Positions 1 through 64,000 of a stretch of DNA of 64,000 nucleotides are shown here, one piece after another (positions within the stretch are counted from its first letter, which is position 1; every line of letters starts with the position of its first letter). Source of the stretch: Cytauxzoon felis (lineage: Eukaryota; Apicomplexa; Aconoidasida; Piroplasmida; Theileriidae). Where the stretch lies: contig JAIQCW010000007.1 in the NCBI GenBank assembly GCA_020283715.1, positions 1 through 64,000 of the forward strand. The letters are read 5' to 3'. The notes beneath the pieces were generated by a model, which saw nothing but the letters and a program-made list of their open reading frames with translations, was not told the DNA's origin and searched no databases. The translations under genes and the position numbers were made by a program.

Positions 1-2223
1 CCTCACCATCCTCGATAAAATCAAGAGTATTATTTTTAAATGCAAGTGCCCAAGAAGGTAAATGATAAATAGAAGATACTTTACCAATATTAAATAATAA
101 ATCATCAATAATATTTTTATCTATACTAGACTCAATAATTTTAGGTAATGATGATAATATAACCTTAGATGATATATCTTTACCAGAATTTAATAATCTA
201 AGATATATATAAGATCTATCACGTACATCAGGATTATTACAATTAATACCATAATTATATAATATATTATTAATAATATTATCATTACCATTATATAAAT
301 ATAATTTCACAGCTGATGTTAATAAACTTAATTGTACAGAATGTGGTTCATCATTAAAATTTTCAGATAAATTCATTATATAATCATATGGATCATCTAT
401 CTTATTACAATATTGTCCAATAATCCATATCAATGATGTCTTTGATTCTACATTATATATACATTCTATATCAGTACATAATTTAAATATATCTATAGTA
501 AATATATTAGGATAACATCTTAATATATAACTTAATACTATAATACATTCTTCTGTTACATGTAATATTTTTAATTTTAATAAATCTATTATTACATTCA
601 TACATGTATTCAATGATAATTCTAATCTAATACATAATATACCTATCGATCTAATTGAATATTTTACAAATTCTATATCTATATCCATAGCATATTCACG
701 TAATTCATTTAATATTAATATATAATTTGAATATGTAACCAATCTTACCATTATATCTAATTTCTCTATCTTAACATATAATGGATCATTATATTTACAA
801 AAAAATGATCTTACATTATCTTCTAATAATTTTGGATATTTCTGTATTATTATTAATATAGATCTTAATGCAACATATTGTATCTCTGGTTCTAATGATG
901 TTAATGTTACTAATGGGGCAGATAATTTACAATGTATTAATTTTAAATATTCTTTATCATTTATCTTCACCATCATATTCAATACAACTTTAATAGCAGA
1001 CATAACAACTGCTGAATTTATATGAGAAAATCTTGATAATACACATTCTATAATACGTTTAGCATCATTACTATTATTAGGATTATAATATGATAAAGCA
1101 TCCAATATATATACCTGACCCCATTCTATACATTGATTCAATGAATTCAATAAAGCATTCAAACATATCTCATTCTTATTAATCAATCGCTCAAACATAT
1201 TGTCATCAGATATCTCAGAAATCTCTACCATAGTAGCAACAACATTAGCAACAACCATAGGATTCGAATCCAATAACATCTCCTCCAACATCTCCAAAAA
1301 ACCACCCTCTATCACCAATGATGGTGATATATCTGTAATATTATAATGAACTTATATAATCATCATGAATATAGTTGTAATAGAGATATAATTCAACTCT
1401 TCATTCCACCCGAGGTCCAATCCAACCTTTCATTCCACTTGGCGTGGAGCCTATCCACTTGAGGTCCAGTATACCTCTTTTCCACTCGCCGTGGTGGCCT
1501 CTTTTAATTACCTATCTCTAAAGAGTAAAGCCACTCCCGGAGATCGTGGCAGTGAGAAGTATGGATTGGACCTCAAGTGGAATACCTGGAAGCGATCTAC
1601 GGGAGCTGGAAGGGGAAGTAAATAGAGAAGGCCACCACGGCGAGTGGAAAGACCTCAGGTGGAGAGCTGTCTGCAGGACGAAGAGATGCGGATTGGACTT
1701 CGAGTATTATAATTGTTATAGGATTGTAATTGACATACCATATAGTTTAGCGATACAGATAGCAGCGGTTTTCCTGACGTATGGGTCTGGGTCTACATAG
1801 CATTGTTTGAGTGGTTCTACGAGATATTCGGTAATTTGTGTGAGTCTGATATATCCCATGGTTCTAATAGCGAGTGCTCTGATAGATATGATTATTAAAG
1901 AGTATTTTTACATACCTAATAAGAGGATTACGATCTCTAGAATCTTTACAAAATGTATTCACGGCTAATATAGCCAACTCAGGTTGTACTTTGGCATAGT
2001 TTATAATGTATAAATATACTAACTTCTTTAATTCTATATTATTTGTTTGTATACAGTTAACAACATCTGGAAATAAACTTGATACATCTTTACCAGTAGT
2101 CATAGCACTAATTATTTTCTTTATAGCATCCTTCTGCCTATCCTTTTCGGCATTCTGGAGTTCATCACGCAACTCTTGAATTTCAGAGCGACGATTTGAC
2201 CTGAAATAATTCCCGTCCATCAT
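1..2223 (-). CDS. beta-adaptin (large subunit of clathrin adaptor AP-1/AP-2), 3' end outside window
   Basis: Large beta subunit of an AP clathrin adaptor, acting in vesicle formation at Golgi or endosomes. Exons run 2223-1916, 1878-1739 and 1332-1 (minus strand, phases consistent), and the gene continues past the left edge. The N-terminal armadillo trunk is recognised by segments such as [38 protein letters not shown] and [12 protein letters not shown], which match the beta-adaptin family almost without gaps. The ATG at 2223 is followed by a second in-frame ATG, and either could start translation. Intron 1 is 37 nt. Intron 2 is about 406 nt because it holds a modular repeat array. AP-1 versus AP-2 cannot be decided here; apicomplexans often use one beta subunit for both. 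Family assignment is secure. Confidence 0.93.
1393..1712. repeat. modular dispersed repeat array (reference copy), in beta-adaptin intron 2
   Basis: Mosaic of short boxes used throughout this window. A: CCACCTGAGGTCCAATCC. B: CACTCGCCGTGGAGGCC. C: TCCGCTTCCCTGAGATCAGC, or variant CCAGCTCCCGTAGATCGCTT. D: GCCACGATCTCCGGGAGTGG, whose GCCAC and GTGGC ends can pair. E: TACTCTTTAGAGATAGGTAA. F: GTCTTGCAGACAGCTC, or variant GTCCTGCCGTCAGCTC. Each box occurs in either orientation and many arrays contain both. This copy carries A, B, E/D, A', C' (variant), B', A' and F'. It is GC-richer than its surroundings and flanked by ordinary AT-rich intron sequence. Confidence 0.9.
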
Positions 2224-2296
2224 TAAAATATTATTTATCCATTAGTTAAAATACTGTTGAACGAAAATTGAAATTTATATTCATTATCAATACCAC

Positions 2297-2385
2297 TAAT
2301 CAATCCTTCCCCATTGTAGTCTCAAGGGGTTATGATACTACCATGAGGGTCCTATGGTAAACTGGAAGAAGGTGAAGAATTCAAG
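2297..2385. ncRNA. possible structured RNA element (three-way junction)
   Basis: A GC-richer island between beta-adaptin and eL30. CCTTC at 2305-2309 can pair with GAAGG at 2368-2372, closing two hairpins: CCC(C)/GGGG (2309-2312 with 2326-2329) and TACCAT/ATGGTA (2339-2344 with 2354-2359). No known RNA family is recognised. It could equally be a UTR structure of a neighbouring gene or chance. Confidence 0.25.
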
Positions 2386-2502
2386 TCATAGGAAATCAAA
2401 ATATTAATCTACAATGATGAATTCATATAGAATGACTGAAAATAGATTCATTGTAAATATATAAAATACAGATTTATACATTTGTATGAGATTAGTTCAG
2501 CT

Positions 2503-2878
2503 TTACTCTACACTGCGTACTATATCTGAATCTCCAGCATCGAGTATAGCCATACATCCAATTCTAAAGTATTTACCACAAGCTGTACCAAGATCATTGT
2601 TATCTCCAGTGTAATAATGTACACCACACTTGGCCAACATTGCATAGTATTCGATTTCTGAACGACGTAACGGCGGACAATTATTGCTTAAAATTACCAG
2701 CAAAGCTGAAGGGAATTATGCATGTTATAATTTTAATATAATTTCTAAACGTACCTTTACCATTCCTCAAAGTCGATTTTGTAGACTTGAACCCTAAACA
2801 TACTTTACCAGACTTCATTACAAGTTGAAGTTTATGGTTGACATTATCAACTAGCTTAGATTTGGATTTCTTGGCCAT
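2503..2878 (-). CDS. RPL30: 60S ribosomal protein L30 (eL30)
   Basis: Component of the large cytosolic ribosomal subunit. Two exons, 2878-2755 and 2705-2503, are joined across a 49-nt intron and give 108 residues, normal for eL30. Family hallmarks are visible: the N-terminal [10 protein letters not shown] segment, then [35 protein letters not shown] and DSDIVRS near the C-terminus. The ATG at 2876-2878 gives the expected basic MAKKSKSK start. It lies on the same strand as beta-adaptin, about 280 bp upstream of that gene's start. Confidence 0.97.
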
Positions 2879-3141
2879 TGTATGTATAATCTACGAGTAT
2901 GTATACCAAAGGTCAAGAAATAAATAAATAAATGTACAACTAGTATAATATTAGCGATGTATTATTAAAGGGTATATTTAATTTAAATTAAATCAAAAAT
3001 TATAACGACTGTTAGAGATTATCTTTTACTCCCCATCCATCACTTCCATTGTCCATCCCCACCCTTTAATGTTTAATGATGAAGGATCTTACCGAGTTAA
3101 TTTTACAAATTTTCCACTTTGATGATTGGGTTTTAAAATCT

Positions 3142-5313
3142 TCATTTCCAGCTTTTATTAAAAAAGAATGTTTTCTTGCGTTTTTTCTCTCCTATGGCGC
3201 TACCACCTTCACTTGAGGATTCCCTACTTGAAATTTCAGTTATATCATCATTTATTATATGCCCCATCACCGCCGACGCTCTCCTTGATATCTCAATGGG
3301 TAGTCCTGAAGATACTGATGGAGCACTCTGTCCTGAGGTGTCTGGAAATGATACCCTGTCCTCACTAGAATGAACATCAACAAGTGACTCGTTTGCTTCG
3401 TTGGATGATACGACTGTAGGTGACGTCACATTCTTTACTGATGACGCATCATCTGGTGTTATTCTGCCCTCACTGGACGTTACAGAATCTTTGATCGCGG
3501 TCAATTTCCCATCATTGACCTCGGAAGATCGCGCGACCATTCCTTTTACATCTTCAAGCCTGGTAACAGTTCCACTGATGATCGAGTCGTTCGTACTATT
3601 GCCATTCAAGTCTTTAAGACTCGCACTTCCTGGAACGATCATACCCCCTCCTGTATTTCGTGCATTCATACCCACCACAGTCTCTTTCAACGGAGGTTGT
3701 ATTTTATTATTATTAGGGAATGTGATGTTTGTCGTGGTTAAATTTGGCTTTGGGTATTGGTAATTTGTAGGTTGGCTGTTGTTTAAGATTTTTATAACGC
3801 CTGGTTGATTGTCGCTTGTACTGATTGAGACATCGCGTTGTATATTTGCACCTATTTTTATGTTTGAAATTGGTGCGCGCTTAATTTCACTACGATTCGA
3901 CGCGGGATCCATAGACATTTCATAACCCTTTATGCACTCATTCACTTCATGTTGTCTCCTCAGGAGCTCGCAGATTCTAAAACTCGAGTCAGAGTAACTT
4001 GATGAATAATCATCTTCTTCGTCATCTTCATCGTAGAGGATTTGTACACTCCTTGCTCCACCTGAGGTCTTCCACTCGCCGTGGTGGCCTTCTCTATTTA
4101 GTTGTCCCTCCGCTTCCCACAGATCAGCTACGGGTAGTCCACTTGAAGTCATGTAATCTGTTCTTCCGGGTAGCGATTTATAGTGTTTTTTATCCCCATA
4201 TTCCCCATATTCGCCACGATCTCCGGGAGTGGCTCTACCATTTAGGGATAGGTAATTAATGGAGTTATCTGCAAGACCATATTCATGATTATTGGGCATA
4301 TATTTCCTTCTACCGAATTTGATCTTCTTTTTATACTGGGGTAAGGAATCATCAGAAATTGAACTGCATGCGTCTAGTGCTGTTCTTCCGGTATAGTTTA
4401 TAATTTTACAAAGGGCTAGACTAAGTGATCCAATACCTGAGCATAATTCATCGAGTGCAGCTTTCCAATAGGTATCCACCTCATATTTCTTATATTTTCT
4501 GATTGTGTTCTTCAATTTGCTGATATTTTTACTGCAATCTTTCATATCATTGCTGTGTTCAATATGTTCTGTAGCCATTTTTATAGCATTTTTCAACCTT
4601 TTGGCCTCTAATTTCATCTCCAATAGCCTCTTTAGATCCGCGTCATTGTATTCTGAGTCTTCATACTTGATGTCATTGGAAACTTCAACAGGCACTGGGT
4701 AGACTACAGAACTCGTTGTACTATTGAGATCTTTTGTTACCTTTAATGGATACCTACTGATATCATACGCGTTAACAACGTTTCTACGTGAGAATGGTGT
4801 CAATTGATTAGGTATCGATGATGGATTATACATCATTGGCATCTCACACGAGTTGTGTCTAGAGCAATTCATATAGTCGTTGTTCATTTGATGTCCCACT
4901 TGTTTCATTGTAGACGTATAATCATTGTTCATTTGAAGTCCAACTTGTCTCATTGTAGGTGTATAGCCGTCCATTCTACCACCAATTTCTATCCTCGTTC
5001 GGCCTCCATTATCGACATTATATCTCATTTCAACCTTTGCCAAGTTTCCAATATCCATTCTCGCTCCAGTTCCGATATCATCGCTCCTGATTCCACCTGT
5101 AAATTCCCTTCGGGTATCGAATCTACGTGTTGATGTGTTGCGCTGTATGGGAAGTTGAGGGTTGTGTTCAATGAGTGGTAAAGAGATATTATTATCATCT
5201 CTGGTAGTTATAGGAGTATAATCACTACCTTTAGTATATGTACCAACATTAGAAAGGCGACTAGAGAGCATTGGGGCATGAGAATCTACACCAGAATTAG
5301 AATATCCATACAT
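3142..5313 (-). CDS. hypothetical low-complexity protein with an embedded dispersed-repeat peptide
   Basis: Not recognised. One exon of 723 codons from the ATG at 5313; the open frame extends further up to 5337, but without ATG. The protein is Ser/Asn/Thr-rich and polar. It has a charged middle region (about residues 210-300, Lys/Glu-rich, possibly coiled), an acidic run of Asp/Glu just before a Ser/Tyr patch, and a basic C-terminus (KKRKKTFFFNK). I see no signal peptide or membrane segment. A stretch of about 70 residues (roughly 350-425, DNA 4045-4262) is encoded by a modular repeat read in frame, including RATPGDRG and [17 protein letters not shown]. The long open frame in AT-rich DNA supports a real gene; the function is unknown. 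Confidence 0.7.
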   Translation of the reverse strand: MYGYSNSGVDSHAPMLSSRLSNVGTYTKGSDYTPITTRDDNNISLPLIEHNPQLPIQRNTSTRRFDTRREFTGGIRSDDIGTGARMDIGNLAKVEMRYNVDNGGRTRIEIGGRMDGYTPTMRQVGLQMNNDYTSTMKQVGHQMNNDYMNCSRHNSCEMPMMYNPSSIPNQLTPFSRRNVVNAYDISRYPLKVTKDLNSTTSSVVYPVPVEVSNDIKYEDSEYNDADLKRLLEMKLEAKRLKNAIKMATEHIEHSNDMKDCSKNISKLKNTIRKYKKYEVDTYWKAALDELCSGIGSLSLALCKIINYTGRTALDACSSISDDSLPQYKKKIKFGRRKYMPNNHEYGLADNSINYLSLNGRATPGDRGEYGEYGDKKHYKSLPGRTDYMTSSGLPVADLWEAEGQLNREGHHGEWKTSGGARSVQILYDEDDEEDDYSSSYSDSSFRICELLRRQHEVNECIKGYEMSMDPASNRSEIKRAPISNIKIGANIQRDVSISTSDNQPGVIKILNNSQPTNYQYPKPNLTTTNITFPNNNKIQPPLKETVVGMNARNTGGGMIVPGSASLKDLNGNSTNDSIISGTVTRLEDVKGMVARSSEVNDGKLTAIKDSVTSSEGRITPDDASSVKNVTSPTVVSSNEANESLVDVHSSEDRVSFPDTSGQSAPSVSSGLPIEISRRASAVMGHIINDDITEISSRESSSEGGSAIGEKKRKKTFFFNKSWK
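4045..4262 (-). repeat. modular repeat copy read in frame inside a coding exon
   Basis: Boxes A, B, C, A, D and E/F remnants run within the open frame of the 723-codon gene. The sense orientation yields the peptide ATPGDRG followed by [15 protein letters not shown], the same frame used in the two other coding copies (25440-25975 and 45165-45470). Confidence 0.85.
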
Positions 5314-5699
5314 TGTCAAATTTGATAAAAAATACAATAAATTAAATTAAAATTCCTTAACCATCAATAATTAAAGTATAATTTTACAAATTTTAATCAT
5401 AGAATCTTGGAATATTTCCGCTAAATTTTCTAAACCTTAAACTTCACTGTATTTATATACACATTTGATTGCGATTATATTTTTTACCTAAGATAAATCT
5501 ATTAGTTTACATACAAGAAATTAAATTCCAATAGAGACAAATTATAAATTTCATCATAGAGTCACATGTGTATATATTTACAGACCAGATGAGATTTTTC
5601 CACGTAGATCTAATTAGATACATTACACATAATATATCTAACATATTATCATTACATTATATTATCATATATCGTTAACTATCGTAATTATTACTTACA

Positions 5700-5992
5700 A
5701 CTCTACTCCACCTGAGGTCCAACAACATCTTCGCCACTCGTCATTCAACCTCAGGTGTCTTGCAGACAGCTCTCCACTTGAGGTCCATCCTGCCGTCAGC
5801 TCTTCCAATTACTTCCCCTTCCAGCTCCCGTAGATCACTTCCAGGTTCCACTTGATGTCCAATACTAACTTCTCATTGCCACGATCTCCGGGAGTGGCTA
5901 TACCCATTTGGGATAGGTAATTGGAAGAGCTGTCTGCAAGACGAAAGAAAGGTGGATTGGACCTCAATTGGAGTGGTGGATTGTACTTCGGT
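5700..5992. repeat. intergenic modular repeat array
   Basis: The only recognisable content of the 5314-6025 intergenic stretch between the unknown protein and eIF3h. Boxes A, F (both variants), C, D, E and A' are mosaic, partly inverted, and lie in AT-rich DNA without other open frames. Confidence 0.85.
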
Positions 5993-6025
5993 ATATATGA
6001 TTAGATATGTATTAGAATGAGATTA

Positions 6026-7144
6026 TTATAATGTTTTATTGTATCGATTGAGTCGATGATAGATGAGGTACATTTTGGCGATATTATCGAAGCAGAGTGA
6101 GTTGATATCTTTGGTATGTGCTGAGCATTCATTACTCATAATGATAGTAGAGAGTTGTGATGGTGGTTCAATTTTTTTATTGATATTAATATCTAATTCT
6201 GGTATAGGTAATAATGGTTCACCTTTAAGTTTACATTGTTCATTTTCTAATCTTCTACGTTCTAATAATTGTTTTTGTTGTTGTAATAATTTAGTATAAT
6301 CTCTTTGATATTTAATAAATTTATCTTGATTATCACATAATGCTTCTAATGATTGTGATAAGAATTCTAAATTTTTTTCTAAATAATTATTATGATTAGC
6401 ATCTAATATATCAAACATATAAGTATTTTGTTTAGGACTATCTAAAAAATATTGTGTTAAAAATAATTCAGATAATATAGATATTTTAATAACAATAGGT
6501 ACTTCAATTAATATTTCAGTACCTTTAAGTGTATTAAATTTTTTTATATCACCATCATTATTATGATATAATAATAATAATTGATCAGATGCTCTATATG
6601 CTTTAAATGATATTTCACCTGTACTAGTCATAGGATCAAAACCTAACATAATAGCTTTATCAACTACTTCTTGATATATAACTAAATTATCTATTGCTTC
6701 TTTTGATTGTAAATCACCAAAATTTATTGTTTGATACCAACCTATTGCAAAACAATCAACACGTATATCATGTACTAAATCTGTCATTTTTTCTTGATAT
6801 CTAACAAATTCTTCATCTGCTCTCTCTTCTATTTCATTCTCTGTTAAATTATTTGTTAATTTATCTCTACTTAATGCATTATATATATCACGCTTCTGTG
6901 GATATGGAAAACAATTTGTTACTTCTAATTTATCACCAACATCTAAACCTAATAATTGTCCATTCACTGGTATAGGATAATTATCTTTACAATGCTTTAA
7001 TGCTTTTATCAATACTAAACTATCAATCTCTACATAAGTCTGCTTCTTTAATAATGTATTCGATGTCTGATCACTATTATTATTATTATGTAACATACCC
7101 CTACCTACAGTAGGCATATTATTACCAACACCAGCATAATCCAT
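6026..7144 (-). CDS. EIF3H: translation initiation factor eIF3 subunit h
   Basis: Non-catalytic MPN-domain subunit of the eIF3 complex that assembles on the 40S ribosomal subunit. Single exon, 372 residues, start ATG at 7144. The MPN fold begins near residue 37 ([19 protein letters not shown]), continues through [19 protein letters not shown] and the GWYQT strand, and lacks the JAMM metal ligands, as is normal for eIF3h. The C-terminal half has LIEVPIVIK, a helical region rich in Gln ([14 protein letters not shown]) and the GEPLLP segment seen in the family. The Asn-rich N-terminal 35 residues are lineage-specific. No intron is needed. Confidence 0.93.
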
Positions 7145-7407
7145 ACTATATTATAAAGATTATATTACAGCTTTAAAATTTACAAAAAAAAATCAATCTC
7201 AACCTATGGGGTCTACTAGATATAATATTCCATCAAGAAGTCTAAAAGACATCAATAATTAGTATATATAACGTTAATTTTTGTACCATATAATAGTTAT
7301 ATATTCGAAATATACATAGATTCTACTTTATTTCGAAGTCGTCTTGCAGACATCTCTTTTATTAGCTCCCTTCATCCTCCGAGAGATCGGATTCAGTAGA
7401 TACGACA

Positions 7408-10400
7408 ATGGGCATAGAAATGGATACGTTTGCCAATGATGATTCAGATTATGACGATATTGTATTTTTATAATGTCTATAATCATCACAATTACAGATG
7501 GACTCAAGATATTACTATAATGACGGGTACTCACCGACATTCAACCCAGATGATATGACAATCGCGCCATTATATTTAAATAATCAACAGAATCCATCAA
7601 ATTACAACTATAAAAATGGTAAGCTTGAAATGTGTATGTATAAATGTCTATGCCGCGGATTTTTACGCGGTATACGCTGAAGATCTGGATTCCATACAAT
7701 TTCTTCCATGGATTTCATCACAATATCCGAATTCTGTCTCCTTATATTCAGAAGATCTCTTTCAGCTTAAGGACCACTTATACCCTCCTTTCCACTAGGC
7801 GTGTTCCTCTTCCAATTACGTATCTCTAAAGAGTAAAACCACCCCCGGAGATCGTGGCGATGGTGGAGGTAGTGAGGATAAGACCTCAGGTGTACTACCC
7901 GCAGCTGATCTATGGGAAGCGGAGGGAGAAGTAAATAGAGGAAGCAATTTGCAAGACACGAAAGGTTATAGATAGTGTTTGGATATATCTCATGACATTG
8001 ACTCTTTAAATAACGGGGGAGGTGGATAATTTGGAGTAATGAAGGGATATTAGAAGAGTAGAAACAAAATGGGTTTCGACACACCAGTATATTTGGATAC
8101 CTATAAATTTGATGGTGGTGATATACCTGCTGCATTACGTCATAAAATTGCCATGTTCCTCACAGGATTTATAATGTTAACACCGCACAGAATTGCTGTA
8201 CTTTGTGCTCCTCATATCGTAAAGAGATTCCATTTGCCTCCATCTGTTGTTCCATTATTTATCTACAAGATACACAACCCTATGGAATTGGCCAGTTTTC
8301 TTGGAACAGTTATACAAGTTTTATTGTCCACACTATTCACTGCATTGTCAGCAAGTGAAGAGGTAAAAAAGAAATTAGCTGATGGTTGGAATGCTGGAAG
8401 TGATAGCACCAAACACGCAAATCATACTTCAAAATATACCGTTATGAAACTACAAGATTGTAAATACACATATAGACAAAGTGCTGGTGATACTAATAAG
8501 AGTGGTAAAAATCAAGACACTGATATCCCTGAAGATCATAGACCTGGGAACAACGATCATATGGCCAATATTCATCCTCCTAGTGGTAATAATATTGATA
8601 CCAAAGGAAACAAATGGCATGCTGATGTTGAAATTAGCACCGTTAAATTTTATTCTGGTTGGACTGGTGATCATGGGGATGCTGTTATAACTAATTGTAA
8701 GAGGGTTGCGTCTATTATATGTGGATGGATGATGTTTATCACCTCTATATTCACATTCATCTTCTTCATTTCCGGTGACGATTACGGATACTTGGGGCAA
8801 TTCTATTGGAGCGTTATTATTATGGCGTTCGCTAATGGTATCTACTCATCATTCTCCTTCGGTGTCAATGTTAATGCTGCCATATATGCCGTCGGTCTAC
8901 CCCTCTCTGGCTTCTTCACATTCGTCTTCCACAACTGTTGTAAATATTTATCAAATAGATTCAATTGGGAAGATTATGACTACACTTTCGTTAAATTATT
9001 AATAATCTCCACCATGTTTATTCAGTTTGTCACAGCCGCTTGGTGGACCATGGACCAAATATTACAACTTGGTGATGGAACTAGTACAAAAGCTGGTTCT
9101 ATCATGCCCAATAATTCATCCATTGGAGAATTATTCGGGATACCACGCAAGAAGATTAATAGTGGTTATACCGAAAATGATGATTATGATGCCCTACAAG
9201 CTTGGTCTCACTGGTCACCCATTTTAATGCTATCGATATCTCTAGGAACGGTCTATGCGTTCTATCCAGCTATAACGCCCTATCAGTTGATGGATGTTGA
9301 GGATGCTAATAATACTGATTTTTATATACAATTTATTTCTGCGATACCGACATTGGTTATTGGCGTATTAGATGAGGCCGGATCTGGCCCAGGTAGCAAA
9401 GATGGATTTGGTGATAATTGGTATGATAAACCTCAATGGAACTGTTTTTGGATTGCGGCTGTACCATATGTCTTATGCCTACACATCTTCATCACGATGA
9501 TACACTTTCCAGAGGGTTTCATTGCAACCTTTCTCCATTCCAAACCACGTTTATTACAAGCAATTTGTGTATCATTTAATTTCTGGCAGGAAATTTTAGA
9601 GATTGTAGGATTTTCAGCCGCAGGAAAACAAAGCAATCCAATGGCGGTTATTAAAATAAAAGCTGATGAAAGTGATCCTGATGAAGCTAGAGAACAGATT
9701 GCGTATAATGGACATGTGGGAATGGTTAATAACTTTTTATTTCTATTTACAATGGCTATTACGATGTTCGTAGGCGATGGGTATTTGATATTGGATAACT
9801 CCACAAAAATTTATATTGGGCATGTGGGGTTATTTATCCCTATATTATCATTAAACAACACTACATAATATCGATTCCCGAGGTATTTCCACTCGCCGTG
9901 GAGGCCTCTTCTATTTACTTCCCCTTCCAGCTCCCGTAGATCAGCTACGGGTATTCCACTTGAGGTCCAATACATACCTCTTCATCGCCACGATCTCCGG
10001 GAGTGGCTTTACTCTTTAGAGATGCGTAGTTAAAAGAGCTGACGGCAGGTAGAAGAGAGGTCGATATAAACTCGGTGATAATCTATGGATTTTATAAATA
10101 TATTTACGCGATTATAACATATATATTCTGTAACATTTATTTTCTTTAGAATATAATCGCATTACGGATGATGATTTAAAGAGATATAGAGATGAGCATT
10201 ATTATGATTCATATATGAAATTTAATATTTATGATAAATCATTATTCTTTTTATTACAAGTATGTTGGGGTTTTTAAATATTATATTACACCCCATTTAT
10301 CTATAAAGGCTGAATTATTTGTCCTTAAGAGACGTTGTAAAGAGGCATTATCAGCTACATTGATTGCTGAAGATTTAATAGGTGAATGTTTAACAACAAA

Positions 10401-10640
10401 AGCTATAAAGATGATTTGTATGTATCAATTAAATGATGATTTACGATTTAAACAACTTAAAGAGTAAATTTTATTATGAAATTAAAACAACATTTATTAT
10501 ATAGGGATATTATGTGTGAAAATTTAGATGAATTATCACAAGTTCTCAAACAACAAGTCATTGGTACAATCCAAGTCTCAAATTGGATACCAGAATTCCT
10601 AACATGCCTCGATACAATGAAACAACGCAAAGATGAATGA
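7408..10640 (+). CDS. conserved helical protein of unknown function; host of a nested membrane-protein gene
   Basis: I assemble five exons: 7408-7461, 7498-7618, 10150-10259, 10309-10463 and 10505-10640. Phases agree at every junction and give 191 residues. The N-terminus is acidic and Asp/Tyr-rich (MGIEMDTFANDDSDYDDI). The rest looks alpha-helical (FFLLQAELFVLKRRCKEAL, LDELSQVLKQQVIGTIQ). I do not recognise the family. Intron 2 (7619-10149, about 2.5 kb) is exceptional: it contains a complete same-strand membrane-protein gene (8069-9868) and two repeat arrays, while the other introns are 36-49 nt. Joining exon 2 to exon 3 rests on phase and on the pattern at other loci, not on homology. A short alternative exon near 7683 cannot be excluded. 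Confidence 0.6.
7785..7965. repeat. modular repeat array upstream of a nested gene
   Basis: B, E, D', A', C' and F-like boxes in the large intron of the five-exon host, about 100 bp upstream of the nested membrane-protein gene. A degenerate F/C-like remnant also lies at 7338-7400, just before the host start. Confidence 0.8.
8004..8039 (+). promoter_or_regulatory. shared upstream element of the nested membrane-protein genes
   Basis: CTTTAAATAACGGGGGAGG followed by TGGATAATTTGGAGTAA, 30 bp before the ATG at 8069. The same element lies before the other two intact family members (19921-19955 and 59182-59215), although the surrounding host introns are unrelated. It is likely a core promoter or leader of these genes; its role is inferred only from conservation and position. 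Confidence 0.6.
8069..9868 (+). CDS. intron-nested multi-pass membrane protein, copy 1 (intact)
   Basis: 599 residues, one exon, ATG at 8069. About 11 hydrophobic segments in a 6+5 pattern. Segment 1 contains FLTGFIMLTPHRIAVLC; the second half has HWSPILMLSISLGTVY, YQLMD and FWQEILEIVGFSAAG. These motifs (TPHRIA, WSPI, YQLxD, QExLExxGF) are shared with the copies at 19980 and 59250. Here the TM2-TM3 loop carries a long hydrophilic insertion (about residues 95-210) and the TM6-TM7 loop is short. The 6+5 layout with a variable central loop resembles equilibrative nucleoside transporters, and piroplasm Tpr-type families are also multi-pass, but I see no decisive signature for either. It lies entirely within intron 2 of the 7408-10640 gene, on the same strand, and probably acts in a membrane. 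Confidence 0.85.
   Translation: MGFDTPVYLDTYKFDGGDIPAALRHKIAMFLTGFIMLTPHRIAVLCAPHIVKRFHLPPSVVPLFIYKIHNPMELASFLGTVIQVLLSTLFTALSASEEVKKKLADGWNAGSDSTKHANHTSKYTVMKLQDCKYTYRQSAGDTNKSGKNQDTDIPEDHRPGNNDHMANIHPPSGNNIDTKGNKWHADVEISTVKFYSGWTGDHGDAVITNCKRVASIICGWMMFITSIFTFIFFISGDDYGYLGQFYWSVIIMAFANGIYSSFSFGVNVNAAIYAVGLPLSGFFTFVFHNCCKYLSNRFNWEDYDYTFVKLLIISTMFIQFVTAAWWTMDQILQLGDGTSTKAGSIMPNNSSIGELFGIPRKKINSGYTENDDYDALQAWSHWSPILMLSISLGTVYAFYPAITPYQLMDVEDANNTDFYIQFISAIPTLVIGVLDEAGSGPGSKDGFGDNWYDKPQWNCFWIAAVPYVLCLHIFITMIHFPEGFIATFLHSKPRLLQAICVSFNFWQEILEIVGFSAAGKQSNPMAVIKIKADESDPDEAREQIAYNGHVGMVNNFLFLFTMAITMFVGDGYLILDNSTKIYIGHVGLFIPILSLNNTT
9876..10062. repeat. modular repeat array downstream of nested copy 1
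   Basis: A-like, B, C variant, A, D, E and F-like boxes immediately after the stop codon of the nested gene and before the host acceptor at 10149. With the array at 7785-7965, repeats bracket the nested gene. Confidence 0.85.
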
Positions 10641-10667
10641 AGAATACACTCTATTGAAATTATGTCC

Positions 10668-11130
10668 AATCCACTCGAGGTCCGTCCTGCCGTCAGCTCT
10701 TCTATTTAGTTATCCCTCCGCTTCCCTGAGATCAGCTACGGGTTTCCCACTTGAGGTCAAAATCACTAATTTCACTTGTCTAATTTCATGTCCAAAATTT
10801 GAAGGAAAATCTAAACTTCTGGGGAAACTCATGAAGATTACTCAACGACTATTGCATGAAATTTAAATCTTAATACTTCATTCAAGAGGAAAGTTAATAA
10901 TATATTAAATATTACATTAGACAATTTATTTTATGTTTTATTCACAATGTTATCCCCACCTTTGTGGGTATCGACACCTTATCCTTATCTCGTCGAGATT
11001 AGTTATAACCATGTAGAATACCTGGAAGCGATCTACGGGAGCTGGAAGGGGAAGTAAATAGAAGAGGCCTCCACGGCAAGTGGAAGAGAAGGTGGATTGG
11101 ACTTCAGGTGGATGTTATCTGCAGGAGGAG
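10668..11130. repeat. repeat complex: modular boxes flanking the ~250-bp element (copy 1)
   Basis: Boxes A/F/C (10668-10760) and A'/C'/B'/A' (11010-11130) flank a second element at about 10756-11012, which contains GGGGAAACTCATGAAGATTA and ends near the palindrome TATCTCGTCGAGATTAG. The complex fills the intergenic stretch between the five-exon gene and the 3' end of IleRS. Copy 1 is the most degenerate of the four (others at 35435, 46615 and 62118). Confidence 0.8.
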
Positions 11131-11201
11131 GTGTAGAGGATTGTACCATCTGTGATTTTCATCATTAAGCATTGAATACAATTGACATTTTCGGATTGAT
11201 A

Positions 11202-14200
11202 TTATTCTTTTGTAATATATAGTTTGAAATTGACATTTTTGATGGTGATATCTTCGGTATAGAGTGGTTTATCGATATTGAGTGTATTTTGTATAATGAC
11301 TGGTTTTCTAAGTGTTTTAATTATATAATCTTTATTATCTATTAGATGTTGATCTATTGTTTCGATATATATAACGATATTATCATCAATAGATAATTTC
11401 AACTAAAAAAAATATAATTTAAATTTAATATAATAAATATAACAAACCATTTTACGTATTTTTTGTATTTTATTAATAGCTTCTCTAGCTATAGATTGAT
11501 GTAATAATGTATCATCTGGTGTAAAATCTAATATAATTGAAATATTTTTATTAGAATCACCATCAAGATTAGGGTTTTCAACTAAATCTAAATTTAATTT
11601 TATAGATATAACAACATCATCAATTGTAATTTTATATCCATAAATATTAATAAAATTATTATTTAATAATAATTTTATCTCATCATCATTTAATTTTTTT
11701 ATATAATCACCAACTTTTTTCATATCTTTACCTAATCTTGATCCTAATATTTTAAAATTTGGTACAACAACTGTTGTTAATGATGATTTATCATTTGATA
11801 ATTCAATATTTGATACATTTAATTCATCTTTTATTAATAATATCAAATCCTCTAATGATTTTAATACCATTTCATCATCATGTATAATCTTTAATGATTT
11901 TATAGCTGATTTTAATGGAACCCTCTTACGCTCCCTTACCGTCCTACCCAATAATATCACCTGCTGCATAACATCAATCCTATCTATTATATCCTTATCA
12001 TATTCAAATATCGTCGTAGGTAACATCTCATAATGTATACTATCCATTCCACCAGTACATCTCTTCAAATTCTGATATATCATCTCCGATGTAAATGGAG
12101 CAAATGCACTCTATAGTATAATATATATAACAATCATAGTCTCCTCCACCTGAGGTCCAATCCACCTTCTTTTCCACTTGGCGTTCCACCTGAGGTCGTC
12201 CTGCCGTCAGCTCTTTTAATTACCTATCTCTAAAGAGTATAGCCACTCCCAGAGATCGTGGCGGAAGTGATGGTGAGGACAATACCTCAGGTGGACTACC
12301 CGAAGCTGATCTCTGGGAAGCGGAGGGGGAAGTAAATAGAAGAGGCCTCCACGGCGAGTGGAAGAAGAGTTGGATTGGACTTCAGGTGGAATAGACCGGG
12401 AATGAAGAACATGCAGTAGGCTCGTTTGACAATTATTTGTAGATATAGACATACCATAAGACAGGTGAATGTATAGAGTGATTCATATAGAGTGCGTAAA
12501 GATATTAGTGATTCATCTTCACCGAAATTCCCTCTCATACGATCACGATTTATACGTATATACCTGAAGATTATTATGGTGTTAAATATAATTTTTTTTA
12601 TACCAATTAGTTAATTGTTCAAGGAAATTTAATAACTTTGGTATGACATTATACAATTTATATTGCTGCATTTCATAATGGACGTTCTATATATAAGTTT
12701 ATTTATATTAAATAATAATATCATACCTTTATCAATTTGTGTGTAATTGAATATATCCAACGATCCATTATACAAGATGATTTTAATGACACACTAGAAT
12801 CTGGAATAAACTTTTTACCACTCGTTAGCTCATAACGAGTTACCTCTTGTACCAAAAATCTGTTTAATTTTTATAATAATACAATACAACATAACACCAG
12901 AGGATATCTCTACCACTCCAAGAGGTTACATTCCTGCCGTCAGCTCTCCCACTCGAGGTCCATCTTTTCCATTGCATGGAGCTATTCTATTTACCTCACC
13001 TTCCAGCTCCCGTGGATCGCTTCCAGGTATTATACTTCCACCTGAGGTCCAATGATTATATTCCGCCACGATCTCTGGGAGTGGCTTTACTCTTTAGAGA
13101 TAGGTAAATAGAGAAGGCCTCCACGGCTAGTGGGAACAGTGGTTGTAACGTCAGGTGGAGGGCTATCTTAGGACGATGTCAAGGTGTTGTAGAAGATTGA
13201 TTATAATTAAATTTGTATATTTTACAAACCTGTATGAGTGGTACCAAGGTAATATGACATCTTTGAGTACGTTTGATACTGCATTAGTTGAGAATTTTAC
13301 GGGTTCGGATTTGACTGCTGGTGATGAGATGAGGAAGAGTCTGAGGCTATCTGCACCATATTGATTGATGATATCTAATGGATCTGGATAATTTTTTAAT
13401 CTTTTAGACATTTTTTTTCCATCATTAGCTAATATGAGTCCATTAACAATTACATTTTTAAATGGTGATTCATTGAATAAATGATTGGATATAACCATTA
13501 ATGTATAGAACCAACCACGTGTTTGATCTAATCCTTCTGCTATAAAATTTGCTGGGAAATGTTTATATAGATCATCTTTATGTTCAAATGGATAATGTAA
13601 TTTAGCAAATGGCATAGAACCAGATTCATACCAACAATCGAAAATTTCAGGTATCCTTTTTAATGGTGGATAATTATTACCTCTAGGATCAGGTATGGTT
13701 ATATGATCTATATAATGTCGATGTAAATCTATTATTTTATAATTTGTATATTGTTGTAATTCTTCTATACTTCCTATACATTTTATTATCTCACCATCAT
13801 CACTTATCCATAATGGTATTGGTGTACCCCAAAATCTATTTCTACTTATACACCAATCTCTAGCATCTTTTATCCAATTATGAAATCTTTTATCTTTTAT
13901 ATAACTTGGTACCCAATTTGTTTGTTCACTACATCTTAATATATCATCACGATAATCTTCAACTTTTATAAACCATGTATCTACTGCTCTATATATTAAT
14001 GGTGTATCACTTCTCCAACAATATGGGTATGAATGTAATATACTATCAGCATATATTAATGATGATCTCTCTTTTAATAACCTTTTAATTACTACATCCG
14101 CATCCTTTATATACATACCACCTACTTCAGATATACCTTGTTTAAAATTACCCGACTCATCTAATAAATTCGGTATACTACCAATCAATACACTATAAAA

Positions 14201-17200
14201 TTAATGTGGGGATTTTTATGTAGGGTGAATGTGGGGATACAGGTTTATTTCAATTATAGAATGTTGGGTTTTTTAAGTATTATGTGGCAAATTATAAATG
14301 TGGGGATAATCATATATAATATATATCAACTAACTTGTATTTTTTACATACACGTAAATCTTCTTCACCATAATAAGGCGCACAATGTACAATACCGGTA
14401 CCAGCATCGCTAGTAACCATTGAATCGGCAATAATAACATATGAATGTTGATGTTGCTCATTACTAAAGTTGGGATCATTAATAAAATAATTGAACAAAG
14501 GTTGATATCTTTTACCAACTAATTCATTACCGCTTAAAGTATCCAGAATTTTAACATCAAATTTTGTCGTCTGTTTAAAATATTCTAAACGGCATTCAGC
14601 TATAACAAGAGTTTTACAAAGTTTTTCAACATGAATTTTTACATATTTAAAACTTGAATTAACACACAAAGCCAAATTAGATGGCAATGTCCATGGTGTC
14701 GTCGTCCATGCCACATACTCCAAATCTTCATCAATAGATCTGTAGAAATATGAAGTTTAATGTGGATTTTGTGGGGGATGAGGATGGAATGATATGGGGA
14801 TAAATATGAGTTGTGGGGAAATAGGGGGTTGAAATATATGATGTATATTATCCTGGTGTAGTGGAAATGTATTTATTTTGTGGATAGATTGTATAAGTGA
14901 AGGTATGAAGGCGTATGAAGGATACTATTCCACCAAGCCATACATAATGATACAACTTTATATTTACATGTTTCAGATCATGTGGTGGATATCCATAATT
15001 CTGTGTATCACTAATCCATCTTTTACCGCATTTAAATGTGGAAGGCGTGTGAGATTTCATCCCCTCAAGGTATCCTTTTCGGTCATGGCATTAAGCTTAG
15101 ATGGAATTTTATCCTTTTCAGCAGCATCAGTTGGTAGACCTGTTGATGCATCTACATTCAAAGCCGAATGGTGTTCCCACTTCTTACCCTTGCCGTACCA
15201 ATAATTAGTACTACTCTGTTGATAATATAAAAGTAGGGGTGTGTTTGTATCATCCTTATGATAAAATATCCATACTTTATTATTTGCAGCAATAGTTATA
15301 GAGGGTTTCTCATTCCCCCTCAATGTTATATCCTGTCCAGAGTATCTAAATTTGACATCAGTAAGTTGACCTGTCGTATTGCTATGACTATATGCCACGT
15401 ATCCTGTAGGGACATTATCATCTGCACCCTCCTTCTCAACAGTAATTGTTTTCTGAGCAGCAATAGTACCAGTGGTATATTGTTTAGTAGTTGTATCTAC
15501 ACCAAAAGTGTCTGTCTTCTCTAAATGAATGACAGTTTCATTATTGGCGTCATCATTAAGTTTATCCAAGTGATATAAAAGTTCACTTTTACCCGCACCT
15601 TCAGGATCTCCATTAATACTAACTGAAGACCAATCTGTATTAGCAGCCTGCGCGGGATTATTATTTTTATAATATGTCCATGTAGTCCCTTTGATAGCTA
15701 TTAGCAACGGTTTATCATCATCTGTTCCTCCATAATATACATGAACATAATGGACATTATCTGCAGTAATAGCACCAGCAGCAGCATTTTGTAGAGGCTG
15801 AGTTCCCTTTTTAAGATTAGCAGTTTTCATTTTCTTATTATTCTTCAAATGATGAGAGTACCTCGTAAAGCCACCCCTGGGATTTCCCGAAAATTCCAAG
15901 ACTGTAACCTTTTCATTACCAGTTCCATATTCACTCTTCTCGTTAATTTTTATGTCAATAGCAGTTTGATGAGTTCCTGGACCAAAATTAATTCCGGGTA
16001 CTTCAGGACTCTTGGGTGGAATCAACGATTCATCCTCCAGTATCCAATAGAAAATAGTGCCTTAAGCTGAGTAATAGAGGTATCCTCATTAGCATCTGTA
16101 GGATTGTTCCAGCTACTAGTCCCATAATTATAATCGAGTTTCTTTACACTAAATAAACCTGTTGGAGTTATCTGAAGGAAATCAAACCCCTAATTCAAGT
16201 GCAGTCATAAAGTGATGTAATGATGAAACCAACAAGAAACATTGATACTCTACCCATCAACTTACGTACATAGTTAGATATTTCACTTTTAGGAGTTTGA
16301 TTATTACTTCCTCCAACAATCCAAGTCTTTATACCTACCATTTTCCTCCCATTTTCCAAAACCACACCAAAACAATACACCTCATACCTCTCTCAACCTC
16401 ATCAAAAATGTCAACACAAACTTACTTAAATGAAACAAAGAGTGCAGGATCTGTAACATTTTTGTAATTGAGATTAGCCTCAAAATTTGATACAGGTGTT
16501 GTACAAGCTAACGAATAAGGCATAACTTGAAATCCACGGTATATATATTCTTTTTCATATAACTTTTTAAATATCCACCATAATGTTTCCATATATGGTG
16601 TATGTAAAGTTTTATAGTCATTATCGAAATCTATCCAACGACCAACACGTGTTATAATGGCCTTCCATTCCTTACAATATCTAGTAACAATAGTTCTACA
16701 CTTTTCATTATATACATCGATACCCATTTTATGTACATCATCCAAGTGCTTTATATTATTCACCTTGTCAATTTCATGCTCTATAGGTAATCCATGACAG
16801 TCCCAACCAAATCTACGCTCAACATGATAACCACTTTGATATGCATATCTAGTAACAACATCCTAAAGGTAATATGAAGTTTATTATAAGAGTTTATAGA
16901 TGAAAGAAGTATAGTACTAAATCATAAACTATACAAATTTCAATGACAGCAGTAATTATAGATAATATCTGACTTCAATAGTCACATACCTTAACAGATC
17001 CAGCTAATATGTGACCATAATGCGGTAATCCGGTAGCAAATGGTGGACCATCAAAAAAAGTAAATGAAGGACGACCTTCTGATAACTTTAGAGATGTCTC
17101 AAATGCCTTAATATCATCCCAATACTTTAATATCTTTTCCTCCTCAAATGGAAAATTAACCTTTTCGTCAACTAATAAATAATAAATATATAAGCACTAT

Positions 17201-17375
17201 AAATATAATAAATACCTTTATAAAATGTAGGTACTACCATTATATCATTAAATTTACGGCTAGAACAAAATTTACAACTACGATTGAAATTAAAAAACAA
17301 TATATATAGTTTATTACAGGGGATTCTATTCACAAGTGCTTCAACAATTGATCTCCCACTAAAAACAATACACAT
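11202..17375 (-). CDS. IARS: isoleucyl-tRNA synthetase, eukaryotic cytosolic type
   Basis: Class I synthetase charging tRNA-Ile. Ten exons: 17375-17216, 17171-16990, 16862-16426, 14739-14335, 14192-13230, 12859-12727, 12686-12604, 12563-12455, 12110-11448 and 11402-11202. All phases agree and give about 1111 residues. The HIGH motif appears as HYGH in [14 protein letters not shown], the editing (CP1) domain includes [13 protein letters not shown], and GKKMSKR is intact. Introns are mostly 36-130 nt, but intron 3 (14740-16425) holds a decayed membrane-protein gene, and introns 5 and 8 hold modular repeats. Residues 1-45 precede [12 protein letters not shown], where cytosolic homologues begin; this may be a targeting extension or untranslated leader. 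The HYGH-type sequence and length argue for the cytosolic form, possibly dual-targeted. Confidence 0.94.
12140..12420. repeat. modular repeat array in IleRS intron 8
   Basis: A, F variant, E', D', A', C', B' and A' boxes fill most of the intron between exons ending at 12455 and starting at 12110. Confidence 0.87.
12905..13185. repeat. modular repeat array in IleRS intron 5
   Basis: F variant, A, C variant, A, D, E and B'-type boxes in the intron between 13229 and 12860. The array enlarges an otherwise short intron. Confidence 0.85.
14848..16380 (-). pseudogene. decayed intron-nested membrane-protein gene with beta modules, in IleRS intron 3
   Basis: Reading the minus strand, the pieces follow the order of an intact member. 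Residues MVGIKTW ... [14 protein letters not shown] (16342-16200) parallel the start and TM1 of the copy at 59250. An open frame at 16025-15057, plus a fragment at 16190-16030, encodes two beta modules ([20 protein letters not shown] and [18 protein letters not shown]). A degraded tail at 15056-14850 ([14 protein letters not shown] ...) resembles the TM8-TM9 region. Stops and frame changes separate the pieces and most membrane segments are missing, so no full protein can be made. Same strand as its IleRS host. The 322-codon frame alone could be mistaken for a gene; it has no signal peptide. Confidence 0.75.
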
Positions 17376-17544
17376 TACTAAACTTAAAATAATTTATTTT
17401 ATGGAGTCCTTATATTCCCAAAATGTCGACCTGCCACATGACCCACAGGCAATATATAATGGATCATTAAATTTTATATTGTCTAAGATTTATTATATAA
17501 AATCAATGGAATAATGAAGTTTATTATTTATAATTTTATAATAA

Positions 17545-18886
17545 ATGCGGTTTTTTTGCTTAAGAATCACCAAATTTAACTCCTACAACCATAGTCATAC
17601 TCCATGCCCATCCAAAGCATTCATATCCCACTCTACAAAACCTTCAATTACTAATAATGCAAATACAAATATCCATCCTTTGAATAATTCTGATGTTGAC
17701 ACTCAACCTCAACCTTATTCATCAGGTATACTTATTTATTACTTCATTATACTATACATCGTCCTTCTATAGGTTATATGCCTCAAATGGCCCTGGGAAC
17801 GTTCAAATATTGTGGACAGAAATTAGATAGCGAAATAAAACCTATAAATAATTATGTCTTGATCATTAAAAATGACTTCCACGAGATCAGTCAAGGAGGT
17901 GTATACATAGGAGCTAAGGTAATTCCAACTCTATTATAATTTATATATTATTAGCGCAATCAAGAATTTATTGGACGTGTTGTTGCTGTAGGGCCAGGAA
18001 AACTCAACCAAGAGACAGGGTAAGTTATATATAAAATTCTCAATCGGTCTTGCGCTAAAGGCTGAGCCTTACAGAATGAATTTCTTCTGCTTTGGGGTAT
18101 GAAAAATAGCGCTATATGAATTTATATGATGATATACTTGTTTTCAATGCATTTAAATGTACTGATTCAATTTATCTACATCACATCATACAATTTGAAA
18201 TCTCGTGGACACGATATACCCTGTCCTAGAGATTAATATCGGCCGTGTTTAAGATGATATACACAGTTCTTATATCCAAGAATAGAAGATTATTGTGTAT
18301 ATTGTTTTTTTACCATTTATATCATTTCAATTGTATAGAGTAACTATACCAGTTTCGGTCAAGGTTGGGGATATGGTATTATTTGAACCTCCAGAGGAAG
18401 ACCCAGTTGTAAGTCTACAAATTTCACGTTTATACATATACCACTTCAGTTGACGTGTGATAATCAAAAGTGCGCGTTAATTACGGACGATAAGATTTAT
18501 GCGAAGATTGTAACTACTGATTTTTCAACACCTACTGCATTGGTTGCTGATAGAATCAGACCATTATCGGACAGGTATTAACACGCACGTGTTCATATCG
18601 TATATATTTTAGAGTTTTTGTAAAGATTATAGATACACCGAACAAGACAGAGAGTGGCTTGGTTTTGGCACGCACTGGAGAAAGTCAAGACAATGTAATT
18701 AGGGCCGTAATTGTATCATTAGGCCCTGGTGAATATACTAATGATGGGAAATTGATACCTATAAATGATCTACAAGTTGGAGATCACATACTCTTCTCTG
18801 ATAGTGCAGCAGATGGAGGTGAATTCTCGTGTAATCAAAAACAACACGCTTTTGTACGTTATAGAGCAATATTAGCCAAATTATAA
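17545..18886 (+). CDS. CPN20: Cpn20: tandem Cpn10/GroES co-chaperonin, probably apicoplast
   Basis: Co-chaperonin that caps the Cpn60 chamber. Six exons: 17545-17725, 17773-17918, 17955-18019, 18339-18408, 18450-18574 and 18613-18886; 286 residues with consistent phases. Two GroES domains lie in tandem. The first runs from PINNYVLI through GRVVAVGPGKLN and VKVGDMVLFEPPEE. The second runs from DRIRPLSDRVFVKI through TESGLVLARTGES, AVIVSLGPGEY and VGDHILFSDSA. A double-domain Cpn20 is typical of plastids and of the apicomplexan apicoplast. The Ser/Asn-rich leader of about 75 residues is compatible with organelle import but has no obvious hydrophobic signal core, so localisation is inferred. Intron 3 (319 nt) is unusually long and contains no repeat boxes. 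Confidence 0.92.
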
Positions 18887-18977
18887 ATTTTATTTTTATA
18901 AAAATTCTAATCGCATAAATCAATGTCGTTTAATAATTGTTACATGTCTTTACTAGTATATATAAATTGTGTATAAG

Positions 18978-21900
18978 ATGACCGATTCTAATGATGAAGA
19001 TCTATCGCATACGGAAAATGAGAATGTCAGTACTCCTTTAAGAGGATTAGATTTAGATAAATTGTCCATTCAATACGGTGCTGAATATTATTCTTTGGTT
19101 GACGAAGAGGAGCAGAAGGAGATTGCTAAGCGCAATCTAGAAATGAGAGTTTGTTTGATAAATAGTCCATTTCATATGTTAAATTATATTTAGGATAAGT
19201 TAAAGTCATTTAATAAGAAGAACGATAAGAATAAAACAACTTTGAAGACTCAGAACTTCATAAAGATAGACACACAATCTAAATTGAGGAACGATGTACC
19301 CATTGGTATGTAAAATAGTTAATATCTTATTTAAATGATATTAATATAGCGGAGTCTATCGTATTAAAGGATATTTTGGGGCTTAATAAGTCTTACAATA
19401 AGTTGAAGACATTCAAGTTCCCTTACCTTGTAATGTTGGATATTGAATTGGGTAAAATGTTAGAATGGTTATCGCCTACAATCGAGGAGCGTAAAGCTAA
19501 ACAGGAGGTGAGTATACTGAAGTTGAATTGCGATATTATTATTTCCATTTAGGTTCTGATTCAATTGGAAATCGTTGTTACCGCTTTATTTCCAAAGGCC
19601 AAAGTAAAACCATTTGGGTCATGTATGTTAATATAACTATAATTATGCAATTAATTTATACAGATGTAACGGGTTTATCATTACCAGGAGCTGATATAGA
19701 TGTATGTATTGAAGTCGATGGACCCGAACTTGAAGTTTTAAACCTCGTTGTCTATTCGTTAAATCGGTTAGGTTTAGTACACTCCTTCGAATGTATTTAC
19801 AATACCAATGTACCCATTGTGAGGGTAGTTGATAAAAGAACAGGTACGTTCTCATTTTCCTCAAAATATGAGGGTTGGTGGATGGATTTTGTTATAACCG
19901 TAAGGATGTCTATTATTTCTTTAAATAACGGGAGGGATATAATTTGGAGTAGAGATGGAAAATAGAGTGCATATCAGAAATGAGTAGTCTAGATTGTGGA
20001 TCTGCTCATTCTGAATGCATAATAGAGAGTACACCCGAAGTATATCATAAACACGTAATTGAAGATTCTAAAGCCGGCGGTGGAATCAATGAGGATGAAG
20101 ATGATGATATTGTAAGATGGGTAATCATGACGGAGCTCTATGTCAGATATCAATGTTCCTAGCCGGTTTTATATTCTTCACACCTCATCGTATCGCAATT
20201 ACATGTGCAAATCACGTTGTTAAAAGGTATCATTTACCCTTGGGTACTGTTGCTATGTTTGTGTATAGAATACATAATTTAATGGAGTTAGGTAGTTTTG
20301 CCGGTACTGTCATAAATACAATAATAACGTTATCTTCAACTAAGATGGATCCGGATAGTAAAACGACTTTAAAGAATTGTATATCGGGTATATCTATTTG
20401 GCTAATGTTCATTTGGTCCATCATCACATATTTTTCATTCATGGCTGGTGGTGAATATGGATATTTTGGTGAATTCTTCTGGAATATTGTAATGCTTGTT
20501 TTTATTTATGGTGTGTATTCAAATTCTTCCATGGGTATTGAAGGATTGAACGCTCCATTTTATATTGTTGGCCTTCCATTATTTGGATTATTCACTTTTG
20601 TCTTCCATAAATTATATAAATATTTATATTATATTTATTTCTGGGATGAATATGATTATGTTCTTGTTCTCTACCAAATATCGATTATGATTATTCTATC
20701 ATTTGCAACATCTATTGTGTGGACGGTAGCTAGAGTGATGGATTCTACCTCATCATCTGATACCATCATTGATGCAAGTGTAGCACCTACTAATCATGAA
20801 TCTGGTAAAGAAGCTTTATATGGATCTGGAGCTAATCAAATTAAAGTTGAAAGGAAAAATGGTACACATGGTGGTAATGATGGAGTTCCAGATGGTTATG
20901 TTAGATATGAGCATAAATCTAAGGATACGAAAACTCCTACATTCACATTATGTTCCGTTAAATATAATGATATTCCGTTGACATTCAATCCACCTATTGG
21001 TGGAGCTCCCAATGTTCAAGCAGTTTATGTATATTATCGTGGGGATGGGCAAGACAATGATCACGAATTCCCATTGATAGTTTGTGTTAAGAAGTCTCCT
21101 ACAGAATGTACATATTATAAGAGAGGTAATACGTGGACATCTATAAGTGAACTTGATAATAAAGACCCGGAAACTTTACAACTAGTCACTACTGATCTTC
21201 AAAAACTTGGAGATAAACTTAATGATGTTAAAGACAAATTCGAAGTTAAGCTTGAGAAAACTAATGGTCAGACATACAAAGCAAGTCCACAAGCTGCCGG
21301 TAGTGATACAATTAATATTGAAGTAGTAAAACCTGATAATCAAAATTTTAAAGGTTTTAAACATAACATCACTGATAAAACTGTGAACCGTATGACTGTA
21401 CATGGACGAGCAATAATTGGTATTAATGAATTAGACAGTGGTGATAGAACTATATCTGGAAAACAATACGTATATGTATATTATTCAAAAACCGGTGATA
21501 ATAATCATGAAAAACCATATTTAATATGTTTACAAGACAGTAATAATAAGACGTGGTATAAACGTGTTAAGGAAGCTGGTCAATCGGGTGGATATATATG
21601 GACCGATGCAACTACCGAGATCGGCAGTAAAAATCCAGATCAAATTGACAATCTAGCAAGTGACCTCAACAGAATTAAAAGTGCACTTGATGGTTCTGGT
21701 ACTGACGATAAAGGTTATAAAAAACAAGAACTTGTTGTAAAATTGGATTATGCTGCAAAGAGTAATGTTAATACGGATACAATTACATATCGGACGGGCG
21801 ATAAAAAAGTTACTGTTTCACCAGTTGGACCGAATAATGGATATAAGGGTTATAAACATGATCTTGGCGAAAGAAAAACTATAGATAAAGTTAAAATACA

Positions 21901-24216
21901 TAATATTGACACAAAAATTACTAATGGTCTTCAAAACAAACAATACGTATATGTCTATTATGCAGACAGTGATGACAAGCTTCAAAAGCCATACTTGATA
22001 TGTTTATCTCCAAGTGGTACAACAGATCCTACCAATAAATGGTATAAACGTGAGAGGAAAAATAATGAATATATATGGAAAGATGTTTCTGCTGAAGATG
22101 GTTATGATAAAATAGATCCAGGTACAATTAATGATAAACTTAAAGAAAAACTCGGGACAATTAAAAGTAACCTTGGTACTGATAAAGGTTATACTCCATC
22201 AGCAGTAACTTCAAGTGATAAATCACAACCCAAAGGTCTATCACTTTTATTCGGTGTTAGTGATGATGGCCAAAAGTATCACATAATACACTGGTCCCCA
22301 ATATTTCTGGTAGCCCTATCATTAGGTACTGTCTATTTCTTCTATCCTGCTATATCACCCTATCAATTAGTTGATGATCCTTTTGATGGTAAAAAGATTG
22401 AATTATGGATCCAGGCTATTTCTGCTACACCCCATATCGCATTTGCTATAACTCAAATTTTTAAAAAAGGCCCAGGGAGACTTTGGACGAGTTATTATCA
22501 TGAAAATGGTAAAGGAGATTTGTATGCAATTTATCACGCTACATGGTTATTTTTTATCCCATATATAATATGTATATATATTTTCTTTTCTATGATGCAT
22601 TTCCCCAATGGTCGAATCGGTAAATACTTCAGGGCAAGTGTATTTAGAACTGGGGTTCTATGTGTATTCTTTGCCTGGGTACAGGAATTTATGGAAGCTG
22701 TAGGATTTGGTGGAGGTATGGGTGCACAAGTGAGTGGTAGATGTGGAGATACTTATAATGATGATGCTGGAACGATATTTGGATTTATGTTTCTTGTATT
22801 TATGACATTTTTCATGTTTACCGAAGATTTTGCATAAATTGTTGTTACTTTTAAATTATCCTACCACATATCACTTGATAAATACCTCACATTTAATTTA
22901 TAGGTACTCGTTTGGATTTATCTGTATCGCAGGATATGGCATATAAAACAACAGATTTTATAAAGGAGCAGGTAATTTGAATGTTATTTTCTGTGAATAT
23001 TTTATTTAGTGTTTAAAGTATAAATATTTGCAGCCTTTGGTGTTGTTAATAAAATTATTTCTTCAAACGAGAAACTTGGGAGATGTATATACGGGTGGAG
23101 TAGGATCGTATTTGTTGTATTGTATGGTGTTATCCTTTTTACAATTGCATGATAGTACATGTATAAAGGCTAGTGATAGTACTAATACATTGGCCACTTT
23201 GTATATCGATTTCTTTTATTATTGGGGTTTTATACGTGATTATGATCAATTCTCTACATGGTATTTAGATATCTTAGAGTAAAAAATATTTTTTACCTAT
23301 TAGTGTACGTGGATACGGTCATGTATTCCCGAGAAGATTGTGGAAGACCGACAATACCTCATTGTTATCATGTGAAAGTCCATTGGTATGATGAATTTTA
23401 TATAAATTTTATTCAATCAGGAACCAATGAATGATATCGGAAAAAATGCACATAACATGCACATCGTACGAGCCGTTTTCCAAAGAGCATTCATTGTACG
23501 TTTATATTCACCACAATTCATAATTCCATGACTTTCTTTATCCAACTGGGATTACCTCTACTACAACTTCCTTCCACTTACCGTTCCACCTGAGGTTGTC
23601 TTGCAGACAGCTCCTCTATTTATCTCCCCCTCCGCTTCCCTGAGATCAGCTGCGGGTTCCACTTGAGGTCCAATCCTCTACACCTCTGCCACGATCTCTG
23701 GGAGTGGCTCTACTCTTTAGAGATATGTAATTAAAAGAGCTGTCTGCAAGACAACCGCAGGTGGAACGGTGAGTGGAAAAGAGGTTGTAACCTCAAGTGG
23801 AATAATTATTTTGTTATTCATATTAAATGAATGTATAGATATTAAAGAGGGGTGAGGCGGATTTTAATAAATCTGTGATGCAGAATACATTTGCTTATAA
23901 GAAGAATAGGACATTATTGGAACTTCTGTATGACTGTGTGCATCCGATATTTCAGAATCGTAACAAAGGTGACAAGTGTAGCAATTTACGTAATACGTAT
24001 TTGTATGAATCACATAAGACTGACCGTAAAGTATTGAATAATGTTTGTGAAGAACTGAGAAGGGTTCTTGATAGTACAGCAAAGTATAAATTTAATGCTC
24101 AAAGACAGCTAATTGATTCACTTACGAGCAAGTTAAATAAATCGCAAGATGGTGATTTACCATTTTATATAATCGCTGAGAGTGTAGCAAATGATGAGAA
24201 TAATGACTCGAAATGA
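18978..24216 (+). CDS. non-canonical poly(A) polymerase, Trf4/Trf5 (PAPD5) type; hosts a nested gene
   Basis: Nuclear nucleotidyltransferase that adds short A tails to RNAs for surveillance (TRAMP-like). Exons: 18978-19148, 19194-19305, 19350-19507, 19553-19622, 19664-19843, 22904-22971, 23034-23278, 23304-23385, 23421-23495 and 23848-24216; phases agree, about 509 residues. The catalytic core reads [20 protein letters not shown], with the first two carboxylates in DID; the third is expected in TRLDLSV at the start of exon 6. The central domain is seen in [22 protein letters not shown] and in the [10 protein letters not shown] segment. Intron 5 (19844-22903, about 3.06 kb) separates the catalytic carboxylates and contains a complete same-strand membrane-protein gene. 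Intron 9 carries a modular repeat. Accurate removal of intron 5 is therefore essential for activity. Confidence 0.9.
19921..19955 (+). promoter_or_regulatory. shared upstream element of nested copy 2
   Basis: TTAAATAACGGGAGGG followed by ATATAATTTGGAGTAGAGA, 25 bp before the ATG at 19980. It matches the elements before the copies at 8069 and 59250, and lies in the host intron 78 bp after the donor site. Confidence 0.6.
19980..22837 (+). CDS. intron-nested membrane protein with three beta modules, copy 2 (intact)
   Basis: Two exons, 19980-20120 and 20147-22837, are separated by a 26-nt GT-AG intron and give 943 residues. Without splicing the frame starts at 20117 and loses the acidic N-terminus. 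Six membrane segments follow ([17 protein letters not shown] to about residue 245). Then a soluble region of about 500 residues holds three beta modules, each with the signature VYVYY...PxLICx...YKR...W. Then come five more segments ([42 protein letters not shown]). The last part of the module region is almost identical to DNA in GlnRS intron 4. The modules resemble T. equi hypothetical proteins and possibly FAINT-type domains, from memory only. Entirely inside intron 5 of the poly(A) polymerase, same strand. Confidence 0.87.
23568..23805. repeat. modular repeat array in poly(A) polymerase intron 9
   Basis: B-like, A, F, C, A, D, E, F' and A' boxes between the donor at 23496 and the acceptor at 23847. 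Sequence between boxes is short and variable. Confidence 0.87.
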
Positions 24217-24321
24217 TTTTATTTTGGAATCTTGCAGCTATTGTTTTTATTTTTGAAAATCCTATACACGAGGGTTGACGTAAAATTTAATAATTTGTTG
24301 AATAAAAATGTATAGTATTCA

Positions 24322-24825
24322 TTAAATTAAATGTTTTTTTGCGATATTGTGTATTTTAAGTTTGAAATTTGTTGAATTTAATGGTTGATTTGGCATGTAT
24401 AATGGATTCATTAGTTGTTTGCAATAAATCTCATGAACCTCTTTGAAAAATGATCGTATAGCTTCAGAAGATGGTGGTAAAGGTGATAATTGAGAATTAC
24501 TACGTCCATAGACATTAAATTCTGTATTGTTTGTATTATTAGCTCTTGTTATTAGTAGAAAATTGACATGGCCACATGTAACATATGCTGAAACAGCTAA
24601 AAAATCGAAGATATCAACCTGTTTCAGGTATAAATTTGGATTTGTTAATATTAGATCATCTATAACATCTAATGATTGATGTGCAACGAATGAAGCTAAA
24701 TGTGAAGGATCTGGTCTAAAGCCTGGTGTAGACAAGTCTTCTATCAACAACGGTTTATCATCCTTTCCAACAATAACAAATACTAAAATTTTCGACTGCT
24801 CACATGTACCATCTACATCAGACAT
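24322..24825 (-). CDS. TRAPPC2: TRAPP complex subunit 2 (sedlin)
   Basis: Longin-like core subunit of the TRAPP tethering complex acting in ER-Golgi traffic. Single exon, 167 residues, ATG at 24825. Family features are seen in order: FVIVGKDDKPLL, the HLASFVAHQSLDVIDDLIL helix, YLKQVDIFDFLAVSAYVTCGHVNFLL, then FFKEVHEIYCKQLMNPLYMPNQPLN in separate blocks and the C-terminal IAKKHLI. A short Asn/Ser insertion (about residues 95-120) is lineage-specific. Another TRAPP subunit, TRAPPC6, is encoded 8 kb away. Confidence 0.93.
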   Translation of the reverse strand: MSDVDGTCEQSKILVFVIVGKDDKPLLIEDLSTPGFRPDPSHLASFVAHQSLDVIDDLILTNPNLYLKQVDIFDFLAVSAYVTCGHVNFLLITRANNTNNTEFNVYGRSNSQLSPLPPSSEAIRSFFKEVHEIYCKQLMNPLYMPNQPLNSTNFKLKIHNIAKKHLI

Positions 24826-24853
24826 TTTAAAATTTTAAATAAATTAATTTAAA

Positions 24854-27412
24854 TTATTTTTTAGGTGGTGGTGGTTTCTTTAATAATTTAGGTGCAATTA
24901 CAATCGGTACCAACGGCTTATCTTGTAGGGTATTTTTAGCTGGTGCTTCAGGTTTTGGTTCCTGTGGTACCTCCTTCTTTGGCACATTGACATCCGCCTT
25001 TGGTGTAACTTGAGGCATCTTGGTCTTGGGTTTCAAATCTTCACTCGGTGTCAATACAGGCACGACCGTTGGTAGTTTGGCCTTTGGAACAAGATTTATA
25101 GAAGGTGCTTTTGGCGGTGAAAGACTAGTAGCTGTAGATGCTGGAGTGGGTGTCACCGTATTTGGCTTTGGTGAGGTATCTTTGGGAACAACGGGAGGGG
25201 TCGTTGTAGTCTTGGGTGGGAGCGATGAATCCTTGGGAGTTGGAGAAGGGATCGATGGTTTCTTAGGCGAGAGTACTGACTCATTAGATGCTTCTTGTTT
25301 AGGTTCTGGATCGTCTTTAAATCTTTTTGACAATTTTCTAATAATGCGATCCTTAAAGCTCGGCTTTGTATTTAAATTTTCTTGTTCCTTCTCATCGATT
25401 TTATCCTTTTGATTAGGTGTTACAACGGTAGTATTCCCACTGGGAGTTTCTACTTCCTTCCCAGTCGCCGTTCCACCTGAGGTTACAGTCTTGTCTTTCC
25501 ACTCGTCTCCACTTGTGGTCTTTCCACTCGCCGTGGAGGCTTCTCTATTTAGTTGTCCCTCCGCTTCCCTGAAATCAACTGTGGGCATTTCAGTAGAGCT
25601 CTTATTATTAGTTTCCTCGGTTTTAACGTCAGCTTCATTATTTACTTCCTCTTTCAGTTCGCACGGTTCTCCTGCGGGTAATGTAATTGAGGTCTTATCC
25701 GCTTCCTTATCATCTTCAGTTGTGGTATTTTCAGTTGAAGGTAGAACTTTTGGTTCCACTGCCGTGGTGTCTCCTTTATTTAGTTCTCCCTCCGCTTCCC
25801 TGAGATCAGCTACGGGTAGTCCACCCGAGGTTACATCCAACACATCCTTAGCACCACCTTCAACCTCGCCACGATCTCTGGGAGTGGCTCTACTCTTTAG
25901 AGATAGATAATTGGGAGAGGCCTCCACGGCGAGTGGAACAGTGGTCGTAACTTCAGGTGGAGTACTCTCTGCAAGAGGAACAGCAGGTGTAGCCTCAGGA
26001 GTAGAACTACTTCCATTATCACCCCCTTTCTTCATAAACCTTTCGGCCAACTTTGTAACACTACCTCTGGAAGGTTCAACTTTAGGTTCGACTGGTTTCT
26101 TTGTAACTACAGAAGCTGGTGGTGGTCCAGACGGTACAGCCTTGTTGAATAACAACGGTCTCCTGAAATTCGTCTTTTTAGGCTCAAATGGACCAGACTT
26201 ATTGGGCGATGTAGTTGTGGGTGCAGCGGTATCCTTTGCTGGAGTTGTAGACCTTCCTGAAGATTTCGACTCATCAACTTTTAATTCCTCAACTTTCGGT
26301 TCAAGTACATCCTTTGGAGGAGATACAACATCATTCTTCACCTTGACGACTTCTTCTTTAAAATTGGTGGCTGGCAACCTAGCCCCGGTGGGTGTAGGCA
26401 AAACAGTGATGATAGCATCTCCACAATGAAAACCATTTGAATCAACGATAGTCCATGGTTCTATAGGCCTTAAGGTTTTATGACTGATGATGCTAGATTC
26501 AGCAGTACCAATATAAAAATCATTGGCGTATACATCAATCAAAAGCTTCGGTATAATATTTGGCACCTTTGGTGGTAATACATCAACTCCAATTACTAAA
26601 TCGAACTCTATAACTTTAGCTGCATTATCTAAAGGCTTTACATTGGCCTTTACAGTGTAACAATCCTTCACAGTGTCCATTTCCTGATGATCATACCTGA
26701 ATTTACATACATAAAATGTAGGCTCTGGTGATGGTAAATCACATTTTAATAACAAACGATGTACCCTTATATTAAAACCTGTCAATGGTACAACCTTATC
26801 CTCATTATATACCATTTGTGGCTTCATAACTTCGTTAAATGTAGACTCAATACCACCATATTGTACAAGTACAGAATATAAAGCTGTATATAAACTATTC
26901 AATCTTACATCTAATTCTCTACATGGATATAAATATTCCAAACATAATTTTATAAATGCGATACGACTATAACCCTGAATTACTGCACAACTACCTATAC
27001 CAACAAATGCTTGTATCAATGTATCCATCTGTGTATATAATAAATCAATCTTATCTATAGTATCCTTCAATTTTAGTGGCTGTTCAACCATCGATTTAAT
27101 CTTATTCTCCAAACAATTTAATTTATCAGCATACGATTCCAATCTATGTTGATAATTTACGATCTCCTTCTCCAATCTATAACAATTCTCATCAGCTTTT
27201 TGCCTCAAATCACGCTCTCTATTATACAATACAAAATAATTACGCATCTTATTCTCTAAATCATCCAACATATGCTCGACAATCTCCGGCTCCGGCCTTT
27301 TAGTACCATATACAGTATTCTTAGTCAATACAGTTCTTTCAGGTACCCTCATCTTATCCGACTTGGCATATAATTGATGCCACGAATTTTCCGTACCTGA
27401 ATCCAGTGTCAT
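24854..27412 (-). CDS. coiled-coil / C2-like protein with a Pro-Thr-rich tail containing repeat-derived peptides
   Basis: Not assigned to a named family. One exon of 852 codons from the ATG at 27412. Residues 45-125 look like a coiled coil (RDLRQKADENCYRLEKEI...). Residues about 210-350 form a beta-rich, C2-like region (FNIRVHRLLLKC, LPKLLIDVYANDFYIGTAES, IEPWTIV). The rest is a disordered tail rich in Pro, Thr, Ser and Lys, ending KKPPPPKK. Inside the tail, about residues 480-660 come from modular repeats in frame: [21 protein letters not shown] and FREAEGQLNREA. The N-terminal half is conserved-looking and intron-free, so I judge the gene real. No signal peptide or membrane segment is seen. 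Confidence 0.75.
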   Translation of the reverse strand: MTLDSGTENSWHQLYAKSDKMRVPERTVLTKNTVYGTKRPEPEIVEHMLDDLENKMRNYFVLYNRERDLRQKADENCYRLEKEIVNYQHRLESYADKLNCLENKIKSMVEQPLKLKDTIDKIDLLYTQMDTLIQAFVGIGSCAVIQGYSRIAFIKLCLEYLYPCRELDVRLNSLYTALYSVLVQYGGIESTFNEVMKPQMVYNEDKVVPLTGFNIRVHRLLLKCDLPSPEPTFYVCKFRYDHQEMDTVKDCYTVKANVKPLDNAAKVIEFDLVIGVDVLPPKVPNIIPKLLIDVYANDFYIGTAESSIISHKTLRPIEPWTIVDSNGFHCGDAIITVLPTPTGARLPATNFKEEVVKVKNDVVSPPKDVLEPKVEELKVDESKSSGRSTTPAKDTAAPTTTSPNKSGPFEPKKTNFRRPLLFNKAVPSGPPPASVVTKKPVEPKVEPSRGSVTKLAERFMKKGGDNGSSSTPEATPAVPLAESTPPEVTTTVPLAVEASPNYLSLKSRATPRDRGEVEGGAKDVLDVTSGGLPVADLREAEGELNKGDTTAVEPKVLPSTENTTTEDDKEADKTSITLPAGEPCELKEEVNNEADVKTEETNNKSSTEMPTVDFREAEGQLNREASTASGKTTSGDEWKDKTVTSGGTATGKEVETPSGNTTVVTPNQKDKIDEKEQENLNTKPSFKDRIIRKLSKRFKDDPEPKQEASNESVLSPKKPSIPSPTPKDSSLPPKTTTTPPVVPKDTSPKPNTVTPTPASTATSLSPPKAPSINLVPKAKLPTVVPVLTPSEDLKPKTKMPQVTPKADVNVPKKEVPQEPKPEAPAKNTLQDKPLVPIVIAPKLLKKPPPPKK
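25440..25975 (-). repeat. in-frame modular repeat tract inside a coding exon
   Basis: At least two box sets (25440-25620 and 25740-25975) read in the sense frame and separated by unrelated Thr/Glu-rich codons. Both yield the LREAEG/FREAEG peptide in the same frame as the other coding copies. Confidence 0.85.
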
Positions 27413-27459
27413 TTTTAAAATTATACCATTATATTAAAAAATTAAATATTCAAGTTACT

Positions 27460-28706
27460 TTAATGTAATAAACAAATGTCATTTAAATACGATCCTAGTG
27501 ATTCTAATAAAAGCACCTCCGAGCACCCTTCCGAGTAGGCAATAATAGCGTCGAAAGAATATTGTACTAATCTAGAAGAATCAACGACCAATAGAATGAT
27601 GAAAACAATTATAAAATGTATATAGACATATGAAATAAACCTGCGATATGTAGATGAACACATTACACACACACATGCGGAAATTGTCATCCAAAATAGA
27701 AGACAACATCAAAACAGCCTTCACTTCGATAGAATTATCAACACTAGTGTAAAAATCCATACCAATTTAATATAATTAATAACCTTTTTATTATAAGGCT
27801 GAAGCCATAGTCGAAGGTTGAGACCTCTACCATTCTTATTATGCTTGCGATTAGTCAATTGTTCATAAATCTTATCTTTAATCTTCTGACTCGTCTCAAT
27901 AAATGTCAAATAATCTGACTTCCTACAACCTCTAACATCCAAATACTCGCAGTGTCGATTTTCTGTATAGGTCTTATGCCAATTAACTCTTATGATAAAA
28001 CCTAATAATAATCTACATGTGTATCTATCAATAAGACCCTCAAGGATACTGACACAAACATCTAATAAATGTCCATTATTCTCATTAAATATTGCTGCCT
28101 TCTCCTTGATTACGGATACATTACCTGGTAGAACAATAATGAATAATTATTAAAGATTGTTAACACCTACGGTGATATTCCAGTATAAATCCGGAATATA
28201 ACTCACCTTGAGGGTTTTTTGCTAATGAATATGTGCTTGTATCATATATACCAGGGTCCATATTTGAATTATCATCAGATGATTGCGATATAAATTTTGG
28301 GCATTTAAATGATCCAATATGAAAGTTTGGATTCTCTTCATAGTATGATAATTGAGAAGCTGTTCTCATCCGTTTAATTAGATTTACTGGCGAATAACCA
28401 CCCTCTTTTACAATTGGCGCATGGTCTGAAAATAACATAATGAGGATAGTTAAACATATAAATTTTACCCATCAATAATCTGATTGACCGAATATGATCA
28501 CAGTTATGTCTTGGGTCTAATTCCTTTAGATGAATCGTATCGAATCGTACCAATGCCCCCTCGAAACCACGTCTTATTCCAGTGCCATTAATAGACACAT
28601 TTTTACCTATAAAATTAGTTAATATTCTAATATTAAATAAAATCTTACTGTTTGATGAGGAGTGTTTCATTATTGAGATTAAATTTAAATGTGACCATTT
28701 ACACAT
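27460..28706 (-). CDS. conserved-looking multi-exon protein, family not recognised
   Basis: Exons 28706-28649, 28606-28469, 28425-28207 and 28124-27784 join in phase. One or two further exons probably end at the stop at 27460, but their borders are uncertain. Visible segments include NGTGIRRGFEGALVRFDTIH, GYSPVNLIKRMRTASQLSY, LLLGFIIRVNWHKTY and a C-terminal YSEGCSEVLLLESLGSYLN. It looks mostly helical with no signal peptide or clear membrane helix. I cannot name a function. Divergently oriented to the RAP-domain gene with about 118 bp between starts, so they may share a promoter region. Confidence 0.55.
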
Positions 28707-28823
28707 TTATGAGTCCATGGGGATTCTATTCTAGTCAATTTTGATATGAAACGATACCCCGCTTCTTTCCATATTCAACCTCATACTCTGTGTATGGTTT
28801 AAATGCAGTAAATAGTGGTTGTA

Positions 28824-31800
28824 ATGTTAAGACATGGTAGGAAATTGTTAACAAGACAGGTAACAGGTTCCATATATGACAAGGATGCTAAATTATCGGT
28901 GAAGGTTTATAATCTTCAAGAATATGCTAAATATAGACGTGATGTATTGGATATAAATTATAATAACATTAATGATTATAAATTGTTATTATCTGATGTT
29001 GATAAGAATATTAAAGATTCATCACCTGCGCAGTTATTGGCTACTGCGATAGCTTATAATCGTCTTGAGCATGTAGGAAAACATGAATGGAAGCGTTTAT
29101 GTACTGCGGCTTGCAGATTGGCGTATAAACCTCAATCGAATATTACTGGGATATCATCGAGTGAGGTATCGATGATATTATATAGTTATGCAAAGATGTT
29201 TACTACACAATTACCAGTGACTCAGAGGTTATTGAAATGGATAGTTCGTGATGTAGGAATCCTAAATGAGCGTGATGTATCTATGATTTTATATTACATG
29301 AGGCGTACAAATTGTATAGCGACGGATATTGATAATGAAGACCATTTACTACATGCTAAGATTTTACGATCGATTGTATTGGGATTATCTATACATGGAG
29401 GTAATAAATTGCATAAATATAGTCCAAGAAGTTTAGTGGCTGTAGTTTATAATATTGCTATCATGGGAATGATACCATGGTCACTTGTATATCATTCTTG
29501 TAATTTAATAAGGAAAAATATAAATGCATTGGATTTCAAGGCCATTGCTTTGCATACTAAATCTCTATCACTACTTAAACTTGATGATAGAAAGACTATT
29601 GAGGCTTTTACTACTATCCTCAATATGAAGTCTGAGGTACTTTTAACCCCTACAATCACATGTTTTTTATACTCGCTTGCTAAGCTCAAGTATAGACCCA
29701 AGAGTTGTTTATCGCAAATATTTCTACATATACAGAGGTTTATTTGGTAATTTCATTTTATATTATTGGCTATATAGGAAAATATTCTCATTTACCGACG
29801 GAGACGTTGCACAAATCGCCTATTCATTAGGCCAATTGGGATATAGAGATATCGAATTAGTCAAGAGCATTTCTAGTTTCATTGAGGTAATTTCATACCA
29901 TTACCCTCCATGAATTATCTGAAGAAGGATCTGAAGAACGTAGCGAGGAAGGAAGAATTTTCGACGAAGGAATTTTCTACAATGACGAATTTTCTTCCTT
30001 CTTCGGAGAAATTTCCTCCTTCCTCACTTCGTTCTTCATCTTCTTCATCCTCATACATCTTCTATAGTCTCGCATAGAGTATCAATCACCGCAGCATTTG
30101 GTGATGTTGATTCAATGTTATGCCCGTTTGGGTATAAATGATACGGTTGTAGATCTAATAGTCAATCAAAGTATAGAGTTGTTGGTAAGCGTAGAAAATT
30201 CTCATCATATATTCCCATATAGAATGGATTCACCTTTTCACAATTAATATCTTTAATGGATGGTTGTATAATTTTAAATTATTTTAAAAAAGATGTATTT
30301 AATATTTTATTAAATAAATATTTAACATTTACAATGGTATATTCCTATACATTTCTACATCATTAATAATTTAGGATGAGATACCAGAGTATATCATCAA
30401 TCAACTCAACCGTATAATGTATTCTTTAAGGCTTGAAGTTTGTTGAAGGTTAATCTTAAATTAATTATTAATAGAGACCTGATTTTGTAAATGAAAGTTG
30501 TTTCATTATAAAAAGCCTCATACATCAATTCCAAGGGTCATTTATATCAAAGGTCAGTTGAAGATGTTATTGGAATCACTTTTCTTCACCTATTGAGTAA
30601 TGTACATGAGAAGAAGATTGAAATGGTACAAGGAGATTAAAGTTTAATAGGGACTATAATACAGGTTGTATTAACATCTATAATTGCAGTTGCAACAGAA
30701 TTTTCCTATAAAAAGCCTGGTAGTAATGATGATAAAAATGGTAGTACTAATGGTACTGATCCAGTGTTATTTGGTAAAAGGGTCTATAGAGGACAAGATG
30801 CTGCAAAGAGTGATAATCATAAAAATGTATCATCTACTTGATAAAATTGACTAGTTCCCATAATATTGCCAGATTATAAATGAAATTATAGGATATACTG
30901 ACATTAATATACCAAATGATCAACCAACAAATGAAAATTATAATCTTGCACCAGCCATTATAACTGGTACCTATAATATCAATCAATAGATCCCGAAGTC
31001 CAATCCTACTTTTTACCACCTTATCTTCGTCTTGCAGACAGCACTCCACTCGAGGTCTTTCCACTCGCCGTTCCACCTGAGGTTACCATCCACTTTCCTT
31101 TGTCTTGCAGACAGCTCTTCTAATTACATCCCTCTAAAGAGTAAAGCCACTCCCGGAGATCGTGGTAGTGAGAAAGGTAGTACAGGACCTCAAGTGGACT
31201 ACCCGCAGCTGATCTCAGGGAAGCGGAGGGACAACTAAATAGAAGGCTCCACGCCTAGTGGGAAGACCTCAAGTGGAGAAGAGCTGTCTACAAGACCAAG
31301 ATAAGATGGAGAAGATAAGGTTGTAACCTCTTGTAGAAATTTATTTATGAGTTATTTTTATTCCATATTGAGCTATATAATCCTGGAAATTTTCTAGTGT
31401 TGATAACTTGTGTTAAATACCGACACTTGTAATAGGATTCTTAGATGAATTTAACCTAGGCCCTGGCGGTATTAGCTCTGGGATTTGGGGGAAGTTTGTG
31501 AATAAAGATGGAGTTGATGTGAAGGTGGCGGTTTGTAGAGAATTAGAGAAACTAAATCAACATATGAATGACAAAGTAAATTACAAAACTAAAACCAGTA
31601 GTGAATCTATTCCTTATGCTGGTAGTGCTTTCAAAACTAATGTTGACAACGCTAGAAATAAGGTTGATCCCAATGCACCAGCTCCTAATCTTGTACAAAA
31701 TGCTACTGATCTGAAAAATGCCCTAAAAGGTAGCGGTGAAATAAAATTGGTTGTTGATGACTGGAATGATACTATTCAAAATATTGGTACTCAATCTAAA

Positions 31801-32835
31801 GATCATGCTGATAATAAAAAAGCCAAGGATGCTATTGATGCGATAACAACATATACAAATAATACTCTACCAGCTCATACTAGTATAGGTAGTCATACAA
31901 CTCCTAATACAGCTATTAATGGTACCGCTGGTAATTGGAACATTGGTGGTAATGGTAGATGGCATTGGCATCCTATAAGTTGAGGAACTTTGTTATCGCC
32001 TCCACCTGAAGTCCAATCTAACTCTCCACTCGAGGCCCAATTATTACATTCTCTTCGTCTTGCAGACAGCTCTCCCAATTACCTATCTCTAAAGAGTAAA
32101 GCCACTCCCAGAGATCGTGGCGGAAGTGATGGTATTGATTGGACTTCATGTGGACTACCCGTAGCTGATCTATGGGAAGCGAAGGGGGAAGTAAATAGAG
32201 AAGCTGTCTGCAAGACGAAGAGATATGGATTGTAACCTCAGGTGGAAAGACTTCAGGTATAATGACGATTGGAATATATTGGATAATAATGTTTGATTGA
32301 GTAATGATTATTGATATTATATGATCAATAAATAATATTTTCGATAATAATATTATAGAAATCGTATTCATCACATTTATATGAGACTTTATATCAATTG
32401 AGATTGGATTTTTTGGAGAATTATAAGATTGGATTATATACTGTTGATATTTTATTACCAAAGTAAGTATATTATAATAAAATTATATTAATTATTTATA
32501 GTAATATAGCTATTGATTTAATATCACAAGGTTCTATATGTCCATTAACTGGTTCAATACTTGGATCATCTAAGCTACAATATAGGCATTTAACAATCTT
32601 AGGCTTTAAATATATACAATTGAATAGACATAAATGGTATTTATATAAGGAATTTTTTAAATAATCAATTGAAATCTATAGGATAAAAATGAATAATTTA
32701 GAAAAGAGAGATTTAATCTTGAAATTTCAAAAGGAATTTACTTCAAATAATATTCATTCATCTTCATCTTCAAATCATCTTCTCCATTCAACATCAATTC
32801 AATCTATTCATCCATTATCATTATCAAATATGTAA
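28824..32835 (+). CDS. RAP-domain protein (octo/heptatricopeptide-like), probably mitochondrial
   Basis: Eight exons: 28824-29737, 29778-29886, 30080-30184, 30223-30336, 30375-30437, 32359-32462, 32502-32636 and 32682-32835; 565 residues, phases agree. The body is a run of helical repeats (SPAQLLATAIAYNRLEHV, SSSEVSMILYSYAKMF, DGDVAQIAYSLGQLGY). The C-terminus is a RAP domain: YKIGLYTVDILL, then GSILGSSKLQYRHLTILGFK, then HKW and an EKRDLILKF-type ending that needs the last 45-nt intron. RAP proteins bind RNA in mitochondria or plastids, often assisting fragmented rRNA. Intron 5 (30438-32358) separates the helical repeats from the RAP domain and contains a decayed membrane-protein gene plus two repeat arrays. 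Intron 2 contains a long inverted repeat. Confidence 0.85.
29935..30056. repeat. imperfect long inverted repeat in RAP-gene intron 2
   Basis: GAAGAAGGATCTGAAGAACG at the left is mirrored by CGTTCTTCATCTTCTTC at the right, with further pairing of GAGGAAGGAAGAATTTTC with GAAATTTCCTCCTTCCTC. The arms are about 40 bp, so transcripts could form a strong hairpin. Not related to the modular boxes. Confidence 0.7.
30650..31983 (+). pseudogene. decayed intron-nested membrane-protein gene in RAP-gene intron 5
   Basis: Fragment 1 (30660-30838) encodes GTIIQVVLTSIIAV followed by a hydrophilic stretch and a stop; it parallels the TM2 end of copy 1 (GTVIQVLLSTLF). Fragment 2 begins near 31430 with IGFLDEFNLGPGG, paralleling the TM8 end of copy 1 (IGVLDEAGSGPG). 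It continues into an open frame (to 31983) encoding a Lys/Asn/Asp-rich, probably helical region of about 150 residues not seen in the other copies. Same strand as the host. Most membrane segments are lost. Confidence 0.6.
30990..31330. repeat. modular repeat array inside RAP-gene intron 5
   Basis: A, F, B, A, F, E', D', A', C', B' and F' boxes between the two fragments of the decayed nested gene; the array seems to occupy a deletion point. Confidence 0.85.
31995..32260. repeat. modular repeat array at the 3' end of RAP-gene intron 5
   Basis: A, F, E', D', A', C' and F' boxes just after the stop of the helical open frame. The stretch still encodes an open [20 protein letters not shown] although it is intronic. 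Confidence 0.87.
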
Positions 32836-32881
32836 TTGTACTGTAAATTTATCTAATATAATTTAATAATATTATTATATA

Positions 32882-33518
32882 TTATATAAACATACATTGT
32901 TCATCAACATGTCCATCTACAGTTGAAGTAAATCCTAAAGATTCCAAAGAACCTCGTATAATACCAGAGGCTAATGAAAGGTAAAATGATTTCAATTCAT
33001 CTATTGTAAAATTATCATCAGATTTCGTTGGCTTAAATTGAATATTATCAAACCAATATATATGATCACAAAAAAATATATAAATTCCCTATAGATAAAA
33101 AATATTAAAATATTATAGACAAATTACTTGACTATTCGATTGTAAACGTGCTGCTTGTTTACCAAAGAGATAAATACACAAATCACGACATATAAATACC
33201 ATACACTTATTAGGATCCCAAATACAACCCTTACGTACAGTTAATCTATACAATATAATGATAATAGATAGATAGTAATATATTATCCATTATGAAATTC
33301 CAATACAAATCAATAAATAAAATCCATATGAAAACTTTAACATACCTAGATATAATTTTGGATCCTAAGTAGTAACCTTGTAACTCAAGTGAATTATGTA
33401 CAAGTGTAACCTTAAATTGCGATTTAAAATCTTCATGATTAGTTAATAATCGTTGAATATGATACTTTATAATTTCATGTATAAGAATAACCTGCGATTT
33501 TTGAGCAACTTCATTCAT
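32882..33518 (-). CDS. TRAPPC6: TRAPP complex subunit 6 (Trs33 / Bet3 family)
   Basis: Bet3-fold core subunit of the TRAPP vesicle-tethering complex. Three exons, 33518-33346, 33245-33128 and 33088-32882, give 165 residues, usual for the family. Recognised by LQGYYLGSKIISRLT, CRDLCIYLFGKQAARLQSN, GIYIFF and the C-terminal LASGIIRGSLESLGF. Introns are 100 and 39 nt. Divergent from the DDX41 gene with about 105 bp between the starts, implying a shared promoter region. Convergent with the RAP-domain gene. Confidence 0.92.
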
Positions 33519-33623
33519 ATCTATATATATACATTACTGCAACTCAGGGTACCTTCATCTTGATGTGTAATACCCACACTCTATAAGTGTATATATTACA
33601 TTAAATATTTATATGTATATTAA

Positions 33624-36224
<2,601 letters not shown>

Positions 36225-36528
36225 TGAAAGTGTATTTTTATATAATTTGTAATTTAGTGTTAATTTATTTGATCTTTATATATTTACATTCATGTATTGG
36301 GAAGCCTTGGTAGGTATAGTTATATTGATGGGGGAAGGCTATAGTAGATTATGATTACATGTTAAATTATCCTGTAATTAATACTAAATAATTAATATTA
36401 ATTTAATATATAAAATAATTAATTATAAATTTAATAATGTAAGTTTTATATTTTCTTAAATTTGTCATTTTATGATCCGCCCTCCATTATATAGTCAATC
36501 ATTTATTAATTCTATAGTTAAGGAGAAA

Positions 36529-37069
36529 ATGACTACTAGATTTAAAAAGTGTCGTAAATTACGTGGTCATGTATCAGCTGGTCATGGAAGAGTAGGTAAA
36601 CATCGTAAACATCCGGGTGGTCGTGGTAAAGCTGGTGGTCTACATCACCACAGAATACTCTTTGATAAATTCCACCCTGGTTACTTTGGTAAGGTATGTT
36701 TTATTGTGTAAATATATGAAGGTAAAGGATTCCATCTTCCTTTTACTATTTTTTGTATATATCAACTCAATCACAACTTCTTTCCTATAGGTGGGTATGC
36801 GCCACTTCCATATGATCAGAAATCAAAAATACACTAGAAATATAAATGTTAATCAATTATGGAGTTTAGTCCCCGAAGAGACTCGCTTGGAATGCGAGAA
36901 GGACCCATCAAAAGCTCCTGTGTTGGACTTGATTCAAAAGGGTTACTTTAAGGTATTAGGCACCGGTCATTTACCTAATCGTCCTATAATCGTTAAGGCT
37001 CGTGTATTTAGTAAACTCGCAGAGAAGAGAATTAAAGAGGCTGGTGGAGCTTGCGTATTAGTAGCTTGA
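36529..37069 (+). CDS. RPL27A: 60S ribosomal protein L27a (uL15)
   Basis: Large-subunit ribosomal protein. Exons 36529-36693 and 36791-37069 give 147 residues. It starts [20 protein letters not shown], continues with [18 protein letters not shown] and has the conserved C-terminal [11 protein letters not shown]. The frame is open back to an ATG at 36472 (19 extra residues), but the position matching the family start is 36529. The intron is 97 nt. Confidence 0.96.
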
Positions 37070-37110
37070 TGAGGAATTAATATAATAACGTATATTAATA
37101 TATATGATTA

Positions 37111-39195
37111 TTATTTAAATAATATACTCGTTGGGTTAGGCTGATAAATAGCCAATGCTGTACCAGTACCTGATGATGAAGTTGTATTTTGAGGGGTAGA
37201 AGTGCCGAATAAGGAAGATGTACCCGTGTTTTGTTGCGTTGATCCAAAGAGTGAAGTATTTGTCATGGGTTGAGTTGAAGTTGAACCAAATAGTCCACCG
37301 GACGTAGTGTTTTGTTGAGTTGAACCAAATAAACTTCCAGTTGTAGTGGGTTGAGTAGAACCGAATAGTCCACCAGTAGTTGTGGGTTGAGCTGATGTTG
37401 TACTTGCACCAAAGAGGGTTGAAGATGTTGTAGTAGGTTGGGTTGAAGTTCCACCAAATAAACCACCAGACGTCGTGGATTGAGTGGTTGTACCAAATAG
37501 TCCACCAGTAGTAGTAGGTTGAGTAGTGCCACCAAAGAGGGTTGAAGATGTTGTAGTAGGTTGACTCGAAGTTCCACCAAACAATCCTCCACTCGTCGTC
37601 GTGCCTCCTCCGAATAAACCTCCAGTCGTAGTAGGCTGACTTGAAGTTCCGGCAAATAATCCACCGGATGTAGTGGGTTGGGTTGTTGAACCAAATAAAT
37701 TAGACGTCCCCACATTCCCCATTGAATTCCCACTAAATAAATTAGATGTTCCCAAAGTATTCGTTGTACCTCCTCCAGTAGCCACGGGTGTAGTCAAGAG
37801 TATATCTTTGATATTATAATTACCATCTGGCAAGTCAATTGTAGTGGAGCCCATGAAGGCATCATTGAATTTCTTAAGATATTTAATTTGACACTTTAAA
37901 TCACTAGGTGGGGTATCATCAGCCTCGGGTAATTTACGTTCATTCAAACCAATAGCATCAAGAAATTGCCTCTTAATCTTACTAGTCTCCCCAGATAAAT
38001 AACCCCATACTTCATGTTTATTATCTTTGGATAATGCGACTTCGGCACGTGTTAATAATTTGGTGAGTACACCACCAAGAAAATTAATTTTATTATAATG
38101 ACTAGATAAAACATCATTAATAAATGATGGGGCCTTTGATAAATCGATGTTTTTAAGCGATTTTACCTCATTTTGTAGGGTAAATACCTCATTCTTCATC
38201 AATCTTACCCTCTCGAGTAATTCTTTAGACATTTGTACATTTAAATGATTAGGTATACGAAACGTCATTACAATTTTCGAATTATTATGAAACCTTTCAT
38301 TATCTATAGATTCCGATAATCTCCTAGCCTTTATTGATATCAATTTCTGATCATCCTGAAGTTTACAGCGATTATTAATCTCTTGTTCTAATTTATCTTG
38401 ACGTAATTTTATATCATTCAATAAATTCTTAATCTGATCATTATATAATACACATTTATCATTCAACATATCCAATTGATTTATCATCCCACGTACATTC
38501 TCTAATGACCGTTCTTGTGTACTCAATATCATTTCTGCAACGTCAAAATGTCCACGCCACTCTGGAATCAAATTCGTCAATTGATGAACTGTTGATCGAG
38601 AATTTATCTTCAATGGACGATTACCACTAGAAGTAACACCATAGACGTTCGTATTCGTGGTACTTCCCAAGGTAGCTGGTTGAGATTGTGTCGTATTGAA
38701 GTTGAATGTAGGTTGAGAAGTGGTAGAGTTGAAGGTTGGAGGTTGAGTGGATGTCGGTGTAGATGTGGTTGTAAAGAGTGAAGATTGATTTGTTGACGTA
38801 GCTCCAAATAAATTAGAAGACGAAGCGATGTTTGTACTAGTAGGCTGTGTAGTACTTGAAGTTGAACCAAATAATCCACCAGTTGTAGTCGTCGTAGGTT
38901 GAGTTGAAGTTGTGGTTGAACCGAATAAACCACCAGTAGTCGTAGTACCTCCACCGAATAATCCTCCACTTGTAGTAGGTTGAGTTGTCGAACCGAATAA
39001 ACCTCCACCACCCGTCGTAGATTGATTCGTTGAACCAAATAGACCAGTTGTTGTAGGCTGAACTGATGTTGTACTTGCACCAAACAATCCTCCAGTTGTA
39101 GTCGGTTGAGTACTTCCTCCAAATAAACCTGTTGTAGTCGTCTGAGGTTGAGTAGTGCCACCAAAGGTGGGAGTAGATCCAAAAATGGATGACAT
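37111..39195 (-). CDS. FG-repeat nucleoporin with central coiled-coil domain (Nup54/58/62 class)
   Basis: Component of the nuclear pore central channel. Single exon, 694 residues, ATG at 39195. Residues 1-195 and about 490-680 consist of repeats of the type TTQPTTTGGLFG (GLFG and FG units), which form the permeability barrier. Between them, about residues 200-470, is a predicted coiled-coil domain (LENVRGMINQLDMLNDKCVL, LRQDKLEQEINNRCKLQDD). Two FG arms flanking a coiled coil fit the Nup54/58 group; the exact orthologue is undecided. The repeats are conserved at DNA level, so long antisense open frames arise as artefacts. Confidence 0.88.
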   Translation of the reverse strand: MSSIFGSTPTFGGTTQPQTTTTGLFGGSTQPTTTGGLFGASTTSVQPTTTGLFGSTNQSTTGGGGLFGSTTQPTTSGGLFGGGTTTTGGLFGSTTTSTQPTTTTTGGLFGSTSSTTQPTSTNIASSSNLFGATSTNQSSLFTTTSTPTSTQPPTFNSTTSQPTFNFNTTQSQPATLGSTTNTNVYGVTSSGNRPLKINSRSTVHQLTNLIPEWRGHFDVAEMILSTQERSLENVRGMINQLDMLNDKCVLYNDQIKNLLNDIKLRQDKLEQEINNRCKLQDDQKLISIKARRLSESIDNERFHNNSKIVMTFRIPNHLNVQMSKELLERVRLMKNEVFTLQNEVKSLKNIDLSKAPSFINDVLSSHYNKINFLGGVLTKLLTRAEVALSKDNKHEVWGYLSGETSKIKRQFLDAIGLNERKLPEADDTPPSDLKCQIKYLKKFNDAFMGSTTIDLPDGNYNIKDILLTTPVATGGGTTNTLGTSNLFSGNSMGNVGTSNLFGSTTQPTTSGGLFAGTSSQPTTTGGLFGGGTTTSGGLFGGTSSQPTTTSSTLFGGTTQPTTTGGLFGTTTQSTTSGGLFGGTSTQPTTTSSTLFGASTTSAQPTTTGGLFGSTQPTTTGSLFGSTQQNTTSGGLFGSTSTQPMTNTSLFGSTQQNTGTSSLFGTSTPQNTTSSSGTGTALAIYQPNPTSILFK

Positions 39196-39372
39196 TAAGA
39201 ATGATTGTGAAATTTAATTCCAGATAATTTAAAAATACATTTCAAACACTGAGTTTCTTACAGTACAAATTTCAATACCAGAATATATATGTCCACTGCT
39301 AGACAGACATTGCCACTATTGGGGATATGATGAGGGTCTAGGAATTATATATAAAAATTAAAAGATAATAAA

Positions 39373-40423
39373 TTAAAATTTTAAATATGATATTATCCTA
39401 TCTGGTCTTGATAATAATTCCTCTACGATTTTATAAATTTGATCATGGGCTACCTGTAGGGTACTCATAATATGCCTGTACTTGAGCTTACATTCACTCC
39501 AGACGATGCCTCTATAGGTTTCCAGTATGGTAATGATCTGAATTTGTTAAAAACTTCAACGACTCTCTCCAATTTATCCACCGTCTCATATACTTCTGTA
39601 CCTATAGATGGATTGTTAATGATTCGCCGTATACACAAGAGAGGATCATAAAGTTCATGGGAATGCACTACTTCTTGCATGAAATTTTAGGATTGTATGG
39701 AGGATAGTTCAAGGGTCGCGTAGAATGTAGGGAATCTGTACTCCCATACCGCTTCTCTCTATTTTTCCTTCACCACTCCTCTTTTATATAGTTTATAACT
39801 TACCAAAGTTGCCTCTGCTAGCGGCTACTTGTGGTAAAACGTCCATATATAATACCAAATCAGGCTCGATTAGGCCTGTATCTGGGCCTTTACACCATTC
39901 AAAATCGAGATTCTATAAGATCGTTAAGATAACGCCTACTACAAACTTACTTTCACTCCGACTGAATATGCGATTCCTGAAAAGGCGTAGCGATCTGTGA
40001 TGACATGAACACCAGATTCTAAGAGTTCGATGATTTTATTCCTGAAAAATCAAAGAATTAGGCTCATTCAACATACATATGCTCCCATCTATTAGCTGAA
40101 AATAGTAAATGTATTGTCTGTATAGGAAGATCATTATTCCTTCTAGAGAGATAGTCATTGAGTACACTCCCAATCTTCGTAGTACGATCTGAAGGTGTTT
40201 ACACATTTTGTATCAAATAGGATTAAAAGTACCAGGGAAAGATATTACTTCATTTTTTATACCTTGAGAGTCGAGTTTTTTCGATAATAAAGTAATCTGC
40301 GATGATTTCCCAGATCTAAGTATATATATTTCAGAGTCAAAGGTTGAATTTAAGAAAATTTTACCTGTCTATACCCTCAAATACAATTAATTTACCCTTT
40401 GAAATTACCTTCTTCATATACAT
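39373..40423 (-). CDS. TMPK: thymidylate kinase (dTMP kinase)
   Basis: Phosphorylates dTMP to dTDP in dTTP synthesis. Seven exons: 40423-40365, 40315-40233, 40188-40077, 40041-39951, 39912-39804, 39601-39492 and 39453-39373; phases agree, 214 residues, typical length. P-loop FEGIDRSGKSSQ, then VISFPDRTTKIG, the LFSANRWEHM helix, the DRYAFSGIAYS motif and EPDLVLYMDV. The lid region is short (ASRGNFGTEVYET). The C-terminus PDRIISYLKF is lineage-specific. Introns are mostly 35-50 nt; intron 5 is about 200 nt and carries no repeat box. Confidence 0.94.
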
Positions 40424-40665
40424 GTTGATATATAGACCCTTATCCCACGATTTACATGTACTGTATGGCTAGTACCCATGGGGATGTCGTAAATGTATAT
40501 GGCAGATGATCAAGACAGTGTGACTGTAAATAATGTTTTCAATACACACATTAATTGAATTTAATTTTATACATAACATTTTAATACATAGAACTCATTG
40601 ATATAATTTTATATGAGGGAATTTTATTATATATTAAAGTCCTGCGTGAGTTTGTAGGTAAGAAC

Positions 40666-42772
40666 ATGAAAAATGGCAAGAATCTAATAGAAGATGGATC
40701 AAATATATTTGATTTAAGTATGAATAGTTCAAATAAGCTGGATAGACATGATACATTATTGGTTGATACAGACACACTTGACAATAATGTCAATGGTAAA
40801 GGATGTCCTGAAGAGATGGCGACATCAAGATTTTCATATGGTTTGGAAGGTGATGTTGTTATAGATCCTGGTATTGATGATAATTTTGGGTTATTATATG
40901 ATTGTTCATCTAGTAGATTTGATTCACCATTTATAAATTTATTTGGTGATGATAATACAATTAAAGGAAAGAATATAACAGATGCTTTATCATTTGTAAC
41001 ACCAATTGGTAAAGGTGTATATGGTGATGTATATAAAGCATATTTAAGGAATGATCCTAAAAAATTATTTGCTGTTAAACGTGTACAAACACCTAGAACA
41101 ATAGAAAAAATTTTTGGATTAGAACAGAATATTATTAAAGAATTACATGCTTTAAGATCACTTAAAAGACCACATGTTAATATTGTTAGACTTTATGATT
41201 ATTGTTCAGCTATTGAAATTAATAAACAAGAAAATGATACAGATGGTAAAACAGTAATGGTCTTTTATTTAATATTTGAACTTTGTGATATGGATCTTTG
41301 TAAATTTGTTAAACAAGTATCAGAAAATTTTAAACCTCATGAAATTCATTTATTAAATGAAGCAAATAATCATTTTAATGATAAAGAATGTAAAATACAA
41401 GATTTTATGAATTATTCTCGTAATCATTATATTAAGAATAAATTATTCAAAGATAAAATACCATTACCTGCACTTAATGAAGATATCGCCAAAGTAATAA
41501 TGTATCAACTTCTACAAGGATTATCTTATCTACATTCTAATCGCATCATACATCGTGATATTAAACCACAAAATATCCTATTAAAAAAGAATCATAATTC
41601 TATACTTGATGAAGATGATCAATCCACACACACTTGGTTTGTTTATATTATAATTAATTATTAATTAATATATCACTAATATCTCATCATATTTCATCCA
41701 TATTATATAGGAAAGTTAAGATAAGTGATTTGGGACTATCTACAGTTATACCAGCCAGATATTTATCATTAATGACAGAAGAAGTCGTTACATTATTATA
41801 TAGACCACCAGAATTATTACTCGGAAATTGTAAATATACAACCGCCGTCGATATATGGTCAACCGCCACCACCGTCGGTACGTTTCAAACGATGTATTGT
41901 AATCCACCCGATGTCCAATCCAACTCTCCTTTCCACTCGCCTCCACCTGAGGTCGTCTTGCAGACAGCTCTTCTATTTACTTCCCCCTCCAACTCCCAGA
42001 GATCGTTTTCGGGTTCCACTTGAGGTCTAGTATTACTCTTCATTCCATCACTACCTTCGCCACGATCTCCGGGAGTGGCATTACTCTTTAGAGATAGGTA
42101 ATTGGAAGAGCTCTCTGCAGGAGAACGCGAGGATGTAACCTCAGGTGGAATGTTGCATTGGACCTCGGGTGGGGAGTTTTGACTATAATTATGTGAGACG
42201 TTGTTGAGATTTATATTATAGGTGAGTGTTTATTGGGTAAGCCGATGTTTAGGGGTCGTACTGAATTTAGTGTATTGATGCGTATAATAACTACGGTTGG
42301 AACACCTCCATTATCTGAGTTATCTAATTTATCTAAGGAGATGAAATATTTATCGGTATGTTGATGATATGTATATATAATATATTTAATTTAGAATGAA
42401 ATACCTCACATGGAGCGTGATGCTGGTGATACATTGAGGAAGATTTTTACGGATCATTTTGGTAGGCAATTGTTGAGTGATTGTGGAATTGATTTATTTT
42501 CAAAAATGTTACAATTTTTACCAAAGGATAGGATTAGTGCTGATGATGCATTAAGACATCCATGGTTTGATAATATAAAGATGTTATTGAAGCCATCCAT
42601 CGCTAAATATTATTTTAATGATGTACGATTATTCCCTAGGGGTTATAAAGATATGTTACCTCTTACATTTCTAGGTGATGTTAAAGAATTTAAAAAGACA
42701 TTAAAAGATAAGAAGAAGAAATGGAATAATATTACAATTGATGATTATATCACACAATTCACTTTTCCTTAA
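40666..42772 (+). CDS. CDK-like protein kinase with atypical motifs
   Basis: Ser/Thr kinase of the CMGC/CDK group, probably a divergent cdc2-related kinase. Exons 40666-41636, 41711-41877, 42222-42355 and 42395-42772; 549 residues. An acidic N-terminal extension of about 105 residues precedes the Gly loop [11 protein letters not shown]. The kinase Lys is in FAVKRV, the catalytic loop is [11 protein letters not shown] is replaced by DLG in KISDLGLS, and the substrate loop has YRPPELLLG. The C-helix lacks a PSTAIRE-type sequence ([15 protein letters not shown]), and a charged insertion of about 60 residues lies before the catalytic loop. Intron 2 (41878-42221) contains a modular repeat array. 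Cyclin dependence and substrates are unknown. Confidence 0.88.
41900..42180. repeat. modular repeat array in CDK-like kinase intron 2
   Basis: A, B-like, A, F, C variant, A, D, E, F' and A' boxes, almost filling the 344-nt intron between exon 2 and exon 3. Confidence 0.88.
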
Positions 42773-43439
42773 TAACTGATGTTTAATTTTATTAAAGTAT
42801 ATATATTTATTTGTGGTGCACTTGCACTATTTATAGCCCCACTTTTTAAAATTAATTATACCCTCGGCAATTTTACCTATTTGTAAATGATGACTATAAT
42901 ATATGATAAAGGATAACTTTATCATATAATGTATGATGATATACATGTATTCATATAAATAATTATTATAATATATATACTATTTAACTACTAACATGAT
43001 ATGAAGTATACTACCTATATATGATAGTAGTAGATTTATATAAATAATTACATTTCATAAAATTATTAAAATGGCATACTTCGATTGTAAATGGTGTATA
43101 TAAATGAAACATGATGAAATATAAATGAATAAACAAAGCTTTAAATTACAATAACGTTTTATTTGCTATATGCAATTACCCTCCAGTATTTCTTAGACAA
43201 TTAACAAAATGTCAATTAAAAACCCACGATCTATTCAAAATCATTGTCATGTTATTATAAATATCTATGGAAGGTAATTATTTTTAATTTAATAATTAAA
43301 TCCATAAAAACCACAAGTCAATAATAGACCCCACATTCTAGTAGATTGAATTATGTCTAATATAATCGATGAAGTCTCGAAGATAGTAATAAAATAGAAT
43401 TGTATTTGTGAATTTTATATCAGATGGTGAGCGAATATA
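42773..43439. repeat. gene-free AT-rich stretch with AT-rich repeat, copy 1 (42950-43090)
   Basis: No gene seen. The segment around ACTAACATGATATGAAGTAT, followed by a TATATGATAGTA motif and CATAAAATTATTAAAAT, recurs at 57177-57310 in the same orientation. Both lie in intergenic regions. The sequence is not related to the modular boxes. Confidence 0.7.
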
Positions 43440-43988
43440 ATGAAGTTTATAATAATAATCATCGCGCTTAGTTATTATAAATGTATAGCGGGTTGGCGTG
43501 AATTTGTAACTTGTTGTTGTTGTTGTTTTAATGAACCAGAATTGATCGACTTAGACATTAATACAAGAGATAGTGATGATAGAGTAAAGGTGACTAAAAC
43601 ACAAGAAGGTTGTATGTATTCATATATAGTAGAACCAAGGGATGGATATGCTGTAGATAGATATACAAGTAATAGCTTAACTATATTTAGACATAAAAAA
43701 CGTAAAAGGAAAGAATCTCTATTGATATTAACAAGTATACATAGTAATGATACTGTTGTTGTAGGTTTAAGATATAAAAATTGGTTTAAATATGAACATA
43801 TATTTCTCTATAAATTCCGATTACGATGGGAGGCAATGACTAACGATTTCCTCCTTTTTGTCATAGATAGTCTAGTTTCTGGTAACTTTACACGCAGAGA
43901 ATTAGCTGTATCACAATACGTTGAATATATCCGCTTTAGGAATCAGCAGGAATCAGAATTCATCATGAGTAAAATACGTCGTACTTAG
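43440..43988 (+). CDS. small secreted protein of unknown function
   Basis: 182 residues, one exon, ATG at 43440. The N-terminus MKFIIIIIALSYYKCIAG is a strong signal peptide, followed by a cysteine cluster (CCCCC). The mature part is beta-rich and basic (RHKKRKRKESLLIL, GLRYKNWFKYEHIFLYKF). No membrane anchor. Length and design resemble secreted piroplasm proteins, possibly with a FAINT-type fold, but no named domain is certain. A gene-poor, AT-rich stretch lies on each side. Confidence 0.7.
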   Translation: MKFIIIIIALSYYKCIAGWREFVTCCCCCFNEPELIDLDINTRDSDDRVKVTKTQEGCMYSYIVEPRDGYAVDRYTSNSLTIFRHKKRKRKESLLILTSIHSNDTVVVGLRYKNWFKYEHIFLYKFRLRWEAMTNDFLLFVIDSLVSGNFTRRELAVSQYVEYIRFRNQQESEFIMSKIRRT

Positions 43989-44466
43989 TTAGATGAAGTA
44001 AGTGAGATAGTTTGGAGCATAGAGTTTCGGATTTTCATGCATTCAATGATAATTAATTTGTAAAGTATACAATGATGAAGCTGTGTAATTAAATAAGAGT
44101 CGTTGTATTCGTGTCGAAAGTCGAATAAAGTATATATGTAATTTATAAATTTAAAAGATATAGTATAAAATATAAATAATTTCAATGTTGTTTCATAAAT
44201 TTATAATAGTCTATGGTATTAGAAGTTGAGGGAGTGTATGGCACGCGAATATCATCAAGATAACCAAAACATCTTGAAGATACATTAAAACTCTTTTAGA
44301 TTTTAGAGAAAAAAATATATTAAATACATTTAAAATAGAGATGATGAATATTAAGCCCTCATCTTAAATTTGTCTTATGGGTTGGTGTGTAGTGGTATGT
44401 GCGTATTGAATATAGTGGCTTGAGATCAATGATAAGATCTATTGTATATAGTAATGAAGATAATAT
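43989..44466. other. gene-free stretch
   Basis: AT-rich DNA between the secreted protein and the next gene. I see no convincing open frame, repeat box or RNA gene; it presumably holds the terminator of the first gene and the promoter of the second. Confidence 0.6.
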
Positions 44467-46161
44467 ATGGAGAGGAAATCACGTTTAAGAATACCAGAAA
44501 AATTTAATAATAAGAATGCCAGTTCAGGGCCATTAAGATTTCGTTGTTTTGATGATTTTTATAAATACTATAGTAAAAATCAGAGTATAGAAGATGCTAA
44601 GAGACATAGATTGACACCTACATCTACAAAATGTATGGTAGCTGTTGTAGATGGTACAGATTATAAATTAACAAATGATTTACAAGGATTAGTATTACGT
44701 CCATCAGAATCACCAATACAAAGTACACGTTATGATTCTTCAGATTCAGTTAGAGATAAGGAATTATTGGATAGTATCCAGGGTTCGGTGAAGAGGTTAT
44801 GTGAAATATTTCAAAAAGCACATGATGATAAAAATTATCGGTTAAAATTAAAGGAAACAATATTAAAGAATAAAAAAAATAAAATTTCATCAAATTTCAT
44901 TAAGAATGATGAAGTTAAAGCACCTATAAGCATCTATACTAAAAGGACACCTTCACCAAAGGTAGGTGGAAAAATTATCAACGAGAGTATAGATAAATTG
45001 AAATTGACTATACCTAACGATCCAATCAGTAAAATAACACCTAAAGTTAACAATAAATCACCGCAAATATATCCAATCATACTCGAACATAACACCACCT
45101 CTAATGAATGTAGAAATATCACTAGTAACGAAAAAACAGTATCAACTCTTGATACCACCAACGTTCCTCTTGCAGAGAGTACTCCACCTGAAGTTACAAC
45201 CAATGTTCCACTAAGCGTGGAGCCTTCTCCTAATTCACTCCCCGTAAACGGTAATGTCACTCCCGGAGATCGTGGCGATGTTGAAGATGTAGATGGAATG
45301 AAGAGTAGTACAGGACCTCAAGTGGAACCTGGAAGCGATCTACGGGAGCTGGAAGGGGAATTAAATAGAGAAGCTGACGGCAGGACCTCAAGTGGAGAAG
45401 CTCCATGCAATGGAAAAGATGGACCTCTCGTGGATGCTGTCTGCAAGACGACATCGACTGGAGAAGTTCCATATAATGTAAAAAATGTACCTAAGGTTGA
45501 GAGATATGTTCATGATTTATCGAAGGATGGTAATGATTTATATTCAGTTGATACTAGTGATGGTACAGATCCTTTTTTAGTGCTAGACACTCCCAAAGAT
45601 TTGGTTTCAAATGTGGATTCATCATTAAAAATCTCTGGGGGTGTGGATGGAAAAGGAGGAAATCATTATTTAAATGAAGGTGAAGTATATAATGAAATCC
45701 AAGAACATGTTTCATCATCTCAAGATATTCATCAAAATATACCATCGAAATTGACACCACCATCAGATTTGAATCCTCCACCACCAATAGCATTAGATAT
45801 GGATGATACAATGCTGGTTGATGATTTATTAAATCGTTTTATGAATGATGTTACATTCTGTGATAATTTTACACAATTGTTGGGTAATATATCAAATTGT
45901 AATGAAAATGATTTGAATCAATTTGATAAAGTTATTAATCATTTACAAATGATTGTTGATGATGAATTAACAGTTGATGAAAATCATAATACATTCAAAT
46001 GGTTCTTTAGTAGACCAAAAATTTTCGAGGTCAATTTAACAGATCGTACTGAACATTCAGATCTTAAAGAAGAAGATATCATTGATGATAATGTAAATTT
46101 AATACCTGAAGATTTACGCAGTAATGATACACAAAATTTCAATTGGATAAATGATGTTTAA
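44467..46161 (+). CDS. hypothetical protein with an embedded dispersed-repeat peptide
   Basis: Not recognised. 564 codons, one exon, ATG at 44467. N-terminal region basic (RKSRLRIPEKF, RFRCFDDFYKYYSKNQ), then a helical stretch (SIQGSVKRLCEIFQKA). Residues about 234-345 are encoded by a modular repeat in frame, including ESTPPEVTTNVPLS, GNVTPGDRG and [17 protein letters not shown]. After it the protein is acidic, with a helical C-terminal part (DMDDTMLVDDLLNRFMNDV, QFDKVINHLQMIVDDEL). No signal peptide or membrane segment. The long frame on both sides of the repeat suggests a real gene whose disordered middle tolerated the insertion. Confidence 0.72.
   Translation: MERKSRLRIPEKFNNKNASSGPLRFRCFDDFYKYYSKNQSIEDAKRHRLTPTSTKCMVAVVDGTDYKLTNDLQGLVLRPSESPIQSTRYDSSDSVRDKELLDSIQGSVKRLCEIFQKAHDDKNYRLKLKETILKNKKNKISSNFIKNDEVKAPISIYTKRTPSPKVGGKIINESIDKLKLTIPNDPISKITPKVNNKSPQIYPIILEHNTTSNECRNITSNEKTVSTLDTTNVPLAESTPPEVTTNVPLSVEPSPNSLPVNGNVTPGDRGDVEDVDGMKSSTGPQVEPGSDLRELEGELNREADGRTSSGEAPCNGKDGPLVDAVCKTTSTGEVPYNVKNVPKVERYVHDLSKDGNDLYSVDTSDGTDPFLVLDTPKDLVSNVDSSLKISGGVDGKGGNHYLNEGEVYNEIQEHVSSSQDIHQNIPSKLTPPSDLNPPPPIALDMDDTMLVDDLLNRFMNDVTFCDNFTQLLGNISNCNENDLNQFDKVINHLQMIVDDELTVDENHNTFKWFFSRPKIFEVNLTDRTEHSDLKEEDIIDDNVNLIPEDLRSNDTQNFNWINDV
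45165..45470 (+). repeat. in-frame modular repeat inside a coding exon
   Basis: F-like, A, B, D', A', C' (variant), F' variant, A' and F' boxes read in the sense frame within the 564-codon gene. The frame of the PGDRG and LRELEGELNRE peptides equals that of the other two coding copies. Confidence 0.87.
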
Positions 46162-46210
46162 TATTTTTTTAAAATATATATCTAATATATACATGTATAC
46201 ATATATCAAA

Positions 46211-47868
46211 TTAAAAAATTTGTAACCTTTCCAAATATAAATATATAAATACACCTCCAAATATATACGGTAAACACCGATATATTATATACAAATCAAT
46301 CTCAAAATTATAAGGATTAGGCATACTTGTAGGAAATGATCTATACTCCTTATACTCACGCAATATCGGAGCCGCATCCAATAACATACAAACATTCGAT
46401 ACATAAAATAACGGCAATAACATCAATGATACTATATAATAAATATATACCCAAATTATAACATAATAAACAATATACTATATCACCTGAGGTCGTCTTG
46501 CAGACAGCTCTCAACCTGAGGTCCAATCCACGTTACTTCCCACTAGCCGTGGAGGCCTCTTCTAATTACATCCCCTCCGCTTCCCTGAGATCAGCTACGG
46601 GTAGTCCACTTGAGTTTATAAATCTAATCTCGGTGAGATAAGGATAAAGTGGAGGAATATATGTTAAAGGGGATATCTCAATGAATATAAATTGGAATGA
46701 AGGGAGGATGACTGAACTCAATACAATCATCAAATTCCTCTTCAATGAGATATTGACATCAGAAATACATGCAATAATCATTGAGATATTTACATGAGTT
46801 TCCCCAGAAATTGAGATTATCCTTATAATTTTGGAGGTATAATGAATTTAGTGAAAGTATAGTGATTGTAACCTCTAGTGGAACCTGGAAGCGATCTACG
46901 GGAGCTGGAAGGGGAGGTAAATAGAAGAGCTGTCTGCAAGACGAATAGAGGCGGATGTAACCTCAGGTGGAATGGCAAGTGTTGAGAAAGTATATTGTTG
47001 TGTAATTTAATATTAAAAACGTACGTTTATTATAGAGCCAATCGAGGAATTCGCTGGGTGAGTTGCGTCTATGGCTGATTACTACGACGCTCATGAGTAG
47101 ATTAAGTAATGATGAAGTGGCGATATTGATTATAAACCATCTTGTATCAAGTCTATCCTTTATAAGAGGTATCGTGACGAAATAAATTATATACGCCAAA
47201 ACATTGTAAAATGCCTCTTTATAAAATGAACCAGTTACCTCATAATAACCTAAATATCATTTCACAATCAATAAAAAATAATTACAGTCCACCTAAGGTT
47301 ACCTCTACCAACGGTCCAACCTCTCTTCGTCTTGCAGACAGCTTTCCACTTGAGGTCCAATCCAACTCTTCTCCACTCGCCGTGGAGGCTCTTCCAATTA
47401 CCTATCTCTAAAGAGTATAGCCACTCCCGGAGATCGTGGCAGAGGTGATGATTGGACCTCAGGTGGAGTCCCGCAGCTGATCTCAGGGAAGCGGAGGGGG
47501 AACTAAATGGAGAAGCTGTCTGCAAGACGACCTCAGGTGGAACGGCGAGTGGAATGAGGAGCAGGTGAGTAGACAGGATCATTGTTAGACAATGTTTTAC
47601 TGTTACAATAGTATATAAACATACCAAATACGGAGGGTAGTAGTTTGAGGGTATGTAGATAAGTTACTAGTCTGTAAGTATATTCGAGTTTATCCCATAA
47701 TGGTTGACATAATAGTCCTTGTAATGAGAATGCTTTGATACGATTGTAATGGAGATAAAAATGATTAACGATGATATATTCAGCATGTAGCCATAATAAT
47801 ATAATGATACCATTGACGAATATGAAGAAATTATTGTATGATTGATCGGTTTTAAATTTAGTAGACAT
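46211..47868 (-). CDS. small multi-pass membrane protein, conserved-looking
   Basis: Three exons, 47868-47625, 47216-47025 and 46431-46211, join in phase to give 218 residues. At least four or five hydrophobic segments are visible: YNNFFIFVNGIIILLWLHAE, YIIYFVTIPLI, NIATSSLLNLLMSVVVIS, LMLLPLFYVSNVCML and YIFGGVFIYLYL. No family is recognised; an organelle or endomembrane protein is plausible. Both introns are enlarged (408 and 593 nt) by modular repeats, and the second also holds the ~250-bp element. Exon borders follow the only in-phase GT-AG sites I could find. Confidence 0.65.
46485..46975. repeat. repeat complex with ~250-bp element copy 3, in intron 2 of the membrane-protein gene
   Basis: Modular boxes (46485-46620 and 46860-46975) flank the element at about 46615-46870, which is inverted relative to copies 1 and 2. 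It starts TCTCGGTGAGATAAGGATAA and contains TCAATGAATATAAATTGGAA. Confidence 0.87.
47285..47575. repeat. modular repeat array in intron 1 of the membrane-protein gene
   Basis: A, F, A, B, E', D', A', C', F', A' and B' boxes between the acceptor at 47217 and the donor at 47624. The box order differs from neighbouring arrays, consistent with shuffling. Confidence 0.88.
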
Positions 47869-48109
47869 GGTCACATTATAAATTTATGAAAAAAATATAA
47901 AATTACAAAGAAAGGTATAAATTATTAATTAAAGATTTATAAAATATTCACATAATTTATTATTTAGAAATGAAGAATTAAATTAGCTATAGATGGATCC
48001 ATTCATCTTCAGTTTTTTACTTTTATATACCCACAACAATACACATGTACTAGAATAGAGCATTGATAATATAAAAATAAATCATATAAATTCTAATAAA
48101 TTAAAAACT

Positions 48110-51100
48110 TTATTTATTCTTCTTAGCTAGACGATTCGCTTTAGCTTCTAATCTTTTCATCTTCTCCAATTCTTTATGCTTGCGTACCTCTTCTGACTTA
48201 TCAAATGAATCCACAAGGGTAATCGTCAGATTGAAAATCGTTTCATCATCTGTAGAATCTGGATCCTTAGTGAAATAACCAACACGTTCGAATTGTATCG
48301 GATCACCAACATTTAATTTTATAGAGTCCTTCTCAGCATAACCTTTATAGATCTTTAGCGAGTCTTGGTTGATATGTTTGAGCCATCCTAAATCACCTTC
48401 TATATCTTCCATTGGATCAGCTTTTGTAAATAGGCGTGAATACCATCGGAATGTGACAGCAGCACAATCATTAATAGGTAACCAATGAATAGCTGCCTTG
48501 GCTTTCCTACCGTCTGGTGGAGCTGTACCTCCTCTAGTATCAGGATCATAAGTACATATGATTTTTACAATATCATCACCATTCTTAATTACCTACAAAT
48601 ATAATATTTTACATTAAAAGTGCGTAAAATGAAATTGTACATCGAAGATTTATACCGACGAAGTCTAAGTCGATGAGTTGCAGTCAATCTGAGGTTACCT
48701 CTACCAACGGTCCAACCTCTCTTCGTCCTGCCGTCAGCTCTTCCAATTCACTCCCCGTAAACGGTAATGCCACTCCCGGAGATCGTGGCGAAGATGGGGG
48801 TGTAGCAGAAATAGCCTGGATACATAATTCAATCTTTTTACCATCAAAAGGATCATCAACTAATTGATAGGGTGATGTAGCAGGATAGAAGAAATAGACA
48901 GTACCTAATGATAGGGCTACCAGAAATATTGGGGACCAGTGTATGATGTGATACTTTTGGCCATCATCACTAACACCGAATAAAAGTGATAGACCTTTGG
49001 GTTGTGATTTATCACTTGAAGTTACTGCTGATGGAGTATAACCTTTATCAGTACCAAGGTTACTTTTAATTGTCCCGAGTTTTTCTTTAAGTTTATCATT
49101 AATTGTACCTGGATCTATTTTATCATAACCAGTTGTCTCTTCCTGCCATGTAAGACCGGGGTTACGTTTATACCATTTATTCTTCTGACTGTCACCTGCG
49201 GCACCCTCCTGAGATAAACATATCAAGAGAGGTTTTTCTAGTTCAGGGGTATCACCACTCAGTGGAAAATATACAAATACACCTCCATTAGCATCAAATG
49301 TCAAATTTTCAAACGCGCTATCAGGAATTCCATTCGTCACATGACCGTGTATTGTAATGCGATTTATCTTTTCATTAGCAGGAATAGTATGTTTAAAACC
49401 TTTATATTCAGCTTGAGCACCAACATCTTGAGTTTGTTCCTGTACTGGTGTAACAGTAACTTGTTTATTACTCGTCCGATATGTAATTGGCGTTGTACCC
49501 TTGGCAGCGTAATCCAATTTTACAACAAGTTCTTGTTTTTTATAACCTTTATCACCGGGAGGAAGTGCACCGCTAATTCCTTGGAGTTTTCCTTTAAGAG
49601 CAGAACCAATTTGATTATTAGAGCCTCCTGGATCTATAGTACCATAGTCACCTGATACATCTGTCCATCTATTATTTGTGTTACGTCTATACCATTTATT
49701 AGTGGTATTAGCTGATTCACTCACAGCCAAACATATCAATAACGGTCTTTCATTTTTACTATCATCATTTTTAAAATATACATATACGTATCGTTTTCCA
49801 GTAAACCCGGTACCATCATTTAACTCTTGTATACCCTCTATTGCGTGTCCATGGATTGTTATTCGATTTATAGTGGCACTAGTAACTTTAAGATCGTGTT
49901 TAAAACCTTTAAATTGAGTACCACCTTTTTCCTCATTTACTGCTGCAGGAGTAATATTCCCAGTACCATCAGGAGTTGATTTGTATGGATTTCCAGGGGT
50001 AGAATCAGTTTTTTCAAGTTTAATTTCGTATTTATTGATGAGTGTAGTAAATTCAGTTTGAAGTAGAGTATCAACTCCGGTTGCCTCAGGGCCTAAATTT
50101 ATTTCAGGCACATTCTTCCACGTATTCCCTCTCTTATAGTACGTCTGACTATCTGATTTCTTAACACATACAATTAATGGAAATTGATGATCAGAATCAC
50201 CAGCTTGATGATAATATACATAAACCGCTTGAACTTCTGTACCAGTTATTCCATTCAATACTTGATCGTTATGTTTAACGAGGCCTAATGTGAATGGAGT
50301 AGTTCCACTAACAGGTTTATGATCAAAACGAACATAACCTTGTGGGACATTTGGATCGTTACCATCCTTCTTTTCAACTTTAAATTGATTAGATCCAGAT
50401 CCATAATGAGCGCCGTTTGTAGCATTTTCTTGAGTAGGTGTTACACTTGCATCAATATCAATAGATGCTGATGGGTTATAACCTGTATCATTATTAAGAC
50501 CGTTTTTAATTCCATTGAGGTTAGTTTCAAGTGCAGTAATATTGTTTGGATCATCCGTAGCGCTAAACCCCGTATGTTCGTTCCATGTATATCCACCACC
50601 AGATTTATTCTTACGTTCATACCATTTATTACCAGAACTTTGGCCACCGGTGTCAGATAAACATATTAAGTACGGCCTTTGAAGATCACTATCATTGTTC
50701 GCATAATATACGTATACGTATTTTTTACTTGAAAGATGAGCATCCTGAATACCATTTAGAGCTTGACCATGTATAGTGATGCGATTTATATTCATAGCAG
50801 TAGTATCTTGCCTATGATGTTTAAAACCTTTATAAGAGGTACCATTAGATGGTACGTCTGTAACAGTAATATCTTGATCAGGTGTCTGAGGTCGTGCTTT
50901 GTATGTTGCAGTGGGTTGATGAGTTTTTTCGAGCTTAACTTCATATTTAACTTTGAGACCATCAAGATGACCTTGAAGTTGACTAGTAGCAGTATCTTGC
51001 TCTGGATTTACATTCAGATCTGGTATTTGCTCCCACGTATTCCCTCTCTTATAATACGTCTGACCATTGGTACCCTTATAAACACAAACAATTAATGGGA

Positions 51101-54100
51101 ATTCATGTGCAGTATCATTAGTACTCTCATAATATACGAAAATTTTAGATACAGTCTGTCCTACAGATACATCGACTTCTTTCAACTTATTTCCATTGTG
51201 TTGAAGTATAATTTTATTTTTGCCAGTAATTGAAACTTGATGCTCATATGCTATGTATCCATCAGGTACTTTGTTACTAGATGAGCCAGAGTTATACTCA
51301 GTCTTCTCAACTGAGACATCAATACCTTTCGTTCTATACTTAATCTTTTTATCTACACCAGTATTCTGGGGTCTCTTGTCTAATTTAATTACATAATCGG
51401 TACCGGGAATATTAATTGTTCTAGCATTAGCTGCAGTGAGGTCTTGAGAAGTAACCGAATTTGATGTTCCAGATTTAGCACTTGAGGTCCAATGACTAAT
51501 CTTCGCCACGATCTCTGGGAGTGGCTTTACTCTTTAGAGATAGGTAATTGGAAGAGCTCTCTGCAAGAGGAACACTGGTTGTAACCTCAGATTGAGAGTA
51601 ATTCTTAGACTTCGTCGTTATAAATCTTCAATGTACAATTTCATTGTGTTAAAACAAACCTCTTTGCATTTGATCCAATAAGAGTGTAATAATCTGACTT
51701 CATTACCGGGGAATAGTCGATAGAATCCATCTTGTGGTACATGATTGAAATCTTTGGAATCGATATAAAATCTTTTATTAAATTTAACCTGAAGATGAAT
51801 GAATAAAATAAAAATTACATACAGTACGTGTATTATCATTAAATTTATTTTTTAAAATGACATCTTCTTCTAAATCTTCAGGATAATTTTCTAATTCTAC
51901 CAATAAAGGATGGATTACAGCAAAGAAACGTTTAGAAATTTTGTTCATACATTCACTATAGAAATTAATTATATAGGAAAAAAAAATTTTCAATTTAATT
52001 TTTAAAACTTACCGTATACAATTTTCTAATAATTCTATTTGAATATAATTTTCTCTCTTTGCTACACCAATTTTATTACAAAATAATCTCAATGATTCAG
52101 CAGGACAACCCCTACGTCTAAATCCAGATATAGTAGGCATCCTTGGATCATCCCAACCATCAACTATCTTATTATTCACCAAATGCAATAACAATCTATA
52201 GAAATTATAATTAAATACATATTAAACAACTCCACTCGAGGTACAATAGACATCTCTTCGTCTTGCAGACAGCTCTCCACTTGAGGTCCTTCCACTCGCC
52301 GTGGTGGCCTACTCTATTTACTTCCCCCTCCGCTTCCCGTAGATCAGCTGCGGGTTCCACTTGAGGTCTAGTACTACGCATCCTTAGCACCATCTTCCAT
52401 CATTCCCATGATGGATGATCCATCACTACCTTCACCACGATCTCCGGGAGTGGCTCTACTCTTTAGAGATAGGTAATTAGGAAGCTGTCTGCAAGACCAA
52501 CAGTGGTTGTAACCTCAGGTGGAAGAGAGTTGGACTGGACCTCGAGTGGAGCGTGGAATTTTCTTCGTAAAAATTTTCTCCGCCTTTGGCGGAGGTTTTG
52601 TTTGCCCTTCGGGTAAAGTCACTCCCGGAGATCGTTGAATGTTGAAGTTTTGAAATTAATTCTACCAGATTCATTTCCATCATGTAGAAATGGTCTATAA
52701 TTATTCCGATTAGAATTATATATCGCATCATATGGTTGTGGATTCGTGTATGTTACTTTACGTTTAAATGCTGCAAGAATAGTACCATTAGAATCACTAG
52801 AATCTTTAGTAGTATTACTGGTGTCCTTTTTAACTGTATTTGTCGCATCATTTTGTATTTGCGCTCCTGCGCCTGAAAATCCTATGGTTTCTAACCATTC
52901 CTGGGTTATGTGGAGAAGTTTGTAATCCAAATGATGCAGCCAACATTCCTATAGGCGACCAGTCATAAAGATGACTAACCAAATCAGCATTACCTCTATT
53001 AGTACTATCTGCATATTTACTAAATAATTTTAAAATGCCCTTGTTGCCAGCTTCTATAGTTTGATCAGGATCAGAAGCATTCTCCTTCTTCTTTGTACCA
53101 TAACCGCGGTTATCTAATGTTCCAAGTAGAATTGGAGTTAAAATTTATGGACTTTATGGGTAAAATTAATAGAAATTGCAATATTATAGCACTAGATATC
53201 CAACCAATGGTAATGTTAAGTTAATCAGTTCATTTTCAAGTTTAGTATTATTTTTATTAGGAGCATCAGTAATGTTGGTGTCTTGTTTCCATTTAGTCGT
53301 ATCAACGTATGGATTGTAAAGGAGACCCTCAGGTTTATAGTATTTATATTCCTTTCCAGTACCAGCACTGTCATCTTTCGCTACGCATATTATAATCGGT
53401 CTGTCTCCAAAGAAGTATACATGAACATAATGGACATTATTTTCTGTAATATCTTCACGTTGACCGCTACCACCACCAGGATTTGGCTTAGTGAGGTTAT
53501 CGTTTCCCTTTTTAAGTGTGGCGGTACCGATCTTTTTATATTTATTAGTATCACCCTGTACTTTATGTGTATAACGTGTATATCCAAACTTGGGATTATT
53601 ATTTTTCAGAAAGACTTTAACAGTTTCACTTCCACTACCAGCGCTATATTCATTATTCTTTTGATCAATTTTTATTTCAACATTAGAAGCATCAGTCTGA
53701 TCTTTAGAGGTTAGAGTATCATTTCCATCAGCTGGATTAGGATAACCTGTATCTGGATTAAGTGCACCTTTAATTTCACCGAGTTTATCTGCAAGTCCGG
53801 AAATATTGGTTGGATTTTTACTATCAAGACCAGTTGCAGTGTTCCATGTGTAAGGATAGGTTCCCGTACGTTCATACCAAGTGTTTCCAGTAGCATTACC
53901 ATTTGGAGATAAGCATATCAACAGAGGCTTGTGTAGTTCAGGGTTACCCTCTTTCAGTGGAAAATACACAAATACACCTCCACCAGCATCAAATTGCTGA
54001 CTATCAAGCACAGTTTGAAGAATACCATCCGTAATATGACCGTATATTGTTATCCGATTTACATTGCCAGAAGAAATAGCATGTTTAAAACCTTTGTATT

Positions 54101-55609
54101 TATTATCACTATCAGGATTTACTGTTGAAACATTAATTTGATCAGTACCACTGGGATAAGGACGTGCTTTGTAACCAGAACTGGTGTTATTCCATTCAAG
54201 CTTAACTTCGTATTTTTCAGCGATTCCAGGAAGGTGTCCATTCAGCTCTCTAGCAGTTCCGGCAGGATTACCGAAATCAATAGCAATTTGCGTATTATTT
54301 AGTTCAACTTTATCTTGTGTATCGCGTATATCCATAATTATCCTTCATTAACTTAGAAAACTATATTATTCCTTCAACACATAACTGATCTCTGAGAACA
54401 AAAACAGAGAAAATTTTATAAAGAAAATTCTACTCTCCACTCAAGGTCCAATCCAACTTTTCTTCCACTCGGCGTGGAGCCTCTTCTATTTAATTCCCCC
54501 TTCGCTTCCCTGAGATCAGCTGCGGGTTCCACTTGAGGTCCATTCACTATCATCTACTTTTCCACTCGCCGTGGAGGCCTTCTTATTTACGTCACCTCGA
54601 CTCCCATAGATCGTCTCGGATACTTTGCCACGATCTCCGGGAGTGGCTATACCGTTTAGGGGAGGTAATTGGAAGAGGCCTCCACGGCGAGTGGAACACT
54701 GGTTGTAACCTCGAGTAGAATTATTTTCATGTTAAATTCATACCTTTTGCTCATGACATAGTATGTGAGATTGAGTCTTGCGAATTCGATTTGTCTAGTT
54801 TTGGTAATATTGAGTTTATCTTGTAGCCAATCATATAATGGTCGATGTAATTCGAATTCTGTTGTACATATAGAATGTGTAATACCTTCAATACTATCTG
54901 ATTGTCCATGTACAAAATCATATGTTGGATAGATAACCCATTTATTAGATGTATTATGATGATGTGTATGTAAGATTCTATATAAAATAGGATCTCTCAT
55001 ATTCATATTATTAGATGACATATCAATTTTAGCTCTTAATACACAATAACCATTTGGATATAAACCATTTTTCATATTAATAAATAATTTTAAATTTTCA
55101 TCTATAGTACGATTTCTATATGGTGATTCAATACCATTTATTAATAATGTACCCCTATTTTTTTTTATTTCATCTATAGATTGATTATCAACATATGCTA
55201 AACCTTTTTTTATTAATATTATAGCCCATTCATATAATTTATCAAAATAATTTGATGCATAATATAAATGATTACCCCAATCATATCCTAACCATTTTAT
55301 ATCATTTTTTATTGATTCTATATATTTTTTATCTTCACATAATGGATTTGTATCATCAAATCTTAAATGTGTTCTACCACCAAATTTTTTTGATAATTCA
55401 AAATTTAAACATATCGATTTTGCATGTCCTATATGTAAATAACCATTAGGTTCTGGTGGAAATCTTGTTATTATTTCTTTATGTTTACCATTCTTTATAT
55501 CAGATTCTATTATCTGTAATATAAAATTCGTATTCAAATCCATATCCATCTTTATACCATATCTCAAATTACTCTTAGATAATCCACGTATACTAGATAT
55601 TTTAATCAT
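48110..55609 (-). CDS. QARS: glutaminyl-tRNA synthetase; hosts two nested gene remnants
   Basis: Class I synthetase for glutamine. Exons 55609-54744, 52195-52013, 51955-51823, 51788-51660 and 48592-48110 join in phase and give about 597 residues. HIGH is present in [16 protein letters not shown], the Gln-binding region in [13 protein letters not shown], and the KMSKS equivalent is VMSKR (exon 1/2 junction). Exons 3-5 form the anticodon-binding beta barrels and end in a Lys-rich tail (LAKKNK). The first ATG of the open frame is at 55609; the frame extends further up without ATG. Introns 2 and 3 are 57 and 34 nt, but introns 1 (2,548 nt) and 4 (3,067 nt) each contain a truncated membrane/beta-module gene on the same strand, bordered by modular repeats. 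Confidence 0.94.
48690..48800. repeat. modular repeat array at the 3' border of the GlnRS intron 4 remnant
   Basis: A-like, F variant, E' and D' boxes. The array cuts the nested reading frame in TM8 (after IQAISATP), so it marks the truncation point; the frame then runs on through the repeat to a stop at 48684. Confidence 0.85.
48801..51477 (-). pseudogene. truncated nested gene with five beta modules, in GlnRS intron 4
   Basis: A continuous open frame (51509-48684, 941 codons) without a proper start: its first codons lie in a modular repeat and the first in-frame ATG is deep inside. It encodes five beta modules (signatures include [40 protein letters not shown] and [20 protein letters not shown]), then TM7 ([20 protein letters not shown]) and YQLVDD, and is cut in TM8 by another repeat. 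TM1-TM6 and TM9-TM11 are absent. The last 330 bp or so are nearly identical to copy 2 (22105-22435). The frame is intact and recently homogenised, so it may act as a donor for gene conversion rather than being expressed. Confidence 0.75.
51478..51600. repeat. modular repeat array at the 5' border of the GlnRS intron 4 remnant
   Basis: A, D, E, F-like and A' boxes, between GlnRS exon 4 and the start of the module array. It replaces the N-terminal membrane block seen in intact copies. Confidence 0.86.
52225..52640. repeat. modular repeat array in GlnRS intron 1, with a perfect GC hairpin
   Basis: A, F, A, B, C, A, D, E, F' and A' boxes, then at 52578-52594 a perfect stem CTCCGCC/GGCGGAG with a TTT loop followed by GTTTTGTTTG, then a last D'-like fragment. 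It borders the truncated nested gene. Confidence 0.86.
52619..54337 (-). pseudogene. truncated nested gene with beta modules, in GlnRS intron 1
   Basis: An open frame at 54335-53184 encodes two full beta modules and part of a third ([35 protein letters not shown]). After a stop, a second stretch reads [17 protein letters not shown] (TM7 start) and jumps, with a frame change, to [14 protein letters not shown] (TM10), so TM7-TM9 are deleted. The TM1-TM6 block is absent. Same strand as GlnRS. Not expected to yield a membrane protein; the module part could be translated only if separately transcribed. Confidence 0.75.
54430..54725. repeat. modular repeat array at the 5' end of GlnRS intron 1
   Basis: A, B, C, A, B, C-like, D, E, B' and A' boxes immediately after the donor site of GlnRS exon 1 (54743). 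With 52225-52640 it brackets the nested remnant. Confidence 0.87.
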
Positions 55610-56277
55610 TGATTGAAGTCTTATGATTATATATTCAATGAAGATGTACTTCAAATCTTCACTGAAACCTTCAACAATCTTGTACTCATTCACCAAAGTA
55701 TTTACAAAAGTTTATGTTATATTACAAATAGGTACACCAATCATCAATTATATTTAGAAAAAGGTACGATAAATAATTATATTTATGGAATAATATATAA
55801 ATTTATATGCACTGGGGAGCGTTGAGTAAACATGTAGACAATGGACATTAAATGGTGGAAATTAAAAGACTAACTTAATATTTATAAATTATTATAATTA
55901 TTTTATACAAGTAACTATTTACATATTATTATTAACGGTAATTTCGTAAGAAGGATCGCTATTTAGTGTATGGAATCCAGTGAGGTATGCTAAAATAGAT
56001 TTTGAAATAATTTGATCATCAAATAGGATAATTAGATAGATTAATACATATTTCATTATATAATATATTAATTAGATTCTATTTCATGGAAATGTGTCGT
56101 CAAATTGCCCAGTAGATCCCTGTTGTTCACTCCTTAATTTGCCTCCCCATATTCGCCCATATACTCTTTAACTTTTTGGAATATACTTCACTAATTATCG
56201 AGATTATACATAATCGGATCATAAATAATTTATAATAATATAATAAATTTATAATTTAATTAAATTTATACTCAATA
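55610..56277. other. gene-free divergent intergenic region
   Basis: AT-rich DNA between the starts of GlnRS (-) and uL14 (+). It must hold both promoters. I see no repeat box, RNA gene or convincing open frame. Confidence 0.6.
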
Positions 56278-56778
56278 ATGAAGAGAGGTATCTTTTATAC
56301 ATGACCCTTCATACATCTTCAATTCTTTAGGACGTGGTGGTTCTGGTAGTAATAAATTACGCGTTACTCTAGGTTTACCCGTTGGAGCTCTAATTAATTG
56401 CTGTGATAATAGTGGTGGTAAGAACTTGTATATTATCGCTGTGAAGGTATGTTGAACGTCGATTACTTCATATCATAACATTAGGCTATTGGAGCATGTC
56501 TTAATCGCTTACCAGCAGCCTCAGTAGGCGATATGGTACTTGCAACAGTTAAAAAAGGCAGACCAGATCTTAGAAAGAAAGTCTTACCAGCCGTTATTGT
56601 ACGTCAAAGGAAAGCATGGAGACGCAGAGAAGGCTATTTCATATACTTTGAAGATAATGCCGGTGTAATCGTCAATGCCAAGGGTGAAATGAAAGGATCA
56701 GCAATAACCGGCCCTGTAGCCAAAGAATGCGCCGAATTATGGCCCAAAATTTCAGCAGCCGCACCCTCTATAGTCTAA
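56278..56778 (+). CDS. RPL23: 60S ribosomal protein L23 (uL14)
   Basis: Large-subunit ribosomal protein. Exons 56278-56287 (only 10 nt, MKR plus one base), 56331-56446 and 56485-56778 give 139 residues. The sequence follows the family closely: [74 protein letters not shown] and [11 protein letters not shown]. The mini first exon is required to obtain the conserved MKRGRGGSG start. Introns are 43 and 38 nt. Confidence 0.97.
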
Positions 56779-56859
56779 GTCTAATATTATACACATAAAT
56801 TGTACATTTCATACATTGTAAACATACCTTAAATCCATCAGCATTCTATTTATCTCAAT

Positions 56860-57480
56860 CTGAAGTCCAATCAACTTCTTCCAATGCAACCAACCTTCTC
56901 CATTCGCCATGTAGGCCTATCCACCTGAGGTCGTCTTTAGACAGCTCCTCTAATTACCTATCTCCAAAGAGTATAGCCACTCCCAGAGATCGTGGCGGAA
57001 GTACAAGCACTATAAATATGTCTTCATCACAGAAACCCTATATATGTCGGGATAAAAAACACCATTTCCACTACATTTCCAGTGACTATTGATGTTTTCT
57101 CTTTTAATATAATGTATACTAATATATCAATACAATTGAAGGATGATATATAGTTGTATGATACTATATAAGTATTAATATAATTAATTATAATAATATA
57201 TATACTATATTACTACTAACATGATATGAAGTATACTACTTATATATGATAGTAATACATATATATAAATAGTTATACATCATAAAATTATTAAAATATT
57301 ATAAGAAAATTGTAAATGATTAATAGAAGATAATTAAAATTATATTTAATTCAATTAATTTACATGTTATTATAGTAGTGGACCTCAGGTGGAGACCTCA
57401 AGTGGAACCCGTAGCTGATCTCAGGGAAGCGGAGGGGGAACTAAATAAAAGAGCTGTCTGCAAGACCAACCTCAGATATA
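56860..57480. repeat. intergenic region with two modular arrays and AT-rich repeat copy 2
   Basis: Modular boxes at 56860-57005 (A-like, B-like, A, F, E', D') and 57375-57480 (A', C', F'). Between them, 57177-57310 repeats the AT-rich unit of 42950-43090. No gene seen between uL14 and the 3' end of the syntaxin gene (56779-57560). Confidence 0.8.
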
Positions 57481-57560
57481 GAACTAACATATATAAATAT
57501 TAAATATAATAAATTCACGACTTGTGTGATTAAAAGTGGGCTGCGATGAGTACTATTTGA

Positions 57561-58546
57561 CTATGTTAAAAATAAAATGTAAAAGATGACGAAAATAACA
57601 AAAAGTACGAAGATCTATAATTTTATTGAAATATTCACATTAAACAAACCTTTAATAATAATGTGCGATTATTTGATATGCGTTTATAATATCTATACAA
57701 TTCACTCTGGACTGTTGGTAGATGTGAATTATGTATGAACTGTACAAGTACTAACCTGATTTTACATTATTTAATGATAATTCTGTATCTGCATCTATTC
57801 TTTTAATCATTTCATCCTGTTGTGCTACGTATGTTGTTACCCTTTGGAATATTTGTGTTAAATCTCCAATGGCATGTTGTATATTTGCCAATGCTTCAGC
57901 TTTAGCATTTGCAATCAACGATTTCGATACACCACCATTAGAAATAACTTCACCACTGGAATTATATGAAAAGGTACAAATGAAAATTGACATACCTTTC
58001 AATATCAATTTGTTGATCATATTCTAAATCTTGTTGGAGTATAAATCTTCTTCTACCAATTGTCCAATTTTGATTATCATTACTCGAGTACATTTTACGC
58101 CTAGACTCTTGTTGTAGCATAATTTGAGCTCTTTGATGTAAAATATCCTTTAATTCTTTAGTAATTTCATAGACTTTATTACGCAACGTGCTGATCATAT
58201 TATCATAATGTAATTTTGTATGTTCATTTCTACCCCTGGCACTTTTTAAATTCTTTTCAAGTGTATCTATAGAATTTGATGCTACAGTTATATTATCCTT
58301 GATATCGTTGGTCAGTTCTTCAATACGTTTTGTATTATCCACGTATAAACTCATCTTTTTGGCCAATTGTTTCAATTGTACCAATTTAGCATTGGCTTTA
58401 GATAACTCTTTATTAATTTCATCAGCATATTTATCATATTGATCATTCTCATCATTTATTACAGCTGTATGTGTAACGCTGTTAGAATTTGTATTCTTTG
58501 CGATCTCTCTCTTGAATAAATTCGTTCTATCCACAGAAGTAACCAT
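57561..58546 (-). CDS. Qa-SNARE syntaxin-5 / Sed5
   Basis: Golgi target SNARE for ER-Golgi and intra-Golgi fusion. Exons 58546-57996, 57955-57756, 57711-57650 and 57614-57561; 288 residues with consistent phases. The N-terminal DRTNLFKREI parallels the Sed5 peptide that binds Sly1. A helical Habc region follows (ANAKLVQLKQLAKKMSLYVD). The SNARE motif includes VTTYVAQQDEMIKRIDADTE with the central Gln layer. The tail is a single membrane anchor encoded by the last two exons (IFVLFVIFVIFYILFLT), with no luminal domain. Divergent from the FRA10AC1-type gene with about 130 bp between starts. Confidence 0.9.
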
Positions 58547-58679
58547 TTTAAAGACAAAATGAATTAAAATCTTTAAATTTCAATTTGATTATTTACACAT
58601 TAACAACTCTCCTCCCCTTTGTATATATACAGATCTTACATCGAACAAAGGTCACTATAAAATTTAAATTTAAATATAT

Positions 58680-60854
58680 ATGGAACATAAAAAAATTACA
58701 GATTATGATTTATTAAAGAAACACTATACATTTTTAAATGATCAGGTTTATTAATCTTGAAATGTTTTTATTGTCTATTACTTTATATAGGATGATGGTT
58801 CATGGGAATCTAACCTCGTATCTTCATACCATGAATCATTGTTCAAGGAATATGCAATTTGTGATTTATCGTCTTATAAAAGTGGCAATGTAAGATTTTC
58901 AGGACTTTTTTTTAATTTTTTAGATCGGTCTGAGGTGGAGAACAGCAGAAGAAGTAATTAGTGGGAAGTGCGAAAAAATATGCTCCAATGTTGCTTGTAA
59001 TGAACACGTAGGGCTCAAAAGCTACGAACTTCTTTTTAATTACATTGAGAATAACCAGAAAAAAGAGGTATGTTTAAGGACCTTTGACGTTCATGGACGT
59101 GACATACGTGAAATTGATGTTATTATCCGACTTTATCATTTTTGGATGGCTTCCTTGGCTTTAATCACTGTAATGTACATCTGTAAATAACGGGAGGGGA
59201 TCAATTTGAGTAACATGGAAGGATTTAAGAAATAGAAGGGAAACAGAAGATGGTAGGGAAAAAAACGTGGTTTCCACCAGATACTACTAATCAATATGCC
59301 GGGAAAATTGTTGGTAATAGGGACGGTCGTAAGTGGATGGGTAGAATTTCCATGTTTATTGCTGGTTTTATAATGCTTACTCCACATAGAATTGCTATGA
59401 CTTGTGCTCCTCATATTCTTAAACGTTATCATCTGCCACCAGATGTCGTTGGACTGTTTATATATAAGATCCATGCTCCTATGGAGTTGAGTGGATTAGT
59501 CGGTCAGTTGGTCACAAATATTATAGCCTGGACAGTTAGAGCATCATCGGCTCCAAGGTGGATTTTCAGAAGCTTCTCTATTGTATCTGCCTGGTCAATG
59601 TTTTTAAGTGGAATTCTATCATTCATTTTGTTATATTCCGGTGATGATTATGGACATTTTAATTATTTTTTCTGGAGTATCATTCTATTGACGCTTACAA
59701 ATGGTCTGTATTGTTCCTCCACTTTCAAATTAGAAGGTTTCATTGCATCAATGTACGGTGCTGGTATACCATCATCCGGATTCTTTACGTTTTTCCTTCA
59801 TAAATTTTGTAAATTGAAATCCAAGAGAGATGGTTGGACTGATTTTGACCGCAGTATTTTATTAATACAATATTGGGTCACTGTAATTACATTAGGGCTA
59901 ACCACTATATGGTGGACCATCGATATTGGATTTGATATATATGATACGCAAACAATCGAAGGAGATGCCAATACTAGTGGTACCGATGCCTATACTAAGG
60001 CTATCGATTTTGGTAGAACACAAAATGATCGTAGAAAGGAAGATGGGAACAAAGGCATTGGCAAACTGTTTATACGCAAAACTGAACCTCTAAATAAAAA
60101 AAATCCTACTGCTCCCCTTAAAGATACTGGGCATGCCGCTGATTGGTCTCCTATATTCATGTTAGCTACATCACTCGGTTCTGTATACTTTTTCTATCCT
60201 TCGATCAGTCCGTATCAACTGGTAGATGAGGTTATTGGAAAGAAAATTGATTTATGGGTTCAATTTACAGCGGCTATCCCGAATTTCGGCGTCGCTATAT
60301 TGGATATTATTGATGAAACAGCCGGTAAGGAATGTGGACCAAGTGGCAAACACTGGTTTAGAGATGATAATGGTAATAGTGGTCATAAACGTTATGATTT
60401 ATGGCATCTCTCCTGGTTGGCGATTATACCATACCTATTGTGCATTTTTATCTTCATATCGTTGATGCATTTTCCCGATGGTTGTATTTCAAAAATCATC
60501 AATGGCAATCCTATAGTTATTGGGCTCATTGGTAATACCTTCAATTTCTTCCAGGAATGCTTGGAATCAATAGGATTCGCAGGGGCCGGTGGCCAGGGTA
60601 CCCGAGAACCCAATTCAGCTTGGAATGAACCCACTGGTAGTTCTGGTACTCTTAAAAATGATTTCAATGACGACATAGCCGCATTTAACGTCTTATTCAC
60701 GTATATTTTTATGGTCATATCCATGTTTTTTTGGCATCGTGTTTATAAAAATTTCATTCACCCATCTATTCTATAGACATTGGTCAAGGTTTGTGTATGT
60801 GCGGAATGTTCGGTAAAATTAAAAGAGGGTATAAAAAGGAAGAAGATTACATGA
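58680..60854 (+). CDS. FRA10AC1-family protein; hosts a nested gene
   Basis: Small nuclear protein of the FRA10AC1 family (spliceosome-associated in other eukaryotes). Exons 58680-58745, 58791-58889, 58924-59067 and 60777-60854, all phase 0, give 128 residues. Matches in order: DDGSWESNLVSSYHESLFKE, YAICDLSSYKSG, LRWRTAEEVISGKCEKIC, GLKSYELLFNYIE and, in exon 4, LVKVCVCAECSVKL, which restores the second Cys pair of the zinc-binding region. Introns 1 and 2 are 45 and 34 nt. Intron 3 (59068-60776) is 1,709 nt and contains a complete same-strand membrane-protein gene, whose last base is the last base of the intron. Confidence 0.87.
59182..59215 (+). promoter_or_regulatory. shared upstream element of nested copy 3
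   Basis: TGTAAATAACGGGAGGGG followed by ATCAATTTGAGTAACATGG, 35 bp before the ATG at 59250. It corresponds to the elements at 8004 and 19921. Confidence 0.6.
59250..60776 (+). CDS. intron-nested multi-pass membrane protein, copy 3 (intact, no beta modules)
   Basis: 508 residues, one exon. Eleven hydrophobic segments: TM1 ISMFIAGFIMLTPHRIAM, TM3 WSMFLSGILSFILLYSG, TM6 YWVTVITLGLTTIWWTI, a short hydrophilic loop (about residues 235-295), then TM7 DWSPIFMLATSLGSVYFFYP, YQLVDE, TM9 WLAIIPYLLCIFIFISLM, TM10 with FFQECLESIGFAG and TM11 FTYIFMVISMFF. This is the compact form of the family and defines the shared frame. It lies in intron 3 of the FRA10AC1-type gene on the same strand. The stop codon TAG (60774-60776) also provides the host splice acceptor AG. 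Substrate unknown; the 6+5 layout suggests a transporter. Confidence 0.87.
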   Translation: MVGKKTWFPPDTTNQYAGKIVGNRDGRKWMGRISMFIAGFIMLTPHRIAMTCAPHILKRYHLPPDVVGLFIYKIHAPMELSGLVGQLVTNIIAWTVRASSAPRWIFRSFSIVSAWSMFLSGILSFILLYSGDDYGHFNYFFWSIILLTLTNGLYCSSTFKLEGFIASMYGAGIPSSGFFTFFLHKFCKLKSKRDGWTDFDRSILLIQYWVTVITLGLTTIWWTIDIGFDIYDTQTIEGDANTSGTDAYTKAIDFGRTQNDRRKEDGNKGIGKLFIRKTEPLNKKNPTAPLKDTGHAADWSPIFMLATSLGSVYFFYPSISPYQLVDEVIGKKIDLWVQFTAAIPNFGVAILDIIDETAGKECGPSGKHWFRDDNGNSGHKRYDLWHLSWLAIIPYLLCIFIFISLMHFPDGCISKIINGNPIVIGLIGNTFNFFQECLESIGFAGAGGQGTREPNSAWNEPTGSSGTLKNDFNDDIAAFNVLFTYIFMVISMFFWHRVYKNFIHPSIL

Positions 60855-60901
60855 ATTAAATTGAAATCTTGATTATAATCCTTGAATTAACCTAAATAAA
60901 G

Positions 60902-61898
60902 ATGTCAGACTTTAATGATTCGAGTACTTTATTCATAAATTGTATCAAACAACGCGTTTGTCTATGCTTGTCCCATCCTTTTAAATCCTCAGTTTAAATC
61001 GTATGACGATGAATTACTTTCAATTCAAGAGAAATTGATTAATGAATTGGATTATAATCCCGAGATTTTTTCAACAGATTTACAATTGATTAAGATGAAG
61101 GATGATTTATCTATGTTGTTGAAGTCCTTTAATGTTAGTTTAGTGTTCACTTATCTCGTGATACTATAGACCCTTTATGTATATAAGAGGGAGTTTATAA
61201 TAGTTTTACAATCGCAATTGAATTTGATGTCAATTTTAACTGACTTGGAGGTTTGATGAATAAATTTTTCGCTCTTGTATTTTTTTAATGTATAGAAGAG
61301 CTTAGAATGTACAACAGTTGTTGATAATAGGCATAGATTATTGGCTGATCATATATTATCTCTATGGAATGATACAAGTTGTTTAGAATCTAACGTGACT
61401 ACAACTATTGGATCTATTAGTACATCACCAAAGAGTTTAGAATCTGATGAGATTACATTTATACCTGTATGAGGTTTTATTATAAAATTATGAATTTTCG
61501 ATAGATTACCGAGGGTCAATTTGATACCGTTCCAACATTGGTCAGGAGAAGAGTTAAATTAGAGCAGTTGAATGAATTTTATAAATTCTTATTCACTGAT
61601 GCGTTGAAGAACAACATGTATTACTGATTACAATCCATTTCATTTCAACAACTTTTAGATGTCTACCGATTAGGTTGAGAGATATATCAAAATCCGGTAT
61701 AAAAGTCTTTGGTCAAACTGGTAAGTAACTGAGTATAGTCTAAAATATAAATTACAAAGGATCTGCCAAGGTTTACACGTTAAGATATCTAAAGGTCATT
61801 GATTTTATACCAAAGTATGTAAACATTTACATATTTAATCATTCAATAGGGAAGGTATCGTACAATTACTAGATGATCGATTTAAAAGAAAGAAATGA
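60902..61898 (+). CDS. SKA1-like kinetochore protein
   Basis: Eight exons: 60902-60955, 60993-61133, 61170-61250, 61296-61466, 61505-61617, 61659-61720, 61760-61814 and 61850-61898; all phases agree, 241 residues. The N-terminal half is helical (ELLSIQEKLINELDY, IVLQSQLNLMSILTDLEKS) and would join a SKA-type coiled coil. The C-terminal half resembles the SKA1 microtubule-binding domain: FDTVPTLVRRRVKLEQLNEF, then LRDISKSGIKVF and a basic end (DDRFKRKK). Similarity is to the general pattern (VPxxxRGRLxxxQxNE) and not decisive. Introns are 35-45 nt. It follows the FRA10AC1-type gene by only 47 bp. Confidence 0.6.
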
Positions 61899-61974
61899 AA
61901 TCCAAACAAAAAAATTTTGCCACAATTATATGAATTTACCCTCATCGGAATAGGAGTTATATTACAAATGTCGT

Positions 61975-62470
61975 GTCCTCCACGATGTTACATCCACCTC
62001 TCCTTGTTTTGCAGACAGCTCTTCCACTTGAGGTCTTTCCACTCGCCGTGGTGGCCTCTTCTATTTATTTCCCCCTTCGCTTCCCTGAGATCAGCTACGG
62101 GTCCACATGAGGTTATAATCTAATCTCGCCGAGATAAGAATAAAGTGACGGAATTCACACAAGTGAGGATATCTCAATGAATATAAATTGGAATGAAGTG
62201 AGGATGATAAAATTAAATACAATCATCAAATTCCTCTTCAATGAAGTATTGACATCAGTTATACATCCAATAGTCATTACACAATCTTCATGAGATTCCC
62301 CAGAAATTCTGGATTTCCTTCAAATTTTGGAGGTTAAAATGAAGTTGGTGGAAGACAGTGATTGGGCCTCAAGTGGAATACCCGCAGCTGATCTCAGGGA
62401 AGCGAAGGGGGAGGTAAATAGAAGAGGCTCCACGCCTAGTGGAAAAGCTGTCTGTAAGACAACATACTGA
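61975..62470. repeat. intergenic repeat complex with ~250-bp element copy 4
   Basis: Modular boxes (61975-62115 and 62365-62470) flank the element at about 62118-62372, inverted like copy 3, with TCTCGCCGAGATAAGAATAA, TCAATGAATATAAATTGGAA and GAGATTCCCCAGAAATTCTG. It fills most of the 61899-62665 intergenic region; no gene is seen there. Confidence 0.88.
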
Positions 62471-62665
62471 CTATACAAATTCCAGTGGAATCTATCTTTA
62501 AGACAGGGAAAGGTTGTATTATATGATATAAAGATCTGTAATATGTAATTGGTGTGTTTTGATAGTGGTAATATTTATTGGTCATCTGATCATAGTCCCC
62601 CCTGATGATGTTGTGAAAATCTCCACTATGTTTGAATATAAAATAAAAATGTACAGTAAAAACAA

Positions 62666-64000
62666 ATGATTAATTTATTATTATTTATATTTGTGTTAAA
62701 TGTTAATTATTCTAGTACTCGTCGTGCCAATGAGTTTTACACATTTAAAGACGCCAAGGCGACATCGGTATATATAGCTATAAATAATGATTTGGAGAAG
62801 AATGGTCCAAAAAGAGCTATCCAAATTGGTCCTTCATTTTGGTGTAGTACGGGAAATCATGCGGATACGGATTTCGGTATGTTTTGATGTTACACATTTA
62901 CACATCAATTACCAATAGTATCATGGACTGGTGAATTGTATGATTTAGCAAAAGTATCGCAAGTTGAGATCTATTGGGAGTATGCTCCAAAGGTATTTAC
63001 ACATTTGATGTAAATGGATGAATTATTAATATTCAGGAAGTTGAGATTTCAACATCATTAACTGGTGATGACTTCAATATTGTTATGCCCTTCAAGGAGA
63101 CATTTGAGAATAAGCGTATGTTGAAAAGATTGATTGTCATCTATTTTTTAGCATCTTATAAGGAGGTATTCAAGTTGGATATACCTGAAGAGGCAAAATT
63201 TATACGTTTGACAATGCGTGGATCCATCAATACATATTTCGGTATTAGACAAGTCCATATTGTTGGTAGTGGATCACCTTTATTTATGATCAAGTCTGGT
63301 ATATCATCTGATGTTGGAGAAATGTGTCTACAATTAGAGGAAGGGCAATTTGATGATAAGGCTCGAGTTATACTCGATCAATGTACACATGCAATAGCAG
63401 CTTCTGATGGTAGAGTGAGTTGAATAATAATAAATGATTCATCCTAATTTAGGAATTATGGAGACAAGACTCGAGAGGTCGTATAATAAGTGCGATTTCA
63501 TATCCACCAAAGTGTTTAACATCTATTGATCCATCGAAATGTTAGTTGATACCATCAAATTCAATAAAATTTTCTTCCTTTAGATGGTGGTGTTATAGTG
63601 GATGATTGTAATGATGACTCAAATGCTTGGGATTTTATGGGTAATGCTCAATTAAAGACGTTGAATGAATTATGTTTGACACAAAAGGATGATTATAGCA
63701 ACAAGGCTGGAATGGGTAATTTAATTCGTCTGTTAAAAGTTGATGCTAAATCTAATGGAAATAGTACAAAACATGAAGAACAATACGCAATTGATGGAGA
63801 TTTAAAGACATATTGGGCATCACTCATTTACCCAGATTCCAGTAGCCATAACTCAACATTTACCCTAAATTTCGGTATGTAAAGAAATCAATACCACTTC
63901 TAATACACTGTATTCCACTAACCGTTCCACTCGAGGTCCAGTATTATTCTCCATCTCCACCCGATGTCGTCCTGCCGTCAGCTATTCTAATTACCTCCCC
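62666..64000 (+). CDS. secreted multidomain adhesive protein, CCp/LCCL-like, 3' part outside window
   Basis: Exons 62666-62876, 62919-62992, 63037-63414, 63453-63540 and 63584-63874 join in phase; a sixth must lie beyond the edge. MINLLLFIFVLNVNYSSTRR is a signal peptide. The body is beta-rich with several Cys residues (FWCSTGNHADTDF, GEMCLQLEEGQF, VDDCNDDSNAW). The segment QYAIDGDLKTYWASL is typical of discoidin (F5/8 type C) domains. Apicomplexan CCp proteins (sexual-stage secreted adhesins) begin this way, but the LCCL domain is not in view, so the assignment is tentative. The intron after 63874 carries a modular repeat. Confidence 0.65.
63905..64000. repeat. modular repeat array at the right edge
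   Basis: B-like, A, A-like, F variant and the start of a C box, in the last intron visible of the CCp-like gene; the array continues out of the window. Confidence 0.85.

Follow-up and report, generated by a model that had tools for sequence, protein, structure and literature searches.

Nested family copies in the window

The 64,000-nucleotide stretch of Cytauxzoon felis DNA analysed here (JAIQCW010000007.1, positions 1-64,000; hereafter the window) raises the question of why copies of one family of predicted membrane-protein genes lie inside introns of other genes, on the strand of the host. A first-pass annotation had delimited seven such introns holding three intact and four decayed copies. 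These assignments were confirmed: GT...AG ends are present in 7/7, a family copy or fragment lies inside each, and all family matches within the introns run on the host strand. The open copies start at 8069, 20117 and 59250. The features are:

7619..10149, plus strand: host intron of a gene without a Pfam name; GT...AG, open joined frame; intact copy inside
8006..8039, plus strand: 34-nt 5' element of the copy at 8069; matrix match 36.3 bits
8069..9868, plus strand: nested family gene, intact, 600 codons including the stop; open frame
14740..16425, minus strand: IleRS intron; GT...AG, Pfam matches on both sides; decayed copy, pieces 16198-16392, 15060-16061 and others
19844..22903, plus strand: Trf4-type polymerase intron; GT...AG; intact copy inside
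19919..19952, plus strand: 34-nt 5' element of the Trf4-nested copy; matrix match 36.8 bits
20117..22837, plus strand: nested family gene in the Trf4 intron, long repeat-bearing form; open frame
30438..32358, plus strand: RAP-domain gene intron; GT...AG; decayed copy, matches about 30443-31995
48593..51659, minus strand: GlnRS intron 4; GT...AG; copy without the N-terminal block, ORF 48687-51533
52196..54743, minus strand: GlnRS intron 1; GT...AG; decayed copy, pieces 52622-54344
59068..60776, plus strand: FRA10AC1 intron; GT...AG; intact copy inside
59181..59214, plus strand: 34-nt 5' element of the FRA10AC1-nested copy; matrix match 26.2 bits
59250..60776, plus strand: nested family gene in the FRA10AC1 intron, intact, 509 codons including the stop; open frame

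The flanking exons identify most of the hosts. In IleRS, the PF00133 profile is matched at positions 50-186 and then 184-411 on either side of the copy. In GlnRS, the PF00749 match is interrupted by intron 1 at profile position 249 (2-249, copy, 249-307), and PF20974 follows intron 4. The RAP host carries a weak DUF6832 match and then the RAP domain around the copy, FRA10AC1 covers domain positions 54-104 with a joined frame that continues, and the Trf4-type host is recognized by a palm-domain match below threshold together with a joined open frame. A Pfam search of the exons flanking the remaining copy (7408-10700) gave no match.

Individual copies differ in structure. The Trf4-nested gene has an upstream coding piece at about 19980-20110, and the end of the ORF in GlnRS intron 4 runs into a mosaic repeat. 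The RAP-intron copy was found through other members of the family (E to 2e-27), the first queries having missed it. The TAG stop codon of the FRA10AC1 copy (60774-60776) doubles as the host 3' splice acceptor.

Genome-wide distribution and orientation

The family comprises at least 119 locus groups, at least 82 of them with membrane-block matches, across many contigs. Beyond the window, 16 more host introns were found, for a total of 23 introns and 26 copies, all sense. The host-strand rule proposed from the window extends to 23/23 introns with settled hosts (one-sided 1.2e-7 against 1:1), where support for the host passes the curated Pfam cut-off on both sides in 8 introns, is weaker in 8 and is partly by eye in 7. 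The first group consists of GlnRS introns 1 and 4, IleRS, two DEAD-box helicases (C85 and C162), ArgRS (PF00750 91-258, copy, 262-349), Acatn (profile 138-265, copy, 406-481) and WD40. The second consists of AP_endonuc_2 (profile 52-102, 153-167, copy, 169-248), Josephin, MutL, NOP9, ABC, the N-terminal side of ArgRS, FRA10AC1 and RAP. Many family copies are nested genes whose hosts are unrelated housekeeping genes, with exons of the same protein flanking the copy in 8 introns over curated cut-offs; transcription of the nested copies is predicted.

The claim that no copy lies in free intergenic DNA holds within the window and fails genome-wide. Among 40 further stretches, 14 are nested (18 copies), 2 are intergenic as judged by eye, 8 adjoin a convergent neighbour (identified through Pfam in 4 cases and visually in the other 4) and 16 are unclassed. 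The counts do not establish that introns as such are favoured, many copies being intergenic or unclassed, and the idea of a mobile gene that targets introns found no backing, as no mobility enzyme was seen. Repeated seeding is supported: copies occupy 21 different hosts, and where one host holds two copies (ArgRS, POLA2-like, NOP9-like) each is nearer to copies elsewhere by BLAST neighbours.

Two apparent patterns were rejected. Copy C130 had seemed to lie antisense inside RPA1, but RPA1 appears to finish before reaching it. A rule that every copy sits downstream of a same-strand gene is contradicted by the intergenic copy C38, which stands head-to-head with its neighbour. A codon-usage score, tried as a coding detector, separated coding from non-coding too poorly and was dropped.

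A shared 5' element and a divergent 3' flank

The unit common to the copies extends from about -70 to the stop codon. A 34-nt element specific to the family lies upstream in 35/35 TPHRIA-type starts collected, and its pattern has 38 matches genome-wide against 0 in the control. Identity over the region -62..0 is 0.51-0.97 across 17 pairs and exceeds that of four-fold sites (0.46-0.70) in 16/17; coding identity, at 0.70-0.82, likewise exceeds four-fold-site identity. At their splice sites, the seven window introns have no visible sequence in common. The sharp ends of the unit were considered as insertion ends and dropped, because neutral sites are near saturation.

Introner-type elements are known for many insertions associated with introns. 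An introner supplies the splice sites, so that its introns are homologous end to end; this was not found here, in a comparison where neutral sites are near saturation, and the shared unit is instead a protein gene stopping short of the splice sites. The suggestion that the copies are a source of host introns is judged unlikely, since the common unit falls short of the splice sites, as far as a boundary can be drawn with neutral sequence close to saturation.

Downstream of the stop codon the TPHRIA-type copies share little. Over the first 150 nt, the 118 TPHRIA-type pairs have a median identity of 0.47 (control 0.43) and the 21 pairs of the divergent subfamily 2 one of 0.83, although the two sets are alike in protein identity (medians 0.64 and 0.61, respectively). 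Furthermore, a TGCC-N4-GGCA hairpin follows the stop in 7/7 subfamily 2 copies versus 0/25 TPHRIA-type copies. The 14 nested intact copies alone have a median 3' identity of 0.46 (31 pairs), and the 11 intact TPHRIA-type copies outside the nested set have 0.47 (24 pairs). The missing 3' flank therefore marks the TPHRIA type and not nesting, because non-nested copies lack it too. Exceptions with common 3' sequence are 4/31 nested pairs at ≥0.6 (up to 0.82) and one other pair at 0.91. The distance from stop to acceptor is 0 nt in FRA10AC1, 20 nt in Josephin and 66 nt in Trf4.

In subfamily 2 both flanks are conserved, so its 3' end could reflect recent segmental duplication or gene conversion. 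No host was found at 8/8 subfamily 2 loci. The candidate reading of these copies as antisense-nested in convergent neighbours was rejected at 4/8 loci (L070, L072, L076 and L074), where the neighbour comes to an end before the copy, as judged from its C-terminal domain or its open frame; at the other 4/8 the relation is unsettled or judged by eye.

Explanations for the sense-only orientation

The account that we tentatively favour is that of a large, dispersed, multi-transmembrane gene family whose nested sense copies may start on their own element and end on host sequence. Each nested copy would begin transcription at its 34-nt 5' element, and its transcript would terminate on the downstream exons and polyadenylation site of the host, while the host mRNA would splice the copy out along with the intron. 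Transcripts finishing on host sequence would force co-orientation: a copy lacking its own end would function only where a 3' end on the same strand lies downstream, and antisense copies would therefore not be kept. This account draws on the nesting, the 5' element, the 3' contrast with subfamily 2, the stop-to-acceptor distances and a sense bias that the mosaic repeat does not have. Several points weigh against host-ended transcripts. The intergenic and convergent-neighbour TPHRIA-type copies (2/40 and 8/40) must end their transcripts otherwise, C38 is head-to-head with its neighbour, the 3' flank is missing from non-nested copies too while some pairs have 3' sequence in common, the conserved 3' end of subfamily 2 has other possible origins, and a polyadenylation signal that is short or evolves fast would likewise lack conservation. 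A more far-reaching version, the front-half reading, is less likely than not. In it the family would be reduced to the first part of a transcription unit, with a start element and coding sequence but no end; many copies would finish their messages on the downstream exons and polyadenylation sites of essential host genes, sense orientation would be obligatory and expression tied to the host.

It is a real possibility, if not our preferred one, that nested copies are complete units with unconserved 3' ends of their own, antisense copies having been lost through collision or pairing with the host transcript. Sense-only nesting in every settled intron beside a mixed mosaic repeat, and the 5' element at all TPHRIA-type starts collected, are consistent with this, and the non-nested TPHRIA-type copies, also without a common 3' flank, must end somehow. 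However, the FRA10AC1 intron leaves no space for a 3' end. The human trend also runs the other way: in the part of PMC3192792 used here, ∼63% of nested genes lie on the opposite strand, as against the host strand in every settled case and a single family here, and L1 inserts caused more interference in sense than in antisense orientation.

The abundant mosaic repeat could have served as a recombination anchor whose orientation set that of the copies. Its modules occur throughout the window and often adjoin the unit directly upstream of the 34-nt element. Within the same host stretches, however, 49 modules are sense and 24 antisense (13 and 9 in the two orientations inside the window host spans), so orientation through a flanking repeat is quite unlikely because the repeat runs both ways. 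The contrast with the copies (26:0 sense) gives a Fisher p of 0.0003, a count that includes copies sharing an intron, and 0.0006 by introns (23:0); the module counts take in exonic modules, which tend toward sense.

Sampling, with antisense hosts missed or flanking exons drawn from different genes, is a highly improbable source of the bias. It would draw on the 7/23 hosts recognized partly by eye, the 16/40 unclassed stretches and an initial host search limited to ORFs of at least 58 codons. Against it, domains pass the cut-off on either side of 8 introns and follow one another in profile or gene order, family searches picked regardless of flanks brought up the C162 helicase, and no antisense host turned up when 22 stretches were inspected again by eye (ORFs of at least 34 codons), with 4 unclassed stretches outside this set. 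Very little probability attaches to insertion by way of RNA, whether by reverse splicing or by retroposition, with sense orientation following by itself. In its favour, the genes are mostly single-ORF, the common unit is sharp and the copies are exclusively sense. Against it, no common sequence was seen at the window splice sites, no poly(A) tract was noticed 3' of the stop (by eye, in the copies listed for this, which are old), and retroposition yields sense copies only when RNA is the target.

Comparison with known families and nested genes

A Pfam search with the family gave nothing above cut-off, a PDB profile search gave no match, and one copy searched against 5.8 billion proteins scored no homologue. 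A simple hydropathy scan, crude and threshold-dependent, predicts 4, 9 and 6 transmembrane segments in three window copies.

By description, the family resembles Tar/Tpr and Theileria equi Family 3. The portions of PMC10730637 and PMC4413850 used here describe Tar/Tpr as integral membrane proteins with a conserved C-terminal membrane block and other parts variable, with 39 to 42 copies in T. parva and 93 in T. annulata "dispersed in small arrays". The likeness lies in a large, partly dispersed membrane-protein family with such a conserved block and variable remainder, here on many contigs and with multiple predicted transmembrane helices. The difference lies in nesting: for Tar/Tpr of these two species, "intron" occurs 0 times in that portion of PMC10730637, which mentions no intron nesting, and the "intron" passages in that of PMC4413850 refer to other families. 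T. equi Family 3 has 109 members of ∼50 kDa on all chromosomes, ∼30% similar to Tar (PMC3505731, in part); its size compares with the 404-535 codons of 16/35 TPHRIA-type copies collected here, and the same part of that source does not mention introns for Family 3. In lying inside another gene's intron, the copies are also like animal nested genes, ∼41% of which are single-exon in human according to the part of PMC3192792 used. Tar/Tpr membership itself is defined by an HMM match to a conserved 245-residue C-terminal domain, whereas the likeness here is by description.

Implications

The usual description of large, variable membrane-protein families in parasites is of subtelomeric or tandem genes. 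A family spread through housekeeping-gene introns, and strictly sense in every settled case, would shelter variable genes in, and transcribe them with, essential genes. Should the front-half reading be true, expression of the family would be linked to that of its host genes. The sense orientation, running against the human nested-gene trend, yields a hypothesis testable at the RNA level. Gene predictors are at risk at such loci of splitting host genes or fusing copies to their hosts.

Seven window introns hold family copies on the host strand

The first-pass annotation had placed membrane-protein genes in seven introns of the window, and all seven carry a GT donor and an AG acceptor at the proposed boundaries. 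Family matches lie inside each of them, on the host strand throughout; the RAP and IleRS introns were checked with additional family queries, the initial queries having missed the RAP copy. Three window copies have an open reading frame, the number originally counted. Hosts were checked by Pfam searches of exons from both intron sides.

Window introns and their hosts
7619-10149: unnamed gene; exons without Pfam match
14740-16425: IleRS; PF00133 50-186 upstream, 184-411 downstream
19844-22903: Trf4; palm domain upstream (sub-threshold), joined frame plausible by eye
30438-32358: RAP; DUF6832 upstream (weak), RAP domain downstream
48593-51659: GlnRS intron 4; PF20974 downstream
52196-54743: GlnRS intron 1; catalytic domain interrupted, the match ending at profile position 249 and resuming at 249
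59068-60776: FRA10AC1; match 54-104 upstream, joined frame continuing with a Cys-x2-Cys stretch

Nested copies are sense in all 23 resolved introns

A census was taken of 40 stretches outside the window, each with about 1.5 kb of flank, and of eight loci of a divergent subfamily. Copies were nested in the sense orientation in 14 of the 40 stretches (15 introns, 18 copies); antisense nesting was demonstrated in none of the 40. A convergent neighbour adjoins the copy in eight stretches (C17, C27, C103 and C130 with Pfam names; C33:97k, C94:162k, C147 and C152 by eye or unnamed), and 16 could not be classed. Two appear intergenic by eye (C94:152k, past a Sec24-like stop, and C38), so the earlier statement that no copy lies in free intergenic DNA holds for the window but not genome-wide. 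Among the eight divergent loci a host was seen in none, and a convergent neighbour terminates ahead of the copy in four.

Together with the seven window introns and one at C162:128k, which enters from coordinates only, this makes 23 introns holding 26 copies, every one of them sense, in agreement with the claim that copies always share the host strand.

Evidence for the 23 introns
Both sides above the curated Pfam cut-off (8): GlnRS twice, IleRS, DEAD-box C85, DEAD-box C162, ArgRS second intron, Acatn, WD40
Weaker Pfam support, or a joined frame (8): ArgRS first intron, AP endonuclease, Josephin, MutL, NOP9 (a single intron with two copies), ABC transporter, FRA10AC1, RAP
Recognised in part by eye (7): Trf4, SWI3-like, POLA2-like (two copies), adaptin (left-side Pfam only), COG3-like (left-side Pfam only, weak), another RAP-like gene at C79 (two copies), window gene at 7619-10149

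Against a 1:1 expectation, the one-sided probability of uniform sense orientation is 1.2e-7 for 23/23 introns, 1.5e-5 for 16/16 and 0.0039 (2^-8) for 8/8.

Modules of a mosaic interspersed repeat served as an orientation control. Within the 14 nested stretches they lie 49 sense to 24 antisense, against 26:0 for family copies (Fisher p 0.0003; 0.0006 counted by introns); the contrast within introns is probably larger, since some counted modules are exonic, where sense prevails. In the window host spans, modules M1 and M2 number 13 sense and 9 antisense.

The mosaic repeat consists of reusable modules, some near-palindromic, and occurs throughout window 1-64000 in introns, between genes and within open reading frames, for example:
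4213-4257 (-), mosaic repeat
25868-25912 (-), mosaic repeat
45232-45276 (+), mosaic repeat
In three long open reading frames the M1/M2 modules are sense in 7/7 and by eye share a reading frame (..YLSLKSxATPGDRG..), which recalls palindromic elements inserted in bacterial genes.

A host search independent of flanks took the coordinates of DEAD and Helicase_C pieces and measured the gap wherever neighbouring pieces lie in different open frames. Only two of the 20 gaps exceed 1 kb (1,961 and 4,966 bases), and both hold a same-strand family copy; the other 18 (at most 956 bases) hold none. Searches for kinase, WD40, class-I synthetase and ABC matches, with coordinates compared by eye, gave no antisense nesting.

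TPHRIA-type copies carry a 5' element and mostly a bare 3' side

Most TPHRIA-type copies have a 34-nt element (consensus CTTTAAATAACGGGAGGGGGATAATTTGGAGTAA) 54-72 nt upstream of the ATG; in the long form it lies farther upstream, ahead of a short piece of coding sequence. Thirty-two elements were used to train a matrix, which was scanned over 276,540 bases on both strands at 14 bits or more. It returned 44 matches, three doubled by one base, hence 41 sites; 40 are at 5' ends of family copies, including 35/35 TPHRIA-type starts, and as most sites are training members the informative part is the lack of matches elsewhere. The remaining site, G000:C33:14882 (+), lies ahead of a short frame (MSDKSSVTRQ...) with similarity to the family start only, either a truncated relative or another gene with the same element. 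Genome-wide, the element pattern gave 38 matches and none in a reversed control; a listed family locus follows within 1 kb downstream in 34, the exceptions being C33:14.9k, C98, C121 and C168. In 16 of 17 pairs, conservation of the -62..0 region exceeds that of four-fold sites, which suggests that this sequence is under constraint.

After the stop codon, TPHRIA-type copies for the most part have no sequence in common; their identity has a median of 0.47 (range 0.35-0.91, 118 pairs; control 0.43), against 0.83 in the divergent subfamily at similar protein identity. A hairpin 3' of the stop is found in 7/7 divergent and 0/25 TPHRIA-type copies; it reads TGCC-N4-GGCA, 80-89 nt past the stop, with constant stems and varying loops (L070, L071, L072, L073, L074, L075, L076). 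Relative to the host acceptor, the nested stop stands 20 nt upstream in Josephin and 66 nt upstream in Trf4, and in FRA10AC1 the two overlap.

From these sequences we infer that transcription of nested genes would begin at their own 34-nt element and that their messages would finish on host sequence, which fits the data and would make sense orientation obligatory. Alternatively, nested copies may have a 3' end of their own without conservation. In favour of this, the 3' side is equally bare in several non-nested TPHRIA-type copies: post-stop identity among intact copies is 0.46 for nested (n=14, 31 pairs) and 0.47 for others (n=11, 24 pairs), so the bare 3' side is a mark of the TPHRIA type, not of nesting.

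Family copies are old and have entered some hosts repeatedly

Three merged queries gave at least 119 family locus groups genome-wide, a lower bound, 82 of them with membrane-block matches. A variable middle separates two membrane blocks and in long forms (window 20117-22834 and 48687-51533, and genome-wide) is composed of repeats; one long copy gave 142 genome-wide matches. No Pfam family matched above its cut-off, no PDB chain matched a 19-sequence profile, and one copy searched against a large protein set found no homologue. A literature search, with subscription papers mostly outside its reach, recognised no report of an intron-nested gene family in piroplasms.

Four-fold-site identity among copies (0.46-0.70) indicates that they are old. 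Two copies per host occur in ArgRS (G000:C101), POLA2-like (C120:56-60k), NOP9-like (C144:18-21.6k) and the window GlnRS. In the first three, BLAST neighbours show the copies to be less alike than relatives in other hosts; some hosts were therefore entered more than once.

An AP2 domain adjoins one family copy, and the closest PDB chain to the GlnRS host is 4p2b, a Toxoplasma chain; both are consistent with an apicomplexan, presumably a piroplasm to judge by the published families. Adjacent tRNA-Ser genes (anticodons aga and cga; L027:869-950 and 1113-1194 (-), G000:C120:14.3-14.7k) lie near the copy at C120:15-18k.
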